A DNA stretch of 64,000 nt. It comes from Punctularia strigosozonata HHB-11173 SS5. Taxonomy: Eukaryota; Basidiomycota; Agaricomycetes; Corticiales; Punctulariaceae. A program made the translations under genes and the position numbers. Positions 1-64,000 of this stretch are shown here, in pieces. How positions within the stretch are numbered: position 1 is the first letter of the stretch; each line of letters starts with the position of its first letter. The DNA lies in the NCBI RefSeq assembly GCF_000264995.1, contig NW_006767437.1, positions 1,484,659 through 1,548,658 of the forward strand. The letters run 5' to 3'. The notes beneath the pieces were generated by a model. It was not told where the DNA came from and ran no database searches. It saw nothing but the letters and a program-made list of their open reading frames with translations.

Positions 1-995
1 TCACGAACAGGGCATGGAATGCCGATGTTCACGGCGTACGACCTTCTCTGAATGCTGCAGGAGTATCTTGCAAAGATTGGGATTGAGCGCGTGATCCGGC
101 CGAGTCGTACGCCAGCTGGGGTTTATGGGGAAGACGGGGCGTAGGCGTGCCGATGTTCACGGCATACAACCTTCTCTGTATGCTGCTGGAGTATCTCGCA
201 AAGGTCGGGATCGAGCGCATGGTATACCCTGTTCGTGCATTAGCTGGAGTTTATCAGGAACAGGGTGTGGAATGCTGACCGTTCATGGCAGGGAACTTGC
301 TTGGGATATTGCTTGAATATCTTGCAAAGGTTGGGATCGAGCGCGTGATCCGGCCTAGTCGTGCACCAGCTGGAGTTTGTGGGGAAGAGGCGGCGTAGGC
401 ATGCCGATGTTCACGGCGTACAACCTTCTCTGTATGCTGCCGGAGTATCTCGCAAAGGTCGGGATCAAGCGCATGGTATACCCTGTTCGTGCATTAGCTG
501 GAGTTTATCACGAACAGGGCATGGAATGCCGATGTTCACGGCGTACGACCTTCTCTGAATGCTGCAGGAGTATCTTGCAAAGATTGGGATTGAGCGCGTG
601 ATCCGGCCGAGTCGTACGCCAGCTGGGGTTTATGGGGAAGACGGGGCGTAGGCGTGCCGATGTTCACGGCATACAACCTTCTCTGAATGCTGCAGGAGTA
701 TCTTGCAAAGGTTGGGATCGAGCGCGTGATCCGGCCGAGTCGTACGCCAGCTGGGGTTTATGGGGAAGACGGGGCGTAGGCGTGCAGGTGTTCACGGCGT
801 GCGACATTCTCTGGATGCTGCCAGAGTATCTGGCAGAGGTCGGGATCTGGCGCATCGTCTGCCCTGCTCGTGCATTAGCTGGGGTTTTTCAGGAAGAGGG
901 TACGGTATGCAAACGGCTCACAGCGTGGGACCCTCCGGGACTGTTGCTGAGGTACGTAGTCGAGGTCAGGATCGAGGGGTCGGCAGTGCTAAAAT
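1..995. repeat. Tandem repeat, ~127-bp unit, ~510-bp higher-order period
   Basis: A marker word (gttcacggc and variants) recurs at about 27, 155, 281, 409, 534, 662 and 790, with a degenerate eighth copy near 915, a spacing of 125–128 bases. Units come in two main flavours that alternate, one ending in 'gccagctggggtttatgg' and one in 'gcattagctggagtttatc'. Bases 1–176 repeat without visible change at 510–685, so four units form a higher-order unit of about 510 bp. The unit is not a multiple of three, so the short reading frames it creates are by-products. The array is cut by the window start and decays to the right. Confidence 0.9.
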
Positions 996-2625
996 GAGGG
1001 AAAGCCTCTGCTGGAATTTATCGCCGAGGTCGTGCTGACCCGTGTCGCGGAAGATCCGTGTATATCTGTAGTTTATCGTCAGGATCGTGTGGCCAACCAG
1101 TACCGAATCGAGCCCTCACGTACTGCCACGGTTTATCGTCGTGAGCTAGCAGCCCTGCGAGTGAGCACCTATTGCTGGTACTGATGTTTGTGGCGGAGAA
1201 CTGAGTGGAGCGAGAACCATGCCGAGGCCGAGCCCTACGTTGCTGAAGTATGTTTCGATGGCTACCCACCCCGGTCGTGCAAGCGTTCAGCGGGTGATTA
1301 TGTCTCCAAAAACGATATTCATGACGGAATCTTTCTGAGTGCCTCAGCGTCTAAAAGCAATAGCGTTGATAGGTCCATGTTGAAAGCGACAGCGCGAGCG
1401 AGTAGAAACCTCCCTTCGCGAGGGGTTATCGACAGCCGAGCTGGAACCGTCAATAGCGAGCGGCACGATTGCAATGGCACGTGCTGAGTGAGGAATTTAT
1501 AACGTACCTCGAGGTAGCTGAGGTTTATACTGGTACGAGCACATGTGCGAGGCCCGTCCGGGTCCTGAGGCTGCTGCTGTGATTTGTTTGCGAGATACGC
1601 GACAAGCGACTGCAAGTGGTTTGTGCATTAGGTTTCTACGGCTACAGCAGCAATTTGTTGGACTGGATCGGTCACTAGCATTGAGCGCTGCCCGTCAACC
1701 GCCTCTGTTCGAATTGTTTCCGGCCTGTTCCCAGGTTTGCGCCGACGGGAGAAGCGTGGCGATGAAGACCCCGAAGCTGTGGAAACTAAGCCCGGGCCAG
1801 TCGAAGCTGGCCCAGGCATCAGGCGCGCGTTTGCCTCAAGATCCACTGCGCCCAGCGTACCAACAGATCACAAACAATCCTGAAAGCAACGCCACTCTGC
1901 TAGACGTCGTCTTTCAGAACGCTGCTCGCATATCTGCGCTCTCGTTACGCGCGACTCCCGACATTGCCTTGTTCAACACTGCGCCAGTTCCGGACATACG
2001 CGCCCACGTTGAAGACGCCTCATGTTGCGTCTCCCGCCATGAATCCTCCCAAGCAACCCGCAGGCGAGATACTGATTACCGAACTGATCCACAAAACAAA
2101 ATAATGTGTACCTATCAAAGAGCATGGACTCGTACAAGGCACCAAACAAGCGACCCTGAGATACGGTGAGTGAGGACATGATGTTGGGCCGTACACCTGC
2201 TCGTCGCAGCGGTTGAGCATCTTCGTTTTGAACACGACAGCTTTCCCATTGCTATTCTTTGCAAGAGGGCCCCAGTGATGAACTTACAACCCCGGAAACT
2301 GCGAACCCCCATATCAAACCTCAGAAGCTCCCAATAGTTTGTGAGTGCTGTCCGCTCCACGATGGCGGACCAACATGACTTGAACACCGGAAACAAATTT
2401 CCATCGATCCCTCGACTTCTCTAACATCACTACAGTTCAATAGAATCCCGATATAAACGATAGTAACGGCATCAAGTTTCGTAGTTCATTTCGTCCATGA
2501 ACTCGATTTCTCTGCTCAATACGAAACCCTCCGCCTTTTTGGCAGTTTCGTAACGGACGTGCGCTTCGCTCGTGCAGTCTGCTTGAGTAACGTACATGAC
2601 AATACACATCAGATCAGATCACGGA
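996..2625. other. Gene-free stretch, decayed repeat then no recognisable feature
   Basis: From 1015 to about 1200, short 'tttatcgtc' words spaced about 60 bases apart look like worn half-units of the neighbouring tandem repeat, and a similar 'gaggtttatactgg' word occurs near 1520. Beyond that I see no domain or motif. The longest open frame (1543–2169) has no family signature and no supporting splice structure. Confidence 0.5.
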
Positions 2626-2630
2626 CAGCA

Positions 2631-3004
2631 AGTTGGAGAAGAGCGGCACCGAAGAAGCTGTCTACGGAATCGTATTCTTGCCACAGAATGAAAGTGAAGC
2701 CGTCCGCTGCGTCGGGATATCATTGGATACGGTGATCAATATCGCTCATATGCTCACCACCCGGTCCGTGCAGCGGTCTGTAAGATTTGAATATGATTGT
2801 GCCGGGGAGTGTCAAGCTGTAGCTTGCTACAGCTGCACCCAACTCCATGAATCGATCAATTCTCTGTGGATCTACCTTTACCTGTATGCATGAGAATGGT
2901 CGGTCAGAGCAGAACAGTGGAGACATCAAGATATGTACCGTTGCGCGGAATATGACGTGACCATTCTTGGCGGTGGGGATGGGCTTGGGAACAGTTTGAG
3001 ACAT
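2631..3004 (-). CDS. Possible small ABM-type (dimeric alpha/beta-barrel) protein
   Basis: An ATG at 3004 opens a short exon ending in GHVIFRAT. Removing a clean GT–CAG intron joins it to VKVDPQRIDRFMELGAA, the look of a first strand and helix of an antibiotic-biosynthesis-monooxygenase (ABM) domain. Downstream, DGFTFILWQEYDSVDSF resembles the third strand and following helix of that fold. The exon joint between these two halves could not be made in frame with confidence, so the gene may be damaged or have an intron I mis-placed. ABM proteins are about 100 residues, act as dimers and often oxidise or cyclise small molecules without a cofactor. The family call is an inference from pattern only. 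Confidence 0.35.
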
Positions 3005-3134
3005 AGTTCACGAGCGGCTTGAACAGATCCTATGCGACCGCGATCTTATGTACTGTACCTCCCGAGCTATTCACACCAATGTGTGGTAAGCGCATCGGAA
3101 ATTCCCCGATGATACCATGCATGCCGTCGGTTCA

Positions 3135-4251
3135 TTGGTATTCTTCAATAAGTCCGTGACAGCTTTAGGCTTATTCTCCAACCTAGATGCCTATTCTGAA
3201 CCATTATGACCTCAAAGTTTAGACCCGTGAAACGAGATGGAGCTCCTTTAATGCTGTCGGTCTTGACCATGTCATACTCGTGAAGATAGCTGCTGTATCG
3301 GTCATATCCAAATTGGCCGGCCCAAGCTATGATCAGGCTGCGGCTGCCCTCAGCCAAGCCTTCGCCGACGGGCAACCTTGTGAGTGATTGCATCACGTCG
3401 ATGATTTGTTCGAGACTGACGTTTGTCGAGTGCGTGTATATCGTCACTCACCCAACACCAGCCCTCGAAAGGGCTGGGCAGCAGGTGATGTGTGCATGCA
3501 TCTGGTGTTGATGACAAAATCCGGTCAGCCTGAACTTCCTACGACACTGTCGGCTCCAAGATGGGGCTTCTACAACATCAGTTTCGGCGGAAGCGCGTTA
3601 ACTTTGCCTGAGCCATTCGCAACCAAAACGGTCGAGTCCGTTTTCTTCAAGCTGCATGCCGCAGAGGGACATGGTATCTCTGCGGTCGAAGTCGCCCTGC
3701 AAAATCGATGCAATTAGGGAAACGTGTACATGGGATTCGAAGCATTCGAATCAGGACGCAGCGCCCAGCAATGTTGATCATAGACAAGCAGCACCTTCTC
3801 AACAATCCTGCAGACCGTGATCACTGCATGCGGAATATGGTCGCACTTACACTCCTGAAGGGTGCTTGGCCGGAGGCGGACGACTATGCCGATGAATGTC
3901 GATGGGCGAAAGATCCTGAGGTCTACAAATTGCGCAGCAGGACAACTATGGAGGAAGATCCGCAGATGACCGCAAGGTACTACGACTTTGAGCTACGATC
4001 GGCAGCCAGTGGCCTGACAGTGTCATTGGAGGACGGGAGTGACGGGACTGTTTTTGACGAGGTCGTTGTTGAGGTCACCCTGACCGAGAAGATACCGCCG
4101 ACCTTGTCAAGGCAAAATTCATCCGATTGACGAGTGGAACTCTGTACGATCCTGAGGACATGTGGTGCCATACTATGGAGGATAATCCAGGCAATTGGGC
4201 CGTGAAAGATTGGGTCAACCAGTTCTCGAGGCGCGGAGAGGCACAACCGTA
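3135..4251 (+). pseudogene. Unrecognised coding relic (hypothetical protein)
   Basis: Several consecutive plus-strand stretches read like protein. One ends in SYDQAAAALSQAFADG (near 3325–3380). A second runs from about 3500 to 3700 and includes GFYNISFGGSALTLPEPF. A third runs from 3765 to 4090 and includes KGAWPEADDYADECRW. The last runs from about 4100 to the stop at 4249–4251 and includes RLTSGTLYDPEDMWCH. The reading frame changes between the last two without a normal-length intron, which suggests an indel or a worn gene. I recognise no family. Confidence 0.35.
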
Positions 4252-4594
4252 GTTCGGAAGGTACATCCATTGCTTGGGTATGGATGCCGAGGTAAAAGAG
4301 TGCAGAACATATGATGATACGACGCGGTGATCGCAGTGGATCCTGATTGCTGTATAAAGCGGCGGCATCGCAAGCAGAATCTTTAGTAGAATTGGTAGTA
4401 CTGCACTATGTAGACTCGATTTAGAACGGGCTCTGAGTCTGATAAGCTTACTACCTAACCTGAGTCGCGACCGTTTGACATGTGACGAGGATACACGTTC
4501 TTCAGGGACCTGCTGCCACCGCCGTATTACCGTTACCGCCGTACCTCTTTCTACATCTGCTTTCCAAGAGGGAGCGGGATAAAAGTGAACCATA
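4252..4594. other. Intergenic, nothing recognised
   Basis: About 340 bases between the relic upstream and the kinase start. It presumably carries the kinase promoter; no convincing motif is seen. Confidence 0.5.
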
Positions 4595-6285
4595 ATGACC
4601 TTGCAACCGCCGAAAAGTCAACTGTTTCGTACGTTGGACAACATCAAGGACCTCGCCAAAGATGCGCTCTGGGGTCTGTCGTCATGTATATGCAAACCGG
4701 ACTCGAGCATCAAGATAAACGGCCGAACATGTTCGTGGGTGGCCTACTCATGTGGACCCGTGATACTGCTGTCGAATGAAGGTGGCTTATACGCTGCATA
4801 CCAGTCAAGATCATCAAGGTTCTCGGAGAAGGCGGCTTTTCGTTCGTGTATCTTGCACAGGATGAGGCCAGTGGTGTATGTCGCGCTCTCGTTACTTCCG
4901 TGATGTCTATGAATTTTCTGAACATCTGCCAGCGAGAGTTTGCGCTCAAGAAGATACGCTGTCCGACAGGTTCGGACGGGGTGAAGGAGGCCATGCAAGA
5001 AGTTGAAGCGTACCGGCGGTTCAAGTGAGCGTTGATCAGCCCGTCCTGCCTTCATCGACATAACCTCAGTCGTAGGCACAAGAACATCATCCGCATTCTG
5101 GTGGGTGCCATTCTCACATGTTACGTCCCAACACGGGTCCTCATGCCTCTCTGTCCACGTCAGGACTCTGCCGTCGTGCAAGATCCCGAAGGCGAGGGCA
5201 AGATTGTCTACCTGTTCCTTCCCCTCTACAAGCGCGGCAACTTTCAGGACGCTATCAACGCGCACTCCGCCGCGGGGACCCATTTCTCCGAGAAAGAGAT
5301 GTTACGCCTCTTCAAGGGGGCATGTGAGGCCGTACGCGCCATGCACCAATACCGGCCATCTGCCCGTGGCGCGACCCAAGCTCGGCCTGCGGCGCGGTCT
5401 GCGGATCCGGGCGGAGAAATCTTGGATCATCCCGACCACGCAGACGACGACGGAGCCAGCGTGCCCCTGGTGGCAGCGCAGACGCGGGAGGAGGGTGAGC
5501 CGATATTCGACGAAGACGACGATACGCAGACCAGTGCGTTGAACGGGGACGGAAACACCGAAGCAGGAATCGTACCTTACGCGCATCGAGACCTAAAACC
5601 TGGGTACGTACTTTGGTATTTGCGTTAACTCATGAACTCAGTTGATTTAACGTGACCAGAAACGTGATGATCGCGGATGACGGCGTTACGTCGATCCTTA
5701 TGGACTTCGGCAGCGTGATGAAAGCACGCGTCGCGATCGAGAACAGGAATCAGGCGTTGCTTCAGCAGGTGCGACGGCGTCTTTCTTTCTTGCCCAGCGC
5801 TTGCTAAACCCGGGCACACAGGATATAGCCGCGGAGAAAAGTACGATGGCATACCGCGCTCCCGAGCTCTTCGATGTCAAGACCGGCGTAACAATCGACG
5901 AGAAGGTTGACATTTGGGTCCGTCACCCTTACGTCGATGGTTGTCGCCCAACCCTCACGCGCATTGCATTGTTCTAGTCACTAGGCTGTACGCTATACGC
6001 TATGGCCTACCTACATTCGCCATTCGAGAACCTGCAAACAACCGAACAGGGCGGTTCAATCGCAATGGCGGTCATGAACGCGCAGTACAAGCATCCACAG
6101 TCGTCGTATTCGGACGGCTTGAAGAAACTGATCGACAGTATGTTGACGGTCGACCCAAGTAAGCGGCCCGATATCGACCAGGTAAGACTCGCATCTCCCC
6201 CGCGTGACCGACGATGCATGCTTATCCCCGCGGTCGAAAATAGGTCATCGGGATGGTCGACCGCTGTCTCCAAAGTGCGAGGTAA
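4595..6285 (+). CDS. STK16/ENV7-like serine/threonine kinase (NAK family)
   Basis: A protein of about 425 residues in nine exons, with introns of about 50–75 bases. Exon joints restore an N-terminal Cys pair in a membrane-anchor-like region (SSCICKP), the glycine loop LGEGGFSFVYLAQDE, the lysine strand FALKKIRC, helix C with EAMQEVEAY, the catalytic loop HRDLKPGNVMI, DFGS, AYRAPELF and the terminal helix DPSKRPDIDQ. These match the Numb-associated kinase branch that includes human STK16 and yeast Env7. Those kinases are acylated near the N-terminus and act at Golgi, trans-Golgi or vacuole membranes. Between helix E and the catalytic loop lies an acidic low-complexity insert of roughly 80 residues. 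The first intron uses GTTCGT as donor, which is weaker than the others. All catalytic residues are present, so it should be active. Confidence 0.88.
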
Positions 6286-6469
6286 CGACCTCGCTACTTG
6301 ATGCGACACGGACGCATGGCATGGAATTTCGGTGGTCGTCCGAGGTGTAACCTATGCCTGCTTGATATCCCCAGTATCGTGAAGCTATTTATTGTATGCG
6401 GAGCTCTCACGACAGGAAAGCAAGGCGAGACAACGAAACTCTGAGAAATACGGAGGGACGGGAGGCAGC

Positions 6470-7901
6470 TCATTCTTTCCGTGCTAGTTCCCGCCGTTTC
6501 ACTATTTTCCGAGGAATTACATGGTCCGCGTGGGCCTTCAATGGCGGTTTCGCGGTCTCGATGCGAGGTCTTTTTGGAGGTGCTGGAGAGGTCGAGTCGC
6601 CAGCCGGTTTTCGAGCTTTCCGCTCCGTACTGCGCTCCACGGGCGGTTTGGCGACTTTCGGTTTGACAGACGCCTTGCTCTTCTTCGCCGCTTTCGCTGG
6701 GGAGTGAATGATATCATTCGTTTTTCTTTGTGTGCTCGTCTTCTTCGGCGGAGACGAAGTCTGTGGTCGCTCCTGTTCCGGTTCGCTCCCCTCAGGGTCG
6801 GACACATGCTCTGCAGACTTATTCTCGGCTTTCTTAGCTAGCGCTTTCGCCTTCATCTGCTTCTGTCTCGCCCGTTTTTGTTTTATTTGCTCTTGCTTAG
6901 CTTTCTATGAACATGCGATAACAATCAGCCAACATGAAAAAGACATCAAGGGTATCACTAACCCGCTTCAGTGCTCGATTTGAAAGACCCTCCGGCTTCT
7001 CCGACTCCCCCTCCTCAAGCATGTTCCCACGAGCTCCACCTGCGTTGAGTTCCGCTAGGATCTCTCGAACGTCGCGGTCCGCTGAACCTTCCTCGGCAAT
7101 GGTCGTGAACCGGGAGAACCGTCTGACATGGTGCTGCATAAACATCCATGAGTGAACCCCAAATGATTGTAAGAGTAAAAATCGTGGTACCTTGGACGTC
7201 CGGTGCACGTCGATCATGATGCTGTTCTTCAAAAGCTTTCCCGGACACACTGCACACGCGGAAATATCGGGGGCTAGAGAAATGGTGTATATGGGTTCGC
7301 GGAGGGCTTCAGACAGCGATATAGGTGCTGGCTCCTCGTCGGTGTCGGTGTCCTCATCCTCGTGCTCTTCGTCTTCCTCCTCTCTACCCCTCTTCATACC
7401 ACGACGCGCGGAGGTAAGCAGTTCCTCCTCCCTCTCCTCTTCGGACCCATCTTCGTTCTCCTCTCCGTTTTCTTCAGCTTCATCAGAGTCCGAGTCTGAC
7501 GCAGATTCCTCGGAATCGGTGTCCTGTATGCCTAACATTTCTTTTGCCTCATCGTCTAATCCGAGTTCCTTCTCCTCCTCGCGTTTTCTGATCCTTTTGG
7601 AGACCCTCTTGAACATATCGATTCTGTTGATATGTAGATAGTGTCTAAGGAACTGCCAAAAGGATACCGAGGCGAGAAAGTCGGCAGTGAAGTCAGAAAT
7701 GCGGAATATATTCCACGCCAATTCCACGTGCTCCGAAATTTCTGAGTCGTCCAAGTCCTGCTCAACTTGGACACCTCTCCGACACCTGGCCATTCTTTCT
7801 GCATGCATCGTCGCGGCCTTCAACAATGTGCCAGTTCTTGCCTTAACAGCAGCGGTCCTTCTTCGCATGTACCAACTCCTATAGTCGTTACTCGCCGCCA
7901 T
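6470..7901 (-). CDS. Acidic/basic nucleolar-type protein, unidentified family
   Basis: Three exons. The first encodes an N-terminal conserved-looking part (SWYMRRRTAAVKARTG; then FRISDFTADFLASVSFWQF) and a long Glu/Asp/Ser-rich tract, followed by EPIYTISLAPDISACAVC and a cluster ending VHRTSK. A 57–60-base intron joins this to HHVRRFSRF, and a second intron leads to a Lys/Arg-rich tail that stops at 6470. The alternating acidic and basic tracts are typical of nucleolar or chromatin proteins, but I do not recognise the family. I chose ATG 7901; an in-frame ATG at 7946 is also possible. It is divergently paired with the RNB-domain gene and the 5' ends appear to overlap. Confidence 0.65.
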
Positions 7902-10773
7902 CGCTCTGTCACCGCCGGACGCGCGCGAACCCTCAAGCGCAACCATGAATCCATACACAAATGGACCACTCACCTCCTGAAAATCGCGGCCAAAGGAGAC
8001 AAAGCCCCGGCTCAGGGATACCAGTTTGCTACTACCCGAAGAGGAGCAGAGGAACGGTTACTTGCCGCCATAGCACGCTCCGCGCGGCTGCAAGAGAACT
8101 CCGCGTTCGCCTCCATGGAGAAGGCTCAATTCACCACTGGCCGGGTCGACGATGCCGCCATCGAGCCTGATAGTAACACGAATACGATGTCTTTGGATCC
8201 TGGGACGTTCGTCGAAATGCGAAGGTGCGACCATCTTTCCTCGTGCTCGAATGCGACTGTCTAACGACCGCGATGACAGGAATGGAATTGTCACTCATGG
8301 CGTCGTCCTTTTCGAAACCGTACTGAACCACAAAGTCACGACAATGAGTCTTACGATGGATGGTGATCTATGGCCTCATCTTCCTGCAGATGTCTTTTTC
8401 GCCGTGCCTGGGTTCATATCTGCCAACATGGCTGCGCGATGTGGCTGGCAACGTATCGCGGAAAACGCCGTGCAGAACAACGCTCGCGTCGAGGTTCTTC
8501 GACGCATACGCGAGATTGGTATAGCCGTAGAGCGGCTCTCGCACTCGATCAACATCCCGATATCCGGAATATACGACCAATTGAAGTCCTCCGACCCGGA
8601 AGGCTGGGTCGAGGTTTCCTTGATGCAAGTGGTGGATATGATCGAGACGAGACAGGTTTCTCGGATGCTGAAGATCTTCGCCGTCCATAAGCAACTCTTC
8701 TCGCGGCCGGCCCATTTCGTCGCTGTCCACCAAACCTATCTCACCCAGCAGATGTTCCAACTGCGACCTCAGGCACATATCAGTCGTCTCAGCACTGTCG
8801 GCTACATTGTCAGAAATCATGGGAAGGCGTTGGATGATTTTGCTGCCAAGGCTCGGCGAATCATAACGGCTTCACGGGAACGAGCTGCCGAGTCATGGGA
8901 AGAAGAGCCCAGTCTATCGACTACGCCCTCTCATGGATTACCCAGCTTCAACGAGACAGATCGACTCATCATCCAGGTCGTGCTCGAGTCACTTCGTGAG
9001 GCAAGATCCGTCCAGGAAGACCCTTATGCCGTCCCTGTCGCCGGCATTCTTCGCAAAGTCGGGATGTACGACGCAAAGGTTGATGACTCCCTGATACATC
9101 GATTGCTTGTCGATCTCGGTGTCCTCTCTCCATGGCAGGATCTCACGGAGCGTGCTTTGCAGCTTGAGGCAGCGGGCCGAGGACTATCTATAGCGGAACC
9201 ACCGAAAGACGAGATGATACGCCGAAGTTTGGATGCAGTCGCTCTTCCCGGAAACGCGGAACGAGCGTTGGGACCCGAGGATCTCTATCGTGTCGATCCT
9301 CTCGATTCATTACGCCACGATTTTGGTGACATGCCCGCGTACGTTATCGACGATGCCGATGCGAAAGAGCTGGACGACAGCATATCCTTCGAGGCCATCC
9401 CCACCGAGCCCGGATCCGCATGGATACACGTTCATATCGCAGACCCGACGTCGATTCTCCCACCTGGCCATATCCTTGCGCGCAGAGCGCGGGAGCAAGG
9501 CAGCACGGTATACTTTAATCATGCTACGTGGCCTATGCTTCCACTCGCCCTTATTGAGAACCGTCTCAGCTTAGGCAGCTTACAAGGGCGGCCTCAATCC
9601 GTCCTCTCGTTCAGTTTCAAGGTCGACGAGAAAGGCGCACTGACGGAACACAGAGTTCGCCCTGGGCTCGTTCGGAACATGATCATCACTCAGTATGACG
9701 CTGTAGACAAGATGCTTGGACTGCAGACGATTCCTATTTTATATCCCTTTGGCCAACCGGAATTGTCCCCCTCTCCTGAGTTGTGCGCATCACTATCTCT
9801 AGAACACATACATAATCTCCGCTCTCTCTACGATGTCTCTCGCAGGCTTTTCAAAGCTAGGCTCGCTTTGCCAACGTTCACATTTGGCAACCCTTCGGCA
9901 CGGGTGTCTCTTCTGACGAAACCAATCCCCTCCGGACCCACGCCTGATCAGTGGCCAGCTTCATACCGTGGTTTTCCCTCCATGGCTTTCTCCGTTCACA
10001 AACCCGAACACCTTGAAATGGGCGCGAGGTCCATGGTTTCCGAGATGATGAAGGCCGCGAACAGGGTAGCATCCCGGTTTTGTCTCGAACGAAACATCCC
10101 TATCCTGCGACGCGCTTGCGGCCAGGTCTTGACCTTCTCGGACGAGGATTTTGCTCGCCTCCTGCAATCAAAGAACGAGTTAGGCATGGCCGACCACCGG
10201 GAGGTGGTGAAAGTCGGGGCTTCGAATCCTCCATCGACGTTCACAACCCGTCCGGAAGAACACTGGACACTCGGCGTACCTGCAGGCGAAGGGTACTGTT
10301 GGGTCACTTCTCCACTACGGCGATACATAGACCTCTTAGGGCATTGGCAAATCAAACATGCTATCCTTCATCCGGACGGAGGACCTCTCTTCGAGACAGA
10401 GACTTTGGAGGAGATTGGCCGCGAGCAGGAGGTGACGTTGCGCCGACTCAGGTTGAAAGGCAGGGCGCATCAGCTCGCGTGGGTCGCACTGTACCTCGAT
10501 CGGGCGCTTCATACGCCCCGGAAGAACGAGAATCTCGCCCAAGGCTTCGCCTCGCAAGATATGGTAGCATATCCTATATCGGACATGACCAGAAACATTC
10601 AATCGGGCAGTTGGGCGTGCAAGGCAGTAGTCCCTGCGTTAGGTCTCACAGGCTCTTTGGATGTTGACAACGACCAAGACTCCGATGTCCGGCTTGGGGA
10701 ACCGATCCCTGTCCATATAGCAGGCATCAAGCATGGTATCCGATCATCTATCACATTCACCCGGTTGACGTAG
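7803..10773 (+). CDS. Mitochondrial exoribonuclease II, Dss1/RNB family
   Basis: The second exon gives a long RNB-domain protein, joined to exon 1 by a short intron just after LDPGTFVEMRR and resuming with NGIVTHGVVL, the OB-like strand that precedes the RNB domain in Dss1. The catalytic acidic cluster is present (VIDDADAKELDDSIS), followed by HVHIADPTS, ARREQGSTVYF-like and LPLALIENRLSLG blocks, then the C-terminal YCWVTSPLRRYIDL. Dss1 is the 3'–5' exonuclease of the mitochondrial degradosome and works with the Suv3 helicase. The start is unsettled: the only early in-frame ATG (7803) would overlap the divergent neighbour's coding region by about 100 bases, so a further 5' exon or a later start is possible. 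Total length is near 950 residues, usual for the family. Confidence 0.85.
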
Positions 10774-10870
10774 TTATCGTTCTCGTAGATCCACAATGTG
10801 CACTTTCCCTTTGTTTCACTCTATCGTATCTGTATCATACTAATGAACATCCTCGCTCATCACCGGCTCC

Positions 10871-12607
10871 CTACGATCCCTTTAGATGGGATCGACCTGC
10901 CATCCAGCGCGACCTTAGCATGGAGGAGACCGATGCACGTTCTTTGAAATTCACCTGCAGCAGGCGCTGCACAAAATCTTGGGCTGGAGGCGGAGTGAGC
11001 GAACCTGCTCGATGCATGGATGCAGCTTGAGCCTTACCGTCCGATAGCCTGTAGTATACCGCCAGTCTGCCTTCCCTAGGCGTCAACGCCTCCACAACCT
11101 TTTCCAAGGGCGGGTTCTTAAAGTATGGATGTGGATTCGAGAAATGGAACTCCACACCGCAAGGCGGAGCCAAAGGGTTGAAGCCGGCGAGCATTTCGGT
11201 GACAACCACACCGACGCTCCATGCGTCCGTGAATTCGTTGCTATATGCCCCGCTCGCAACCTCGGGCGCAATATAACCAGGTGTACCCGCCTGTGGGTCC
11301 GTGGTCAGCACGACTAGCAACTGTTCAGACGGGTGACCACTCACGTTCAGGGTGCCCTCGCCGTCATCTATTACGCATGTACCGAAGTCGCCGATTCGGA
11401 CACGCGGCAGAGAATCATTACTCGTGTGCTTCAGTAATATATTGCGTGGCTTGATATCGCAGTGGATGATTGACCGATCATGCATGTACTGTTTTGAGGT
11501 CAGTCTTAGCAATTGCACCAAGTATCATGTCGTATGATCATACCGCAAGACCTTCGCAGAGTTGACGAGTGAAATCCCGCCAAACGTCGGGATCAGCCAT
11601 TCCTTTCTGGCTCTGGATGTACCAATGAAGGTCCGAGTCATGCAGTTCTGTCACGACATCTAGGAAAATCTATATGACGGATCCGTGTACGTAGTTAGGC
11701 GGGAGAGACTCACAGAAGTGGTCTTGACACTTATGCGCCTCGCGTATTTTGAGAATGTTATCGTGGCGCAACAGCTGTAAAACGCTAATGTCCATTGCCC
11801 AAGTTCTCGCCCAAGTTTGCTTCTCCTTGTCGATCAATCGATGAACATCTTCCGTTGTCATTCCGGACGCCGTACTGCTTTCCTGTGACCTTCTCTTCTG
11901 CATGCGGCTGTAGGCAGCCTCTAGATTATCGCGAAGAGAAAGGTCTTTCACAGCATATAGCTTCCCGGACGTGAGGCGCCTTGCTTTCCAAACCACGCCG
12001 AAAGTCCCTTGGCCGAGCACTCCACTCGGCGCCGGGAGCAGTTCATAGCGCGCAAAGAACGACTGAGTCTTGTCGGGCACCGTAGGATTGGTGCTGCCGG
12101 TCTGGAAGAACCGGTATCCTTCGGCGAATCCTGAGTGCGCGGCAGACGATTTGAGAGCAAATACTAACTGTAATCATGGTCCGGGTGTTGCATGTTCTCC
12201 TCCGGATCGCCGAAGGCAACCATAGATCCATCGTGGAGCTGCTGAGGCACATCTGCAGGGATTCTTTCACCGTTGAGCTGCATGCATTCCGTGGGTTAGC
12301 CTCAACGCATCACGACGGCAAGACTTCCAAACTCAACGAATACACCGTTCCTGGAGGAAAGGTCCGTGATCCATACTTGGCCCACAGTCGGCTGCCACTC
12401 GATCTTGCAGTGCCTACCGCTCACGTACAGCGCCTCAAGCCTAGTGTCGTTGGTATCGTCGCGTCCGATGTTGTTGACGGGTCGAATCCTCTCGAGTTCA
12501 ATGCGGAAAGCGGCAACAGATGGACGAAGCGGCAAGAGGTAGCCAAAGAGTTCGTCGTGTTGCGAAGTGGAGTATCGCGGCACGAATCGGTTGGTCGCGG
12601 GGGTCAT
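10871..12607 (-). CDS. FHA-domain serine/threonine kinase (Chk2/Rad53-like architecture)
   Basis: The N-terminal exon holds an FHA domain: NIGR, then SGRHCKIEW and ITDLSSRNGV, completed after an intron by LNGERIPADV and DGSMVAFG. A kinase domain follows with LGQGTFGVVWKARR, YAVKDL, the long helix C region ending RHDNILKI, the catalytic loop HCDIKPRNILL, DFGT, GTPGYIAPEV and DAWSVGVVVTEML. At least four introns are inferred. The HRD motif is HCD, which still keeps the catalytic Asp. The FHA-then-kinase order and CAMK-like features match checkpoint kinases such as Chk2, Cds1 and Rad53, but there is no long C-terminal extension, so assignment to a checkpoint role is an inference. Confidence 0.82.
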
Positions 12608-12950
12608 CGCAGGGGCGGTCTCCGGTCAGCTACTGAACGAGGTGATGAAGGTTTTTTATCATGTTGCAGAGGGGCCAGTGGCTTTGTGCTTTGGCCGAAA
12701 TCGATCACTTAGGGCCACCTCTCCCTTGGGCGCATTGTTCTGGTCGGCCTTGTGCACTAGGGGCATCATTCCACCGTGTTGCTTTGCCAATTCCGAAAAG
12801 CCTCCACTGGCGTGTAATAATGAAAGAGAAATGCTGGCAATACGTATCAGTGCTCAAAAGAGAATCGGTGCAGCAGTAGCCGGGATTGAATGGCAGGGAA
12901 TTGCATATCATTATCGACAGCCTCCTATAGCACATGATCACAATATCCGC
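12608..12950. other. Intergenic, nothing recognised
   Basis: About 340 bases between the FHA-kinase start and the end of the Yip1-domain gene, both on the minus strand. No gene or repeat is visible. Confidence 0.5.
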
Positions 12951-14138
12951 TCATTGGATGAGGATCATCCACGCGAGTATGAAATAGAATAATCTGCAAT
13001 GCGTCCACAAGTCAGAGGGCCACCCTGAAAAGCAGTTCAAGGGGGCCGACGCTCACAATAATGGGTACACCGCCAATAGCACCCTTTGCTGTTCAATTTT
13101 GCTGCCATCCAAGAAGTTGACGCTGGCCCAGATGCTCCACGCCCATGCCGCGAGCGCGACGGGCGCGCGAACGTAGATCGCGCGGACGAAGCATGCCACA
13201 AGGGCTGCGATGTTGAGCGGTGCTATACAGTAGCCGAGAATACAAAGACCTTGGAAAAAGGATCTGTGGCACCCCTATCACTTTGGGATACTCACGGTTG
13301 AAGGAAGTCAACGCACACTTTTCCTCCGAGAAGCTTGGCCTGGACTGTGACCACAAGGGATCCGACAGATATAAGGACAATCACGCTAGTGAACACAGCA
13401 AGCGATTGAGACGCCGGGGCCTGGTCGCATGTATCAACGCGTATTCGCGTGGGTATAGGAAGGTATGCGCATATACGCACGTTTATGCTCAACATGATCG
13501 CCAACAAAAGGCATAAGATGAGTGGACCCCACAAGTCCCAGTCGCGAAGGACTTCACGTCCCGCGCCCGACCGGCGCGGGTACAAGACTTGGATGAGCTT
13601 GGTATAGATGGAGAAGAGGTCCCGTCCTATTGTGGCCGATATAGGCTCGTCGAGCGTGTCTGCACCCGCATACCTGTGGAGGATCGAGACACATGAATGG
13701 GTTATATCGTCTTCGGCATGATGCACGACGAAGTGCGGTGTCCAGAGATACGCACCTCGTCTCAACTCGTACGCCACCAATGGTCTGCCTATCGGGCCTC
13801 GGAGGTCCGCTTCCAGCACCACTTCCGCTCATGATGTTGCCCGACAGCCCAGGCGACTGCCCGCCCATGGTACCCGGAGGTGCAAGTTGTTCGGGTTGCG
13901 CGCGTGCCTTGCCCTTGTCTTGCTGCGGCTGTGGACTGCTTGGGATGGTAGGGTGCGAGAATCCGGGGATGGCATCCTCGTCAAGGTCGTCGTCATCGTC
14001 TATGCGTTGTTCACTTCAGACCACGGACTCGGATTGCACGCAACACGCCAGTCGTGGCGGGCGCTCACCAGCTTGGATGAACTGCGACGTCGAAGTTAGC
14101 GGCGTTCGTACGTCATGGTCTGGTGGAAAGGCCGCCAT
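12951..14138 (-). CDS. Yip1-domain membrane protein, YIPF6/Yip4-like
   Basis: Start at ATG 14138 (MAAFPPDHD). After a Gly/Pro/Ser-rich N-terminus comes the family signature TLDEPISATIGRDL, then KLIQVLYPRR, LRDWDLWGPLILCLLL and further hydrophobic segments including AVFTSVIVLISVGSLVV, VSFFQGLCILGYCIAP and FYFILAWMILIQ at the C-terminus. This gives the expected five membrane spans. At least five introns are inferred. Yip1-family proteins act in ER–Golgi vesicle traffic with Rab GTPases; the 'DEP…RDWDLWGP' pattern is that of the YIPF6/Yip4 branch. Confidence 0.85.
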
Positions 14139-14672
14139 TGCTGGACTGGTACCGAAGCTGGTGTTGATGTTGCGACAAAGCGCTGAGGTCGGGGTAGGAT
14201 GACGACGAGCGCGTGAGCGGGCCTGCGGGCGCCTATTCCTCTCGCAACACAGCCAAGCTACCTGGATAACATCTACATTCGTCTGCGGAAGTAGCCATCA
14301 TCATTTATGACCTTTTGACCCCTCGCACCCATCGCGCGAAGATCTCCACAGATTAATGCGCTGTCTCTCTGTGTTACAAAATATCTCCGGCTATGATGCA
14401 ATGATGCGTTCTCGTTCGCCATTGGTCAAACTGCACCAGTGAAGACAGACAGAGAATGGCATAGGATGCTAGGAGAATGCGTCCAATGCATCGCATATGT
14501 AGCAAGTAAATACAAGAAACGGAAGCAGGCGTGTTATGAGGAGGCGATGAGGATACTGGGTGAGAGTAGTAAATCAGTTCATGGCGAGTACTCAATCATG
14601 AACACACCATCGGGCTAGAACACGCAAAGACAAGAGCGAACTGTATCCACATGCTTCGTTCGTAATCATATG
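14139..14672. other. Intergenic, nothing recognised
   Basis: About 530 bases between two minus-strand genes; it must hold the Yip-gene promoter and the end of the F-box gene. No coding frame or repeat supports a feature. Confidence 0.5.
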
Positions 14673-15964
14673 TCAAGATGTACCAAAATAGGGCTTGCCG
14701 TCGCGGTCAAGACAAGGAATATCCTTTTCCGCCAATATCGCAGCCGTCTTGACGCCCTCCATGATGTCCCGCCTATCACCTACGAGTGGCGCCGACTGGC
14801 GGATATCATACCATGAGATATCAACAAATCGCACGTCCTCCAATGCTGGGAGTTTGATCCGGTCGATGCCCCGAATGGCGTCGGAGGACGAGTTGCGTCC
14901 GGAGCACGATAAATGCCGGATCCCAGGATGTTCGATGGCCGATTGGAACGCAGGCATGTCGTCGCTCGGCAGGTCGTAGAAACCCAGCTCAGTAAGCCAA
15001 GGAGCATGTTCGCAAATCAACTCAAGCTCGTCCATGCAACAAATGCTGACATACAACTTCTCGAGAGTTCCTCCGAATGCGCTCATGAACTTTCCAAGCA
15101 AAGTGTCGCTCGCTCCCGTAAGCTGGCTTTCGTGTACACGGAGAGTTCGGAGAACCGGTAGATAAGCGGCTGTACCGAGTTGGAATGGGAGGGGGCCGTC
15201 GTCAAAAGTATCAGCTATGCTGTCGGCTGATGTCTAATTTCTGCTCGCCAGATGCATTGCACGCAGTCGTGACAGAAAGAGTTGTGGCGGTCTGTGCTGC
15301 TGCGAAAACGTGCCGTAACTGTAGTCCGAACGATCATCGTCGGTGTTCCGCAAGAGTTCGAGGTTGGGGAAGGAGTTCAGCCCGTAAACCAGAGACGCGG
15401 GCGTAAATCTAGGGTGGACTACGATGTCGAGATGAGTAAGGGATGCCGCGCTTCCCGAGGCGAGGAAAGGCAACCAGGTAGGCCGTCAGCAGAGGTTGGT
15501 CGGGAAATAGCGCAGTTTGGCGGTAGACAGCAAATGGCAGAGTTGAGCGCCTTCCCGACGTGCTAGTTCAGGTGATCCGTGGTATTCAAGAAGCACGGGT
15601 GAGTCCTTGTGAACAAGGCGGGCTGAGATATGGATAGGGAGACGAGGGCTTCGAGGGGTTTGAGGAGTTTAACAGGATTGATCAAGCCAGATACCTCTTC
15701 AGAGTATGTCCTCCATCCCATGCGTACATCACGAAGGATCCAGTGCTCTGCAAGAGCCTGTGAGACAAGTATCAGTATCATGCCGCTTGTATGCGGGGCT
15801 ATTCGCGAGGCCCACTCACAACTCTGCTTTGTTTTATTCGCGGAACTTGGGGCCTGAATTAGGAGGAATGGGTCTGCCTCCCTGTGCACCGCGAACTCGT
15901 AGATCGTAGCATACTTGATGATACACCCCAATAATTCGTTGGGATATTGATTTATCGTCGTCAT
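14673..15964 (-). CDS. F-box / leucine-rich-repeat-like protein
   Basis: Start at ATG 15964 with INQYPNELLGCIIKYA, an F-box-like helix pair, followed by ILVSQALAEHWILRDV, the second half of the F-box. Later exons encode amphipathic leucine-rich segments (THLDIVVHPRFTPASLV; FPNLELLRNT; LEKLYVSICCMDELELI; WLTELGFYDLP; LPALEDVRFVDIS), the spacing expected of irregular LRRs in basidiomycete F-box proteins. Stop at 14673. Such proteins bind Skp1 and choose targets for SCF ubiquitin ligases; the target cannot be inferred. Exon joints in the middle (15470–15600) are approximate. Confidence 0.65.
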
Positions 15965-16440
15965 GTACTTGGTGTAACGGCTTTGGACGATGTGTTGACA
16001 AGGTTTGATCCGCGTCCTGGTGACAGCGGGTTCCGGGTTCCGTCGTCGTCGTAGTACTGTTAGGTGGCGGATATACCAGATTCGCGTACTTCGCTGCTCG
16101 TCCAAAACGGGCGAGCGAAGGCCACGAGATGTTGTATGATACAGCCGCGTGGGCAACCACTACGCTTCTATGGCAGCCGATTCGGCGCGTCAGTTGGGCG
16201 TCGGTGAGGTAGGAGTGGTTGGTGGTCGCGGAACAGGCCTACGTTAAATAATACGAGCGGGCACGCGCTGCGGAGTTGGATTATGGACTACGGTGTGCCA
16301 GAGCGATGAAAGGATGTCACAGTCAAGGTGGATAAATGAACGTATAGTAGTACTCATCGATGGCGCGGGCAACTTAAATGCAGTACGGCAATGGTGATAG
16401 CCTACATACAGTAACATACTGTACTTTTACGACCATAAGT
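15965..16440. other. Intergenic, left edge of the duplicated segment
   Basis: About 475 bases upstream of the F-box gene and before the P450 fragment begins at 16441. Nothing recognised. The break at 16440/16441 is sharp: sequence to the left has no match to the full-length P450 gene near 60.18 kb. Confidence 0.5.
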
Positions 16441-16812
16441 AGCAGCGCGAAGAAGCTCAGGCAGGGCTTCTTCATGCCCTTTGGCGGAGGTGTCTCTGTC
16501 GTGTCTCTCGCCGATACCCGTTGAGGATCGCAATTTGACAGTCCCATGTCTTCCTAGTGCACCGGCCGTCACCCCGCCCTCGCCGAGCTGAAGGCACTGA
16601 TCATCATCCTCATCCGCGCCTTCGACCTCGACTACGCCGGCCTCATCGACGCGAACGGCAAGACCGTCCCGTCCTCCACCCTCCCGCTGAGCAAGAACGA
16701 GAAGTCGTACCCCGTCCCGCCGTACGCCAACGGCTCCGGCTCCGCCATCCTGCACCCGGAGGGCGACATGTTGGTGAAGATGAAGCCGCGTCCGGGAGGC
16801 ACGCGTTGGTGA
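16441..16812 (+). pseudogene. P450 3'-end fragment, copy of the gene at 58.66–60.57 kb
   Basis: The fragment starts abruptly inside the exon that carries the heme-loop glycines (KLRQGFFMPFGGGVSV). It keeps the intron position and the last exon with CTGRH and the C-terminal tail ending PRPGGTRW. It matches 60186–60569 at roughly 95–97% by eye. All upstream P450 sequence is missing, so it cannot make an enzyme. It is the P450 half of a 1.23-kb segment duplicated on the far side of the diterpene cluster. Confidence 0.9.
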
Positions 16813-17669
16813 TCGCTGTGTCATTTAGACCCCTCCCCCTCCCATGTGTGTATCTTAAGCATCTGCTGTACTCGTTTGAAAGAATGGATATGAGGAACAG
16901 TTGGTTATCAAGAGAAGCGCATGTTGAATTACGACTGATCAAGCATGTAGTAGCGAGTACAGGGGAAAGCACAATGATAAGGACAGCGAAAGTTGGAGCA
17001 GATACACGGTATTCGTCCGGTCGCGAAGCTACTCACGCGCCTGAGCCTTCTTGCTGTCGGAACGGAGAACGCGGGTCGAGGTTGACTGGCTGAGGCGGCT
17101 GCGTTTGTTTCTCTCAGAGGTCGTGAACCGGTCGCGGAGTCCCGCGTCGTCATGGCTGCCACTGCGTGTAGCATGCACGTCCTGGACCTCGTCTTCTTCC
17201 GTGCGGCTACGTTTATAACGTCTAGACCTGTGCAGCACGTTTGATGCTGGCTCTGCAGGCTGGTCATTGTTGGCAGGTTGAGCGACGATTCCGTTTTCCG
17301 GCGGTGGGTCGTCCACGAGGGGCAAGGCATCACGGCCAGCTTTGAGGACGTCGAGGAACTCATCGTATGTAGGGGGTATATAGCCTGGTTTCATTGATTG
17401 GTCCATGTTGAACGTGGCCCAAAGTTTCCTGACCGTCTCCTTCAAGGGCTCAAAATACGGATGGAAGTCCGCGAGTAAGCGATCAAAGTAATACATCAGC
17501 TGGCCAAGCTTGTAGGTAGCTATGGCCTGTACGGTGTCGCCGACAAGCCAAAACCTGAGTTCACTCTACATGATATCGAAAGATTGTCGATATTGACCCG
17601 GGCCTTCGAGCGTGATGCACGCCCAACAAAGCACATAGAAGAACAACTCCAAGTTGTGGTGCACCTTGT
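16441..17669. repeat. Left copy of 1.23-kb direct repeat flanking the cluster
   Basis: Bases 16441–17669 match 60186–61426 in the same orientation, with a few small indels and roughly 93–97% identity by eye. The repeat contains the P450 3' end (plus strand) and the FunK1 kinase 3' end (minus strand), which converge. To the right the left copy continues into FunK1, while the right copy is cut by an LTR. Confidence 0.9.
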
Positions 17670-17965
17670 GCTCAGTGGATCCATCGCCCGGAAGGAGATG
17701 CACGGATATGAATGGTAACGTGCCCTTGATGAGAGGCACGGTCAGTGAATAGACCAGATTCGCAGCGAGTATATTTCGAAAAATCGGTGATTTTTCGTGT
17801 AACAAAACTCTTGCCGCTGCGGATGGACGTCATTGCGCAGCTGCTTCGAGCGGCGTTGTATATATTACAGAGCTGCGGAGAACTTACTGTGGAGTACAGT
17901 ATAGACCCTCAAATTCTGTATAAAATGTGTTTTGACGACGTGCTTGACCCAGCAATCTTGCGTTC

Positions 17966-19399
17966 ATGTCTTCACCTCTCGAGGACCTAACAAACGACGG
18001 CGGCGGCGACAGGTCGCCGCGTCGTCGCGCAAACACAGCCACTGACACGCCCAAACGCGACCGCGACAACCGCCCTGGTGCTTTTTACGCTTCTCACTCT
18101 AGCCGCGCACCAATTCAGAACAGTCAACCGGCTCTGCACCCTGGAGGTCATCTTCCAGCAGCGGAGAATGGCTTTGGGTTCCTTCCGGTATGTTGTTCAC
18201 GTCGGTTTTGAAGTATTTTGATTCCATCTGACCCGGTCATGCCTGGCAGTTTGCACCGGAGTATAACCCTTATGTGTTGCCCATGCCTGCGATGGGCTCA
18301 CTTGGCGTCGCTCCGAGTGACATGGACAGGCCGGTAGCCTCTGGCTATGATCTCGACATGCATCCAGCGATGGTCGAGGGTCTTAGCAACGCTGGGGTTC
18401 CCAGCACAGGCAACTCGGCAGGTGATGGTCCTCGCGATTGCTCACCATCCGTGCACGAGCCCGAAGAGTCGCCAGCACCCAATCGTCCAAAACGCAAACA
18501 CGGCACGAAGTTTTCGAAGGCCGAGCTCTATGAACTTGCAAGGACGGCTGTCGACATTGACCCTGGCAGCGAGCCATGGGGCAAGATCACGCAAGCCTGG
18601 CAACGGGTTGCGGAGCACCTGTGGGAGAAGCGCATGTTCGTCGGGAGCAGCGTAGAGACGATCAAGAACAAGATGAACAGTATGGTCTCGTACCATGAGG
18701 TACGCCTTATTCTTTTGTACCAAATCTTGTCTAACGTACTCAGGGGAGCTCCCTACGTGTGAGCCGCGATATCCAGGAAGTTCTCGATGGACCCGAAGGA
18801 GCCAGCTTCGGGTCGATTCTCGACACGGCTGTGACCCAGCGCGATGCGGTCCGTGACAAGAGTGACAAGCAAAAGTCCAGAATGCGAAAGGTATAGGCTC
18901 CTCTGTCATTATGCCGGATGCTCATTCATGTTTGGAACAGAAGAAAGCCGACGATGAGAAAGGTGGAGCACGGGTACGAGCTGCTGCGATGCAGACAATG
19001 AAGAGCCGCCATACCCACTCCCGCATCAGTGACGATGAAGACTCGGACAACCAGTCTGATCTCGAACCTGGCCCTTCAAAACGAAGGCGCGCCGGCCGGC
19101 AGTCTCAGGATGATGAGTATGCCCTCACCATGCAAGAACGCATGGCGGACCACTACGAGTGCCTCGAAGCTCACTACTCTCGAATCGAGGCACGTCAGGA
19201 TACTCTCGCTGGCGAGCTTCGCCGCATGGTGGACGTCTACGAGCATGGTACCAGCACCATTGTTGCTGCCATTGAAGGCCTCGGTGTTCGTCAACCCGCT
19301 GTGCCGGAACGCAATGCGGAAGCTGAAGCTGTTGACACGCCGTCAACTGGTACTGATGATGCTCCGCCGCCTTTCTGTGACGATGAGGAGGAGATCTAA
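17966..19399 (+). CDS. Harbinger partner protein, Myb/trihelix-like DNA-binding
   Basis: Four exons. Exon 1 is Arg/Asp-rich and disordered. Exon 2 has a helix-rich core (FSKAELYELARTAVDI, then WGKITQAWQRVAEHLW and VETIKNKMNSMVSYHE), the pattern of a Myb/SANT or trihelix DNA-binding fold. Later exons carry SRDIQEVLDGPEGASFG and a charged tail with a likely coiled coil (ERMADHYECLEAHYSRIEAR). In Harbinger transposons such a protein binds the terminal repeats and helps bring the transposase to the nucleus. Start ATG 17966, stop at 19397–19399. Confidence 0.8.
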
Positions 19400-19483
19400 C
19401 CGCCGCAAGTCCTTGTATTCTTATGTCTATCTGTATTTTATGTCTACATACTGTATCTCTATATACATATATGCTTTTGCCCA

Positions 19484-20740
19484 TCAGTGATGAAGATACT
19501 CGTGGAGGGGAGGTGGTCTACACCGGAAGAATTGTGAGGTTTGGTTTGGGCGGAGGCAGTTCATCACATTTGTGAGAAGGACACCAATGCGGTAGTAACA
19601 ACCAACGGGAGACGCATATACCTTCATCTTGCATCCTCCACGGAGGAATGCCCACTTGTTGAGCACGTTGCCGAATACGTGCTCTACTTCAATGCGCAGC
19701 GATGACATTCTTTCATTGAATTCCCGTTCCTCCTCTGTGCGCTCCCCTGGACCCGAGAAAGGACTGATGAGGACATCGGTAAGGCCATATGCGGGATCAC
19801 CATACAGGTGATAATACGTGGTCTGTCCAGGACTAGTATCCAGACACTTCGCATGCTGTAGACACCAGTCGAGGAGCCCACTATCACTGAGGAGGAACCC
19901 GTCACCGCGTCGACCTTCGAGAGGCCCATAAAGGTGCCCTATAAGCCCGTCCGGTAAAGCAAGTGCTTGGTACTTCAGTGCGTGGTACTTCTTGTGTCCA
20001 TTATACGCCTGTCGTTGATGCCACGTTGGCCGACATATGACACGAATTGTGCAGTCGATAAAGGCCCAAACTTGCATGCCCATAGCCCCAACATGATCTG
20101 TAGCCTCAGCATATTGCTTGAGGCGGCATGGAGAAAGTAAGGCCCGATTATCAAGGCCGAGCAAGTGACCCCAAGTGTCATCGAGATGTATGACGAGGAA
20201 GTTCACAACTTCGGATAGGGCAGATCCGCTCCTCCGATACTTGATGGTGAGTTCGTGCAAGTCTGCGGCACTGCGGAACCGGGCACATAGAAGGCAAAAT
20301 GCCTCAACAGCTGAGAATCGGTGTCGGGATGTAGTGATAACCGGGTCGGGAATCTCTAATGCCTGTGTAAGGCTTATGATCTCGTTCACAGTGAACCTAA
20401 GCCCATCCCAGGTCAACAACAGTGTGCACATGCTACATAAGACAACTTGCACACACCGGAATTCTGCCATGCAATAGCCGTCGCCAATCTCCTGTAGCCA
20501 CCTCCAAGTGATTCGCTGTCCTGAAGGACTCGGGCGGGTTTGCGTATATTTTTTCCTCAGATGTGCTCGCCGGTAGGCCGTGAATTGGTCGAAGTCTGCA
20601 TCTGGCCTGTCCGGAAGTGCAACCGTAGGGCTTGCCAGTATTGCAGCAGCACTGGAGAGAGGGGGCTTTACATGTGCGTATGCCAGAATTGCTGCCAAGG
20701 TGCTCGAGAGCGGTGTCACTGGTCGGTTTTGCTCAGGCAT
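19484..20740 (-). CDS. Harbinger DDE transposase (DDE_Tnp_4 type)
   Basis: A single 418-codon frame from ATG 20740. The catalytic acidic residues can be placed: first Asp in VWAFIDCTIRVIC, second in HLYGDPAYGL and Glu in RIEVEHVFGNV. Between them lie NGHKKYHALKYQ and GDGFLLSDSGLL, hallmarks of the Harbinger nuclease. Length is in the usual 350–450 range and no interruption is seen. It converges with the partner gene, leaving about 85 bases between stops. Confidence 0.88.
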   Translation of the reverse strand: MPEQNRPVTPLSSTLAAILAYAHVKPPLSSAAAILASPTVALPDRPDADFDQFTAYRRAHLRKKYTQTRPSPSGQRITWRWLQEIGDGYCMAEFRCVQVVLCSMCTLLLTWDGLRFTVNEIISLTQALEIPDPVITTSRHRFSAVEAFCLLCARFRSAADLHELTIKYRRSGSALSEVVNFLVIHLDDTWGHLLGLDNRALLSPCRLKQYAEATDHVGAMGMQVWAFIDCTIRVICRPTWHQRQAYNGHKKYHALKYQALALPDGLIGHLYGPLEGRRGDGFLLSDSGLLDWCLQHAKCLDTSPGQTTYYHLYGDPAYGLTDVLISPFSGPGERTEEEREFNERMSSLRIEVEHVFGNVLNKWAFLRGGCKMKVYASPVGCYYRIGVLLTNVMNCLRPNQTSQFFRCRPPPLHEYLHH

Positions 20741-22483
20741 GTTGTTCAGAAAGACATGGTGTGATTGCTATCCATAGATAAACAGAATATACTATGACAA
20801 AGATTCAGATATACTGCGAGTGCTGTTGGGTGCGTATCGAGTAGCTCGTGTGAACTACTGCAAGAGCTACACAGATCTGGCGAGATATGGATATATATTC
20901 GCTGCGAATCTGGTCTAATCAGCCACTGTGTTATACATCAACACCAGACTTACTGAACGGTGGTTCTTATACTCTTCCGGATCGTTCGTGGTAGGACGGT
21001 TTAGGGTCTTGGAATAATCGAAGTCGAGCAGGCGACCTGGACGTTCTCCCGGTTTTCTTCTCTCGAATGTTGAAATGATGATGTTGTGGAAGCTGACGTC
21101 CCGATGCAAGACGGGTATGCCGTACATTCGCCTATGCGCTGCGGCACATCCATAAGGAAAAATGGTATCACGATCTGTGTGACGTTACTCACCTTCGACG
21201 GCATCGATCAAGACGCTCAGGAGCTCCCTACGAGTGGCGAAGTGCCGCAAAGAAACGCCAGACTCTTTGAGAACAAGCCGGTAATGTTCACGCGTCTCCG
21301 GCTCCCGATCAGCTTGCCTACCCATCTTCGTAGCGACGCCGAGTTTGTCGCGTATGATCTTCGTCGAATCCACGATTCCGTTGATTTCGACCCTTTCGAA
21401 ATCTATCATATGGACGATCCCCTCAACGTCCTTCGCTTTCTCCAGAATCTCGTGTTCCTTTTCAGGACGACTGACATCGACCCATGAATCCTTGATGATC
21501 GACGTCGATTCTGGGCCTGACCGAACCTGAAGGATGATCGTCCCTCTGCCTCTGAGCGTGTTGTCCATGTGCATGACTTTTTCAATGTCGTACTTCGTTC
21601 CACGAACCGTGATAGATCGAGTCCCGTTTTCGTCGGGCTCAGTGACCGTGGGATCAAAACCGAGAGTGGCCCGGTCCCCGAAAGCAAAGCCGCATAAGAC
21701 GCGGAGGAACGTTTGAGGATTTTCATGGATGTCGATGGCCACGGATTGAAGGAGTCCCGCACAATCATACAGTGAGAGGCGCAGAGAACTGCCGATCAAA
21801 GCCATGCCGAGGATGAATCGCCGGTCGTATTGAGCGCCGAATGCCAGTCGAACGTTCTCTGCTAGCTGCTTCGAGGATTTTCCGTGCCCAGTGCCATCCT
21901 GGTTGGTCTTGAACTCCAGAAATGCGACCGCATCACGTCGCCTCGCCTGCGCGTGGTCCATGCCGCTGGGAAGAAGAACGCCATCCGGTTTCCTCTGGCA
22001 AGCCTCCACCGTAGCATGGTCCGTTACGTCCAAAGGAGTAGTAGCAAAATGACCAGTCCACTGGCGAGCTGGAGGTCCAGAGAACTTGTTCCAGTTGGAT
22101 ACAGCTTCCACGATGTTGTTGAGCTGGTTACAGACATGCGCGTCTCGTTCCGCGACTACGACGTTTGACAACGCCTGTCGAGTGAGGTTGGTCCATAAGC
22201 CTGAGCTATATTGGCCGACGGTCTCAGAAGACAGATGCTTAAGGGCGCCTTCAATATCCACTGGAAGCGAGGACGACGGGAACACGGCCTCCGGAAGTCC
22301 TGCCACGTCTTCCAACATGACACCCTTTAATTCGGTTTGGATGGCGCGGTTCGTCACGTCCAGGTTAGTAGCTTTACTGCTAGATAGCGGGTGGGAAGGA
22401 GCAGTCTTCGGCCTCAGAGGAGTTTCGGTGTTGGGTGTATGTGTTGTCGGGGGTGGCGGAGTACAAGTACGACTGGAAGCCAT

Positions 22484-24084
22484 GGTGAAATTAATGATCG
22501 TTTAGCTGGGAGGGCGTGAAATCGAAACTCACCGCAGTTACTTATAGAGAATGCCGGTGGCCTAAGTATCAGAGGAAGCCACTGAGAGGGGGGGGAGGTG
22601 TGGGCGATGGTAGAGTGGCGAGGTGGTCAGAACACAGGTTCGTTCAGCCAGGCGTTCTTTGTCCTCTTCTGGCCACGTGATCGTGATTCATTATGATCAC
22701 CATTCAAGGAAGGGTGTTGGCCCGGTGGTGGCCGCGATCCACGAGGCGATCCGCGAAAATGGCCAATTGTGGAGATGAATGGAGGTCGGTTCCACGTCCA
22801 TTTCGAACTCCCGGGCAGAAGGCAACATCGTCGTCGCGTCTGTGGCGGCCGTGTGATTCATTATCAAACGCTCCGAACGTGTCTCGAAAGTAAGATTCGT
22901 TCACCAACAGCCGATCAAGTTCAGTGTCGAGCCAAGGCACAGTCAGGCAAGACCATTTGAATACAACGATGTATAGAAACACTGCAACGGCGCGTTGACT
23001 CTCATATGACTGGCCTGCGAAACACAAGTATCCTCGTCGCAAGCTACAACAAGCAATTTGAATGATAACGATCAGCATCATGTGACCGTGATTTGCTCTG
23101 ACAACGACAATGTCAACTGGCAGTGGGCAGTGGAAAGGGGTTCGGTTCGCCGACCCAATCCTCGCCTGGTTTGTTGCTTGTAACTTCAAACGATTTCGGG
23201 AACGGTTGATCCAGCGATAAGCAGTATGGCGCGAAATATTGAGGCTGCTGTGACAAAACAGCCAAACATTGAACATTGTTAAACTCACGTGCGGTTTCAC
23301 TGTGGCCGCAAATCCTCGCCAAGCTCGGAATGACCGCATAGCGACCGTCTTTACTACTAGTAATTGCTACACAGTTGGCCTGAGGGTACAATGTGGCCTG
23401 GATTCACAACATGCCAACATTTGCAATAGCGACTTGTCTTTCTGCTCTTGGAGCTCTTTTGGCTTCGTCTTTCTCAACGTCAGGCTTTCGCACGCGTACC
23501 CCGGGACATTACCTCTGGTCTGTGTGTGCTCCTCGCGCTTACTACCCACGTATTCAGTGGAGAATCACCCTGGCGATACCGAGTTTGAGTCAGACCTCTG
23601 CATGATAGTACGTCTTCTGCTCAAGGAGTCTCCAAACGTGCTTGAATTTGTGACTACGATTGTCCCGAGGTCTCGCGTTGATAGGGCCTTTTCAGTCCTT
23701 GTTGGTCATGTTTCATGGTTGCCACAAATGCGATGGCTAGCCGGCTTGCCATGTTTTGAATGGTCCACTTGTAGCCTGGCCCACCCGCATCTTGCAATGT
23801 CTCACTGCGTCAACATGCTCACTTGGCTTGGCCATGTCTCCCAGTCAGCTCGCTGCCGCCAGCTATGGCTCTGCGAATGGCCATGTCGCCCATTCATGCC
23901 ACGACTACCACACCAGCGCTCGCAGTATATAACGAGCAACTTTTTGCAGCAGCATAACAGTATCACAGCCTTTCGATCCTCCTCTACTTCAACCCACCCT
24001 GAACTCCACATAAACTCACTTCGAGTGCGTCCCCGGATCCTTGATTTCTCCTGATTGGCTGCTCACACGTCGGCAGTAGACGCC
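22484..24084. other. Intergenic, nothing firmly recognised
   Basis: About 1.6 kb upstream of the FunK1 start. Long frames exist on both strands (for example 22704–23339 minus) but show no family motifs and no intron logic. A run of ten G's (22590–22599) lies just upstream of the kinase. Confidence 0.45.
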
Positions 24085-24321
24085 ATGCCCTCCTCGAACC
24101 AGAATGCGCCCCCGTCGTTCCCCAACACCCCTTACCACAATCTGTGCAGAAAATGCGGGCATTACAACGATCCCCAGACGAGGGTGGGCAATCACACCTG
24201 CGCGAAATGCCATGAATTTTACGTCGTGGACGAACTCATGTCCGCGGGCGCGCAGAAGCACTACAAACGGCTGGAGAGAGAGCACGACAGGCGTCGTGGA
24301 GGGCTTGATCTGCAGCGGTGA
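24085..24321 (+). CDS. Small four-cysteine zinc-ribbon-like protein
   Basis: A 78-codon frame from ATG 24085 with NLCRKCGHYNDPQTRVG and then TCAKCHEFYVV: two CxxC knuckles about 18 residues apart, followed by a Lys/Arg-rich tail. This resembles a zinc ribbon or a short RING-less zinc knuckle. No intron is needed. The frame is short, so it rests on the Cys pattern and composition. Function unknown. Confidence 0.5.
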   Translation: MPSSNQNAPPSFPNTPYHNLCRKCGHYNDPQTRVGNHTCAKCHEFYVVDELMSAGAQKHYKRLEREHDRRRGGLDLQR

Positions 24322-24872
24322 ACACCATAGGTTGAAGCTCTCGTCAAGCTCACGTTGCGTCCTTGTGATCCGTAGCATTCGAATTCGGAAGTCTACTCTA
24401 GTACCTTCCTGTTACTAAATATATTTCTGCTTTCACAATGTGATCATGCACGGCAGCTCTCGCGGTGTTCATTCCATTTCTTAAAGGGACGCAAGCGGGA
24501 TAAACATCTCCCCAGGTCAAGAAACGCGACGCTCCCCATTACTGCCACAGCTAATCGAAGGCCTTATCCTTTATCATGGCCAGAACACTAATGTGATACT
24601 GAGATCCAAAGCGAGGTCTTTTTGTCTTCGTGATAGTTATTAAGAGTGCGATATACTAATAGTTACATGCGATTACCGACTTGTAACCAAGTTATGAGAT
24701 ATCGGTCCATGATTGACAATGCATCGCTAGACCATGGAAAGGATTGTATGAGTCGAGAGCAAGATATATAGGACAGCGCCAGTTATCGAGAGCATAATTA
24801 GATAACCAACCGAACATCATCTATCGATGAACTTGGAGGGGCACGAAGCGCCTTAGCGAAGCTGCAGCCCGT
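24322..24872. other. AT-richer intergenic stretch
   Basis: About 550 bases with lower GC than the surroundings and no coding signal. It lies downstream of both neighbouring genes, so it probably holds their 3' ends. Confidence 0.5.
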
Positions 24873-26737
24873 TTACTGGATCTTGAAGCCGCCAGCACGC
24901 GCCATCACGTTCTCCGGGTCGACCGTCGCGCGGATCTGCTGCAGACGGGGCAAGTTCTGGCCGTAGAACTGCTCGACCGGGGTCTGGGGCTGGGCGTAGT
25001 TGGGGTAGATGATCTGCGTCGACACGTTCTGTCCCGCATCGAGCGCGGCCTGGATGAGCGCGTTGGTCGAGTTGGCGAGCGACTCGAACATGAAGTCGTT
25101 CAGCGAGGGGTCGTTCCAGGTGTACTCGAGGTTGGGCGGGAAGAGGACGTGCTCGGAGCTGTGCGGCGTCGCGGATTCAACGGCGGTGTCCCAGTAGGAC
25201 TTGATGAACGGCTCGACGGTCCAGGAGCCGAAGAACGTCGGGTCGAGGGCTTCGAGCTGTGGGCCGAGGGTGTCGCGCTGGTTCTGGAAGGCCTTCACGA
25301 CACTGAGCGGGTGGCCCTCAACGGCGAGAGTAGAGTAGCGGGTGCTATACCGAGAGTTGAGCATATCGCTAGGTACTAGATACGGGGGCACTTACCGCTC
25401 GCCATTAAGGAAGGTGATGGTCTGGAGAGAGGCGCTCGTGAAGTTGTCGAAGGTACGCAGGAAGAAGTCGGACTGATTCTGGCGCGGGAAGCTGAACAAC
25501 AGGGTAAGCAAGAGATGATCGCCGGATCGCAACCACGTCGGGCGTACCTCAAGAACTTCTCGAAGACGGCGGGCGGCTCTGGAGTCTCCGCGTTGTAGTG
25601 CAGAACCAAAACCTCGAAAGACTATACAAAGGCAGGATTTATTAGCACCGAAACACGTTCATTTGAAGAAAAACGCACCGAGTTGCTGCCGCGAGCGAAC
25701 GTGCCGACAACTTGCGCCTTCACGTCCGTGTTGTTCTCCGAGAAGTCAGCGAGAGCTTCTGCGACCTCGTCGGATACACCAGGTTGGGTGTAGATGGTGC
25801 CGGCCCAGACCTTGTTAGTCTGGTTGTACCCGCGCGTCTGGAATTTGGTCACCAGACCGAAGTTGTTGAGGCCACCTTTGAGCGCGAAAAATACGTCGGG
25901 GTTGCTTTCGGCGGTGACGTTGTTGATGGACGAGTCCTTGGGCGAGATCCAGGTGTAGGAGACAACGTTGTCGATGGCCAGCGCATGCTCGTTAGAAATC
26001 CACGAGTATCCACCACCGAGCGAGATACCTGCGACGCCAACGGTAGCGAAGCGACCACCGACAACGTTCACGCCCTGGGGTACGGTCTGGGCGAAGACCT
26101 GGTCCCAGGTCTGGCCAGCACCGATATTGACCAGCGCAACCTGGTTGTTATCTCCAGGTGCAGGGATGACCGTGACTTCGTCGAAGCGCCGGAGGGCGAC
26201 GAGCACGCCGGTGGTGGACGAGAAGCCGGCATTCCTATCCGGGAGAAAAGAAGTCAGCTTCCGTTTTCGGATAACTGGACGTCGGAAAAGGCGACTAACA
26301 GATTGTGGCCACCACCCATGATACCGAAAACGGCATTCGAGTGCTCGCGCAGAGACGTCATCTAGTGAAGACGCCGGCGCAACGTGAGCACCATGAACGG
26401 ATGCATTGGCGCAAGACGCTTACCACTATCGCGGCATCTTCATCGGATCCGGGCTCAACGACGCACGTTGCGTTCGCGCGGTTGAAAAAACTCGCTGGCA
26501 GAGTGATATCGGCGGTGTACTCCGTAGTATCTGTCGAGGTAAGCGCGTTAACATCGTCGCACGCAGCGCCGACGAGACCATAGGCAACTCACTGGGGTAG
26601 AACACCTCGGACGCGCTCGAAATTTTGCTCGCGATGTCAGCACATGCGGCAGCGTTGTCGTCGGTCGCGTTCTGCGCGGAGGCGAGTCCACCGGCGAAGG
26701 CCGCAAGAAGGGCAGGAAGCAAGAAAGCGCGTGCCAT
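24873..26737 (-). CDS. Secreted FAD-linked oxidase (BBE/PCMH-type)
   Basis: Start ATG 26737 with a clear signal peptide (MARAFLLPALLAAFAGGLASA). About seven exons of the FAD_binding_4 fold: MGGGHNL in the pyrophosphate loop, VNIGAGQTWDQVF, VVGGRFATVGVAGISLGGG, SWISNEHALAIDNVV, ALKGGLNNFGLVTKF. The C-terminus ends RATVDPENVMARAGGFKIQ, typical of berberine-bridge-like oxidases. These enzymes oxidise alcohols, sugars or polyketide/terpenoid intermediates using O2, with FAD held by the His in the GGGH loop. Several N-glycosylation sites (NAT, NQT, NNT, NST) fit secretion. It lies about 2 kb outside the first cluster P450, so membership in the pathway is possible but not shown. Confidence 0.85.
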
Positions 26738-28725
26738 GAGGTCTTGAAAGTGCCCGGTGTCGCTGAGCTCGATGAATGCTCGAAGCAGCGCTCCCTGCTT
26801 CTTAACCTTGCTCGCCCCTCGCAGAGAACATCGGCCAGAGGGGCGCCAAAGCGTCCCCTCCCCAAATCGAGTGGTGGGCGGGCCAATGCAAAGTGCTAGC
26901 GGTCTCCTAGGCTACATCGGTGAAGAGAGTGTACCGCTCTCACGGAACGCGTCTCGATGTGGGGCACTACGCTTGCGAGAGGAGGATGAGCAGGGCGGGG
27001 CACAGTCGAGGCGTCATTCCGACTCTGCGGGATCCGGCGTCCGCGCAGAAACCCCGAATAACGGGTGCGTATTTTCGCTCCTTTCCATAAAGAGAGGTCT
27101 GCGGTGTATTGCAAAGTGGCTTGCCGACGGAGAACATCACGGACGACGAGCTAAAGGCAGCGTCGCAGTGACAGCCGCTGGGAGAAGCATCATGAATCAT
27201 GGTGGCGGTGCGACCGCCATTCGCTCACGTCACATCTCCCCGAGCGCTTCTTTCCATCGTGCGTAACCAACCGCCGGCGCAGTCCTCGTTTTCCGGTGCT
27301 ATAGTGCTTTAACTTGCAAGCTCATTCGTCTCTAATCTTTGCGTGTGCGCTCCGCATGGATCGAACCTTGCTATTCAAATCTATCCTATATTTACCTCGT
27401 TAGTCGTATCAAGAGACGGCACCCTCAAATGTTCTGCATCTGCATCATCGCCCACGCCAAAATTCTGCGTCATCGGTCAAGAACGTAACCTACGACGTCG
27501 CGCGTGGGTTACGTAGACAAGTCACATCAAAGGGATCATTCTACGGCCCGATTACGACGACGACTGCGACTAAAGGAGCCCCGGTCCCCCCACATCAAAA
27601 CATGTAGCAGGCACAGTCGCGCGCGGAGAATGTACCGCTTCACTCAGCTGCATCCTATACTATCATGTGCGGTGTCTCACCGGGCTTGACGAGCGTCCGC
27701 ATATGCCGCACGCGTGTATCCTACAACGACGGCCTAGATCCCCCAGTGTCGCGAGCTTTGTTCCAGCACTCGAGCGTGCACATGGACGGCGTTTGACATG
27801 CATTGCGCGACCTCGAACGCAAATTCGCGACGGCCGGATTTACAGATGACGACAAATTCATCAGAAGGGGACTGCGATCGTGTCCGGGCCGGCGCGCCAG
27901 AGATTTGCCTACTGTACCTGGATCGTACATAGCTTCACCGAATCGGCGCTGGAACGAGCACGAGGCTTTCATTCAAAGCCTTCCTATACTCCCGGAGATT
28001 TCATCGGGAGCAGGTCTAAACTTGCTCATGTCTCTATATGCGGGGGCAGATCCTCATACAGCGGCTACAAGGCGAAGCAAGCAACTTGCGGCATTGTCGG
28101 GAAGGTTTTCTCAATACATACACATACAAAAAAAGCTTCCGCAAGATGGGTTCAGGGCGTCAGGCTTTCAAGAACAGCACTCTACCCCACGTTTTCCCAT
28201 CAGGAACTATTTGACCGACCAACCTTGCGCGCGGAGTCTGTCACAGTCGCTACGCTGCGAGTGGTGACCTCATGATCACCGGTTGCCACAGAATCGACGT
28301 ATCTCGCGGGCTGTTGGTAAGCATCCAGAATTACCTCAACCGCCACGGACCGCGGGTCAAATCAGCAGGGGGGCGCATCTGGGTGCAGTCTCGCCCCTGC
28401 GCCGTTGGGAAGATTTGTGCACATAAACTGGGCGTGCAACCTCTCTCCGCCGGCCGTAGCACAGATCCCTCTTTTTTGTCTTGCATACCGCGCGTGACTC
28501 GTCGGTCCGCGCGACTTACGGTGCTTTGGTTGGTGCTCGAACTGCGTTCTCCACAGGTAAGGGAATGTCACCGCCTTATTTGGAGAAGAATACAATGTGA
28601 TAAGAAACGATAGACTATAACGACCCCTGCATGGGACCTCGTGTACACCGGTCTACTGATGCGATGCGTTGAGGAACACACGACGGGACTAACAACCAAC
28701 GTTGGATCAAGCGTTACGCTCGCGC
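26738..28725. other. 2-kb gene-free stretch at the left border of the cluster
   Basis: No domain, repeat or spliceable frame was recognised on either strand. It separates the FAD-oxidase promoter from the 3' end of the first cluster P450. Confidence 0.5.
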
Positions 28726-30629
28726 TCAGATGGCCTTGGGCTTCAGCTTGACGAGCTGGTCACCGAACGGCATGCTGAGCGGCGTCCCGAACGTCGCGAG
28801 GTTCTGGCGGCAGACGGGCTTGTCCATGCCCGCGGTCTGGTGCGGAAGGAAGCGAGACAGGCCGGTGAGGCCGGCGTGCTCGATGTCGAACGCGTGCAGG
28901 AGCCAGATCACGACGCTCTTGATCTCGAACGACGCGAGGTAGCGGCCGGGGCACTGTTAAAACGCGACGGTGAGGAAGAGCGCGGAGGTGCGGGCTGCGA
29001 GGAAGAGGTGACTCACGACGGTCGTGCCGAATCCGAAGGGAACCATGAACCCGGACTTGCTCTCGTCGATCTCGCCGACGTCCTTGCCGTCGACGGAGAC
29101 GAACCGGTCCGGGCGGAACGTGTGCGGGTCCTTGAACGTGTCCTCGCGGAAGTGGGTCGGGCGCATGTACAGGATGATGTTGTCGCCCTTCTGGACGACG
29201 ACGGTCTTGTCCGGCTCGTCGTCGGTGCCCACGGGGAGGAGCATGTCCGTCTCCGCGCGGCGGACGAACATCTGCTTGCCGTGGAAGCGGGTCATCTCCT
29301 TGAACACGCTGTTCAGCAGCGGCAGGTCGCGGTCGAGCGTCTCGAGGTCGTTGAGCATGTCCGCGAACGTCACCGGGCGCTCGACGCCGACGTCACCCTC
29401 GGACTTGGCCACGACGATGGTAGGCGTGCGCGCGCGGAACCCTTGCCACGCGCGCTCGATCTCGGCGGAGAGCTGCGCGTACAGTCCGGTGTGGGCGAGG
29501 ATGCGGGACACGATCCAGAACGAGCCGAGACCGATGTTATCGCCGGCGAACATGTAGAGGTTGACCATCTTCGCAGCGTCGTGCATGTCCATGTCCGGCT
29601 GCTGGTCGATCACCTTGGCAAGGATCTTCATGAAGATCGGCCCGTCGTGGGCTTTGGGGTCGTCTGTCTTCAGGTGCTCGAGCAGCAGCTTATACGTCTC
29701 CTTCCACAGGTGATCGCGACCTACCGTAATACCATGAGCGCCCTATATCGACATGTAAGTGAGAGAGACTCACCCTTAATACCGGCGCCCGCGAGGATCT
29801 TTGGCATGCCAGAGAAGAGGACGGGAAATGCGTCGTGGAACTCGTTGTGCGACTTCCAGAACGGCGTGCCGGCGTAGTTCCTACCGAGAGCCGCCTTGGA
29901 GAAGGCGTTGTAGCTGCAGACAACACATCAGATAGGATCATAATGGCTAAAGGTTGTCTGCGTACATGACGGGGAGGAAGACGTCGGCAAAGCCGATGAC
30001 CTTGCCGTTCGCAAGTTCATCTTTCGTGAAACCAGCCTTGAGTTCCTCAACACCGTTCTGGAATATTTCGTTGAAGCATGCTACAGTAGGCTTGACACTC
30101 CACTTCGTGGTGTCCCTAACGTGAGCGTGAGAAATCCGCACCGCACTTCAACAAGTTCGTTGGCGAACCTGGAGAGTGTCTTGAAAGCGACAGCGTTCGC
30201 GGTCTCTTGAGCTGCAGCTTCCTTCGAGATGTCAAAGATGGCTTGCAGGGAGTCGAACTCGACGTTGCGGATTGAAATGTCACGAGGCCGACGCAGCGCC
30301 CACTTGATGGGGTCCCGGTGAACGATGTACAAAAACCGAACGCCGATAACGTCGACAAAGAAAGCGGGACCGTAACGGCGTCTAACAACGACGTTGTCAG
30401 CCTCGAAGAAGATCTTTCTGGAACTGGACGGCACTTACGCATTCTTAAGCAGGAAACCGTCCGTATCGAGGCCCATGCTCAGCGCACTGCCGATCCATGG
30501 GATCCAGTACGGGGCCACCTTCGGGCGTCCTGGCTCCTTCGGCTGGCGTCGGTGCTGGGCATAGAGCAGGCCGGTGAAGACGACCAGGGCGGTCAGCGTC
30601 AGGGAGGGGGGGAGCCCAAGGAACGACAT
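28726..30629 (-). CDS. Cytochrome P450 (cluster P450-1), CYP7/8-like
   Basis: Start ATG 30629 with an N-terminal membrane anchor (SLTLTALVVFTGLLYA) and a proline-rich hinge leading to APYWIPWIGSAL. Six or so exons. K-helix ExxR is in NSVFKEMTRF, then FRPDRFV as the PERF-like motif, and the heme loop PFGFGTTVV joined across an intron to CPGRYLASFE, giving FxxGxxxCxG with the Cys ligand. The I-helix reads FAGDNIGLGSFW instead of AGxD/ET, so the usual acid–threonine pair is altered. The anchor places it on the ER with a reductase partner. It is divergent from P450-2 with 290 bases between starts. A diterpene oxidation is inferred from context. Confidence 0.87.
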
Positions 30630-30919
30630 GGTCTATAGAAAGTGGCGGGAGCGAATCAGCAGACCCGGTGGCCTTTTAGAAGCTATCATCGGGGCCGGGA
30701 GCCAACGAGAAACGCGATATAGGCAGTGTCAGCATGGGCGAATGACATCGCATGCGGACGTCGCAAGCCAAAACGGGCTTGATATGTGGCTGTGCATGTT
30801 TCCGTTTCGGGCGGTGGTACGGACCCATACCGGCTGGGTGTGCGGGATGGAGGCAGTCATCAACGGTGGGGTTTTATATCTCAGCGGGCGATGGTCGACT
30901 CCCATTCGCATCGCGCGCC
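30630..30919. promoter_or_regulatory. Shared divergent promoter region, P450-1 / P450-2
   Basis: The 290 bases lie between the start codons of two divergent P450 genes. A TATA-like 'ttttatatc' occurs about 45 bases before the plus-strand start. The arrangement suggests joint control; no binding site is proven. Confidence 0.5.
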
Positions 30920-33034
30920 ATGTCGTCCCAGACTCTGCCTCCCCCCCTGGCGTCGGCCGTCAACGCCGTCACCAGCCTCCCCGTCTGGGTCAGCGTCCCC
31001 GCGGGCGTCTGGCTCATCTACCGCCTGGCGCTTTGGCTCGTCACCCCCAAGCCGCTTCCCGGTATCCCCCACTACCCCGTTAGACCGTTTGGAGACCTTG
31101 GACGCGTACTCGCGCACGTCCGCGAAACCGGGTTCCGGTCGACTTGGTTCGGCATCGTCGCCAGGGACCTGGGCCCTATCGGGCAGGTTCAGATGGGACC
31201 TTCGACGAAGATTATCGTCCTGAGCGACATTCAGGAGACGGAGGACATTCTCCTCCGGCGAACCAAGGAGTTTGACCGATCCGACGACATGATCTCTCGG
31301 TAAGTTCGCGATCCACGAGTGCAGCCAGTCTTGAATGCTGACTTCGCCGTCCCGCAGTTTCGACCAGTTCATCCCGCATGGACAAATCGCGTTGAAGACG
31401 GGTGAGCGCTCCAATATTCGCGATGCAGCATCCGTACCGACCCATTCCATGCAGACACCGAGTTCAAGAACCACCGCCGGTTCTTGACCCCTGCCATGAC
31501 CCAGAAATACCTCTCGGCCATGACCCCTGGCATGTCGTGGAACGCGCGCGAGCTGTATCGTTTCTGGGACAAGAAGCGCAACTACTTGAGGGGCGAAGCC
31601 TTTGACCCGACCGTCGACTTCGAGATTTCGATCACCGTAAATTTAGTGCACCTACGCCATGACGTCACCGCTCACCCATCTAAATATAGGACACGCTCTC
31701 TGAGCTCACTTTCGGACAATCCTTCGGACTCGTCTCTCAGCAGGTCAGTTTCATACGCGGTGCCCCGACTCAATGTACTGATCAGCCTGCAGAGGAAATG
31801 GGCAGAGCAGAAGGTGTCAGAACTGAAGGCGCAAGGGATCGAGCCCACCCCGGAGAACATCGTCGGCCCCACCAGTGACATCCACGAGGCGAACAACCTT
31901 CTCTTGAAGGTAAATCATCCTTATCTTTCGACTTCGACTGGTGGCTGAGATCTCTCGCAGTACGCCGGCAAGACCATCAACTCCCTCTTCCCCCGCTACT
32001 ACCACTTCTTCGTCCGCCGCCGCGCGGACTACCGAAAGGCGAAGACTACCGTCTGGAAGTTCCTCGCCGAGAAGATCACGGAGGCGCGGATCAAGGCCGA
32101 AACGAGCGATGTCGAAAACGCCAACTGCGTCGTGGACCTCATCGCCGGTCTCGAACGCCAGGAATCCAATGCGAACATCAAAATGCCCCTCGCGGAGTTC
32201 CAGGACGAGCTCTGGACGTACATGATCGGCGGCACCGAGACCACCGCGGTCGCCCTCCGCTGGGTCGTGAAACTGCTCGCCGCTCACCCGGAGAAGCAGC
32301 GGAAGCTGCACGACGAGCTCGTCAACGCCGGCATCCCCTCCGCCCTCGACGAGGACGCCCCGCTCACGACCTTCGCCGACGTCAACTCGGACAAGACCCC
32401 CTACCTCGACGCCGTCGCCAACGAGATCCTCCGCTTCTCCCGCCTCGCCAACCTCACCACCCGCGAGAGTACGTCCCTCCCCTCTCCCGTCCTCTCTCTT
32501 CACCCTCAGCTCACGTGTACACCCACAGCCCTGACCGACACCGTTATCCTCGGCCATCACATCCCCAAGGGCACCACCATCCTCTTCACCATCACCGGCA
32601 CCTCCTTCTCCGAGACGTCCAAGGATCGCGCGGCGCAGGACGCGCTCGCGAACGTCCGCTCCAAGTCGTCCGTCCGCCGCTTCGGCTACTGGGGCGACGA
32701 CGCGGAGCAGTTCGTGCCCGAGCGCTGGATCGACGCCGACGGCAAATTCGACGCCAAAGCCGGCCCCAACCTCGCGTTCTCCACCGGCCCGCGCGGCTGC
32801 TACGGCCAGAAACTCGCGGTATGCTCGCTACTGCGGTTGGTTGTACTATACGACGCGTGTTGCTCATATGACCGCATCCAGATGTTGGACCTCAAGCTGT
32901 ACCTCGCCATTCTGAGCGCGACCTTCTTCTTGGACAAGGTCCCGGGGCACCTCGACAAGTGGGACATCACGGAGGGCCTGACGCTGTCCCCGAAGTACAG
33001 TCACGTCGTTGTCAAGCGTTGGGACGAGGTCTAA
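30920..33034 (+). CDS. Cytochrome P450 (cluster P450-2), CYP4/86-like fold
   Basis: Start ATG 30920. An N-terminal hydrophobic segment (LPVWVSVPAGVWLIYRLALWL) leads to KPLPGIPHYP. All P450 landmarks are standard: I-helix MIGGTETTAVALRW, K-helix ANEILRFSRL, VPERWIDADG, and the heme loop FSTGPRGCYGQKLA. About eight exons with introns of 50–70 bases; one intron splits the region after the ExxR helix (after NLTTRE), another follows the heme loop. The C-terminus reads LTLSPKYSHVVVKRW. The complete acid–Thr pair and FxxGxRxCxG suggest an ordinary hydroxylase. It faces P450-1 across a 290-base promoter region. Confidence 0.88.
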
Positions 33035-33502
33035 ATCGCATCGCATTGCATTTTTAACGTTGTACTTCATACGCATTATTGTTCTCCGGTGCCAATGTCA
33101 TGTGGAGGAAATCAGTATCACTCATCCACACCATCTGTTATATTCACAAGAATGGGCGCAAGACCGGGCTTAGTACCTGGGTCGTACCGATTACGAGGCT
33201 GATCAAGTTAGTTTATGATGAATTAACACGTGGTGGGCAAGTCCAGTTGCATTCGGCACCTAGCAGACAGCGGCCGGACAATCAATGTCGTTTTAGTAAT
33301 TCACCGCCGCTTGCAGGTATGAATGGCGGCCGTAAAAGCAGTCGTGGCCCGGAGACTCTCGTATCACACCCATATCTGACGACCGAAAGCGTCTCTTGCG
33401 GAGACATCCATCATTCAAGAGGCATCTGTGGTATTACACTATTTCTCATGATACTTCAGTGTCATCATACATTACTCTCCGGAGGCCGGGAGGGTCCTTG
33501 AT
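33035..33502. other. Intergenic between convergent P450-2 and AKR genes
   Basis: About 470 bases holding the two 3' ends. Nothing else recognised. Confidence 0.5.
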
Positions 33503-35038
33503 TCACTGCGGCACGATACCGCCCTTGACCATGTTCCATCCCAGCTGCTCATAGGTCCACCCGAACACGGTACCATCATCGGATAAGGTGTGCACGACAG
33601 AGATTGACTTGTGCATCCCCGGCTTCTTGTGGATCGCGTTCACGGCAGCCATGTCGTCCTCGGATAGTTTAAGAAGCTGTAACGGTTTGCTCAGTCATTC
33701 AAATCAGGTCTGTCGAAAGAACTAGGAATCGACTCGTTGGGGGGGTGAGCGCACCTGGAGGTTAGCTTTCATCCTGTCCTCGTTCTCGGTCTTTGGGATA
33801 ACAGCGGTACCGCGCTGCACTGCCCAGCTCAACAGCACCTGGGCGGGGGTAGCGTTGTGCTTCTCGGCGACCGAGGTGATCGTAGGCTCGGCGAGCAAGA
33901 GCGGGTTCGATTGGCCTGAGAAGTGCGTGTATGAGCAAGAATCGAGATATATGCAAGCGAAAGATGTACCGAGAGGAGAGTAGGCGACGAGAAGGATCCC
34001 CTTTGAGTCACAGTACTCCTTCAACTCGTTCTCGGGCAAACAAGGGTGCATCTCGACCTGGTTAACCGCAGGGACGACGGTCGAGTTTTTGATCAGGTGG
34101 TCCAGTGTCTTGATGGAGAAGTTGGAGACACCGATGCTCTTAACCCTCCCTAAACCACAATATTGTCAAGGCTCACGCGACGCGTCGCGATCGTCTATCA
34201 GGCACCAGGCACTCACCGGTCGCCAGCAGTTTCTCCATTTCTTTCCAAGTCTCGACGTACGTTGGGCTCTCCTCCGGTTGAACGGGGGCTGCTCGGATGG
34301 TAAGGCACGTTCCATAATAGGGTACCAGGGCACAGCGACCTACGATCGAACCAGTTAGTGCCCTTGATTACGGCCTGAGGCCAGTGCATGAGATATCTAT
34401 CACACAGCGTTTCAGAAGGTGCTGTGCACATATCAGAGCGGCGACGTACAGGTCAATGTATTCGGTGTCGAGTCTCTTCAGTGACGCCTCGAAAGCCTCC
34501 TGGACTTTGTGATGTTCGTTGTTCCTGTTCATTATTTGGTCATGTCGATGGAAAAATCAATGGCTTAACTCACGCACCATAGTTTGGTGGCAACATAGAG
34601 CTCTTTCCGCGGAATGCCTGACTCCTTCAACGCCTTTCCGAGGTTTTCCTCATTGGCTACATAACGCGTGAGCCGATGCGGTGGTATATGCATTGGACAT
34701 ACCAGAGATGGACGCCTAAAATAGCTTTCCAGTCAATGCACAGGTCAATGCGGGGGGTTTCACTTGCTCACCGTGTCAAAATGGCGATAGCCGTGCTGTG
34801 TGGCATGTCTTGTCACTCGCATGAGACGCAGTAGACTCGGAAGCCTCTCACCTTTAGCGACTTCCTGACCATCTCTTCGACGCGATCGCCTCCTCCTTGC
34901 GAGTGCATTGAACACCTAAAGTGGGGGCGATGAATGATTGTGACGATCTGAGTCGCGACCGAGCATCGCATACCCCATGCCGATAGCAGGGATCGTCGTG
35001 CCATTGTTCAGCGTGAACGTAGGGACTGTGGACGCCAT
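33503..35038 (-). CDS. Aldo-keto reductase
   Basis: Start ATG 35038 ([20 protein letters not shown]). Exons rebuild the catalytic tetrad of the AKR barrel: Asp and Tyr in GYRHFDTASIYGNEENLG, Lys in ELYVATKLW, and His in [11 protein letters not shown]. Later come [39 protein letters not shown], and the NADPH-binding block [15 protein letters not shown]. The C-terminus ends [16 protein letters not shown]. At least nine introns, several near 50–60 bases, making it one of the most intron-rich genes here. AKRs reduce aldehydes and ketones with NADPH; in this setting reduction of a diterpene ketone or aldehyde made by a P450 is the likely role. No AKR is part of the known pleuromutilin set. Confidence 0.85.
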
Positions 35039-35374
35039 GGTGCAGGGTGTAGCTGATTGCGCACTCTCGCAGTTCTCTCTCGATGCCTTTCACACGTCTT
35101 TACTTATTGTATTGATGGCTGAGATCATGCATATGCCCCCTACGTCAGCAGGTGGACTTGCACAGTGGAAGAAGCACGCCGTCGTTGACCGTTTGAGGAA
35201 ATCGTGGGGACGCGTGGGGGCCTAGTTTAAGATTACGATCTGGTGTACATACATTCTAGCAGGTAGAGAATGCAGATTGCGACTGAAGAAGCATAGTTCG
35301 GTGCGATGCATTGCGAGGTAGGTCTAGAACGGACATACCGTGCAACCGCGGATAACTGGCGTGGATAGTTTATC

Positions 35375-37924
35375 TTACACCCTCGTGACCACCAGCGGCA
35401 TCTCCACCACTAGCTCGCCGTTCTTGTCGATGGCGGGGACCATCACCATTTGCATGCGCTTGTGTATCGGTTTCGTTCCATACGGGGTGAACTTGAAGTT
35501 CCTGATGAGCTCGAAGAGCATGGCTTGCGACTCGAGAATGCTGGCAGAATACGTTGAGTCGAGACATCGTTCCGAGCATCATGAGCACTCACAGGAAACG
35601 CCAGCTGAACGATGCGTAGCAATGTCGAAGTCAGTCAATCAGTCCCACACGAACCGCTACGAATACACATACCCCAAACACGCCCTATTCACAGAAAGGT
35701 TAGAAACATCGAAAAATATGGGATGCCAATCAGACTCACTTTGGTCCGGCGATAAAGTTGAAGAGGCCAGAGTAGACGCTGGGTGCCAGCTTCGCGTTCG
35801 GGTTCCAGCCAGGGCCACCTCCCTCCTTCATCCACCGATCGACGTTGAACTTCCCCGCGTCATCTCCCCACACCTCTTCAGAGTAGTTGTACGAAACGAT
35901 ATCCGCGTAGACGATGGTGCCCTTCTCAACGGTAATCTCGTTGACGGTACGGCCGTCCGCCAGAGTCAAAGGCTGCGATAGGCGCAGCACTGTGTCGGAC
36001 GCCGCTTGCTTCTCGTTGAAGTGGACGACAGGGTAAAATCGCATGACCTCCTGAAGAATGACATGCGTTTAGGGTTTCATACAAACGGGACGGCAAGCGG
36101 GTACTCGCCTTGATGAACGCATCGAAAAGCGGCATATCCTTGCCGGAGAAGATGTTCGCGTCTTCCTCGGCGTCATACTGGGATGTATGCGCGAGAATCT
36201 CCTCCCGGACTCGTTCCTGAAGGGACTGGTCGTGCGCAAGCTGATACAGAGCCCAGGACATGCTGTACGGATGTGAGGTCGTGGCAAAAAGAGACAGAGG
36301 CAGACGACATACAAAGCAGCGGAGGAACCTTCGATATCACGCATAACGTTAGCGCAAGCTCCAGATCAATAAGTGCCCTATATGACGCTCACCATGTCCT
36401 GCGAACAAGCTGCAACGCGGCATAAGCATATAATCCTGAAGCTGCATTGAAGAGCATACTCACATAGACGTGATCTGGGCCGTCATGTCGTTCATCGACA
36501 AACGAATCTTCGCATCGTTGGATAAGTTGGCTTTCACTGCGATAATGTCATCGTACCAAGATCAAGCTAAAGGCTGGACCGGGCTTACGCATCATGGTCA
36601 AGGCATCGTTACCGGCACCTTCCAAGTCCACGCTGGTGGCGCCGTCCTGAATGTCCTTGAGACGCTCCTGGATCAAGGTACTCGCGACCTGGGTGATGTG
36701 CAACGTTGGACAGATCCGTTTGAAGGAAGTGAAGGCAAGGTTCTTACATCGTGCGCTCGGGACAGAGACTGCACAACAACTTGCATGAGCTTGTTAGGGA
36801 ACAAGGTGAGGATGGAGATCAGCCACGCCGGGCTGTAGCGAATGAAAATAGAAGCAGCGGTTTCTTCGGCGCCCATGGCATCACTGATACGACTATGATC
36901 AACCCCTCAGTCATCGTGGACACGCCTATGAGCACTTACAGAACACCCTTGTACGCGTCTGCGAGATCTGAGATGCTCTCTCCGCCCTGCATCTTGTTCA
37001 CCGCTCCGAGTTTCGTGCCGAACGCCGCGAGACCGATCATGTCCAGAGCGGACGCGCCTAGCCAGCTTTGTCATCCGTCAGAAACATCGCATCTTACCGA
37101 GGGGTCAAGCTTCTTACTCGAAGACATCAATGACAGCTGCCTGTTTTTCCTCGCGGTCGACAAGACTACCCCAAGCATCGACGAGCTGAGTACCGAGTCA
37201 GTCTCGTCCTTATATTTGGTGAAGAAACGAGACATACCGCTAACGCGCCGTGTCTGAAGCGAGGAAGCAAAGCGCGAACGTTGCTAGCATTGAATGCAGG
37301 CTGCAAGGTATCAGCATAAATGCACAGTTTCCCGCAGAAGAAATATTGCAACTCGCCTGCATGACGCGCTTGATGCGATAGTGCGCCTCGCCCTCAGACA
37401 AGATGATACCGCCCTTGCCAACCAACTTCTCGCCTAAGGCGGTCATAGAGGGCGGCCTGTGGAACGTCGCGTTCGTGTCGTAGATCTTCCACAATGCCGT
37501 AGGATCCGAGATGAACAAGCCGTCGCCCTGTGCCAGTGATAGGGAATGTCAGACCGTCGCGTTCGAATGAACGACCGTACGGAAACCACGTACGGCGAAA
37601 TACGGGCCCTTGATCTTGAGCACGGTATTGTTGTGGTGCTCCTTCCTCCAGTCCAAGACGCGGGATCCGGCTCCCGTCGTCGACAGCTCCAACATGTTTC
37701 CAGCCAAAATCGATGAGGATTCCGGTCCCGGGATGAGGTCCATGATGGAGGACCGGCGGCGGTAACGGGCGACAATAGCGCGAAGTGCATAGATGAATAC
37801 GCTGCCGTAACGTCAGCTCGCCTCGCGAGAAAAGGCAACACGGAATTGCATACAATACTATCGCTGCCCGACGCGTGATGAGCCCGAACGCGTCCTGCGT
37901 CCCATCTGGCTGTGCGACCGACAT
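35375..37924 (-). CDS. Cytochrome P450 (cluster P450-3), heme loop split over micro-exons
   Basis: Start ATG 37924. Exons give an N-terminal hydrophobic stretch, YRRRSSIMDLIPGPE, KIYDTNATFHRPPS, GGIILSEGEAHYRIKR (C-helix), LDMIGLAAFG, an I-helix LFAGHEGSSAALSMSW, K-helix end RFYPVVHF and FNVDRWMKEGG. The heme loop is assembled from three pieces: FNFIAGPK, a 12-base exon at 35673–35684 (ACLG), and a second 12-base exon at 35593–35604 (WRFL start), giving AGPKACLGWRF. The C-terminus is MQMVMVPAIDKNGELVVEM. The protein resembles fungal multi-step P450s of the CYP5144/CYP512 style, though the exact family is uncertain. It is tandem to the AKR gene. Confidence 0.83.
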
Positions 37925-38550
37925 GGCTGCCTGGAGAGATTGAGAAGATGATGAAGTCGAGGTCAGAGAGAGCCTCGAGGTTGCCCTGTTGAAGGCTTTG
38001 GTTTATTCATCTCTTCCGGTGATAGGCTAAGCTTGGGTAGGGCGGCCGCTTGTGGCAGGTACGCTTTCGATGCATCGCCCCAACCATACGCGAACATTCG
38101 CTGAGGATGTCTTCGTGGGTGCCCTGAGAAACATTGCGTCGGAACCCTCCGGACCCGGCCGTCGATGACAGAAAAGAGTAAGTGGCGGGTCGAACTGATA
38201 GCATTCCACGGCCAGGGAATCGTTTGTACTCGGGCATTCCAGGGGCGAACACGTTCGGTCTCTAGACCAATGAGTACTCAGTATTGATGACATTCGGAGG
38301 TGATGGATTTCCAGTTAAACAGTGGATGTGGCGTTCAATTGCATCCTGTGTCTCACGCGAGTCATCATGTGGTCGACGGCAGAAGAGAACGTTTATAGTA
38401 AGGGTTTGCATAACAAGCAAATCTATTATGATTACAAGGAATCTTATATGCGTATCCAACAAAATGCAGGGTCCAGGAGCAAATGACAACAAGAACGATG
38501 CAAGCATGCAAGTGGTATAATTTGGCGACTCGAACGCGGCGGTGGGTCGT
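37925..38550. other. Intergenic between P450-3 and SDR
   Basis: About 625 bases, holding the P450-3 promoter and the SDR 3' end. No further feature recognised. Confidence 0.5.
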
Positions 38551-39706
38551 TTAGTCCGCGCCGGCCTTCTTCATGGCCTCGATGTTCCAGTCCCACACCT
38601 TCTTGGCCAGCGCATCGTCGCCGGCAAGCGCGTGCGGCAGCTTGGGCTCGATCTTCGCCAGAGGGACAAGGTAGGAGCCGCTCTGAGCTGCGGTGAGCGT
38701 CGGCGAGGTGCCAGCGAACAACTGGGTCAAGGCCCCGTATTCGACCGGCTTGAACACCGTGCGCTGGGTACGTGTCAGATGGATGTCAATATACCGCATC
38801 ACAGAGGAAAAGGTATTGATCTTACGTTGAGAATCCACATGACAGGCTTGGGAATGCCCAAGTGATGGGTGAGGTTGCTTTGAACCGGCCCCGGGTGAGG
38901 GCCAAACGACCAGACGCCCTGGTCAGTGTAGCGCTTGGCCAGCTCGCGGGTCCAGAGAAGGTCGCCGAGCTTGCTGTGGCCGTAGCAAGCCGAGTGCGAA
39001 GCGCCGGCACCTACGGTCGGGTCATCGAGCGGGATTCCGGTCTTGGGCGCCTGACCGGCACCGCTGGAACAGGTGTTGATGATACGGACCGTTCCCGGGG
39101 GAGACGTCTTGGCGGTCTCAAGGAGAACAGGCAGCAAGTGGTAGGTGAAGACGAAGGGGCCAAAGACGTTCGTCGCCCATTGCTGAAGAGCGAGGTTAGT
39201 CACTGAAAGCACGGGTTGTCTGCATACAACGTACGAGCTCGTAGCCGTCAGCCGACTTGCTACCAGCCGGAACACCCATGATTCCGCCATTGTTGTAGAG
39301 CTACCCAATGCGTGAGAAACCGCGGAGAATTCGTCCGAAAACACTGCGAAACTCACCAAGTGCAAGCTGCTCTCGCGCCTACTCGACAGCGCTCAGCAAT
39401 GGTCAGGTCGTAGTCAGGCGGCCACACTCACGACTTGAAGTCCTCAGCAGCAGCCTTCGCCTTCTTCGCCTCGCTCAGGTCGAGCTTAAGGAACTCGACC
39501 GTGCCCTTCTTGGTCGAAGGGTCAGCGGCATGGATCTCGTCAATCGCCTGGCGAGCCTTCTCCTCCGAGCGCGCCGCCAGGTAGACCTTGGCGCCCTTCG
39601 AGAGCAGGACCTTGACGGTCTGCTTGCCGATACCGGAATTGCCTCCGGTGACGATGGCGATGCGCCCGGTGAGGTCAGGGATGTCGGCCTCAGAGAAAGG
39701 AGCCAT
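38551..39706 (-). CDS. Short-chain dehydrogenase/reductase
   Basis: Start ATG 39706. The Rossmann nucleotide loop is GRIAIVTGGNSGIGKQT; VYLAARSEEKA suggests NADP(H) preference by its Arg after the second strand. Small exons carry LYNNGGIMGVPAG (NNAG variant). The catalytic Ser lies in IINTCSSGAGQAP and the YxxxK pair in HSACYGHSKLGDLLW. About 320 residues, normal for retinol-dehydrogenase-like SDRs. An SDR is also part of the pleuromutilin cluster, where it oxidises a hydroxyl to a ketone; a like role is inferred here. Divergent from GGPP synthase across 372 bases. Confidence 0.87.
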
Positions 39707-40078
39707 TGTTTTCGTTCAGCGTTGGCGTCGACGATGACGACGGGGGTAGGTGTGGAAGAGGGGGGCGTGTGCGAGGCTGGTCTTTGAACATGCTGTCTCG
39801 GTTCTGCGAAGAACGCAGCCAGCCGCCCATGACCACAATAGGCTACCGCGGGTTCCTCCACGCGCCGATTCGCCGACCGCCACCTTCCTTATAAGGAAGG
39901 CAACGTACTATGTTGGGACGGTGTGTAGCGGTACGCCAGCCACTCCCCGCCTCTTTCCGCCTATGGGCCACTCACAACACGGGAAGGCGGGGCAATCCGC
40001 TCCATTAAAAACTTACAGGCTCGGTTGTCGCTTTACCCAGCCCCTTCCTTCACCTTTTCCTAGCATCTTGTCGACACG
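39707..40078. promoter_or_regulatory. Shared divergent promoter region, SDR / GGPP synthase
   Basis: The 372 bases between two start codons hold a TATA-like 'ccttataagg' about 180 bases from either start and a pyrimidine-rich tract just before the GGPPS start, common in fungal promoters. The arrangement suggests co-regulation. Confidence 0.5.
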
Positions 40079-41383
40079 ATGGCCGTCAGCGTCATGAGCT
40101 CAGTCAACGGCATGTCTAATGGCGTATCCGGGCTCCTCTCAAGATTATTCACCCGTAAACCCTCAGTGGATCTGTCGAGGTTGGACCACGTCCAACTTCC
40201 CCCTGTCTCAGCGACACTTTCTACTGACAAGTCGGAGATCACTAAGAACGACGAGGTTAGCAACGCAGAGCTCTTCGCGAAAGCCATAGCTAACTTCTTA
40301 ATACAGGGCAAACTTCTCGAACCTTTCTCGTACTACCGCGAGGTTCTCTCGGGCAAGGGTCTTCGCAAGGCTCTGCTCCAGGCTTTCAACTACCACTTGA
40401 ACCTGCCTCAGACGTGGGTCGATGGCATTGTCGCTATCATCGAGGACCTGCACAATTCGTCACTACTGTAAGACCCATCCTTATCTGTCGCTCTCACTCG
40501 CTGACCGACGACGCAGAATCGACGACATCGAGGATGAGTCGCCGCTCCGCCGCGGCTCCCCGACCGCGCACATCAAGTTCGGCGTGGCACCAACAATCAA
40601 CTCCGCCAATTACGTCTACTTCTTGGTGATGGAAAAAATAACCACTCTCGCTCGCGCGCACGCCAGCGGCACGGACTTCGACACGGCCACTGCTCGCATG
40701 GTCAGCGCGTACGTTGAGGAGATGCTCGAGCTGCACCGCGGCCAAGGGATGGAGATCTGGTGGCGGACGAACCGGGTCTGCCCCACGGTCGACGAGTACC
40801 TCGTGATGATCGAGCGAAGTTAGCGCCCTTTCCTCGCGCCCAGAGTTTAATGCTGACATATGTAAAAACTCTCAGAGACGGCGGGTTTGCTCCGTTTGGG
40901 CGTTCGGTTGCTGCAATGCCACCCGGACGCGAAGACTGACCTCCCGCTCGCGTCGATATCGGAGCAGATTGGCGTGTTCTACCAGCTCCGGGACGACTAC
41001 ATCAACCTAGCGTCTACCAGCTACAGCACCCAGAAGGGTTTCGCTGAGGATATCAGCGAGGGAAAGTACTCCTTCCCCATGATCCACTCTTTGATGGTCG
41101 CGCCCGATAGCGGTCTTAAAGGTATGTCTTCCAGAACGCGGTGATGGAGATCAAGGCTGACGTGCGATAAATAGAAATCCTTGACAAGAGGCCGGAGGAC
41201 ATCCCCGAGAAGCAGCGCGCGATCGAAATTATGCGCCGGACGCACTCGTTTGAGGCCAGCGTGCAGTGCCTTCAGGAGGTCGCCGACCGCCTAAAGGCGC
41301 AAATCAAGGCTCTCGGCGGCAGCCCGGGCCTTGAAGCCTTCATGAACCAGCTCGGTGTCGACAAGATCGACGCGGGGCCATGA
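40079..41383 (+). CDS. Geranylgeranyl diphosphate synthase
   Basis: Start ATG 40079. Four exons. The first aspartate-rich motif lies in LLIDDIEDESPLRRG and the second in FYQLRDDYINLAST; KTAGLL and GKYSFPMIHSL are also conserved. About 375 residues, normal for fungal type-III GGPPS. It condenses IPP with an allylic diphosphate to the C20 precursor GGPP in the presence of Mg. A GGPPS beside a diterpene cyclase is usually a pathway-dedicated copy that raises GGPP supply rather than the housekeeping enzyme. The N-terminus has a 60-residue variable extension with no clear targeting signal. Confidence 0.92.
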
Positions 41384-42125
41384 TCCGTCTCGTCAACAAT
41401 TGGACTTCATACCTCACGGGCGTATCCGGTGACCTTGTATCTATGTACCAGTATATTTGAGTCCAGTTAGATGTCATCAATCCATGTAGTGCAACAGTTG
41501 CTTCACAATCAATCATAGCATTATCCCATTCATCCGAACTCGTTGAGTTACATTTAGTCTGCCGACTGAGGGCCGCTGCGTGCGCGAAACGGATTTGTCG
41601 AGATGTCCCAAGAATGATCACAATCCACAACAAGTAAGCAATGGCTGCGGCATAAACAGACTGGATCAGTACACCCCCGGGATACTCTCGACAATGGGCA
41701 TCGAGGATCATGCAGTCGATCCGGGGATAGCCTCAAGGTTTGCATCAGTCACTCAGAGAGCTCCTGCCAGATCCTTACTTGTAATCTGTGCTGAGCCGAT
41801 ATCGGCCCGACCGAGTACGATACGCACTCGACGGCTGGACAACAGCATGCCAGTTGGGGCTACCGTGACCACCACTTATATTTGCACTTGCATAAGATCT
41901 GGCCCTCTGGACATCGAACGTAAACTCAGCAGGCGCTTTCCGAGTCGGTCATCTGACTAAAGTCGAGCGGGCTCTCTTCCACGACTAGTGCCATAGTTGA
42001 TATGCACTCCGCATTTGTACACCAGAGCATGAGAAAGACCGTTCACGTCGGGCGCGAAGGTCATGACTATACGCTAATGACGCTCCGGGATCGTCCCCCG
42101 TGGAAGCGCCTCCGACTCGGATCAC
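41384..42125. other. Intergenic, nothing recognised
   Basis: About 740 bases between the GGPPS stop and the GMC relic's 3' end. No coding frame with family features was seen on either strand. Confidence 0.5.
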
Positions 42126-44148
42126 TCACGCCAAATCCCACTTCTTCTTGATGAGGTCAGCGCCTCGCTCCTGCCACCAAATCGAAAAAAGGTTCAGTCC
42201 TTCGTTCGAATCGTTAGGTAATATTCATTACTTACCGCAACGATATATATGGGAACTTGGGTATGGGCAGTGGATACGAAGGGCTATCAACAGAGTTCAA
42301 AAATCTCTGCGCAAGTAACAGAACATACTCCTCTCACCAGATCGCTTCCATCAATAATACGCAGCCCTTGAACGCCTTTGACCGTTAGGTCCGGATCCAC
42401 GCAACCTGTCGTCGCGTTCCGAGCGGTCATCTGGCATGAACTCACTGCGTGATAAATCTGTGATCATGAGCCGCGATAAGCGTCACAGGTAAGAGTAACT
42501 AGTCACAGTGCGGGCGTTTGCTTTCGCAAACGCAAGTAGCTCGGCGTCAGTGGAAGCGTTCGCAAATGGACCAAACTCCGCTATCGTGTAGCCCTTGCAC
42601 GCCGGCGCCGTCTCGACGAATCGCTGGGCGGCCTTGATAGCGTACACCATAACTTGAGCATCGAACGTAGTTCCGAGGCGATTTGGGTTTATGAGTGGAG
42701 CCTGGAAGGGATTGGTGGAGTTGATACTAATGGTACCATGGTACCACCTGGATTACAGAAGTAGCTACAAATGAACACTGTCGATCAGGGTTGCCCATTT
42801 GACGACCTAACAAACCACGGTACCTGAGGTGTGTTGAAGGTACCCGCGGCAAGGACGATCTCCTTCGCGCCGTGACGTTGTACCCAGAACCTTGGGTGAT
42901 CATTGTAAGCACGGTAAACACAAAGCAGTGTGTGGCTTACCGTCAGCACTCGACGCAAACTCGACGGAGTCGAATACGGGCTGCCCAAATTCTCGATTGT
43001 TCGAAGTCAATCGTGTCACACGATTGACTTCGGTAGCATGAGCGTGTATCAGAACGCATAGATTGGGTTGAGCCGCAAAGTCGTCATTGAGGTATGCGGT
43101 CGCCGCACTGCTACGAGTGCCGTTTCCGATTGTAGCCTGAATCCAAGCTACCCGATGACAGTCAGCTGCGGAAGCGAATATCGGTGCATTGTGTGATGGG
43201 TTTACCTATTCCCGATGGATCACCACAGTTAACATCCAAGTTATACGGGAACTCAGAAGGAAGTTCTTCCGTTGTTTGTATGACGCGATGAGTGGACGGC
43301 CAGAAGTAACTGGTCAAGCTAACTTGCAGGGGACCGGCGTCAGAGTGGAACGCAGGATCATACCGCGGATCGAAACGTGACGGGCTGGGGGGTATCAGAT
43401 GCTCGTTCTGTGGATGCGACAACGATAAGCCCCATAGTATTCTACTAACATACTTGGAAAGTAAGTGACGGGCCTTGCGTATATACAGTTGTATGCCTTC
43501 CCAAGACCAGCCCGGATCACCAGTGATCCCCGCGTATTTATTCCAGTCATCGTCAGAACCCCTTGTGTACGCCATCGAATCTATTCCAATCAGTATAGGT
43601 CTTGGGCATTTACTATGGTATCTGGCTTACTGATCGAGCTACTTCCTCCTAGTAACTTCCCTCGTCCATACGTGACCGAACAGTTGTTCAAACCAGGCTG
43701 CGGAACCGTCGTGTAGTTGCAATCATACTGGGAGCCCCACAACCGAGGAGTGAGGAAAGGGACCTCGGAGTTTAAAACATTCCAATTGCTACAGTAATCG
43801 GCTCTTCGTCTTGGACATGTTCGTAATTTTGGGATTAACTCACGAAAGCCCGGCTTCTAGGACTAGCACCGACACTCGGGGATCTTCGGACAACCTGATT
43901 GAGAGCATGCTACGTCCCGTTTGTGATATAGATAAGAACACTTACCTATTGGTAACTACAAGCCCCGAGGTTCCTCCTGTAACTTCATGTTTAGCTCGAA
44001 CTACCGACTTGAACGTGTTACCTCGAATGCGACGAGCCTCACCGCCAATAATCACGAAGTCACAGTTCTTCTGGGGTAGGCTTGATACATCATCATAGAC
44101 CGCAGCGAGGGACGTCGAAAACAGAAGAAAGCTGCACAGGAACAGCAT
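42126..44148 (-). pseudogene. GMC-type FAD alcohol oxidase relic with internal deletion
   Basis: The 5' half reads well from ATG 44148: a signal peptide (MLFLCSFLLFSTSLAA), FVIIGGGTSGLVVTNR across an intron, YDCNYTTVPQPGLNN, YGRGKLLGGSSSIS, MAYTRGSDDDWNKYAG and KEIVLAAGTFNTPQ. The 3' half has INPNRLGTTFDAQVMV, YHAVSSCQM with the catalytic His, and AHTQVPIYIV with the second. Between NTPQ (about 42835) and ISINSTNPFQAP (about 42700) roughly 200 residues usual for the family are missing, and just before KEIVL the frame shifts by one base. The gene therefore cannot make a whole enzyme. It was probably an aryl-alcohol-oxidase-like cluster or neighbour gene now being lost. Confidence 0.75.
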
Positions 44149-44260
44149 ACTGAATGGCTGCGAACGTATAGCACACTCCAGGGGTAGTATTCTGTTCGAG
44201 GTCCAACACTCTGCTTATGAGCTCTCCAGCATGGAAGGCAGTATACTAGCATGGGAACAA

Positions 44261-44738
44261 TCAGACCGCATCTTCAAGATTAGAAGGTGAGCGAAGGTTG
44301 ATTGCCACGTATCTCCCCGTTTGTGGTTTGGCACGAGGCGCAGTGTGACCTACATAGAATAGACCATCCCCTGGAACGGCAAGGAAAGTCACAGTCAAGG
44401 ATGAGAATCCGGGATCAAGGACACGCGGCTTTGCCACACGTCGGAAAGGTACAATAGAAAAACCCGAAGGCGGATCGTCGAGAAAGAGCAACTCGTGTAT
44501 AACTTCATGAGCTGCGACTCACAACCGGCTTGACACATCCTCCACTATCTCGCCATACCGCCTCCCTCTCTGACAAGCTCCTCATCCCGCTGTTGGATGC
44601 ATACTTACCTCCGTCTTACGATGCCCGATTGCACCGACCAGTTCGCTACGGCCATGAGAATACCGTGCAACATGGATGGAGTCACTGTCAGGTGTCGTGA
44701 ACACATCACTTTGAATGGACCCAGCATCTCCGAGCGGC
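44261..44738 (-). CDS. Possible small unrecognised gene
   Basis: Two minus-strand stretches read like protein: one from an ATG near 44738 (SDVFTTPDSDSIHVARYS, ending at a GTAAGTATG donor) and one ending at a stop at 44261 (LLFLDDPPSGFSIVPF; VPGDGLFYVGHTAPR). The phases across the inferred intron do not fit cleanly. No family is recognised; it may be a relic. Confidence 0.3.
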
Positions 44739-45389
44739 ATTGTGCGTAGTTCCTGCCTGTTAGGGTGCATCGGTAGCACATCGAACGGTAAAGACTCTTA
44801 AAGATCACATCTTGCGATCCCACGGTCCACCTCCCGTTGTCTCACGCTCAGTGCGGGGCTCCGTGCCATGCTATCTATCGCGGTGAATAATCTCTACTGA
44901 TCATGGCGTCGAGTAGTAGGGAAATATATCCGAAAAGCGCTGAAGTGCAACGACGCTGCGAACTGCTGCGACAAGTGTCAAGCACAGCCTACTTATGGTA
45001 ACGTCCGCATGACATGGTGGACTGCGGTATCGTTGGCAAGCAATACTTTAGTCTTGGCGGTCAAATGTCGTTCTAGGTGCCCGGCAAGCTCCACTTCTCG
45101 CTGGTTCATCTAACCGTCTCTACAAAAGGCCCCCGACTGAGTCCTTCAACGTCTGTAATCGTAGCCATCGACGTCAGCGGTGGTGAGCGGGTTCGGGTGG
45201 GTGCCTTATGTAATCATCCCCCCGCATTGCTCGGGTCCGAACCCCCTCCTCATTTCAGGATAACGTTAGGGGGGTCGACAGGAGTAACGATTCCGCCATT
45301 CAAGCTCGGTGAGTCACAAAATGACCTGGATAATGGCATATACTCACCATTGTAACCAGTTAATTGGCAGGCACCAAGAGACGACGAAC
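44739..45389. other. Intergenic, nothing recognised
   Basis: About 650 bases upstream of the F-box gene with no supported feature. Confidence 0.5.
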
Positions 45390-46748
45390 ATGGACGATAG
45401 ATCATTGCCACGATTGCCGATCGAACTCATCGAGGCCATTGTGGATCGAAGCGACGCGGCATCCCAGCGAAGCTTCGCGCTGACGTGCAAACTTCTGCTG
45501 CATCGAGCGAGACTTAACATCTGGCGACATATGACCTTCTACGAATTGGAGGACCTCGAGTTTCTCGAATCAGCGCCGCACCTCATTCCCTATACGAGAG
45601 CTATGACGTTTCAGAACTTCACTCTGGACGAATACTGGTTCAACTTCCTGACCTACCTCCCCCAACTACAAACACTGGAAATCGAGAACGCCACGGGATT
45701 GGGCATCAACTTTCCGGACGTCATTCGCGGGTTGAGCTCTTTGACGTCACTCACGCGCCTAAAGCTCGACTACGTCCCGTTCGACTCCCTTGTATCATGG
45801 CATTACGCGCTATCCGCCATACCACTTCTGAATGACCTCAGCGTGGTCGACATTGAGTTTATGCCAGATGCCGATCATACACTACCTCCAGATGCAAGAC
45901 ATCTTCACCTGCAAGCTTTGGAGATGTCTTATATCAACGAACTCGATCTAATGAGTGGATGGGTACAGGCCGTGGTTCCAATCGACTCTCTTCGACATCT
46001 CTCACTATCACTCAGCTATCCGGAAGACGCGGATATCGCCAGCACCCTATTCGAGCACTTCGGCCCATCGCTTCGGAGTATCGAGCTCGTGCTCGACCGG
46101 ATGCAAGCAGGTAAGTATTGACGCCCGCTTCACGTTCGCCATACCGTTAATGGAGTGTCAGACGATTTCAATAGCGTCACTCGGCGGCTAAATCTGCGAT
46201 CTTGCGCCATCCTCCAATCGTTGACCTTCAAGGTTGGACCAAAATCAGACGGCAGCGCGTCGATAACCTGGATTTCGGACGTATTACGCACCATTCAGAC
46301 CATCTCTCTTCGAGAACTCGCCCTCCATATCACGGACCACCCTTTCGACGTTCAATTACAAGACACGTTCCCCATACTACACACCCTTCGAGATCCGCGG
46401 TTTCAATTCGTTGGGTCGCTGACGATATTGGACGACGTCACGTTCAATACAAAGGAATCGGCAGTCAGGGGGTTACAACGTTTGCTTGAGATGCTGATGC
46501 TCACCGGTGCTCACCAAATCGAAGAAAAGGAGCTGCCTGGGCCCATACGTGTGTCACTGGACCATATGCCCCGCAACATGACACGCCGAATATTCGACCT
46601 TCATGATTCCCAGGATGTCCAGAAGTGGTCATCTGCGGAGGGCCACTTTTGCCCTGGGACGGCTCGGGATCTGTCTAGATACATGATAATCACGGCCGAG
46701 ACCTCGGAGGAGGGCGAGCGTCTTCGCACCGTGTCTTGTTTGCTCTGA
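45390..46748 (+). CDS. F-box protein
   Basis: Start ATG 45390. The N-terminus PRLPIELIEAIVDRSD and RSFALTCKLLLHRARLNIWR is a canonical F-box. Leucine-rich irregular repeats follow (LPQLQTLEIENATG; LTSLTRLKLDYV; DSLRHLSLSLSY), with one 60-base intron after LDRMQA and a second exon continuing LRSCAILQSLTFKVG. About 430 residues. SCF substrate adaptor by family; target unknown. It sits inside the diterpene cluster between the GMC relic and the zinc-finger gene and is probably a passenger. Confidence 0.8.
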
Positions 46749-47796
46749 GCCGCATCCCCCGGCCATTGGTGATGCTATATCTATCGCCATCGCGAATCAA
46801 TGTAATCATCAGTGCTTCCGGATTCTGACTGCTCTACTTTGTATTTCTCCTTGGCAGGTTCACTGGACCTGAGCTTGTAGTACGTACAATATCATTACCT
46901 CGCACGTTCTGCTTTCACATGGATAGAGCGATGACAAGCTGCGAGGGCATCTCGCGCACTGCACGGGACAAAAGCTGGTTATCTCCGGCAGCGATTGGCG
47001 ATTCTCATGGATCAATGGGTGGCTCCCGCTTGGAGCTAAGATACCGGGAGGCCGAAATAGTTTTGAACGCCGCACGACGGCTTGCATGCAACTTGGAATA
47101 CGCTAGAACATCATGACTGCAGTTCGACGATGACATGAGAACGGGGCTCTAATGCAATCCTTGGATAGAAACAGAGGATAGAACATCGACCCGTCCGCTG
47201 GAGTGTTTTGACCTTGTGCCTGGCAGAATTAGTGTGACACAACGATAACCATGCGATTTACAAGACTTCTCTATATGGACACACTTCGCGAACGTCACCG
47301 AAGGTTCTCTCTAATACACGCCTTCTCCACACAGAATTGCAAACGCCCCAGTTCTGATGAGCAACATGTACTGCTTTGCCACTACTTATCGTATGTAGAG
47401 GACCTGTTCCTGTCGACCCCTTCAAGGTCGGTCATAGGTATATTATCAATAGACCGGCGTTAGGACAACTGATCGATGCAGCGATTGTCAAGAGCCCGGT
47501 TGCTTTTTCATCTTACTCGCCGGATTCGCAGCAAAAATAGATAGAGCAACGATAAGTACTATGAACACGACGCGAACGCAGTCAATCTGCTATCGAGAAC
47601 AATATACAGGGACGTCCAGACGTCAGGCGTTTTGTCATTTGACCGCGAGGGCGGTGCGCTACCCTAACGTACAAAGCGAATATGATGAAACAACAGGTAT
47701 CGATGCGAGAGATGACGGAATTCTACAATGATATCTGGTGGGGGCCTGGTGAATGACAGAGAAATATAAAGAGTCCAAAGACGGCGAGAACGCGTA
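46749..47796. other. Intergenic between convergent F-box and zinc-finger genes
   Basis: About 1 kb with no recognised gene or repeat. Confidence 0.5.
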
Positions 47797-49225
47797 TTAA
47801 TGGCTCTCGGAGTCCCGGCGGGGTGGTGCTGGTTTTAATCTGCGCCCTTGGGATGCTGAACTACGAAACGTCGAATCAGCACTTCTGGAAAGCCAGTCAC
47901 GAGGGGGAGTGCATGAAGCTATCGCACCTACGATAGGCCACCGCGATTGGCCCAACCCACGCCGGCATCGGTGCGTCTGCAGCGTTTTGGAGCTCGAGAA
48001 GAACAGGCCGCAAAGGTCGCAAACCCATTCACATTCCTTCCCGTGCTGCACGACTTCGTGGCGGAGAAGATCGTGTCGTCGGGAGAAAGTCTCCTTGCAA
48101 GTTTCGCATTGCAAAGACTTCGGGGCCCGGGGTTTGTGCGTCTGCATATGCGTCTTACGGGTGTATCTATTGCGTGAGAGACGATCAGCGGGAGCGGTCT
48201 CCGGCTGAAACGCCGGAACCACGCACTCAGAGGTAAACATCCGCGTGCACGTTTTCTCGAGGCAACGGAACCGGCGGGCGCGCTTGACGCCTCCACGCGA
48301 TGAGTCCGGAGACGCCGACCCATCAGCGGCTGATAGGCTACCTGCTGAGTCCTCGGGGCTGCTGTGCTCCATGTGGCAGCCAATAGACTCGGGGGATGTG
48401 AGGGCAGCGGGACTGCTCCCGACCATCGAGGGCGAGGTGAGGACATCTTGGAAGAGACCGTTCGACGCGTCCATAGTGTGGTCCATGAAGCCGTCCGCGA
48501 GTGCTGCTGCGTCACCTATGTGCGAAATGAGCCATCGTCGGGATCGCCTTGACAACAGCCTTGCCATTGAGCGCGGGCTCCTCACCCATTGGTAAACCCA
48601 AGTCCATCCCGAGAATGGCGCTCAGGTCAAGGGGCGTGTCGAAGATGGAGCCGGAGCCGAACGGGTCGGTGGCGCCTTGTAAGTGGGGGTGGTGCGGCAT
48701 GGTCGACATCTGCGGCTCCGGTAAAGGTGGTACTGTACGATCCTCTTATATGAGTACGCTTCCATAAACGCTGGGCAACGCTGACAAACCTTCGAAAGCG
48801 TTCAGTTGAGTCTCGGGAAGCGGGGTCCGCAGCGGCGTTGCCGTCGTAGACTCCCCCGAAGACGAAGGCGATACCGAAATGTCCCGCTGGCATTCTTCGC
48901 ACGTTCATCAGGATGGGACAGTCCTGACAAAGGAAGAGGCTATAGCCTCCTTACCATCGGTGAAGTCATTGTTATCCAGCTCCTGAGCGGAGGAAACCGA
49001 GGCGAAGATACGAAGCCCGTATCCGTTCCTGCCGTCCGTCTCCTGCAAATGGATGCTCGCGTTGGGGTTGACGAACCAGTCCGGAGGGTTCGGCCTCGAG
49101 AGCCGGGCGATGTCGAAGGTGAAGCGGCCCCGCTGGGCATCGCGCTCGACGACGATCTGAGAAGCGGTGAAGAGATGGATTGGGAAGCTGAGGGTCATGT
49201 TGTCGGATGTCCTGAAGGCGGCCAT
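47797..49225 (-). CDS. C2H2 zinc-finger protein, possible cluster regulator
   Basis: Start ATG 49225. The first exons give an unrecognised N-terminal domain (FTFDIARLSRPNPPDWFV; IFASVSSAQELDNND; AGHFGIAFVFGGVYD). A Ser/Pro-rich middle (SPSMVGSSPAALTSPES) resembles an activation region. Three C2H2 fingers close the protein: FRCLEKTCTRMFTSE joined across an intron to YTRKTHMQTH; LQCETCKETFSRRHDLLRHE; and WVCDLCGLFFSSSKTLQTH. Four introns or so; those near 48700 are approximate. Location inside the cluster and DNA-binding type make a pathway-specific transcription factor plausible, but this is inference. Confidence 0.68.
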
Positions 49226-52200
49226 GGTAGTGACAGAGTGTGAACGTTATATAGGGACGTCCGCCCTAACACTACCTCCGACTTCGCCCCGACCCACTGG
49301 CCGCGATCACCTCGGAGGGTCAACCGATTTTAAATTCCATTATCTTACCGAGCGCGCCTCCTTACACAGGTCATCGCGGTGGGAACGGGAAGAAGCTGCC
49401 GGGTTTGATCTTACATAAGCACAATCGTCCATTCTTGGACGATACCCGTATCACGCCAAGCCACCCTGCGAGTTCATCGCAAGCAGTGAAACGGTGAGAG
49501 CCAATCGCGACGTTCGAATGGAGTAGGGACGATTACGGACTCCTCTGCGTTCAACTGCAAGACTGCATACCGGGACCCGTACTCAGCAACTGACGCTCGA
49601 GGTTTGGCCAAGGTTTGGCTATACATATTTTGCCTCGCTCAGGCGCACATCAGCTTCGCGGTGATGGCATTACACGTGCAATTACCGCGCTCCCCATTGG
49701 GCGTGCGTTATATGCGAAAAAGAAATCCACGAAATCCCCTAGGATTAGGGAATTGATAATGAGGTCGAGGAGGAACACCCCTTGCGTCAGTGGCGTAGCG
49801 ATTTTCCCATGGCATCGGTGCGTAGTCCGTCGCACCGTTAGAGGCCGTTTCAGGCTGCGGTCAAAGAAGGTTGCTATCGCGCAGAGCTTCGTATTTGAAG
49901 ATTATACGGCGCCCATACCTACGCAGGGCAAAGAATTGGATAAGGAAGGGTTATTACGGTGCTATGCACGCGTAATCCATAGTATTTCGATGATCGTTAA
50001 GGATCCGAAACGCAAAATGACCGCATCCCGCCCATCACATGGCATGGGGTGGGAGGTAGCGCCTGAACGCCGACCAATATATGCAGGGCGCTCGTGTACA
50101 TGCGTACATGACGTGGAGCGGATATTGACACGTCCAAGTAGGTTGTAGAACATCACGGCGACTCGTTTCATGCATGAACGGATGAACTGGTGGGGCAGTA
50201 TCGCGACGTCGACGTCTGTAAACGAGGGCGGTACTCGCATTCATAATGATCGGGTGAACCCGAAGGTACGTCGGCCGTCAGTGGCGGTGCTCGAGTATCG
50301 ATTAGACAAACTTCTTCCGCGCTTTCAGGAGGTCAAGAGGTCGTTACGTAACCCCTTCACCAGGATTCCGTTCCTGATTGGTTCTTTGGGCCACGTGGTC
50401 TCTTTGTCACTTTCACGCATGCAATGAGCACCGTGCGGAGGATCGCTTAAGAGCTCGGTGGAATCAGCAAATAAAGCTTCTTTGTCCAATCTGGACTGTT
50501 GCGATTCCGATTTATCTCGTCGTTTTGGCCCCTTTGTCCGATTTTACGACAGGGCGTGTGTATCGAAGTGTCGAAGTCAAGGGACAGGAAGAATCACGTC
50601 GATGTCGCAGAACTCCACAGCTTGAGAGGCTGCCAAGCAGGTGCGTTTCTGCGCTGTTCTGCTGTGCAACGACTCCACCGCACGTGCACTGCGAGCGCCG
50701 GGAACATCCCTCGGCAGAAAACCGATTTAGGCTGGCACGACGTCATCCACCCTTCCATGATTAGATGTACGGCGGCCTGCGCGAAGTTGTTGCTGGACGT
50801 TTGCCAACACCATCAAAAGGGTGTGCGCGCTGGCCGGTTTTTGCGTTATCGGCAATCGTCCCGCAGCCAGAAATCGCAGCCGTGATCCGCTTGCCATACC
50901 TGCTCCGAGTATCCTTATATGTCTCCTTGCGACACTCTAGATCGCTCGTCGTCTGGTCACGTTATATCATGCAACGTGGAAGCAAAACCTCAGATTTAAC
51001 TCCGAATACCTAAATCGGGCGCGCGTCGTTGCTGCATGAACGATATATTTACTTTCCCTTCGACCATCAGTAGTACGTGGACATGCCGTCTTGCTTGCGT
51101 CGCCGCAGCGCCGGGGTCGGCGTCTAGTGCCTCGCGCGGTAACTCTCGCCGATCCGGATTGCCGCAACGACGTAGTCTGAATGAGCAATCGCCTTCTGCT
51201 TTTGTTCTCACACGGCATCTTCTTGTTGTGGTATGGGCATCTTTCTGTCCACGATGCGCATGAAGAAGTTATCAGAGCTACGAGGCTGCTTGTCTCGTCC
51301 GGATGGCCCTGGGTCGCTGGCGGGCTTCTGCTCCGTTCCGAGTGTCTCTGCGGTCCCACAATCGTCCCAAAGCTTCGCCAACCTTGGCTGATCGGCGTAG
51401 CTTTCCCATCTGATCTCGAGCAATAGGACGTATGTGTCGTCGTATCATGGTATCGACGCAACTTCAGCTACAAGTCGATATCGCGCGAGGCTGCTCCACG
51501 CCATTCCCGGTGCGACTGTTGACATATAAACGGCGGACTTAGGAGGAGGTCATCCCGAGCACGAATCTCAGACCGGCAAGGCAGCTACTCTCTATCACGC
51601 TCTCGCAATTTCGTACGCCCTGCAAGCTCCAAGAAATACGCACGCTGCTGATCACACAGTGCGCCGACGCATCCGGGGAAAACTGCCCCTGGACTGAAAC
51701 CTTCAAGTTCACGGTCCGTTTTAGCGGAAAGGGCATGCAGCACCCCGAAACTCGCACTCGTTGCCTTTAGAGGCAACAAGAGCGTTAAATTCCCGCCGAT
51801 CCCGACTCTGCAGCACGGCGTGCCGTATGGAGCTCCGCGCGCGCCATCATATCATGAATGCGTCAACGGTCGCATCGGCGACATCTGCCTCGTTAAGGCC
51901 AGAGCGGACCTGCGCAACGTTGGTTCTCCTTCGCGCGACAGCGCGACTTCTGTTTGTTTGGAGGGCTGGGCGGGCAGCAACACAGGGCGATCTACCGAGA
52001 AACCCGCTCAGGGACGGCATGGCATGCATGTGGCGACTTCATGCGCTTCTTCACCTTCGTCTTGCCAATTACAAGTTCGCCTTATGGTCATGTCTACATT
52101 CAGGGCTGGACGTTCGATGGCTTTCAGCGGCTCGGCTATCGATAGCAGATTCGAAGAATCATACTGCTTGTATTCCATGCCTATCGTTAATCTATGTGTC

Positions 52201-52259
52201 CATAATATACATACACAAAATGCCCGTGATATAATGTGCCAGCCATTAATTCCATGTGC
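49226..52259. other. 3-kb gene-free stretch inside the cluster
   Basis: No family motif or coherent splice model on either strand. Open frames (for example 49615–50148 plus and 50967–51461 minus) lack conserved patterns. It may hold a decayed gene or the zinc-finger gene's promoter. Confidence 0.5.
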
Positions 52260-55200
52260 TTATGTCCCTGTGGAGTGTGCAAACGTTGAGGCGAGTCCGT
52301 GGAGACGAAGATAAAGTTTGACGAACCTGAACTCGTAGATCTCCGTGTACATCTCGCTGGCATTATAGAACAGCCGAACAACCTGGGGGGTGGTTATCAG
52401 ACAAAACCGAAAATAGAGACGGCCGCAATTTATGCTCACCTCGTGCAGACGCTTGCCGGCCTGGGGGCCGACGGTGCGCTGCGCCACGCGAAGGAGCTCG
52501 TCGAACGAGAGGTTGAGGCACTTGCGCTCGTACTCGGAGATGGCTCGGAGCTCCGCCTTGAGCTGCTTCTCGTCCTTGCCCTTCGCCCGGCCCTCGAACT
52601 CGGGGAAGAATACCGCGTTCAGGTTCTTTTCCTCCCGATCGCGTTTCATCGAGCCCCAGTCGTTGAAGATGCGGCAGATGACGGACAGGTGCGTGCTGCA
52701 GTCCTGGGCGATGTACTTGATCTCCGCCGTCGGGAAGTAGTCCTCGCGCTTGGAGACCTCCTTGCCCTTGTTCTGGCTGTGGCCAAGGAGGCAGGTGATG
52801 AACGCGAACGCGTACTGGGACGAGAGGTGGTCCGCCGCCGTCGAGCGCACCCACTTGAGGTAGGAGGAGCGCGGGGAGAGGAAGGGGTCGTACTCGGCCT
52901 GCGCCTGCAGCTTCACGTTGTCCTCGCATTGGGTCGTGTGCGCGTGGAGGTAGATCTTCATCTCCTTCCGGAGCTGTGCCTTGTCGTTCTCGCTTGCGAA
53001 CTCGATCCGTGGGTAGGTGAAGACGAAGTTGACGAAGTGGCCGAGGCGCGCGCGGATTTCGTCGTAGCCGGTGGGCTGCGCCTCGCCGTCGGCCTTCCCG
53101 GCGTTCTGCGGGATCGCGGGCGGGATGATGCCCTTCTCAATCCCGGCCATCATCTCATCGATGAGCGTTCGGAGGTAGGCGAGCGCGCCCTCGCCGTGCT
53201 TCTGCACGACGATGTCGAAAAACTCGTCGACCTGGAAGTTAACCATGGAGATGACGATCATGTCGAAGATCGTCTGCGCGCTCGCGTACGTCTCCTCCAT
53301 ACCGTTCGGGCCCGTCCAGGAGAAGGGCAGGTACTCGAAGTACGGGTCCTCCTTCATGCCCTGCCTGTCGAACGCGATGTGGTGCACCCTGCGAAGTTCG
53401 GGGAGGAAGAGGAAGGATTCAATGAGCCAGGCGTACATGCGCCACTGGGGGAAGCCCTGGTACATCGGCAGCCGCGAGTAGAACTTGGCGAAGCCCTTGA
53501 TCTTCTCCGCGGACACGTTCACGCCGGTATCGACCGACGCAGGCTCGTAAAGCGGCACGGGGATGTGCATCGCGGAGACGACGTAGCCATTGCAGACGTG
53601 CTCGACGCCGTAGCCGATCTTGCCGACCCAGATGTAATCCGCAGGGGCGATGTGGAGCTTCTCTATGGCGTTGACGGAGAGGAGGTACTCGCGCCCTTTG
53701 GCAACGGCGGCATTCACTTGGTCGCGGATGAGGTCAACGTAGGGGAGCGAGGCGAGGTTGGCGAGCGCGAGGATGGCGTAAGCGGTCTCCTCCCGGCTCT
53801 TGTTGACGCCCCAGGAGCCGTCCTCATGTTGTGATTGAAGGACACGAATGAGGATGCCGAAAAGGGTCAGAGGAATCTTTACAGTCAAGAGGTGCTCGGA
53901 GACTTCGGAGAACAAGCCTTGGCCGTGAAGGTAGAGAAGGCGGAGCAAGCCCTGAGAAGCGAGCATGGCAGGGTACCACTGCGATAGATGCTAAGATAAT
54001 CGGCGTCAGGGCCAAGTCTTGCATCTGAAACGATAGATGATCACTAACCCACTTGTCCTCGACGGGACCCTCGATTGTCCACCACTCCTCGGTGATGAAG
54101 GTCGCGGCCTTGATGACTTGGCTGGTAAAGTTTTTAGGCTCGGTAGAGCGGAGGAGCGCGATAAGGATGTTGCAGTTGGCGCTGAAACTGGGGTTGCGCT
54201 CGAACTGGAAGCACTGGAAGTGCGTCGGGAGCTCGAAAGTCTTGAGGAGGGCGTCGTAGGGGAACGGCTTCCCCAGGTAGGTAAGCGCCGTAAGCGCCTT
54301 GGCGGTGTCGTCGGAATCGGGGCCAACGTTAGCAGCTGCATCGATAGTATGAGTTGACCAGTTACATCGATGAAGCGGAATCAACACGTACCAAACCCGA
54401 TGATGCCCTTCTCTGCCGCGAGAGCATTGTAAAGCACGTCGCGAATGCGGGCGAGAGCGTCTTGATCGAGCTTAGCGAGGTCGAAGCCACTCTCGACGAG
54501 GTTGCAAACGGACTACAGCAACAGGATTATCAGTGGCCTGGTACCACAATTCAGCGTGAGCACATACCCAGGAGAACTCGAACACGGTCGTAGGCCAGAC
54601 GTTGCAGACGGCGCCGTAGCCGTACGATTTGCACTGCTCAATGACGTGCCTGAGGTACCCCTCGGCCGCCTCATCCCACTTGGACGCATACGTAAGGTAG
54701 GCGGCAGTGGAAGACGGCGACGCCATGAGGCTGCCGCCGCGGACGTGATGCGCGATGCGATCAAAGTCGATCTTGCCGACGAACGCCTCGAGCGAGTGGA
54801 GGACGGTGGTGTGGTGCTTGTACACGATTTCGATGTCGACCATGGAAAGCTTCTTCTCGCGTACAGCGAAGAGGTACTTGCGCTGTGGGAAGTCGAAGTC
54901 GAGCCCAAACGTCGCGAGCTGCTCGAACAGGCTCGGGACGATCATCTCGAGCGCGATCCGCTCCGTGCTCTTGACGTCCCAGGTCTGCAGCGCGGTGTTG
55001 AGGAAGGCAACGGCCTTCTCGGAGCGAGCCGCGATGTCGTTCTTGCCGCCATTCCAGGTGCTCTCGTGGTGCTTGAACGCAAGCAAGCACGCAAGGGTGT
55101 TGATCACGGCGTCCGCGACGGAGCCATCGCCGGGGAAGCTGCCGTCCTCCGCCTGCTGGTCGTAGATGAATTGGAAGGATTCAGGGAAAATCCATTGCTT

Positions 55201-55347
55201 CTGGCCGTCAATGGTCCGGGAGACGAGCGCGACCCAGGCGGTATCATAGATGCTGGCGCTCATCGTGCCGAGCCCGTACCGGTCATCGTACCGGGACGTG
55301 AGGCTGCGAAGGAGCGCGTTGGCGGAACCGTACCAGTCGGTGGACAT
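52260..55347 (-). CDS. Bifunctional class II/class I diterpene synthase (labdane-type)
   Basis: Start ATG 55347; five exons, about 950 residues, matching the length of fungal two-domain cyclases. The N-terminal half carries ASIYDTAWVALVSR, QQAEDGSFPGDGS, SSTAAYLTYASKWD and, near residue 300, GPDSDDTAKAL with the class II general-acid DxDD. The C-terminal half carries SWTGPNGMEET, the class I metal motif DEFFD (53214–53228; variant of DDxxD) and NDWGSMKRDREE (NSE-like Mg site). Thus one protein can protonate GGPP to a copalyl-type diphosphate and then ionise it. It resembles the pleuromutilin cyclase of Clitopilus in layout and scattered motifs, but differs widely. The last intron, 57 bases, is a multiple of three and is also open in frame. 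Confidence 0.93.
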
Positions 55348-56342
55348 CGTTGCGAATGGCGAATGGGAGCTTGATAGATCGGGGTCACAAGCATTTTAAA
55401 AAGACAATGTATGCGTCGATGGCTAGCGGCAGTCAGGAATACGTGAAGGGCGAATGCACGGAGTCGCGACGGGATTCAGTGCGGTTTGGCGAGCCGCCCA
55501 GTCCGGGAACGCCGCCATCGACCGGATATGGAAACCGACGGCGGATGGACGACTCGGCGCAGTCATATGGCGTCGCGGATTGGCTTTCGCTTTGTTTCCG
55601 GTGCTGCCGGACACCTAGAGGCAATGCAGCGGCGTATCCCATTGGGTGGTTGATATCCTCGGACTCGACAAATGCTGCGAGCCCGTTCAACTCGCAAGCC
55701 AGATGGTGAAATCAAAGTGAAAGCGCCGTGCGAACGGCAAGTTCGCGCAGGTGGCTGAAAGCACGTGCGCGAAACGCGGTCGCGTCGCGTCCGAGGCTAC
55801 GCGTCCATCCGTTCGTAGCGGCAGAAACCGCTTCGTCGTACGCATCTTCTGAAGATAACGAGATAAGTGTGGGTGCTGCGACTGAGGTGGCGCTACATGA
55901 CAGTGTGGGACAAGTACGGGACCGGACACATTGTTCTTTGATATCTCTAGTACTTATCGGCAGCATCCCCCAGGAACGTTGCCATCTCAGAGATTCTGGA
56001 ACAATTCGCTGTTTCAACCCAGGGCATAGCGTGCGCCTACGTAAGCAACAAATCTTGCTGCAGCTTCCATTCGACCCTGAACATTGCCCGAAAAGTGATT
56101 CGTCTTGCATCATCCACCCGAAGCAATAATCTCACTCCCGGAAATCAACAGCATTTTACATTACAGCACGTTTACATTGACTACCTATACAGGTTGATCA
56201 ACGTATCCCGTTAAGGATTAACAGACAATTGAAATTGCGGTCGGGTTGAGATAGAATTGCGCGTATGGATGCAGTTTAAAGTCGTAGCCAAGAAGGAAAC
56301 ACATGGAATGTCGATAGAGGATGAGAGTACAGAAGAAATCAT
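55348..56342. other. Intergenic upstream of the cyclase
   Basis: About 1 kb holding the cyclase promoter and the 3' end of P450-4. No other feature recognised. Confidence 0.5.
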
Positions 56343-58295
56343 CTATGAGCGGCGAACGTAATCCATCAGCACCTGCTCCGCCGGCATGAACCGCTGCCAG
56401 TCGTTGCGGTTCACGGGCGGGTCCTGGGTGAGCGGGTTGCCCTTCCCGTCCAGAGGCTGGAACTCGAAGGTCGCGAGCAGCGACGCCTAGAACAAGCAAG
56501 GCCGCCCGTCAGTTCGCCGTCGCCAGAAAATCGCGTAAACCAAAAGAAACACATACCACGATCGTCTTCATCTCGACCTTGGCCATCCGCATGCCGGTGC
56601 ACGGGAAGCGGGCGACGCCCCATCCCAAGAAGGGATACGCGAGCTTCTTCGCGTTCACGCCCTGCTCGTCGATCCACCGGTTGGGGTTCCACTTCTCCGC
56701 GTCGGGGTAGATGTCCTCGTTCAGGTGGGTGTCGTGGATGAAGTACGCGAGGAAGTCGCCGGTGTTGATGCGCTTGCCGTCGATCGTGACCGGGTCCTCG
56801 ATGTTGCGCCGGAGCGCGATGATGGCGAACACGAGCCGGATCGTCTCCTTGATGCAACGCTCGAGCGCCGGCATCTCGTTCTCCCACGCGTCGAGCTGGA
56901 TCTGCGTCACCTGTTCCGCGAGCGTGCCCGGGGCGCCCGTCGCGTGCGCTTGGGTCGTGATCTCGTTCATGACGAGGTCGTACTGGTCTTTGTGCAGGGT
57001 GAGCTATGAGGCGGACCGGTTAGGAAAAAAGAGCAACGCGTCTGAGCACCGAAGTAGGACTCACGTATACCCAGGTCCAGGCGGCCATCGCGGCGGTGTT
57101 GACCGATCCAGCGAAGAGGATCTTGAAGGTGTACTGGATGATGTCGCTGTCCTCGTCGCCCATGTCCATCTGGTACTGGATGGGGTCGTTTTCGCGGCGA
57201 CCCTCGCGGCGGCGGGCGGCAATGAGGTTGGAGATGATCTCCGCGAGCTCCTTCGTCGCGGCGGCGCTCTCGCGCTTTTGCTTCGTCGGCCACCAGTTGA
57301 CGAGGGTCGTGCTGTAAGCCAATCAGCTTCCGCACGGGTTCTACTATGGGAGACGATGCTTACAAATCCTCAGCTCCCTGTTCGATGCCAAGGTAGAGGG
57401 AGCGGACGTGCTTCAACAACTGAAGGGGACATTGAGACAAGGAAACAAATCCAGCACAAAGGCGCGTACCTTGGGATCATCTGCAATCTCGTTGCACACA
57501 AGGAGACGGCAGGTCAGCTTGAACACGAACTGGTTAAATCGGACAGTCAGCACGCGGATATTCGGACAAGGGCGAGTCCTTTCTTACGGTGTAGATCGCA
57601 TCGAACGGGTCGACACGGCTCCTCTTGCCCCAGGTGTCGAACTCCTCGGAGATCTCACGGAAGATGGTGGGGAGGACTGAGGCGGAGTCAGCACGACTGC
57701 GTATACGAATGACGTTCGAGGCACCAACCATCGGTGATGTATTCTCTCCTGATGAAGTAGAGCAGACGCTCCTTCAGCTTTCCGTTGTCGGTCTCGATCC
57801 TCGCGCCAAGCTTGGAGGTAGTGGGGAAACCTCCACGCAGGAAGAGGTAGCCCTGGTACAAGCTCAAGTTCTTGTCACCGAAAAAGAGCTTGCGGCCCGT
57901 CTCTCCGTGCAAGACCTGTTCGCCGCGGTCAGATCGTGGTTCATTGCGCGAGTGAAGTCGGGCGGTCTCACGTTGACGGTGTAGCCAACGGTGTTGAACT
58001 CGTAGACGCCGCCCTTGAGCGGGTCTTTCTTCTCGCGGATCTGCTTCTTCTGCGCGTCCTTGAGGGTCTTGTCCATGAAGTCATGTCGGGCGGAGAAGAA
58101 ACCGAGCTGGCCGAGGAAGGGCGTCGAGCGCAGGACGGAGTCGGTGAACGCGTACTGGTAGGTGACGAACGCGGCGAGGAGCGCGCCGAGGCCGGAGACG
58201 ATGACGGTGCCCGGGGCGGACTCCCACTGGGACTGGAGGGGCGCGGCGACGCGCTGGACGGTCTCGCTGCTGTTGAGGTTGGCGAAGAGGGACAT
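56343..58295 (-). CDS. Cytochrome P450 (cluster P450-4), CYP51-like heme loop
   Basis: Start ATG 58295. N-terminal membrane segment TVIVSGLGALLAAFVTYQYA, then a CYP51-like stretch (PFLGQLGFFSARHDFM; FNTVGYTVN). A GTGAGA–ACAG intron joins this to VLHGETGRKLFFGDKNLS, restoring the frame. K-helix ERCIKETIRLVF, NPNRWIDEQG and heme loop PFLGWGVARFPCTGMRMA, with two residues more than usual between the Gly and Cys. I-helix FAGSVNTAAMAAW lacks the usual acidic residue. About nine exons. This is an unusual P450; the missing acid–alcohol pair may mean it does not do ordinary hydroxylation. Divergent from P450-5 across 363 bases. Confidence 0.82.
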
Positions 58296-58658
58296 GGCCG
58301 GAGACGTGGTCGGAGTAGGGGCCTCTCAGCCGGAGCGCATTAGATATGCACTTTTTATGAGCAACGGCGCCCATCTCGAGCATAGCGGTGGGGACCCCGG
58401 TGGGAACTCGATGGAGGCCAGCGTTGATTGCCAAGTCGGGACACCAACGTCCGCGTCCGATACACTCGGTTCCGCCCCCCACGGGCTCCCTAACCCTATG
58501 TAAGCGCGCCGCCACACCAAATGCTTTACCGGGGCGTCCGCACAACATGGCATAAGATGGCGATTGTCAGCCTCGATCGTCCATTAGCCTATCCACCGCG
58601 GCTGCTGCGACCGCGAGTACAAATCTTAAAGCATCCCAAACCTCGATCCAAGTAAGTA
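58296..58658. promoter_or_regulatory. Shared divergent promoter region, P450-4 / P450-5
   Basis: The 363 bases lie between two divergent start codons, the third such pair in the cluster. Likely carries shared control sites; none is identified with confidence. Confidence 0.5.
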
Positions 58659-60569
58659 ATGCCGGCCATCGACCTCCCCGCCGTCACGGTCGCCGTCGCC
58701 CTCCTGGGCCTTTCTGCATGGCTCAAGCTGAGGGCCCAGGGCGGCAATGGCCTCGCCGTTCGCCCTCCTTGGGCATGGGCGTGGATCCCCTGGGTCGGAA
58801 ATGCCTTCGACTACAAGAACGGGCCCGATACTTGGACGCGTAGCGTCGAGAAGAGACTCGGACCCGTCTTCCGCTCCAAAGTGTTGGGCAAACCCGTCAT
58901 ATTCTGCTTGCATGTAGGACCTCTCTCTGTGACCGCGTTTATTCGAAATATCCCTAACGTGTCTCACCCCAGAGGAAACTCATTGCCGAGATATTCAAAA
59001 ACCACAAGGATTTTTCCTTCACGCCCATTAGGACCGATGCGCATCACCGCGTGTTCGCTGTAAGCAAAGTTGCCGTTTCCGACGCTGAAGGCCAGCGTGC
59101 CATGTTTGCGGAGTTGTCCCGGTACGCGGCATCTTATTGTATGGAGTGCGCGTGGAGCGTGTCTCTGATCCTCCCTCCCTTTTGTGTCTCATCACAGCGT
59201 TCTCGCCAAGAAGGCGTTCGGTCCGATGGTCTTCCACATCTCGGCCAACATGGCGTCCCGCTTCGGCGCCCTGATCGACCAGATGACGCCCCTCGAGCGC
59301 CAGAACGGCAAACAATTCGAGCTCATGAAGCTCATCCCGCCCTTGTTGTACGTTCCAGTTCTCAAACCGCCAAATGGAGAAGTGCCTGATCGCGGTTCGC
59401 TCCAGTTACGCCGCGAGTGCTCAGGGCATGTTCGGCGACACATTCCCGGCCGACGAGATCTTCAAGTCGAACACCGACTTCGAGGATCAGTTTGGTGTGA
59501 GTCGTTACATCCACTCCAGAGGCCGGACCTGACGCGCTCATGCTTGCTATTTATAGCTTATGTACACCGGCCTGCCCTTCCCGTTCCTGGTCAGCCGGGG
59601 CGTCGCCGGGCGCGACCGCTGCATCGCGCGCGTCAAGGAGGCACTTGCCCAGTACGAGTCGGGCGAGGCGCAGCCGACCTACTTCATGCAGGTCATGTTC
59701 GACCTCCGCCACACCCTCGGCTGGTCCTCACAAGACCTCGCCGCCTACCTCCACTCCTACCTCTTCGCGCTCACCTCCAACACCATCTACGCCGCCTACT
59801 GGGTCACCGTCTACGTTTTCTCCAACCCGTGGCTCCTCCCCGACATCCGGGACGAAGTCGACCTCGCCCAGGCCAAGTTCTCGGCCGAGAACCCGAACCA
59901 GCACCCGAACGGGCTCTTCGAGCAGCTCGGCACGATGGACGTCGACTACCCGCTCCTCAACTCGATCATCAACGAGTCCCTCCGGCTCTGCTCGAACGGC
60001 ACGAGCGTGCGCGAGGTGATGAACGACGTCGTCGCCGAGGTCCCGCCCTCGGACGCGCACCCGGCGCCCAAGCCCGTCTTCTTCAAGAAGGGCGACATCA
60101 TCTACATGCCGAACCGGTACCACCACCTCAACCCGGATGAGTTCGAGGACGCGTTCCGCTTCCACCCCCGCCGCTTCATGGACGACAGCAGCGCGAAGAA
60201 GCTCAGGCAGGGCTTCTTCATGCCCTTCGGCGGAGGCGTCTCTGTCGTACGTGTCTCTCTCGCCGATACCCGTTCAGGATCGCAATCTGACAGAGCCCAC
60301 GTCTTCCCTCCTAGTGCACCGGCCGTCACCTCGCCCTCGCCGAGCTGAAGGCGCTGATCATCATCCTCATCCGCGCCTTCGACATCGACTACGCCGGCCT
60401 CATCGACGCGAACGGCAAGACCGTCCCGTCCTCCACCCTCCCGCTGGGCAAGAACGAGAAGTCGTACCCCGTCCCGCCGTACGCCAACGGCTCCGGCTCC
60501 GCCATCCTGCACCCGGAGGGCGACATGTTGGTGAAGATGAGGCCGCGTCCGGGAGGCACGCGCTGGTGA
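58659..60569 (+). CDS. Cytochrome P450 (cluster P450-5), CYP7/8-like
   Basis: Start ATG 58659 with a membrane anchor (DLPAVTVAVALLGLSAWL) and AWAWIPWVGNAFDY, the same pattern as P450-1 (APYWIPWIGSAL), so the two are likely related. K-helix NSIINESLRLCSNG, FHPRRFMDDSS, and heme loop MPFGGGVSV joined across an intron to CTGRHLALAELK. The I-helix LFALTSNTIYAAYW lacks AGx(D/E)T. C-terminus MRPRPGGTRW. About six exons. Its last 384 bases are duplicated at 16441–16812. Together with the divergent P450-4 it is the right end of the cluster. Confidence 0.87.
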
Positions 60570-61426
60570 TCGCTTTGTCATTTAGACCCCTCCCCCTTCC
60601 ATGTGTGTATCTTAGGCGTTTGCTGTACTCGTTTGAAAGAATGGATATGAGAAACAGTTGGTTATCAAGAGAAGCGCATGTTGAATTACGACTGATCAAG
60701 CATGTAGTAGCGAGTACAGGAGAAAGCACAACGATAAGGACAGCGAAAGTTGGAGCAGATACACGGTATTCGTCCGGTCGCGAAGCTACTCACGCGCCTG
60801 AGCCTTCTTGCTGTCGGAACGGAGAACGCGGGTCGAGGTTGACTGGCTGAGGCGACTGCGTTTGTTTCTCTCAGAGGTCGTGAACCGGTCGCGTAGACCC
60901 GCCTCGCCATGGCTGCCACTACGTGTAGCATACGTGTCCTGGATGTCGTCTTCTTCCGTGCGGCTACGTTTATAACGTCTAGACCTGTGCAGCACGTTTG
61001 ATGCTGGCTCTGCAGGCTGGTCATTGTTGGCAGGTTGAGCGACGATTCCGTTTTCCGGCGGTGGGTCGTCCACGAGGGGCAAGGCATCACGGCCAGCTTT
61101 GAGGACGGCGAGGAACTCATCGTATGTAGGGGGTATATAGCCTGGTTTCATTGATTGGTCCATGTTGAACGTGGCCAAAAGTTTCCTGACCGTCTCCTTC
61201 AAGGGCTCGAAATACGGGTGGAAGTCCGCGAGTAAGCTATCAAAGCGAGACAGCAACTGCCCAAGCTTGTTGCTAGCTACGTCCTGTACGGTGTCGCCGA
61301 CAAGCCAAATTTTGAGTCGACTCTTCATGATATCAAAAGACCGTCGATATTGACCCGGGCCTTCGAGCGTGATGCACGCCCAACATAGCACGTAGAAGAA
61401 CGACTCCAAGTCGTGGTGTACCTTGT
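60186..61426. repeat. Right copy of 1.23-kb direct repeat flanking the cluster
   Basis: Same orientation as 16441–17669. It contains the 3' end of the intact P450-5 and the 3' part of a FunK1 kinase gene on the minus strand. Matching stops exactly where the LTR begins at 61427. Confidence 0.9.
60786..61426 (-). pseudogene. FunK1 kinase 3' part, cut by an LTR
   Basis: Minus-strand frame reading HHDLESFFYVLCWACITLEG and, after it, SFDIMKSRLKIWLVGDTV, then a basic tail ending SDSKKAQARE, the C-lobe and tail of a FunK1 kinase. Unlike the left copy it has no stop after SFDIM. The upstream part of the gene is missing here because a retrotransposon lies at 61427 onward; the rest may lie beyond it. 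Confidence 0.8.
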
Positions 61427-61717
61427 TGTGAGGACCAAGGCCGGGGAGGGTTCGCGAGACGAGGAGTAAGGGCGTAGAATAGATAGTAAGATAGCGCGTG
61501 GATACAGAGAGTCACTGGCGTTGCCAAGATGAGGTTCTAATGCGACGAGAGAGAGCTTTAAGTATTCTACGAAGTCCAACCAAGACCGGCGGGACAGGTG
61601 AAGAGAACACATCAAACTATAACTAATCGACACGGGTGCGTCAAAAACCTGACAAGCGTCAGGAAAAGCTACCGGCCGTTCTACGTTAAGTCCGCGGCGA
61701 GCCTGTTCATGACATCA
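61427..61717 (-). repeat. 3' LTR of the Ty3/gypsy element
   Basis: Plus-strand bounds TGTGAGGACC…GTTCATGACATCA give the TG…CA ends. A polypurine tract (AAAGAAGGGG on the minus strand, about 61719–61728) lies just inside, as expected. The left boundary is fixed independently by where the 1.23-kb duplication stops matching. Confidence 0.82.
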
Positions 61718-61749
61718 TCCCCTTCTTTAGGCGCGAAGGAGGAGCTCCG

Positions 61750-64000
61750 CTAAGCGTCAGGGTCGTATCGTGTCGGAGGTTTTGAGACACGTCCGGAGCG
61801 CATCGTGGTCTGCGCCGGGGGAACGTAGTCGGATCGAAGATTGACTCGAGCGGCTGGAGGTGGAGATGCGGGACGCGGTGCAGCTTCAGGGATTTGAGGC
61901 GCGGGTTCGTCTGTCACGGCGGCATCATTCAAGTTGTTCGAAGGAGTAGAATTAGTGATGTGAATAGCACCTGATAAGTCTCGAGACAGAGCCGCGGCGG
62001 GAGGTCGAGGCGCTCGCGGGTGACGACGGTGGAACCGGTCAGTCAGTTCGTTGAGCGTCGATGGAAGATCCGACAAGGGAACCCAAGAGTCTTCGGACTC
62101 GTCCGCGCCTTGGTAGCGGACGAGATATTCGTAGCGCTGGCCGATCTTGCAAACGTCGAGAACCGCCGAGATGCGGGAGGCGGGATCGGCTTCAGGTGCA
62201 AGATCGAATGGTTCAGGCGAGGCGTGCGTGCGGAATTCCGAAGGATCGAGATAGGGTTCGAGAAGCGACACATGAAAGACCGGGTGGAGACGAGAAAGGT
62301 ACGAGGGGAGCTGGAGTTGGTACGAGGATGAGCCACACTTGCGAAGGATCGGGTACGGGCCGAGATGTCGGTGGTCGAGCTTGTCGGAAGGCCGCAAAGT
62401 CTTGATGTTTCGCCGAAGGAGCCAGACGAGCTGGCCCGGCCGAAAATCCGGAGCTGAGAGGACGTGTCGATTGAAAGCCTTCGCCTGGGCTTCTTGTGCG
62501 TGTTGTAACTCAGCCTTGAGCTCGGCGTGAATTTGTCGAAGTCGAGAGGCGAGATCCGAGGCGGCGGGGACGTTGGACGAATCAGTAAGACGAGGCTCGA
62601 AAACGGGGTGATGTCCAGTAAGCGCATAGAACGGCGTGACACGGGTCGAAGCGTTCTCCGCGTTGTTGAACGCGAATTCCGCAAGCGGCAGATAGTCGAC
62701 CCAGTCGTCCTGCTGGTAAGAGCAGTAGGCACGTAAGTAGGTCTCAAGCGTTTGGTTAGTGCGCTCGGTGAGACCATCCGTGCGGGGATGATACGCTGTT
62801 GACGTGCGGACATCGATCTGCAACAGGGTCATTAGCTCCGACCAGAAACGTGAGATGAAGACGCTTCCCCGGTCGGATATGATTGATTCTGGCAGGCCGT
62901 GGTATCGGAAGATGCGATCGAGGAAGAGCCAGGCGAGTTCCGGCGCGGACATAGCCTCTTTGCATGGGATGAAGTGGGCGGCGCGAGAGTGTCGGTCGCA
63001 GACGACCCAGATAGAATCGTAGCCGTGAGACGCCGGAAGTTTGACGATGAAGTCCATGGATATCGAAAGCCAAGGTCGAGTGGGGATGTCGAGAGGTTGG
63101 AGGAGCCCATAAGGCTTATGTCGGACAGCCTTGATGCGACTGCACACATCGCACGCCAAAACGTAGCAACGGCAGTACGTGACGATTCCAGGCCAGGAAT
63201 AATCTCGTTGGACTAGTGACAGAGTCCGTGCGCGACCAGGATGTCCTGCGGTGATAGAGTCGTGTCGTGAGTGCAGAATATCGGCTCGTATAGAACGCGG
63301 GACGAATAGACGTCCCTTGTGGAATACAAGACCGTTCTGAGCGGTGAAGTCGAGATTTCCGGCCGCCACGGCTTCGCGCCATTCATCGTCGGATTCGAAA
63401 GCGTCTTGGAATCTCTTGAGAAGATCCGAAGAGTCGATCGAAAGAGTTGTAAGCGCTGAAAGCGTGGATATTGAAAGACCGGTTGGAGATGTCGAGAAAA
63501 GTCGCTCTGTGTGCGACGCCGAGAGGATTTGCTGTGCCATGATGTTGCGAGCGGCATCCCCTTCTTTAAGGGCGAAGTCGGGGCGGCGGGAGGGTGCGTC
63601 CGCGACATTCTTTAGTCCGGGGCCCCAGGTCAACCTAAAGTTAAATTCTGCGAGAAAGAGTGACCAGCGAGCTTGTCGACAATTAAGAACGCGAGTCGTC
63701 ATGAAATACTCAAGGTTACGGTGATTGGAAATGACCGAAACGGGCTCGGGAGTGCCGACGAGCCAGGCGCGCATATCCCGGAAGGACTCGACGATCGCGA
63801 GGAGTTCTTTATCGTGCACGTCGTAACTGATTTCAGCTGGCGTGAACTTGCGAGAATAGTAACCGATAGGGTGAAGGCGACCGTCTTCATCCGGTTGTTG
63901 GAGTACACCGGAAAGGGCGAAGTCGGAAGCGTCCGTGCAGAGCGTACACGGTTTGGCGGGGTCGTAATGGCGAAGGACCGGGAACGAAACAAGAGCCTTC
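61750..64000 (-). CDS. Gypsy pol: RNase H, integrase, chromodomain (partial)
   Basis: Reading into the window from its right edge on the minus strand: TDASDFALSGVL (RNase H), HDKELLAIVESFRDMRAWL, an integrase zinc region with GHPGRARTLSLVQRDYSW and CDVCSRIK, the core with MDFIVKLP, SDRGSVFIS and DGLTERTNQTLE, then HPVFHVSLLEPY and a chromodomain (YEYLVRYQG, DSWVPLSDLP). The gene ends at 61750 with a Pro/Ala-rich tail. Part of a retroelement fossil; reverse transcriptase and gag lie outside the window. Confidence 0.88.
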   Translation of the reverse strand, partial: KALVSFPVLRHYDPAKPCTLCTDASDFALSGVLQQPDEDGRLHPIGYYSRKFTPAEISYDVHDKELLAIVESFRDMRAWLVGTPEPVSVISNHRNLEYFMTTRVLNCRQARWSLFLAEFNFRLTWGPGLKNVADAPSRRPDFALKEGDAARNIMAQQILSASHTERLFSTSPTGLSISTLSALTTLSIDSSDLLKRFQDAFESDDEWREAVAAGNLDFTAQNGLVFHKGRLFVPRSIRADILHSRHDSITAGHPGRARTLSLVQRDYSWPGIVTYCRCYVLACDVCSRIKAVRHKPYGLLQPLDIPTRPWLSISMDFIVKLPASHGYDSIWVVCDRHSRAAHFIPCKEAMSAPELAWLFLDRIFRYHGLPESIISDRGSVFISRFWSELMTLLQIDVRTSTAYHPRTDGLTERTNQTLETYLRAYCSYQQDDWVDYLPLAEFAFNNAENASTRVTPFYALTGHHPVFEPRLTDSSNVPAASDLASRLRQIHAELKAELQHAQEAQAKAFNRHVLSAPDFRPGQLVWLLRRNIKTLRPSDKLDHRHLGPYPILRKCGSSSYQLQLPSYLSRLHPVFHVSLLEPYLDPSEFRTHASPEPFDLAPEADPASRISAVLDVCKIGQRYEYLVRYQGADESEDSWVPLSDLPSTLNELTDRFHRRHPRAPRPPAAALSRDLSGAIHITNSTPSNNLNDAAVTDEPAPQIPEAAPRPASPPPAARVNLRSDYVPPAQTTMRSGRVSKPPTRYDPDA

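Follow-up and report, generated by a model that had tools for sequence, protein, structure and literature searches.

Between positions 28726 and 60569 of the window, the 64,000-nucleotide stretch of Punctularia strigosozonata DNA analyzed here, our gene models recover every gene that an earlier note on this DNA had placed there: a GGPP synthase (GGPPS), a two-domain diterpene cyclase, five P450s, a short-chain dehydrogenase/reductase (SDR), an aldo-keto reductase (AKR), and a gene for a C2H2 zinc-finger protein. The two outer positions coincide to the base with the end of P450-A (28726) and the end of P450-E (60569), with P450-B, the AKR, P450-C, the SDR, the GGPPS, the zinc-finger gene, the cyclase, and P450-D lying inside, and the reading of the locus as a diterpenoid cluster is supported. 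The models come from an ab-initio, splice-aware gene finder that scanned both strands and was trained on the window, on 20 stretches of the genome, each 10 kb long, and on eight short P450 loci, and they are drafts, containing exons of 12-24 bases in P450-C and the AKR and one doubtful intron in P450-B. A Pfam scan of the ten cluster proteins found p450 in all five P450 models and the Aldo_ket_red, adh_short, polyprenyl_synt, and zf-C2H2 families in their respective proteins, with no Pfam match for the cyclase.

Cluster genes and surrounding repeats

The five P450s are P450-A (28726-30629, minus strand, 541 aa, with FGFGTTVCPG), P450-B (30920-33034, plus strand, 569 or 589 aa depending on the doubtful intron), P450-C (35375-37924, minus strand, 567 aa, with many short introns), P450-D (56343-58295, minus strand, 517 aa), and P450-E (58659-60569, plus strand, 529 aa). 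The ExxR motif and the haem-cysteine region are kept in all five, the latter in P450-D being a variant that begins with W. Even if each of the 266 P450 candidates that a first look at the 33.6 Mb gave (92 of them scored) counted as a gene, 0.25 P450 genes would be expected per 32 kb and the Poisson probability of at least five is ~7e-6, so their clustering is not due to chance, with tandem gene birth falling outside this model. Nor are they recent tandem copies, since the longest alignment among them, that of P450-A with P450-E, reaches only 26.5% over 547 positions.

The GGPPS (40079-41383, plus strand, 381 aa) matches polyprenyl_synt and has DDIED and RDDY motifs, and the SDR (38551-39706, minus strand, 306 aa) matches adh_short and keeps both the cofactor motif (TGGNSGIG) and the Tyr-Lys motif (YGHSK). 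Active aldo-keto reductases use an Asp-Tyr-Lys-His tetrad, and in the AKR model (33503-35038, minus strand) the Asp, Lys, and His are kept, with a serine at the position of the catalytic tyrosine (DTASISANE, compared with CASVYGNE in 4gac). This reading depends on a 13-base exon that is required to hold the frame, and the catalytic tyrosine may have been lost. The GGPPS and the cyclase are ~10.9 kb apart, and between them lie a GMC oxidoreductase remnant (42.1-42.8 kb), a model of 388 aa that lacks Pfam domains, and the zinc-finger gene (47835-49225, minus strand), whose zf-C2H2 product may be a regulator of the cluster. The GMC remnant was absent from the earlier note, as was a berberine-bridge-type FAD oxidoreductase (24873-26737, minus strand) outside 28726-60569 that is possibly a further cluster member. 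Seven scanned gaps between cluster genes held no strongly coding frame, Rfam at gathering scores had no match in the window, the NCBIfam matches were all far below cut-offs, and a 5.8S rRNA was not found in the assembly.

A repeat of ~1.24 kb (60187-61426, plus strand), consisting of the 3' end of P450-E and the sequence downstream, is 94% identical to 16441-17669 (plus strand), which holds a 3' fragment of P450-E with its downstream sequence and not the full gene; the earlier note does not mention this repeat. The genome search turned up two more partial copies elsewhere on that contig and, on contig C1, two weak matches. Directly at the end of the repeat, at 61427, next to P450-E, begins an LTR retrotransposon with integrase domains, whose second LTR lies in the following 10 kb; the two LTRs are identical at 287/290 positions, and the ten bases on either side of the element contain no matching target-site duplication. 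Beyond it follow a stretch that is 92% identical to window positions 20933-23010, where a gene for a FunK1-type kinase lies, and a third copy of the P450-E end, in degenerate form. With copies at 16441-17669 and 20933-23010 and again beyond 60187, repeats therefore flank both sides of the cluster. The partial P450-E copies, the retrotransposon, and the GMC remnant would be compatible with a decaying or silent locus that has lost members (the AKR tyrosine, the GMC gene, parts of P450-E) and makes little or no product, but such a state is very unlikely, as all five P450s retain their ExxR and haem-cysteine regions and the cyclase frame is intact, with the enzyme reported to be functional in PMC8594250.

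The cyclase and the published record of the locus

The cyclase (52246-55347, minus strand) has exons at 54568-55347, 54392-54512, 54049-54335, 52440-53990, 52327-52382, and 52246-52267. Correction of two splices against homologues gives a protein of 938 aa in place of the earlier model of 949 aa and a C terminus, YEFRDISTWN, comparable to the YELRDIST.. of its relatives; the Pfam scan, homologue search, PDB match, genome search, first motif check, and tree are all based on the uncorrected 949-aa model. The protein carries the class II acid motif DXDD as DSDD at residue 307 and the class I metal motifs DEFFD and NDWGSMKRD (NDxxSxxxD), which are of the types given in PMC4617483. Fungal proteins annotated as ent-kaurene synthases align with 97-98% of its length, and two PDB entries for copalyl diphosphate synthases, 9q3i and 8v0f, match its ~540 N-terminal residues (4-539 and 8-534, respectively). 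The bifunctional ent-kaurene synthase P0082 of Fusarium fujikuroi is 34% identical to it over 98% of the query and likewise joins a class II to a class I half, but reads DEYME where the Punctularia cyclase reads DEFFD. With both sets of motifs in place and homology over its full length, the protein belongs with the fungal bifunctional (class I/II) diterpene synthases.

A rapidly built tree of 41 rows, made from the window cyclase and 40 of the 120 listed matches, places the cyclase in a group of 16 rows (SH-aLRT 100) that contains itself, 11 rows from Agaricomycetes, and four further rows, and the remaining 25 rows are ascomycete. This basidiomycete group stands apart from the ascomycetes, some of whose enzymes carry annotations as aphidicolanol or phyllocladanol synthases, so that the product of the cyclase cannot be read from the tree. 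No relative from P. strigosozonata itself and no named Serpula or Clitopilus protein is found among the best 120 of 226 matches. The genome search returned a second, small cyclase copy at C12:471027-472559, 58% identical to the window cyclase, in which the class I half is present and the class II half is reduced to a weak 36-residue match, so that this copy is, judged by its residues, class-I-only; there was no other full-length copy in that search. A peroxidase-like gene lies near the scaffold 12 copy.

The locus has been described before. In PMC4617483 (2015), di-TPS/GGPPS/P450 clusters are predicted in P. strigosozonata, with one GGPPS at the locus, and a related cluster in Serpula lacrymans, and horizontal transfer between the two is suggested; its text puts the number of putative P450s at six for the P. 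strigosozonata region and at five for that of Serpula, and its Table 2 gives 3 and 4. The three motif stretches printed there for P. strigosozonata_a equal the window cyclase at 57/57 residues, those printed for Serpula have 50/57 residues in common with it, and a second P. strigosozonata locus, described as too small, is placed on scaffold 12 at 470791-472709. The review PMC8594250 places PunTC at scaffold_5:1536826-1540005, includes it among four di-TPS genes from basidiomycetes that were functional in yeast, and cites Li et al. 2019 for the expression of PunTC and SerTC in that host. The window cyclase spans C5:1536904-1540005, and thus agrees with PunTC in species, scaffold, and end coordinate. 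Because the 57/57 residues, the coordinate 1540005, and the scaffold 12 copy all agree, the window locus is the published one, and its cyclase is PunTC.

With locus and cyclase both in print, the claim that the cluster is novel and uncharacterized fails for the predicted cluster and for its core enzyme, which is listed as functional in yeast; it holds for the end product and for the steps after the cyclase, for which we found no published account in the texts examined, the PunTC record in PMC8594250 covering the cyclase step alone and giving no product name. Already known, then, are the locus and its cyclase, and added here are a more complete inventory of the genes and a specific proposal for the product: the main text of PMC4617483 names no SDR, AKR, FAD oxidoreductase, or product, whereas we model five P450s, an SDR, and an AKR. 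Also added are the P450-D relative near the Stygiomarasmius cyclase described below, the class-I-only nature of the second copy, the possible loss of the AKR tyrosine, and the flanking repeats.

Relatives of the core genes and comparison with pleuromutilin

Relatives were sought for the cyclase, P450-D, and P450-E. The cyclase relative VKT23_009321 of Stygiomarasmius scandens is 63% identical to the window cyclase, and the best match of P450-D, VKT23_009312 (55%), is encoded nine locus tags away from it in the same fungus, the entries of both giving 1,074,579 bases as the longest contig, so that cyclase and P450-D look co-inherited. P450-E is 66% identical to SERLA73DRAFT_176582 of Serpula lacrymans and has no Stygiomarasmius scandens match among its 3 matches. 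P450-D had one close relative among 5 matches and P450-E one among 3, low counts that are no proof of rarity because each P450 search scored the 8000 best word-sharing candidates. Since the best relatives of the two P450s occur in two fungi that also have cyclase relatives, the comparison supports a shared core of cyclase and neighbors that appears to have been differently trimmed or extended among fungi.

The earlier note likened the gene content to that of the pleuromutilin cluster but named three differences: five P450s in place of three, the AKR, and the lack of a visible acetyltransferase. Each of these differences is confirmed, the first two by the Pfam matches described above. For the third, none of the five PF02458 and none of the three PF13813 matches in the genome lies in the window, all being elsewhere, in keeping with the seven scanned gaps devoid of strongly coding frames; to judge by its TRI7-like label, Pl-atf would belong to one of these two families. 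The likeness itself holds at the level of gene classes and not beyond: according to PMC4855138 and PMC5705593, the cluster of Clitopilus passeckerianus sets an SDR and P450s next to a GGPPS and a cyclase of ~950 aa, all of them classes found in Punctularia, but its three P450s and its acetyltransferase contrast with the five P450s and the AKR of the Punctularia window, where neither acetyltransferase family has a match.

Candidate skeleton and end product

Our favored reading, which we hold to be moderately probable, is that the PunTC cluster of P. strigosozonata converts GGPP to a kaurane-type skeleton and oxidizes it, with phlebiakauranol and its aldehyde as the likely end product. In the proposed order of steps, the cluster GGPPS, judged by its family and motifs, would supply GGPP; the class II half of PunTC (DSDD) would, by homology, fold GGPP into a copalyl-type diphosphate, which the class I half, with DEFFD and NDxxSxxxD, would likewise ionize and close to give a tetracyclic kaurane-type skeleton. 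The five unlike P450s may then oxidize several carbons, with the SDR, and perhaps the AKR, adjusting alcohol and carbonyl states. Points that tell against this reading are the separate standing of the basidiomycete cyclases in the tree, the ~10.9 kb that part the GGPPS from the cyclase, and the possible lack of the catalytic tyrosine in the AKR.

Phlebiakauranol has been known since the 1970s. It and its aldehyde are highly oxygenated kauranes reported from Phlebia strigosozonata and Punctularia atropurpurascens, the first of these names being an older one for P. strigosozonata. Because the genome search found one full-length cyclase copy, a kaurane of this species should derive from the PunTC cluster, and we infer on this basis the assignment of phlebiakauranol. 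The earlier note's description of the product as being of unknown structure may therefore be too cautious for a species reported as a source of phlebiakauranol. The product of PunTC is not named in any of the texts examined, PMC4617483 and PMC8594250 among them. A literature search for phlebiakauranol found no paper with the word, and in searches for kauranes or diterpenes from the species, under either of its names, no paper among the matches listed linked the two.

It is possible, if rather unlikely, that the same cluster builds a different labdane-related skeleton, such as a pimarane or, as in pleuromutilin, a rearranged tricycle, and hence a polyoxidized diterpene other than a kaurane, in line with the product envisaged in the earlier note. 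The separate standing of the basidiomycete cyclases beside the ascomycete rows is consistent with this, as is the absence of a named product for any member of the 16-row group in the material examined; the Clitopilus cyclase, moreover, is described as giving a tricyclic alcohol en route to pleuromutilin. Against another skeleton speak the absence of acetyltransferase-family matches from the window and the combination of the one full-length cyclase of this kind found in the genome search with a kaurane reported from the species itself.

We regard as least probable a gibberellin-like pathway, in which the P450s would convert ent-kaurene to gibberellin-type acids. The CPS/KS-type cyclase, the GGPPS, and the several P450s recall Fusarium, but none of the five P450s is significantly similar (best E 0.35) to the single reference used, residues 901 on of P0102, a Fusarium cyclase fused to a P450 that we assume to be a gibberellin one. 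Gibberellins are discussed for other basidiomycetes in PMC4617483.

Returning to the kaurane reading, we propose more tentatively, as a possibility short of an even expectation, that the complete phlebiakauranol cluster represents a basidiomycete route to polyoxidized kauranes with its own P450 set, and that its core, the cyclase with P450-D or P450-E, is patchily distributed among Corticiales, Boletales, and Agaricales. If so, the patchy core would suggest that the cluster has moved from one mushroom order to another or has been lost repeatedly. Should the link to phlebiakauranol hold, a long-known natural product would be matched with its genes, and an oxidation route that uses five different P450s could be tested one step at a time, starting from a cyclase for which activity in yeast is already reported. 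The cluster would also provide a second basidiomycete class I/II diterpenoid pathway to compare with that of pleuromutilin.

Repeats and a retrotransposon flanking the cluster

The 3' end of P450-E, the rightmost P450 of the cluster (58659..60569, plus strand), forms together with its downstream sequence a direct repeat at window positions 16441-17669 and 60187-61426, with copies that are 94% identical, and partial copies are also found right of the window on the same contig, C5 (C5:1563668-1564312 and C5:1554532-1554820). The two window copies lie one on either side of the cluster. An LTR retrotransposon extends from 61427 to 64000 and runs on to position 3405 of L035, the next 10 kb of C5; its LTRs are identical at 287 of 290 positions, and its start (61427) meets the exact end of the right-hand P450-E repeat copy (61426), with no target-site duplication seen at the element in the ten bases compared. 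Each flank also carries one copy of a segment that holds a gene for a fungal protein kinase of the FunK1 type (PF17667; 20933-23010 and L035:3503-5565, 92% identical), and overlapping direct repeats, about 75-89% identical, occupy the left window edge (1-935).

AKR and GMC sequences within the cluster

In the best splice model of the AKR (33503-35038), serine occupies the position of the catalytic tyrosine. The cluster also contains a C-terminal remnant of a GMC oxidoreductase (42126-42752).

Domain content of cyclase relatives

A second diterpene synthase copy is found on scaffold 12 at about 471 kb (L036:4863-7243), where the class I half is kept, motifs included, and the class II half is almost absent; PMC4617483 lists this locus as too small. 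A peroxidase-like gene, its family judged by eye, adjoins it (L036:8087-9391). Among the agaric relatives of the cluster cyclase, PunTC, class I motifs seem by eye to be lost in P0003 from Mycena sanguinolenta, and P0036, P0042, P0045, P0091, and P0098 are only 566-590 aa long; these proteins look as if they were class II only, with annotation errors being possible.
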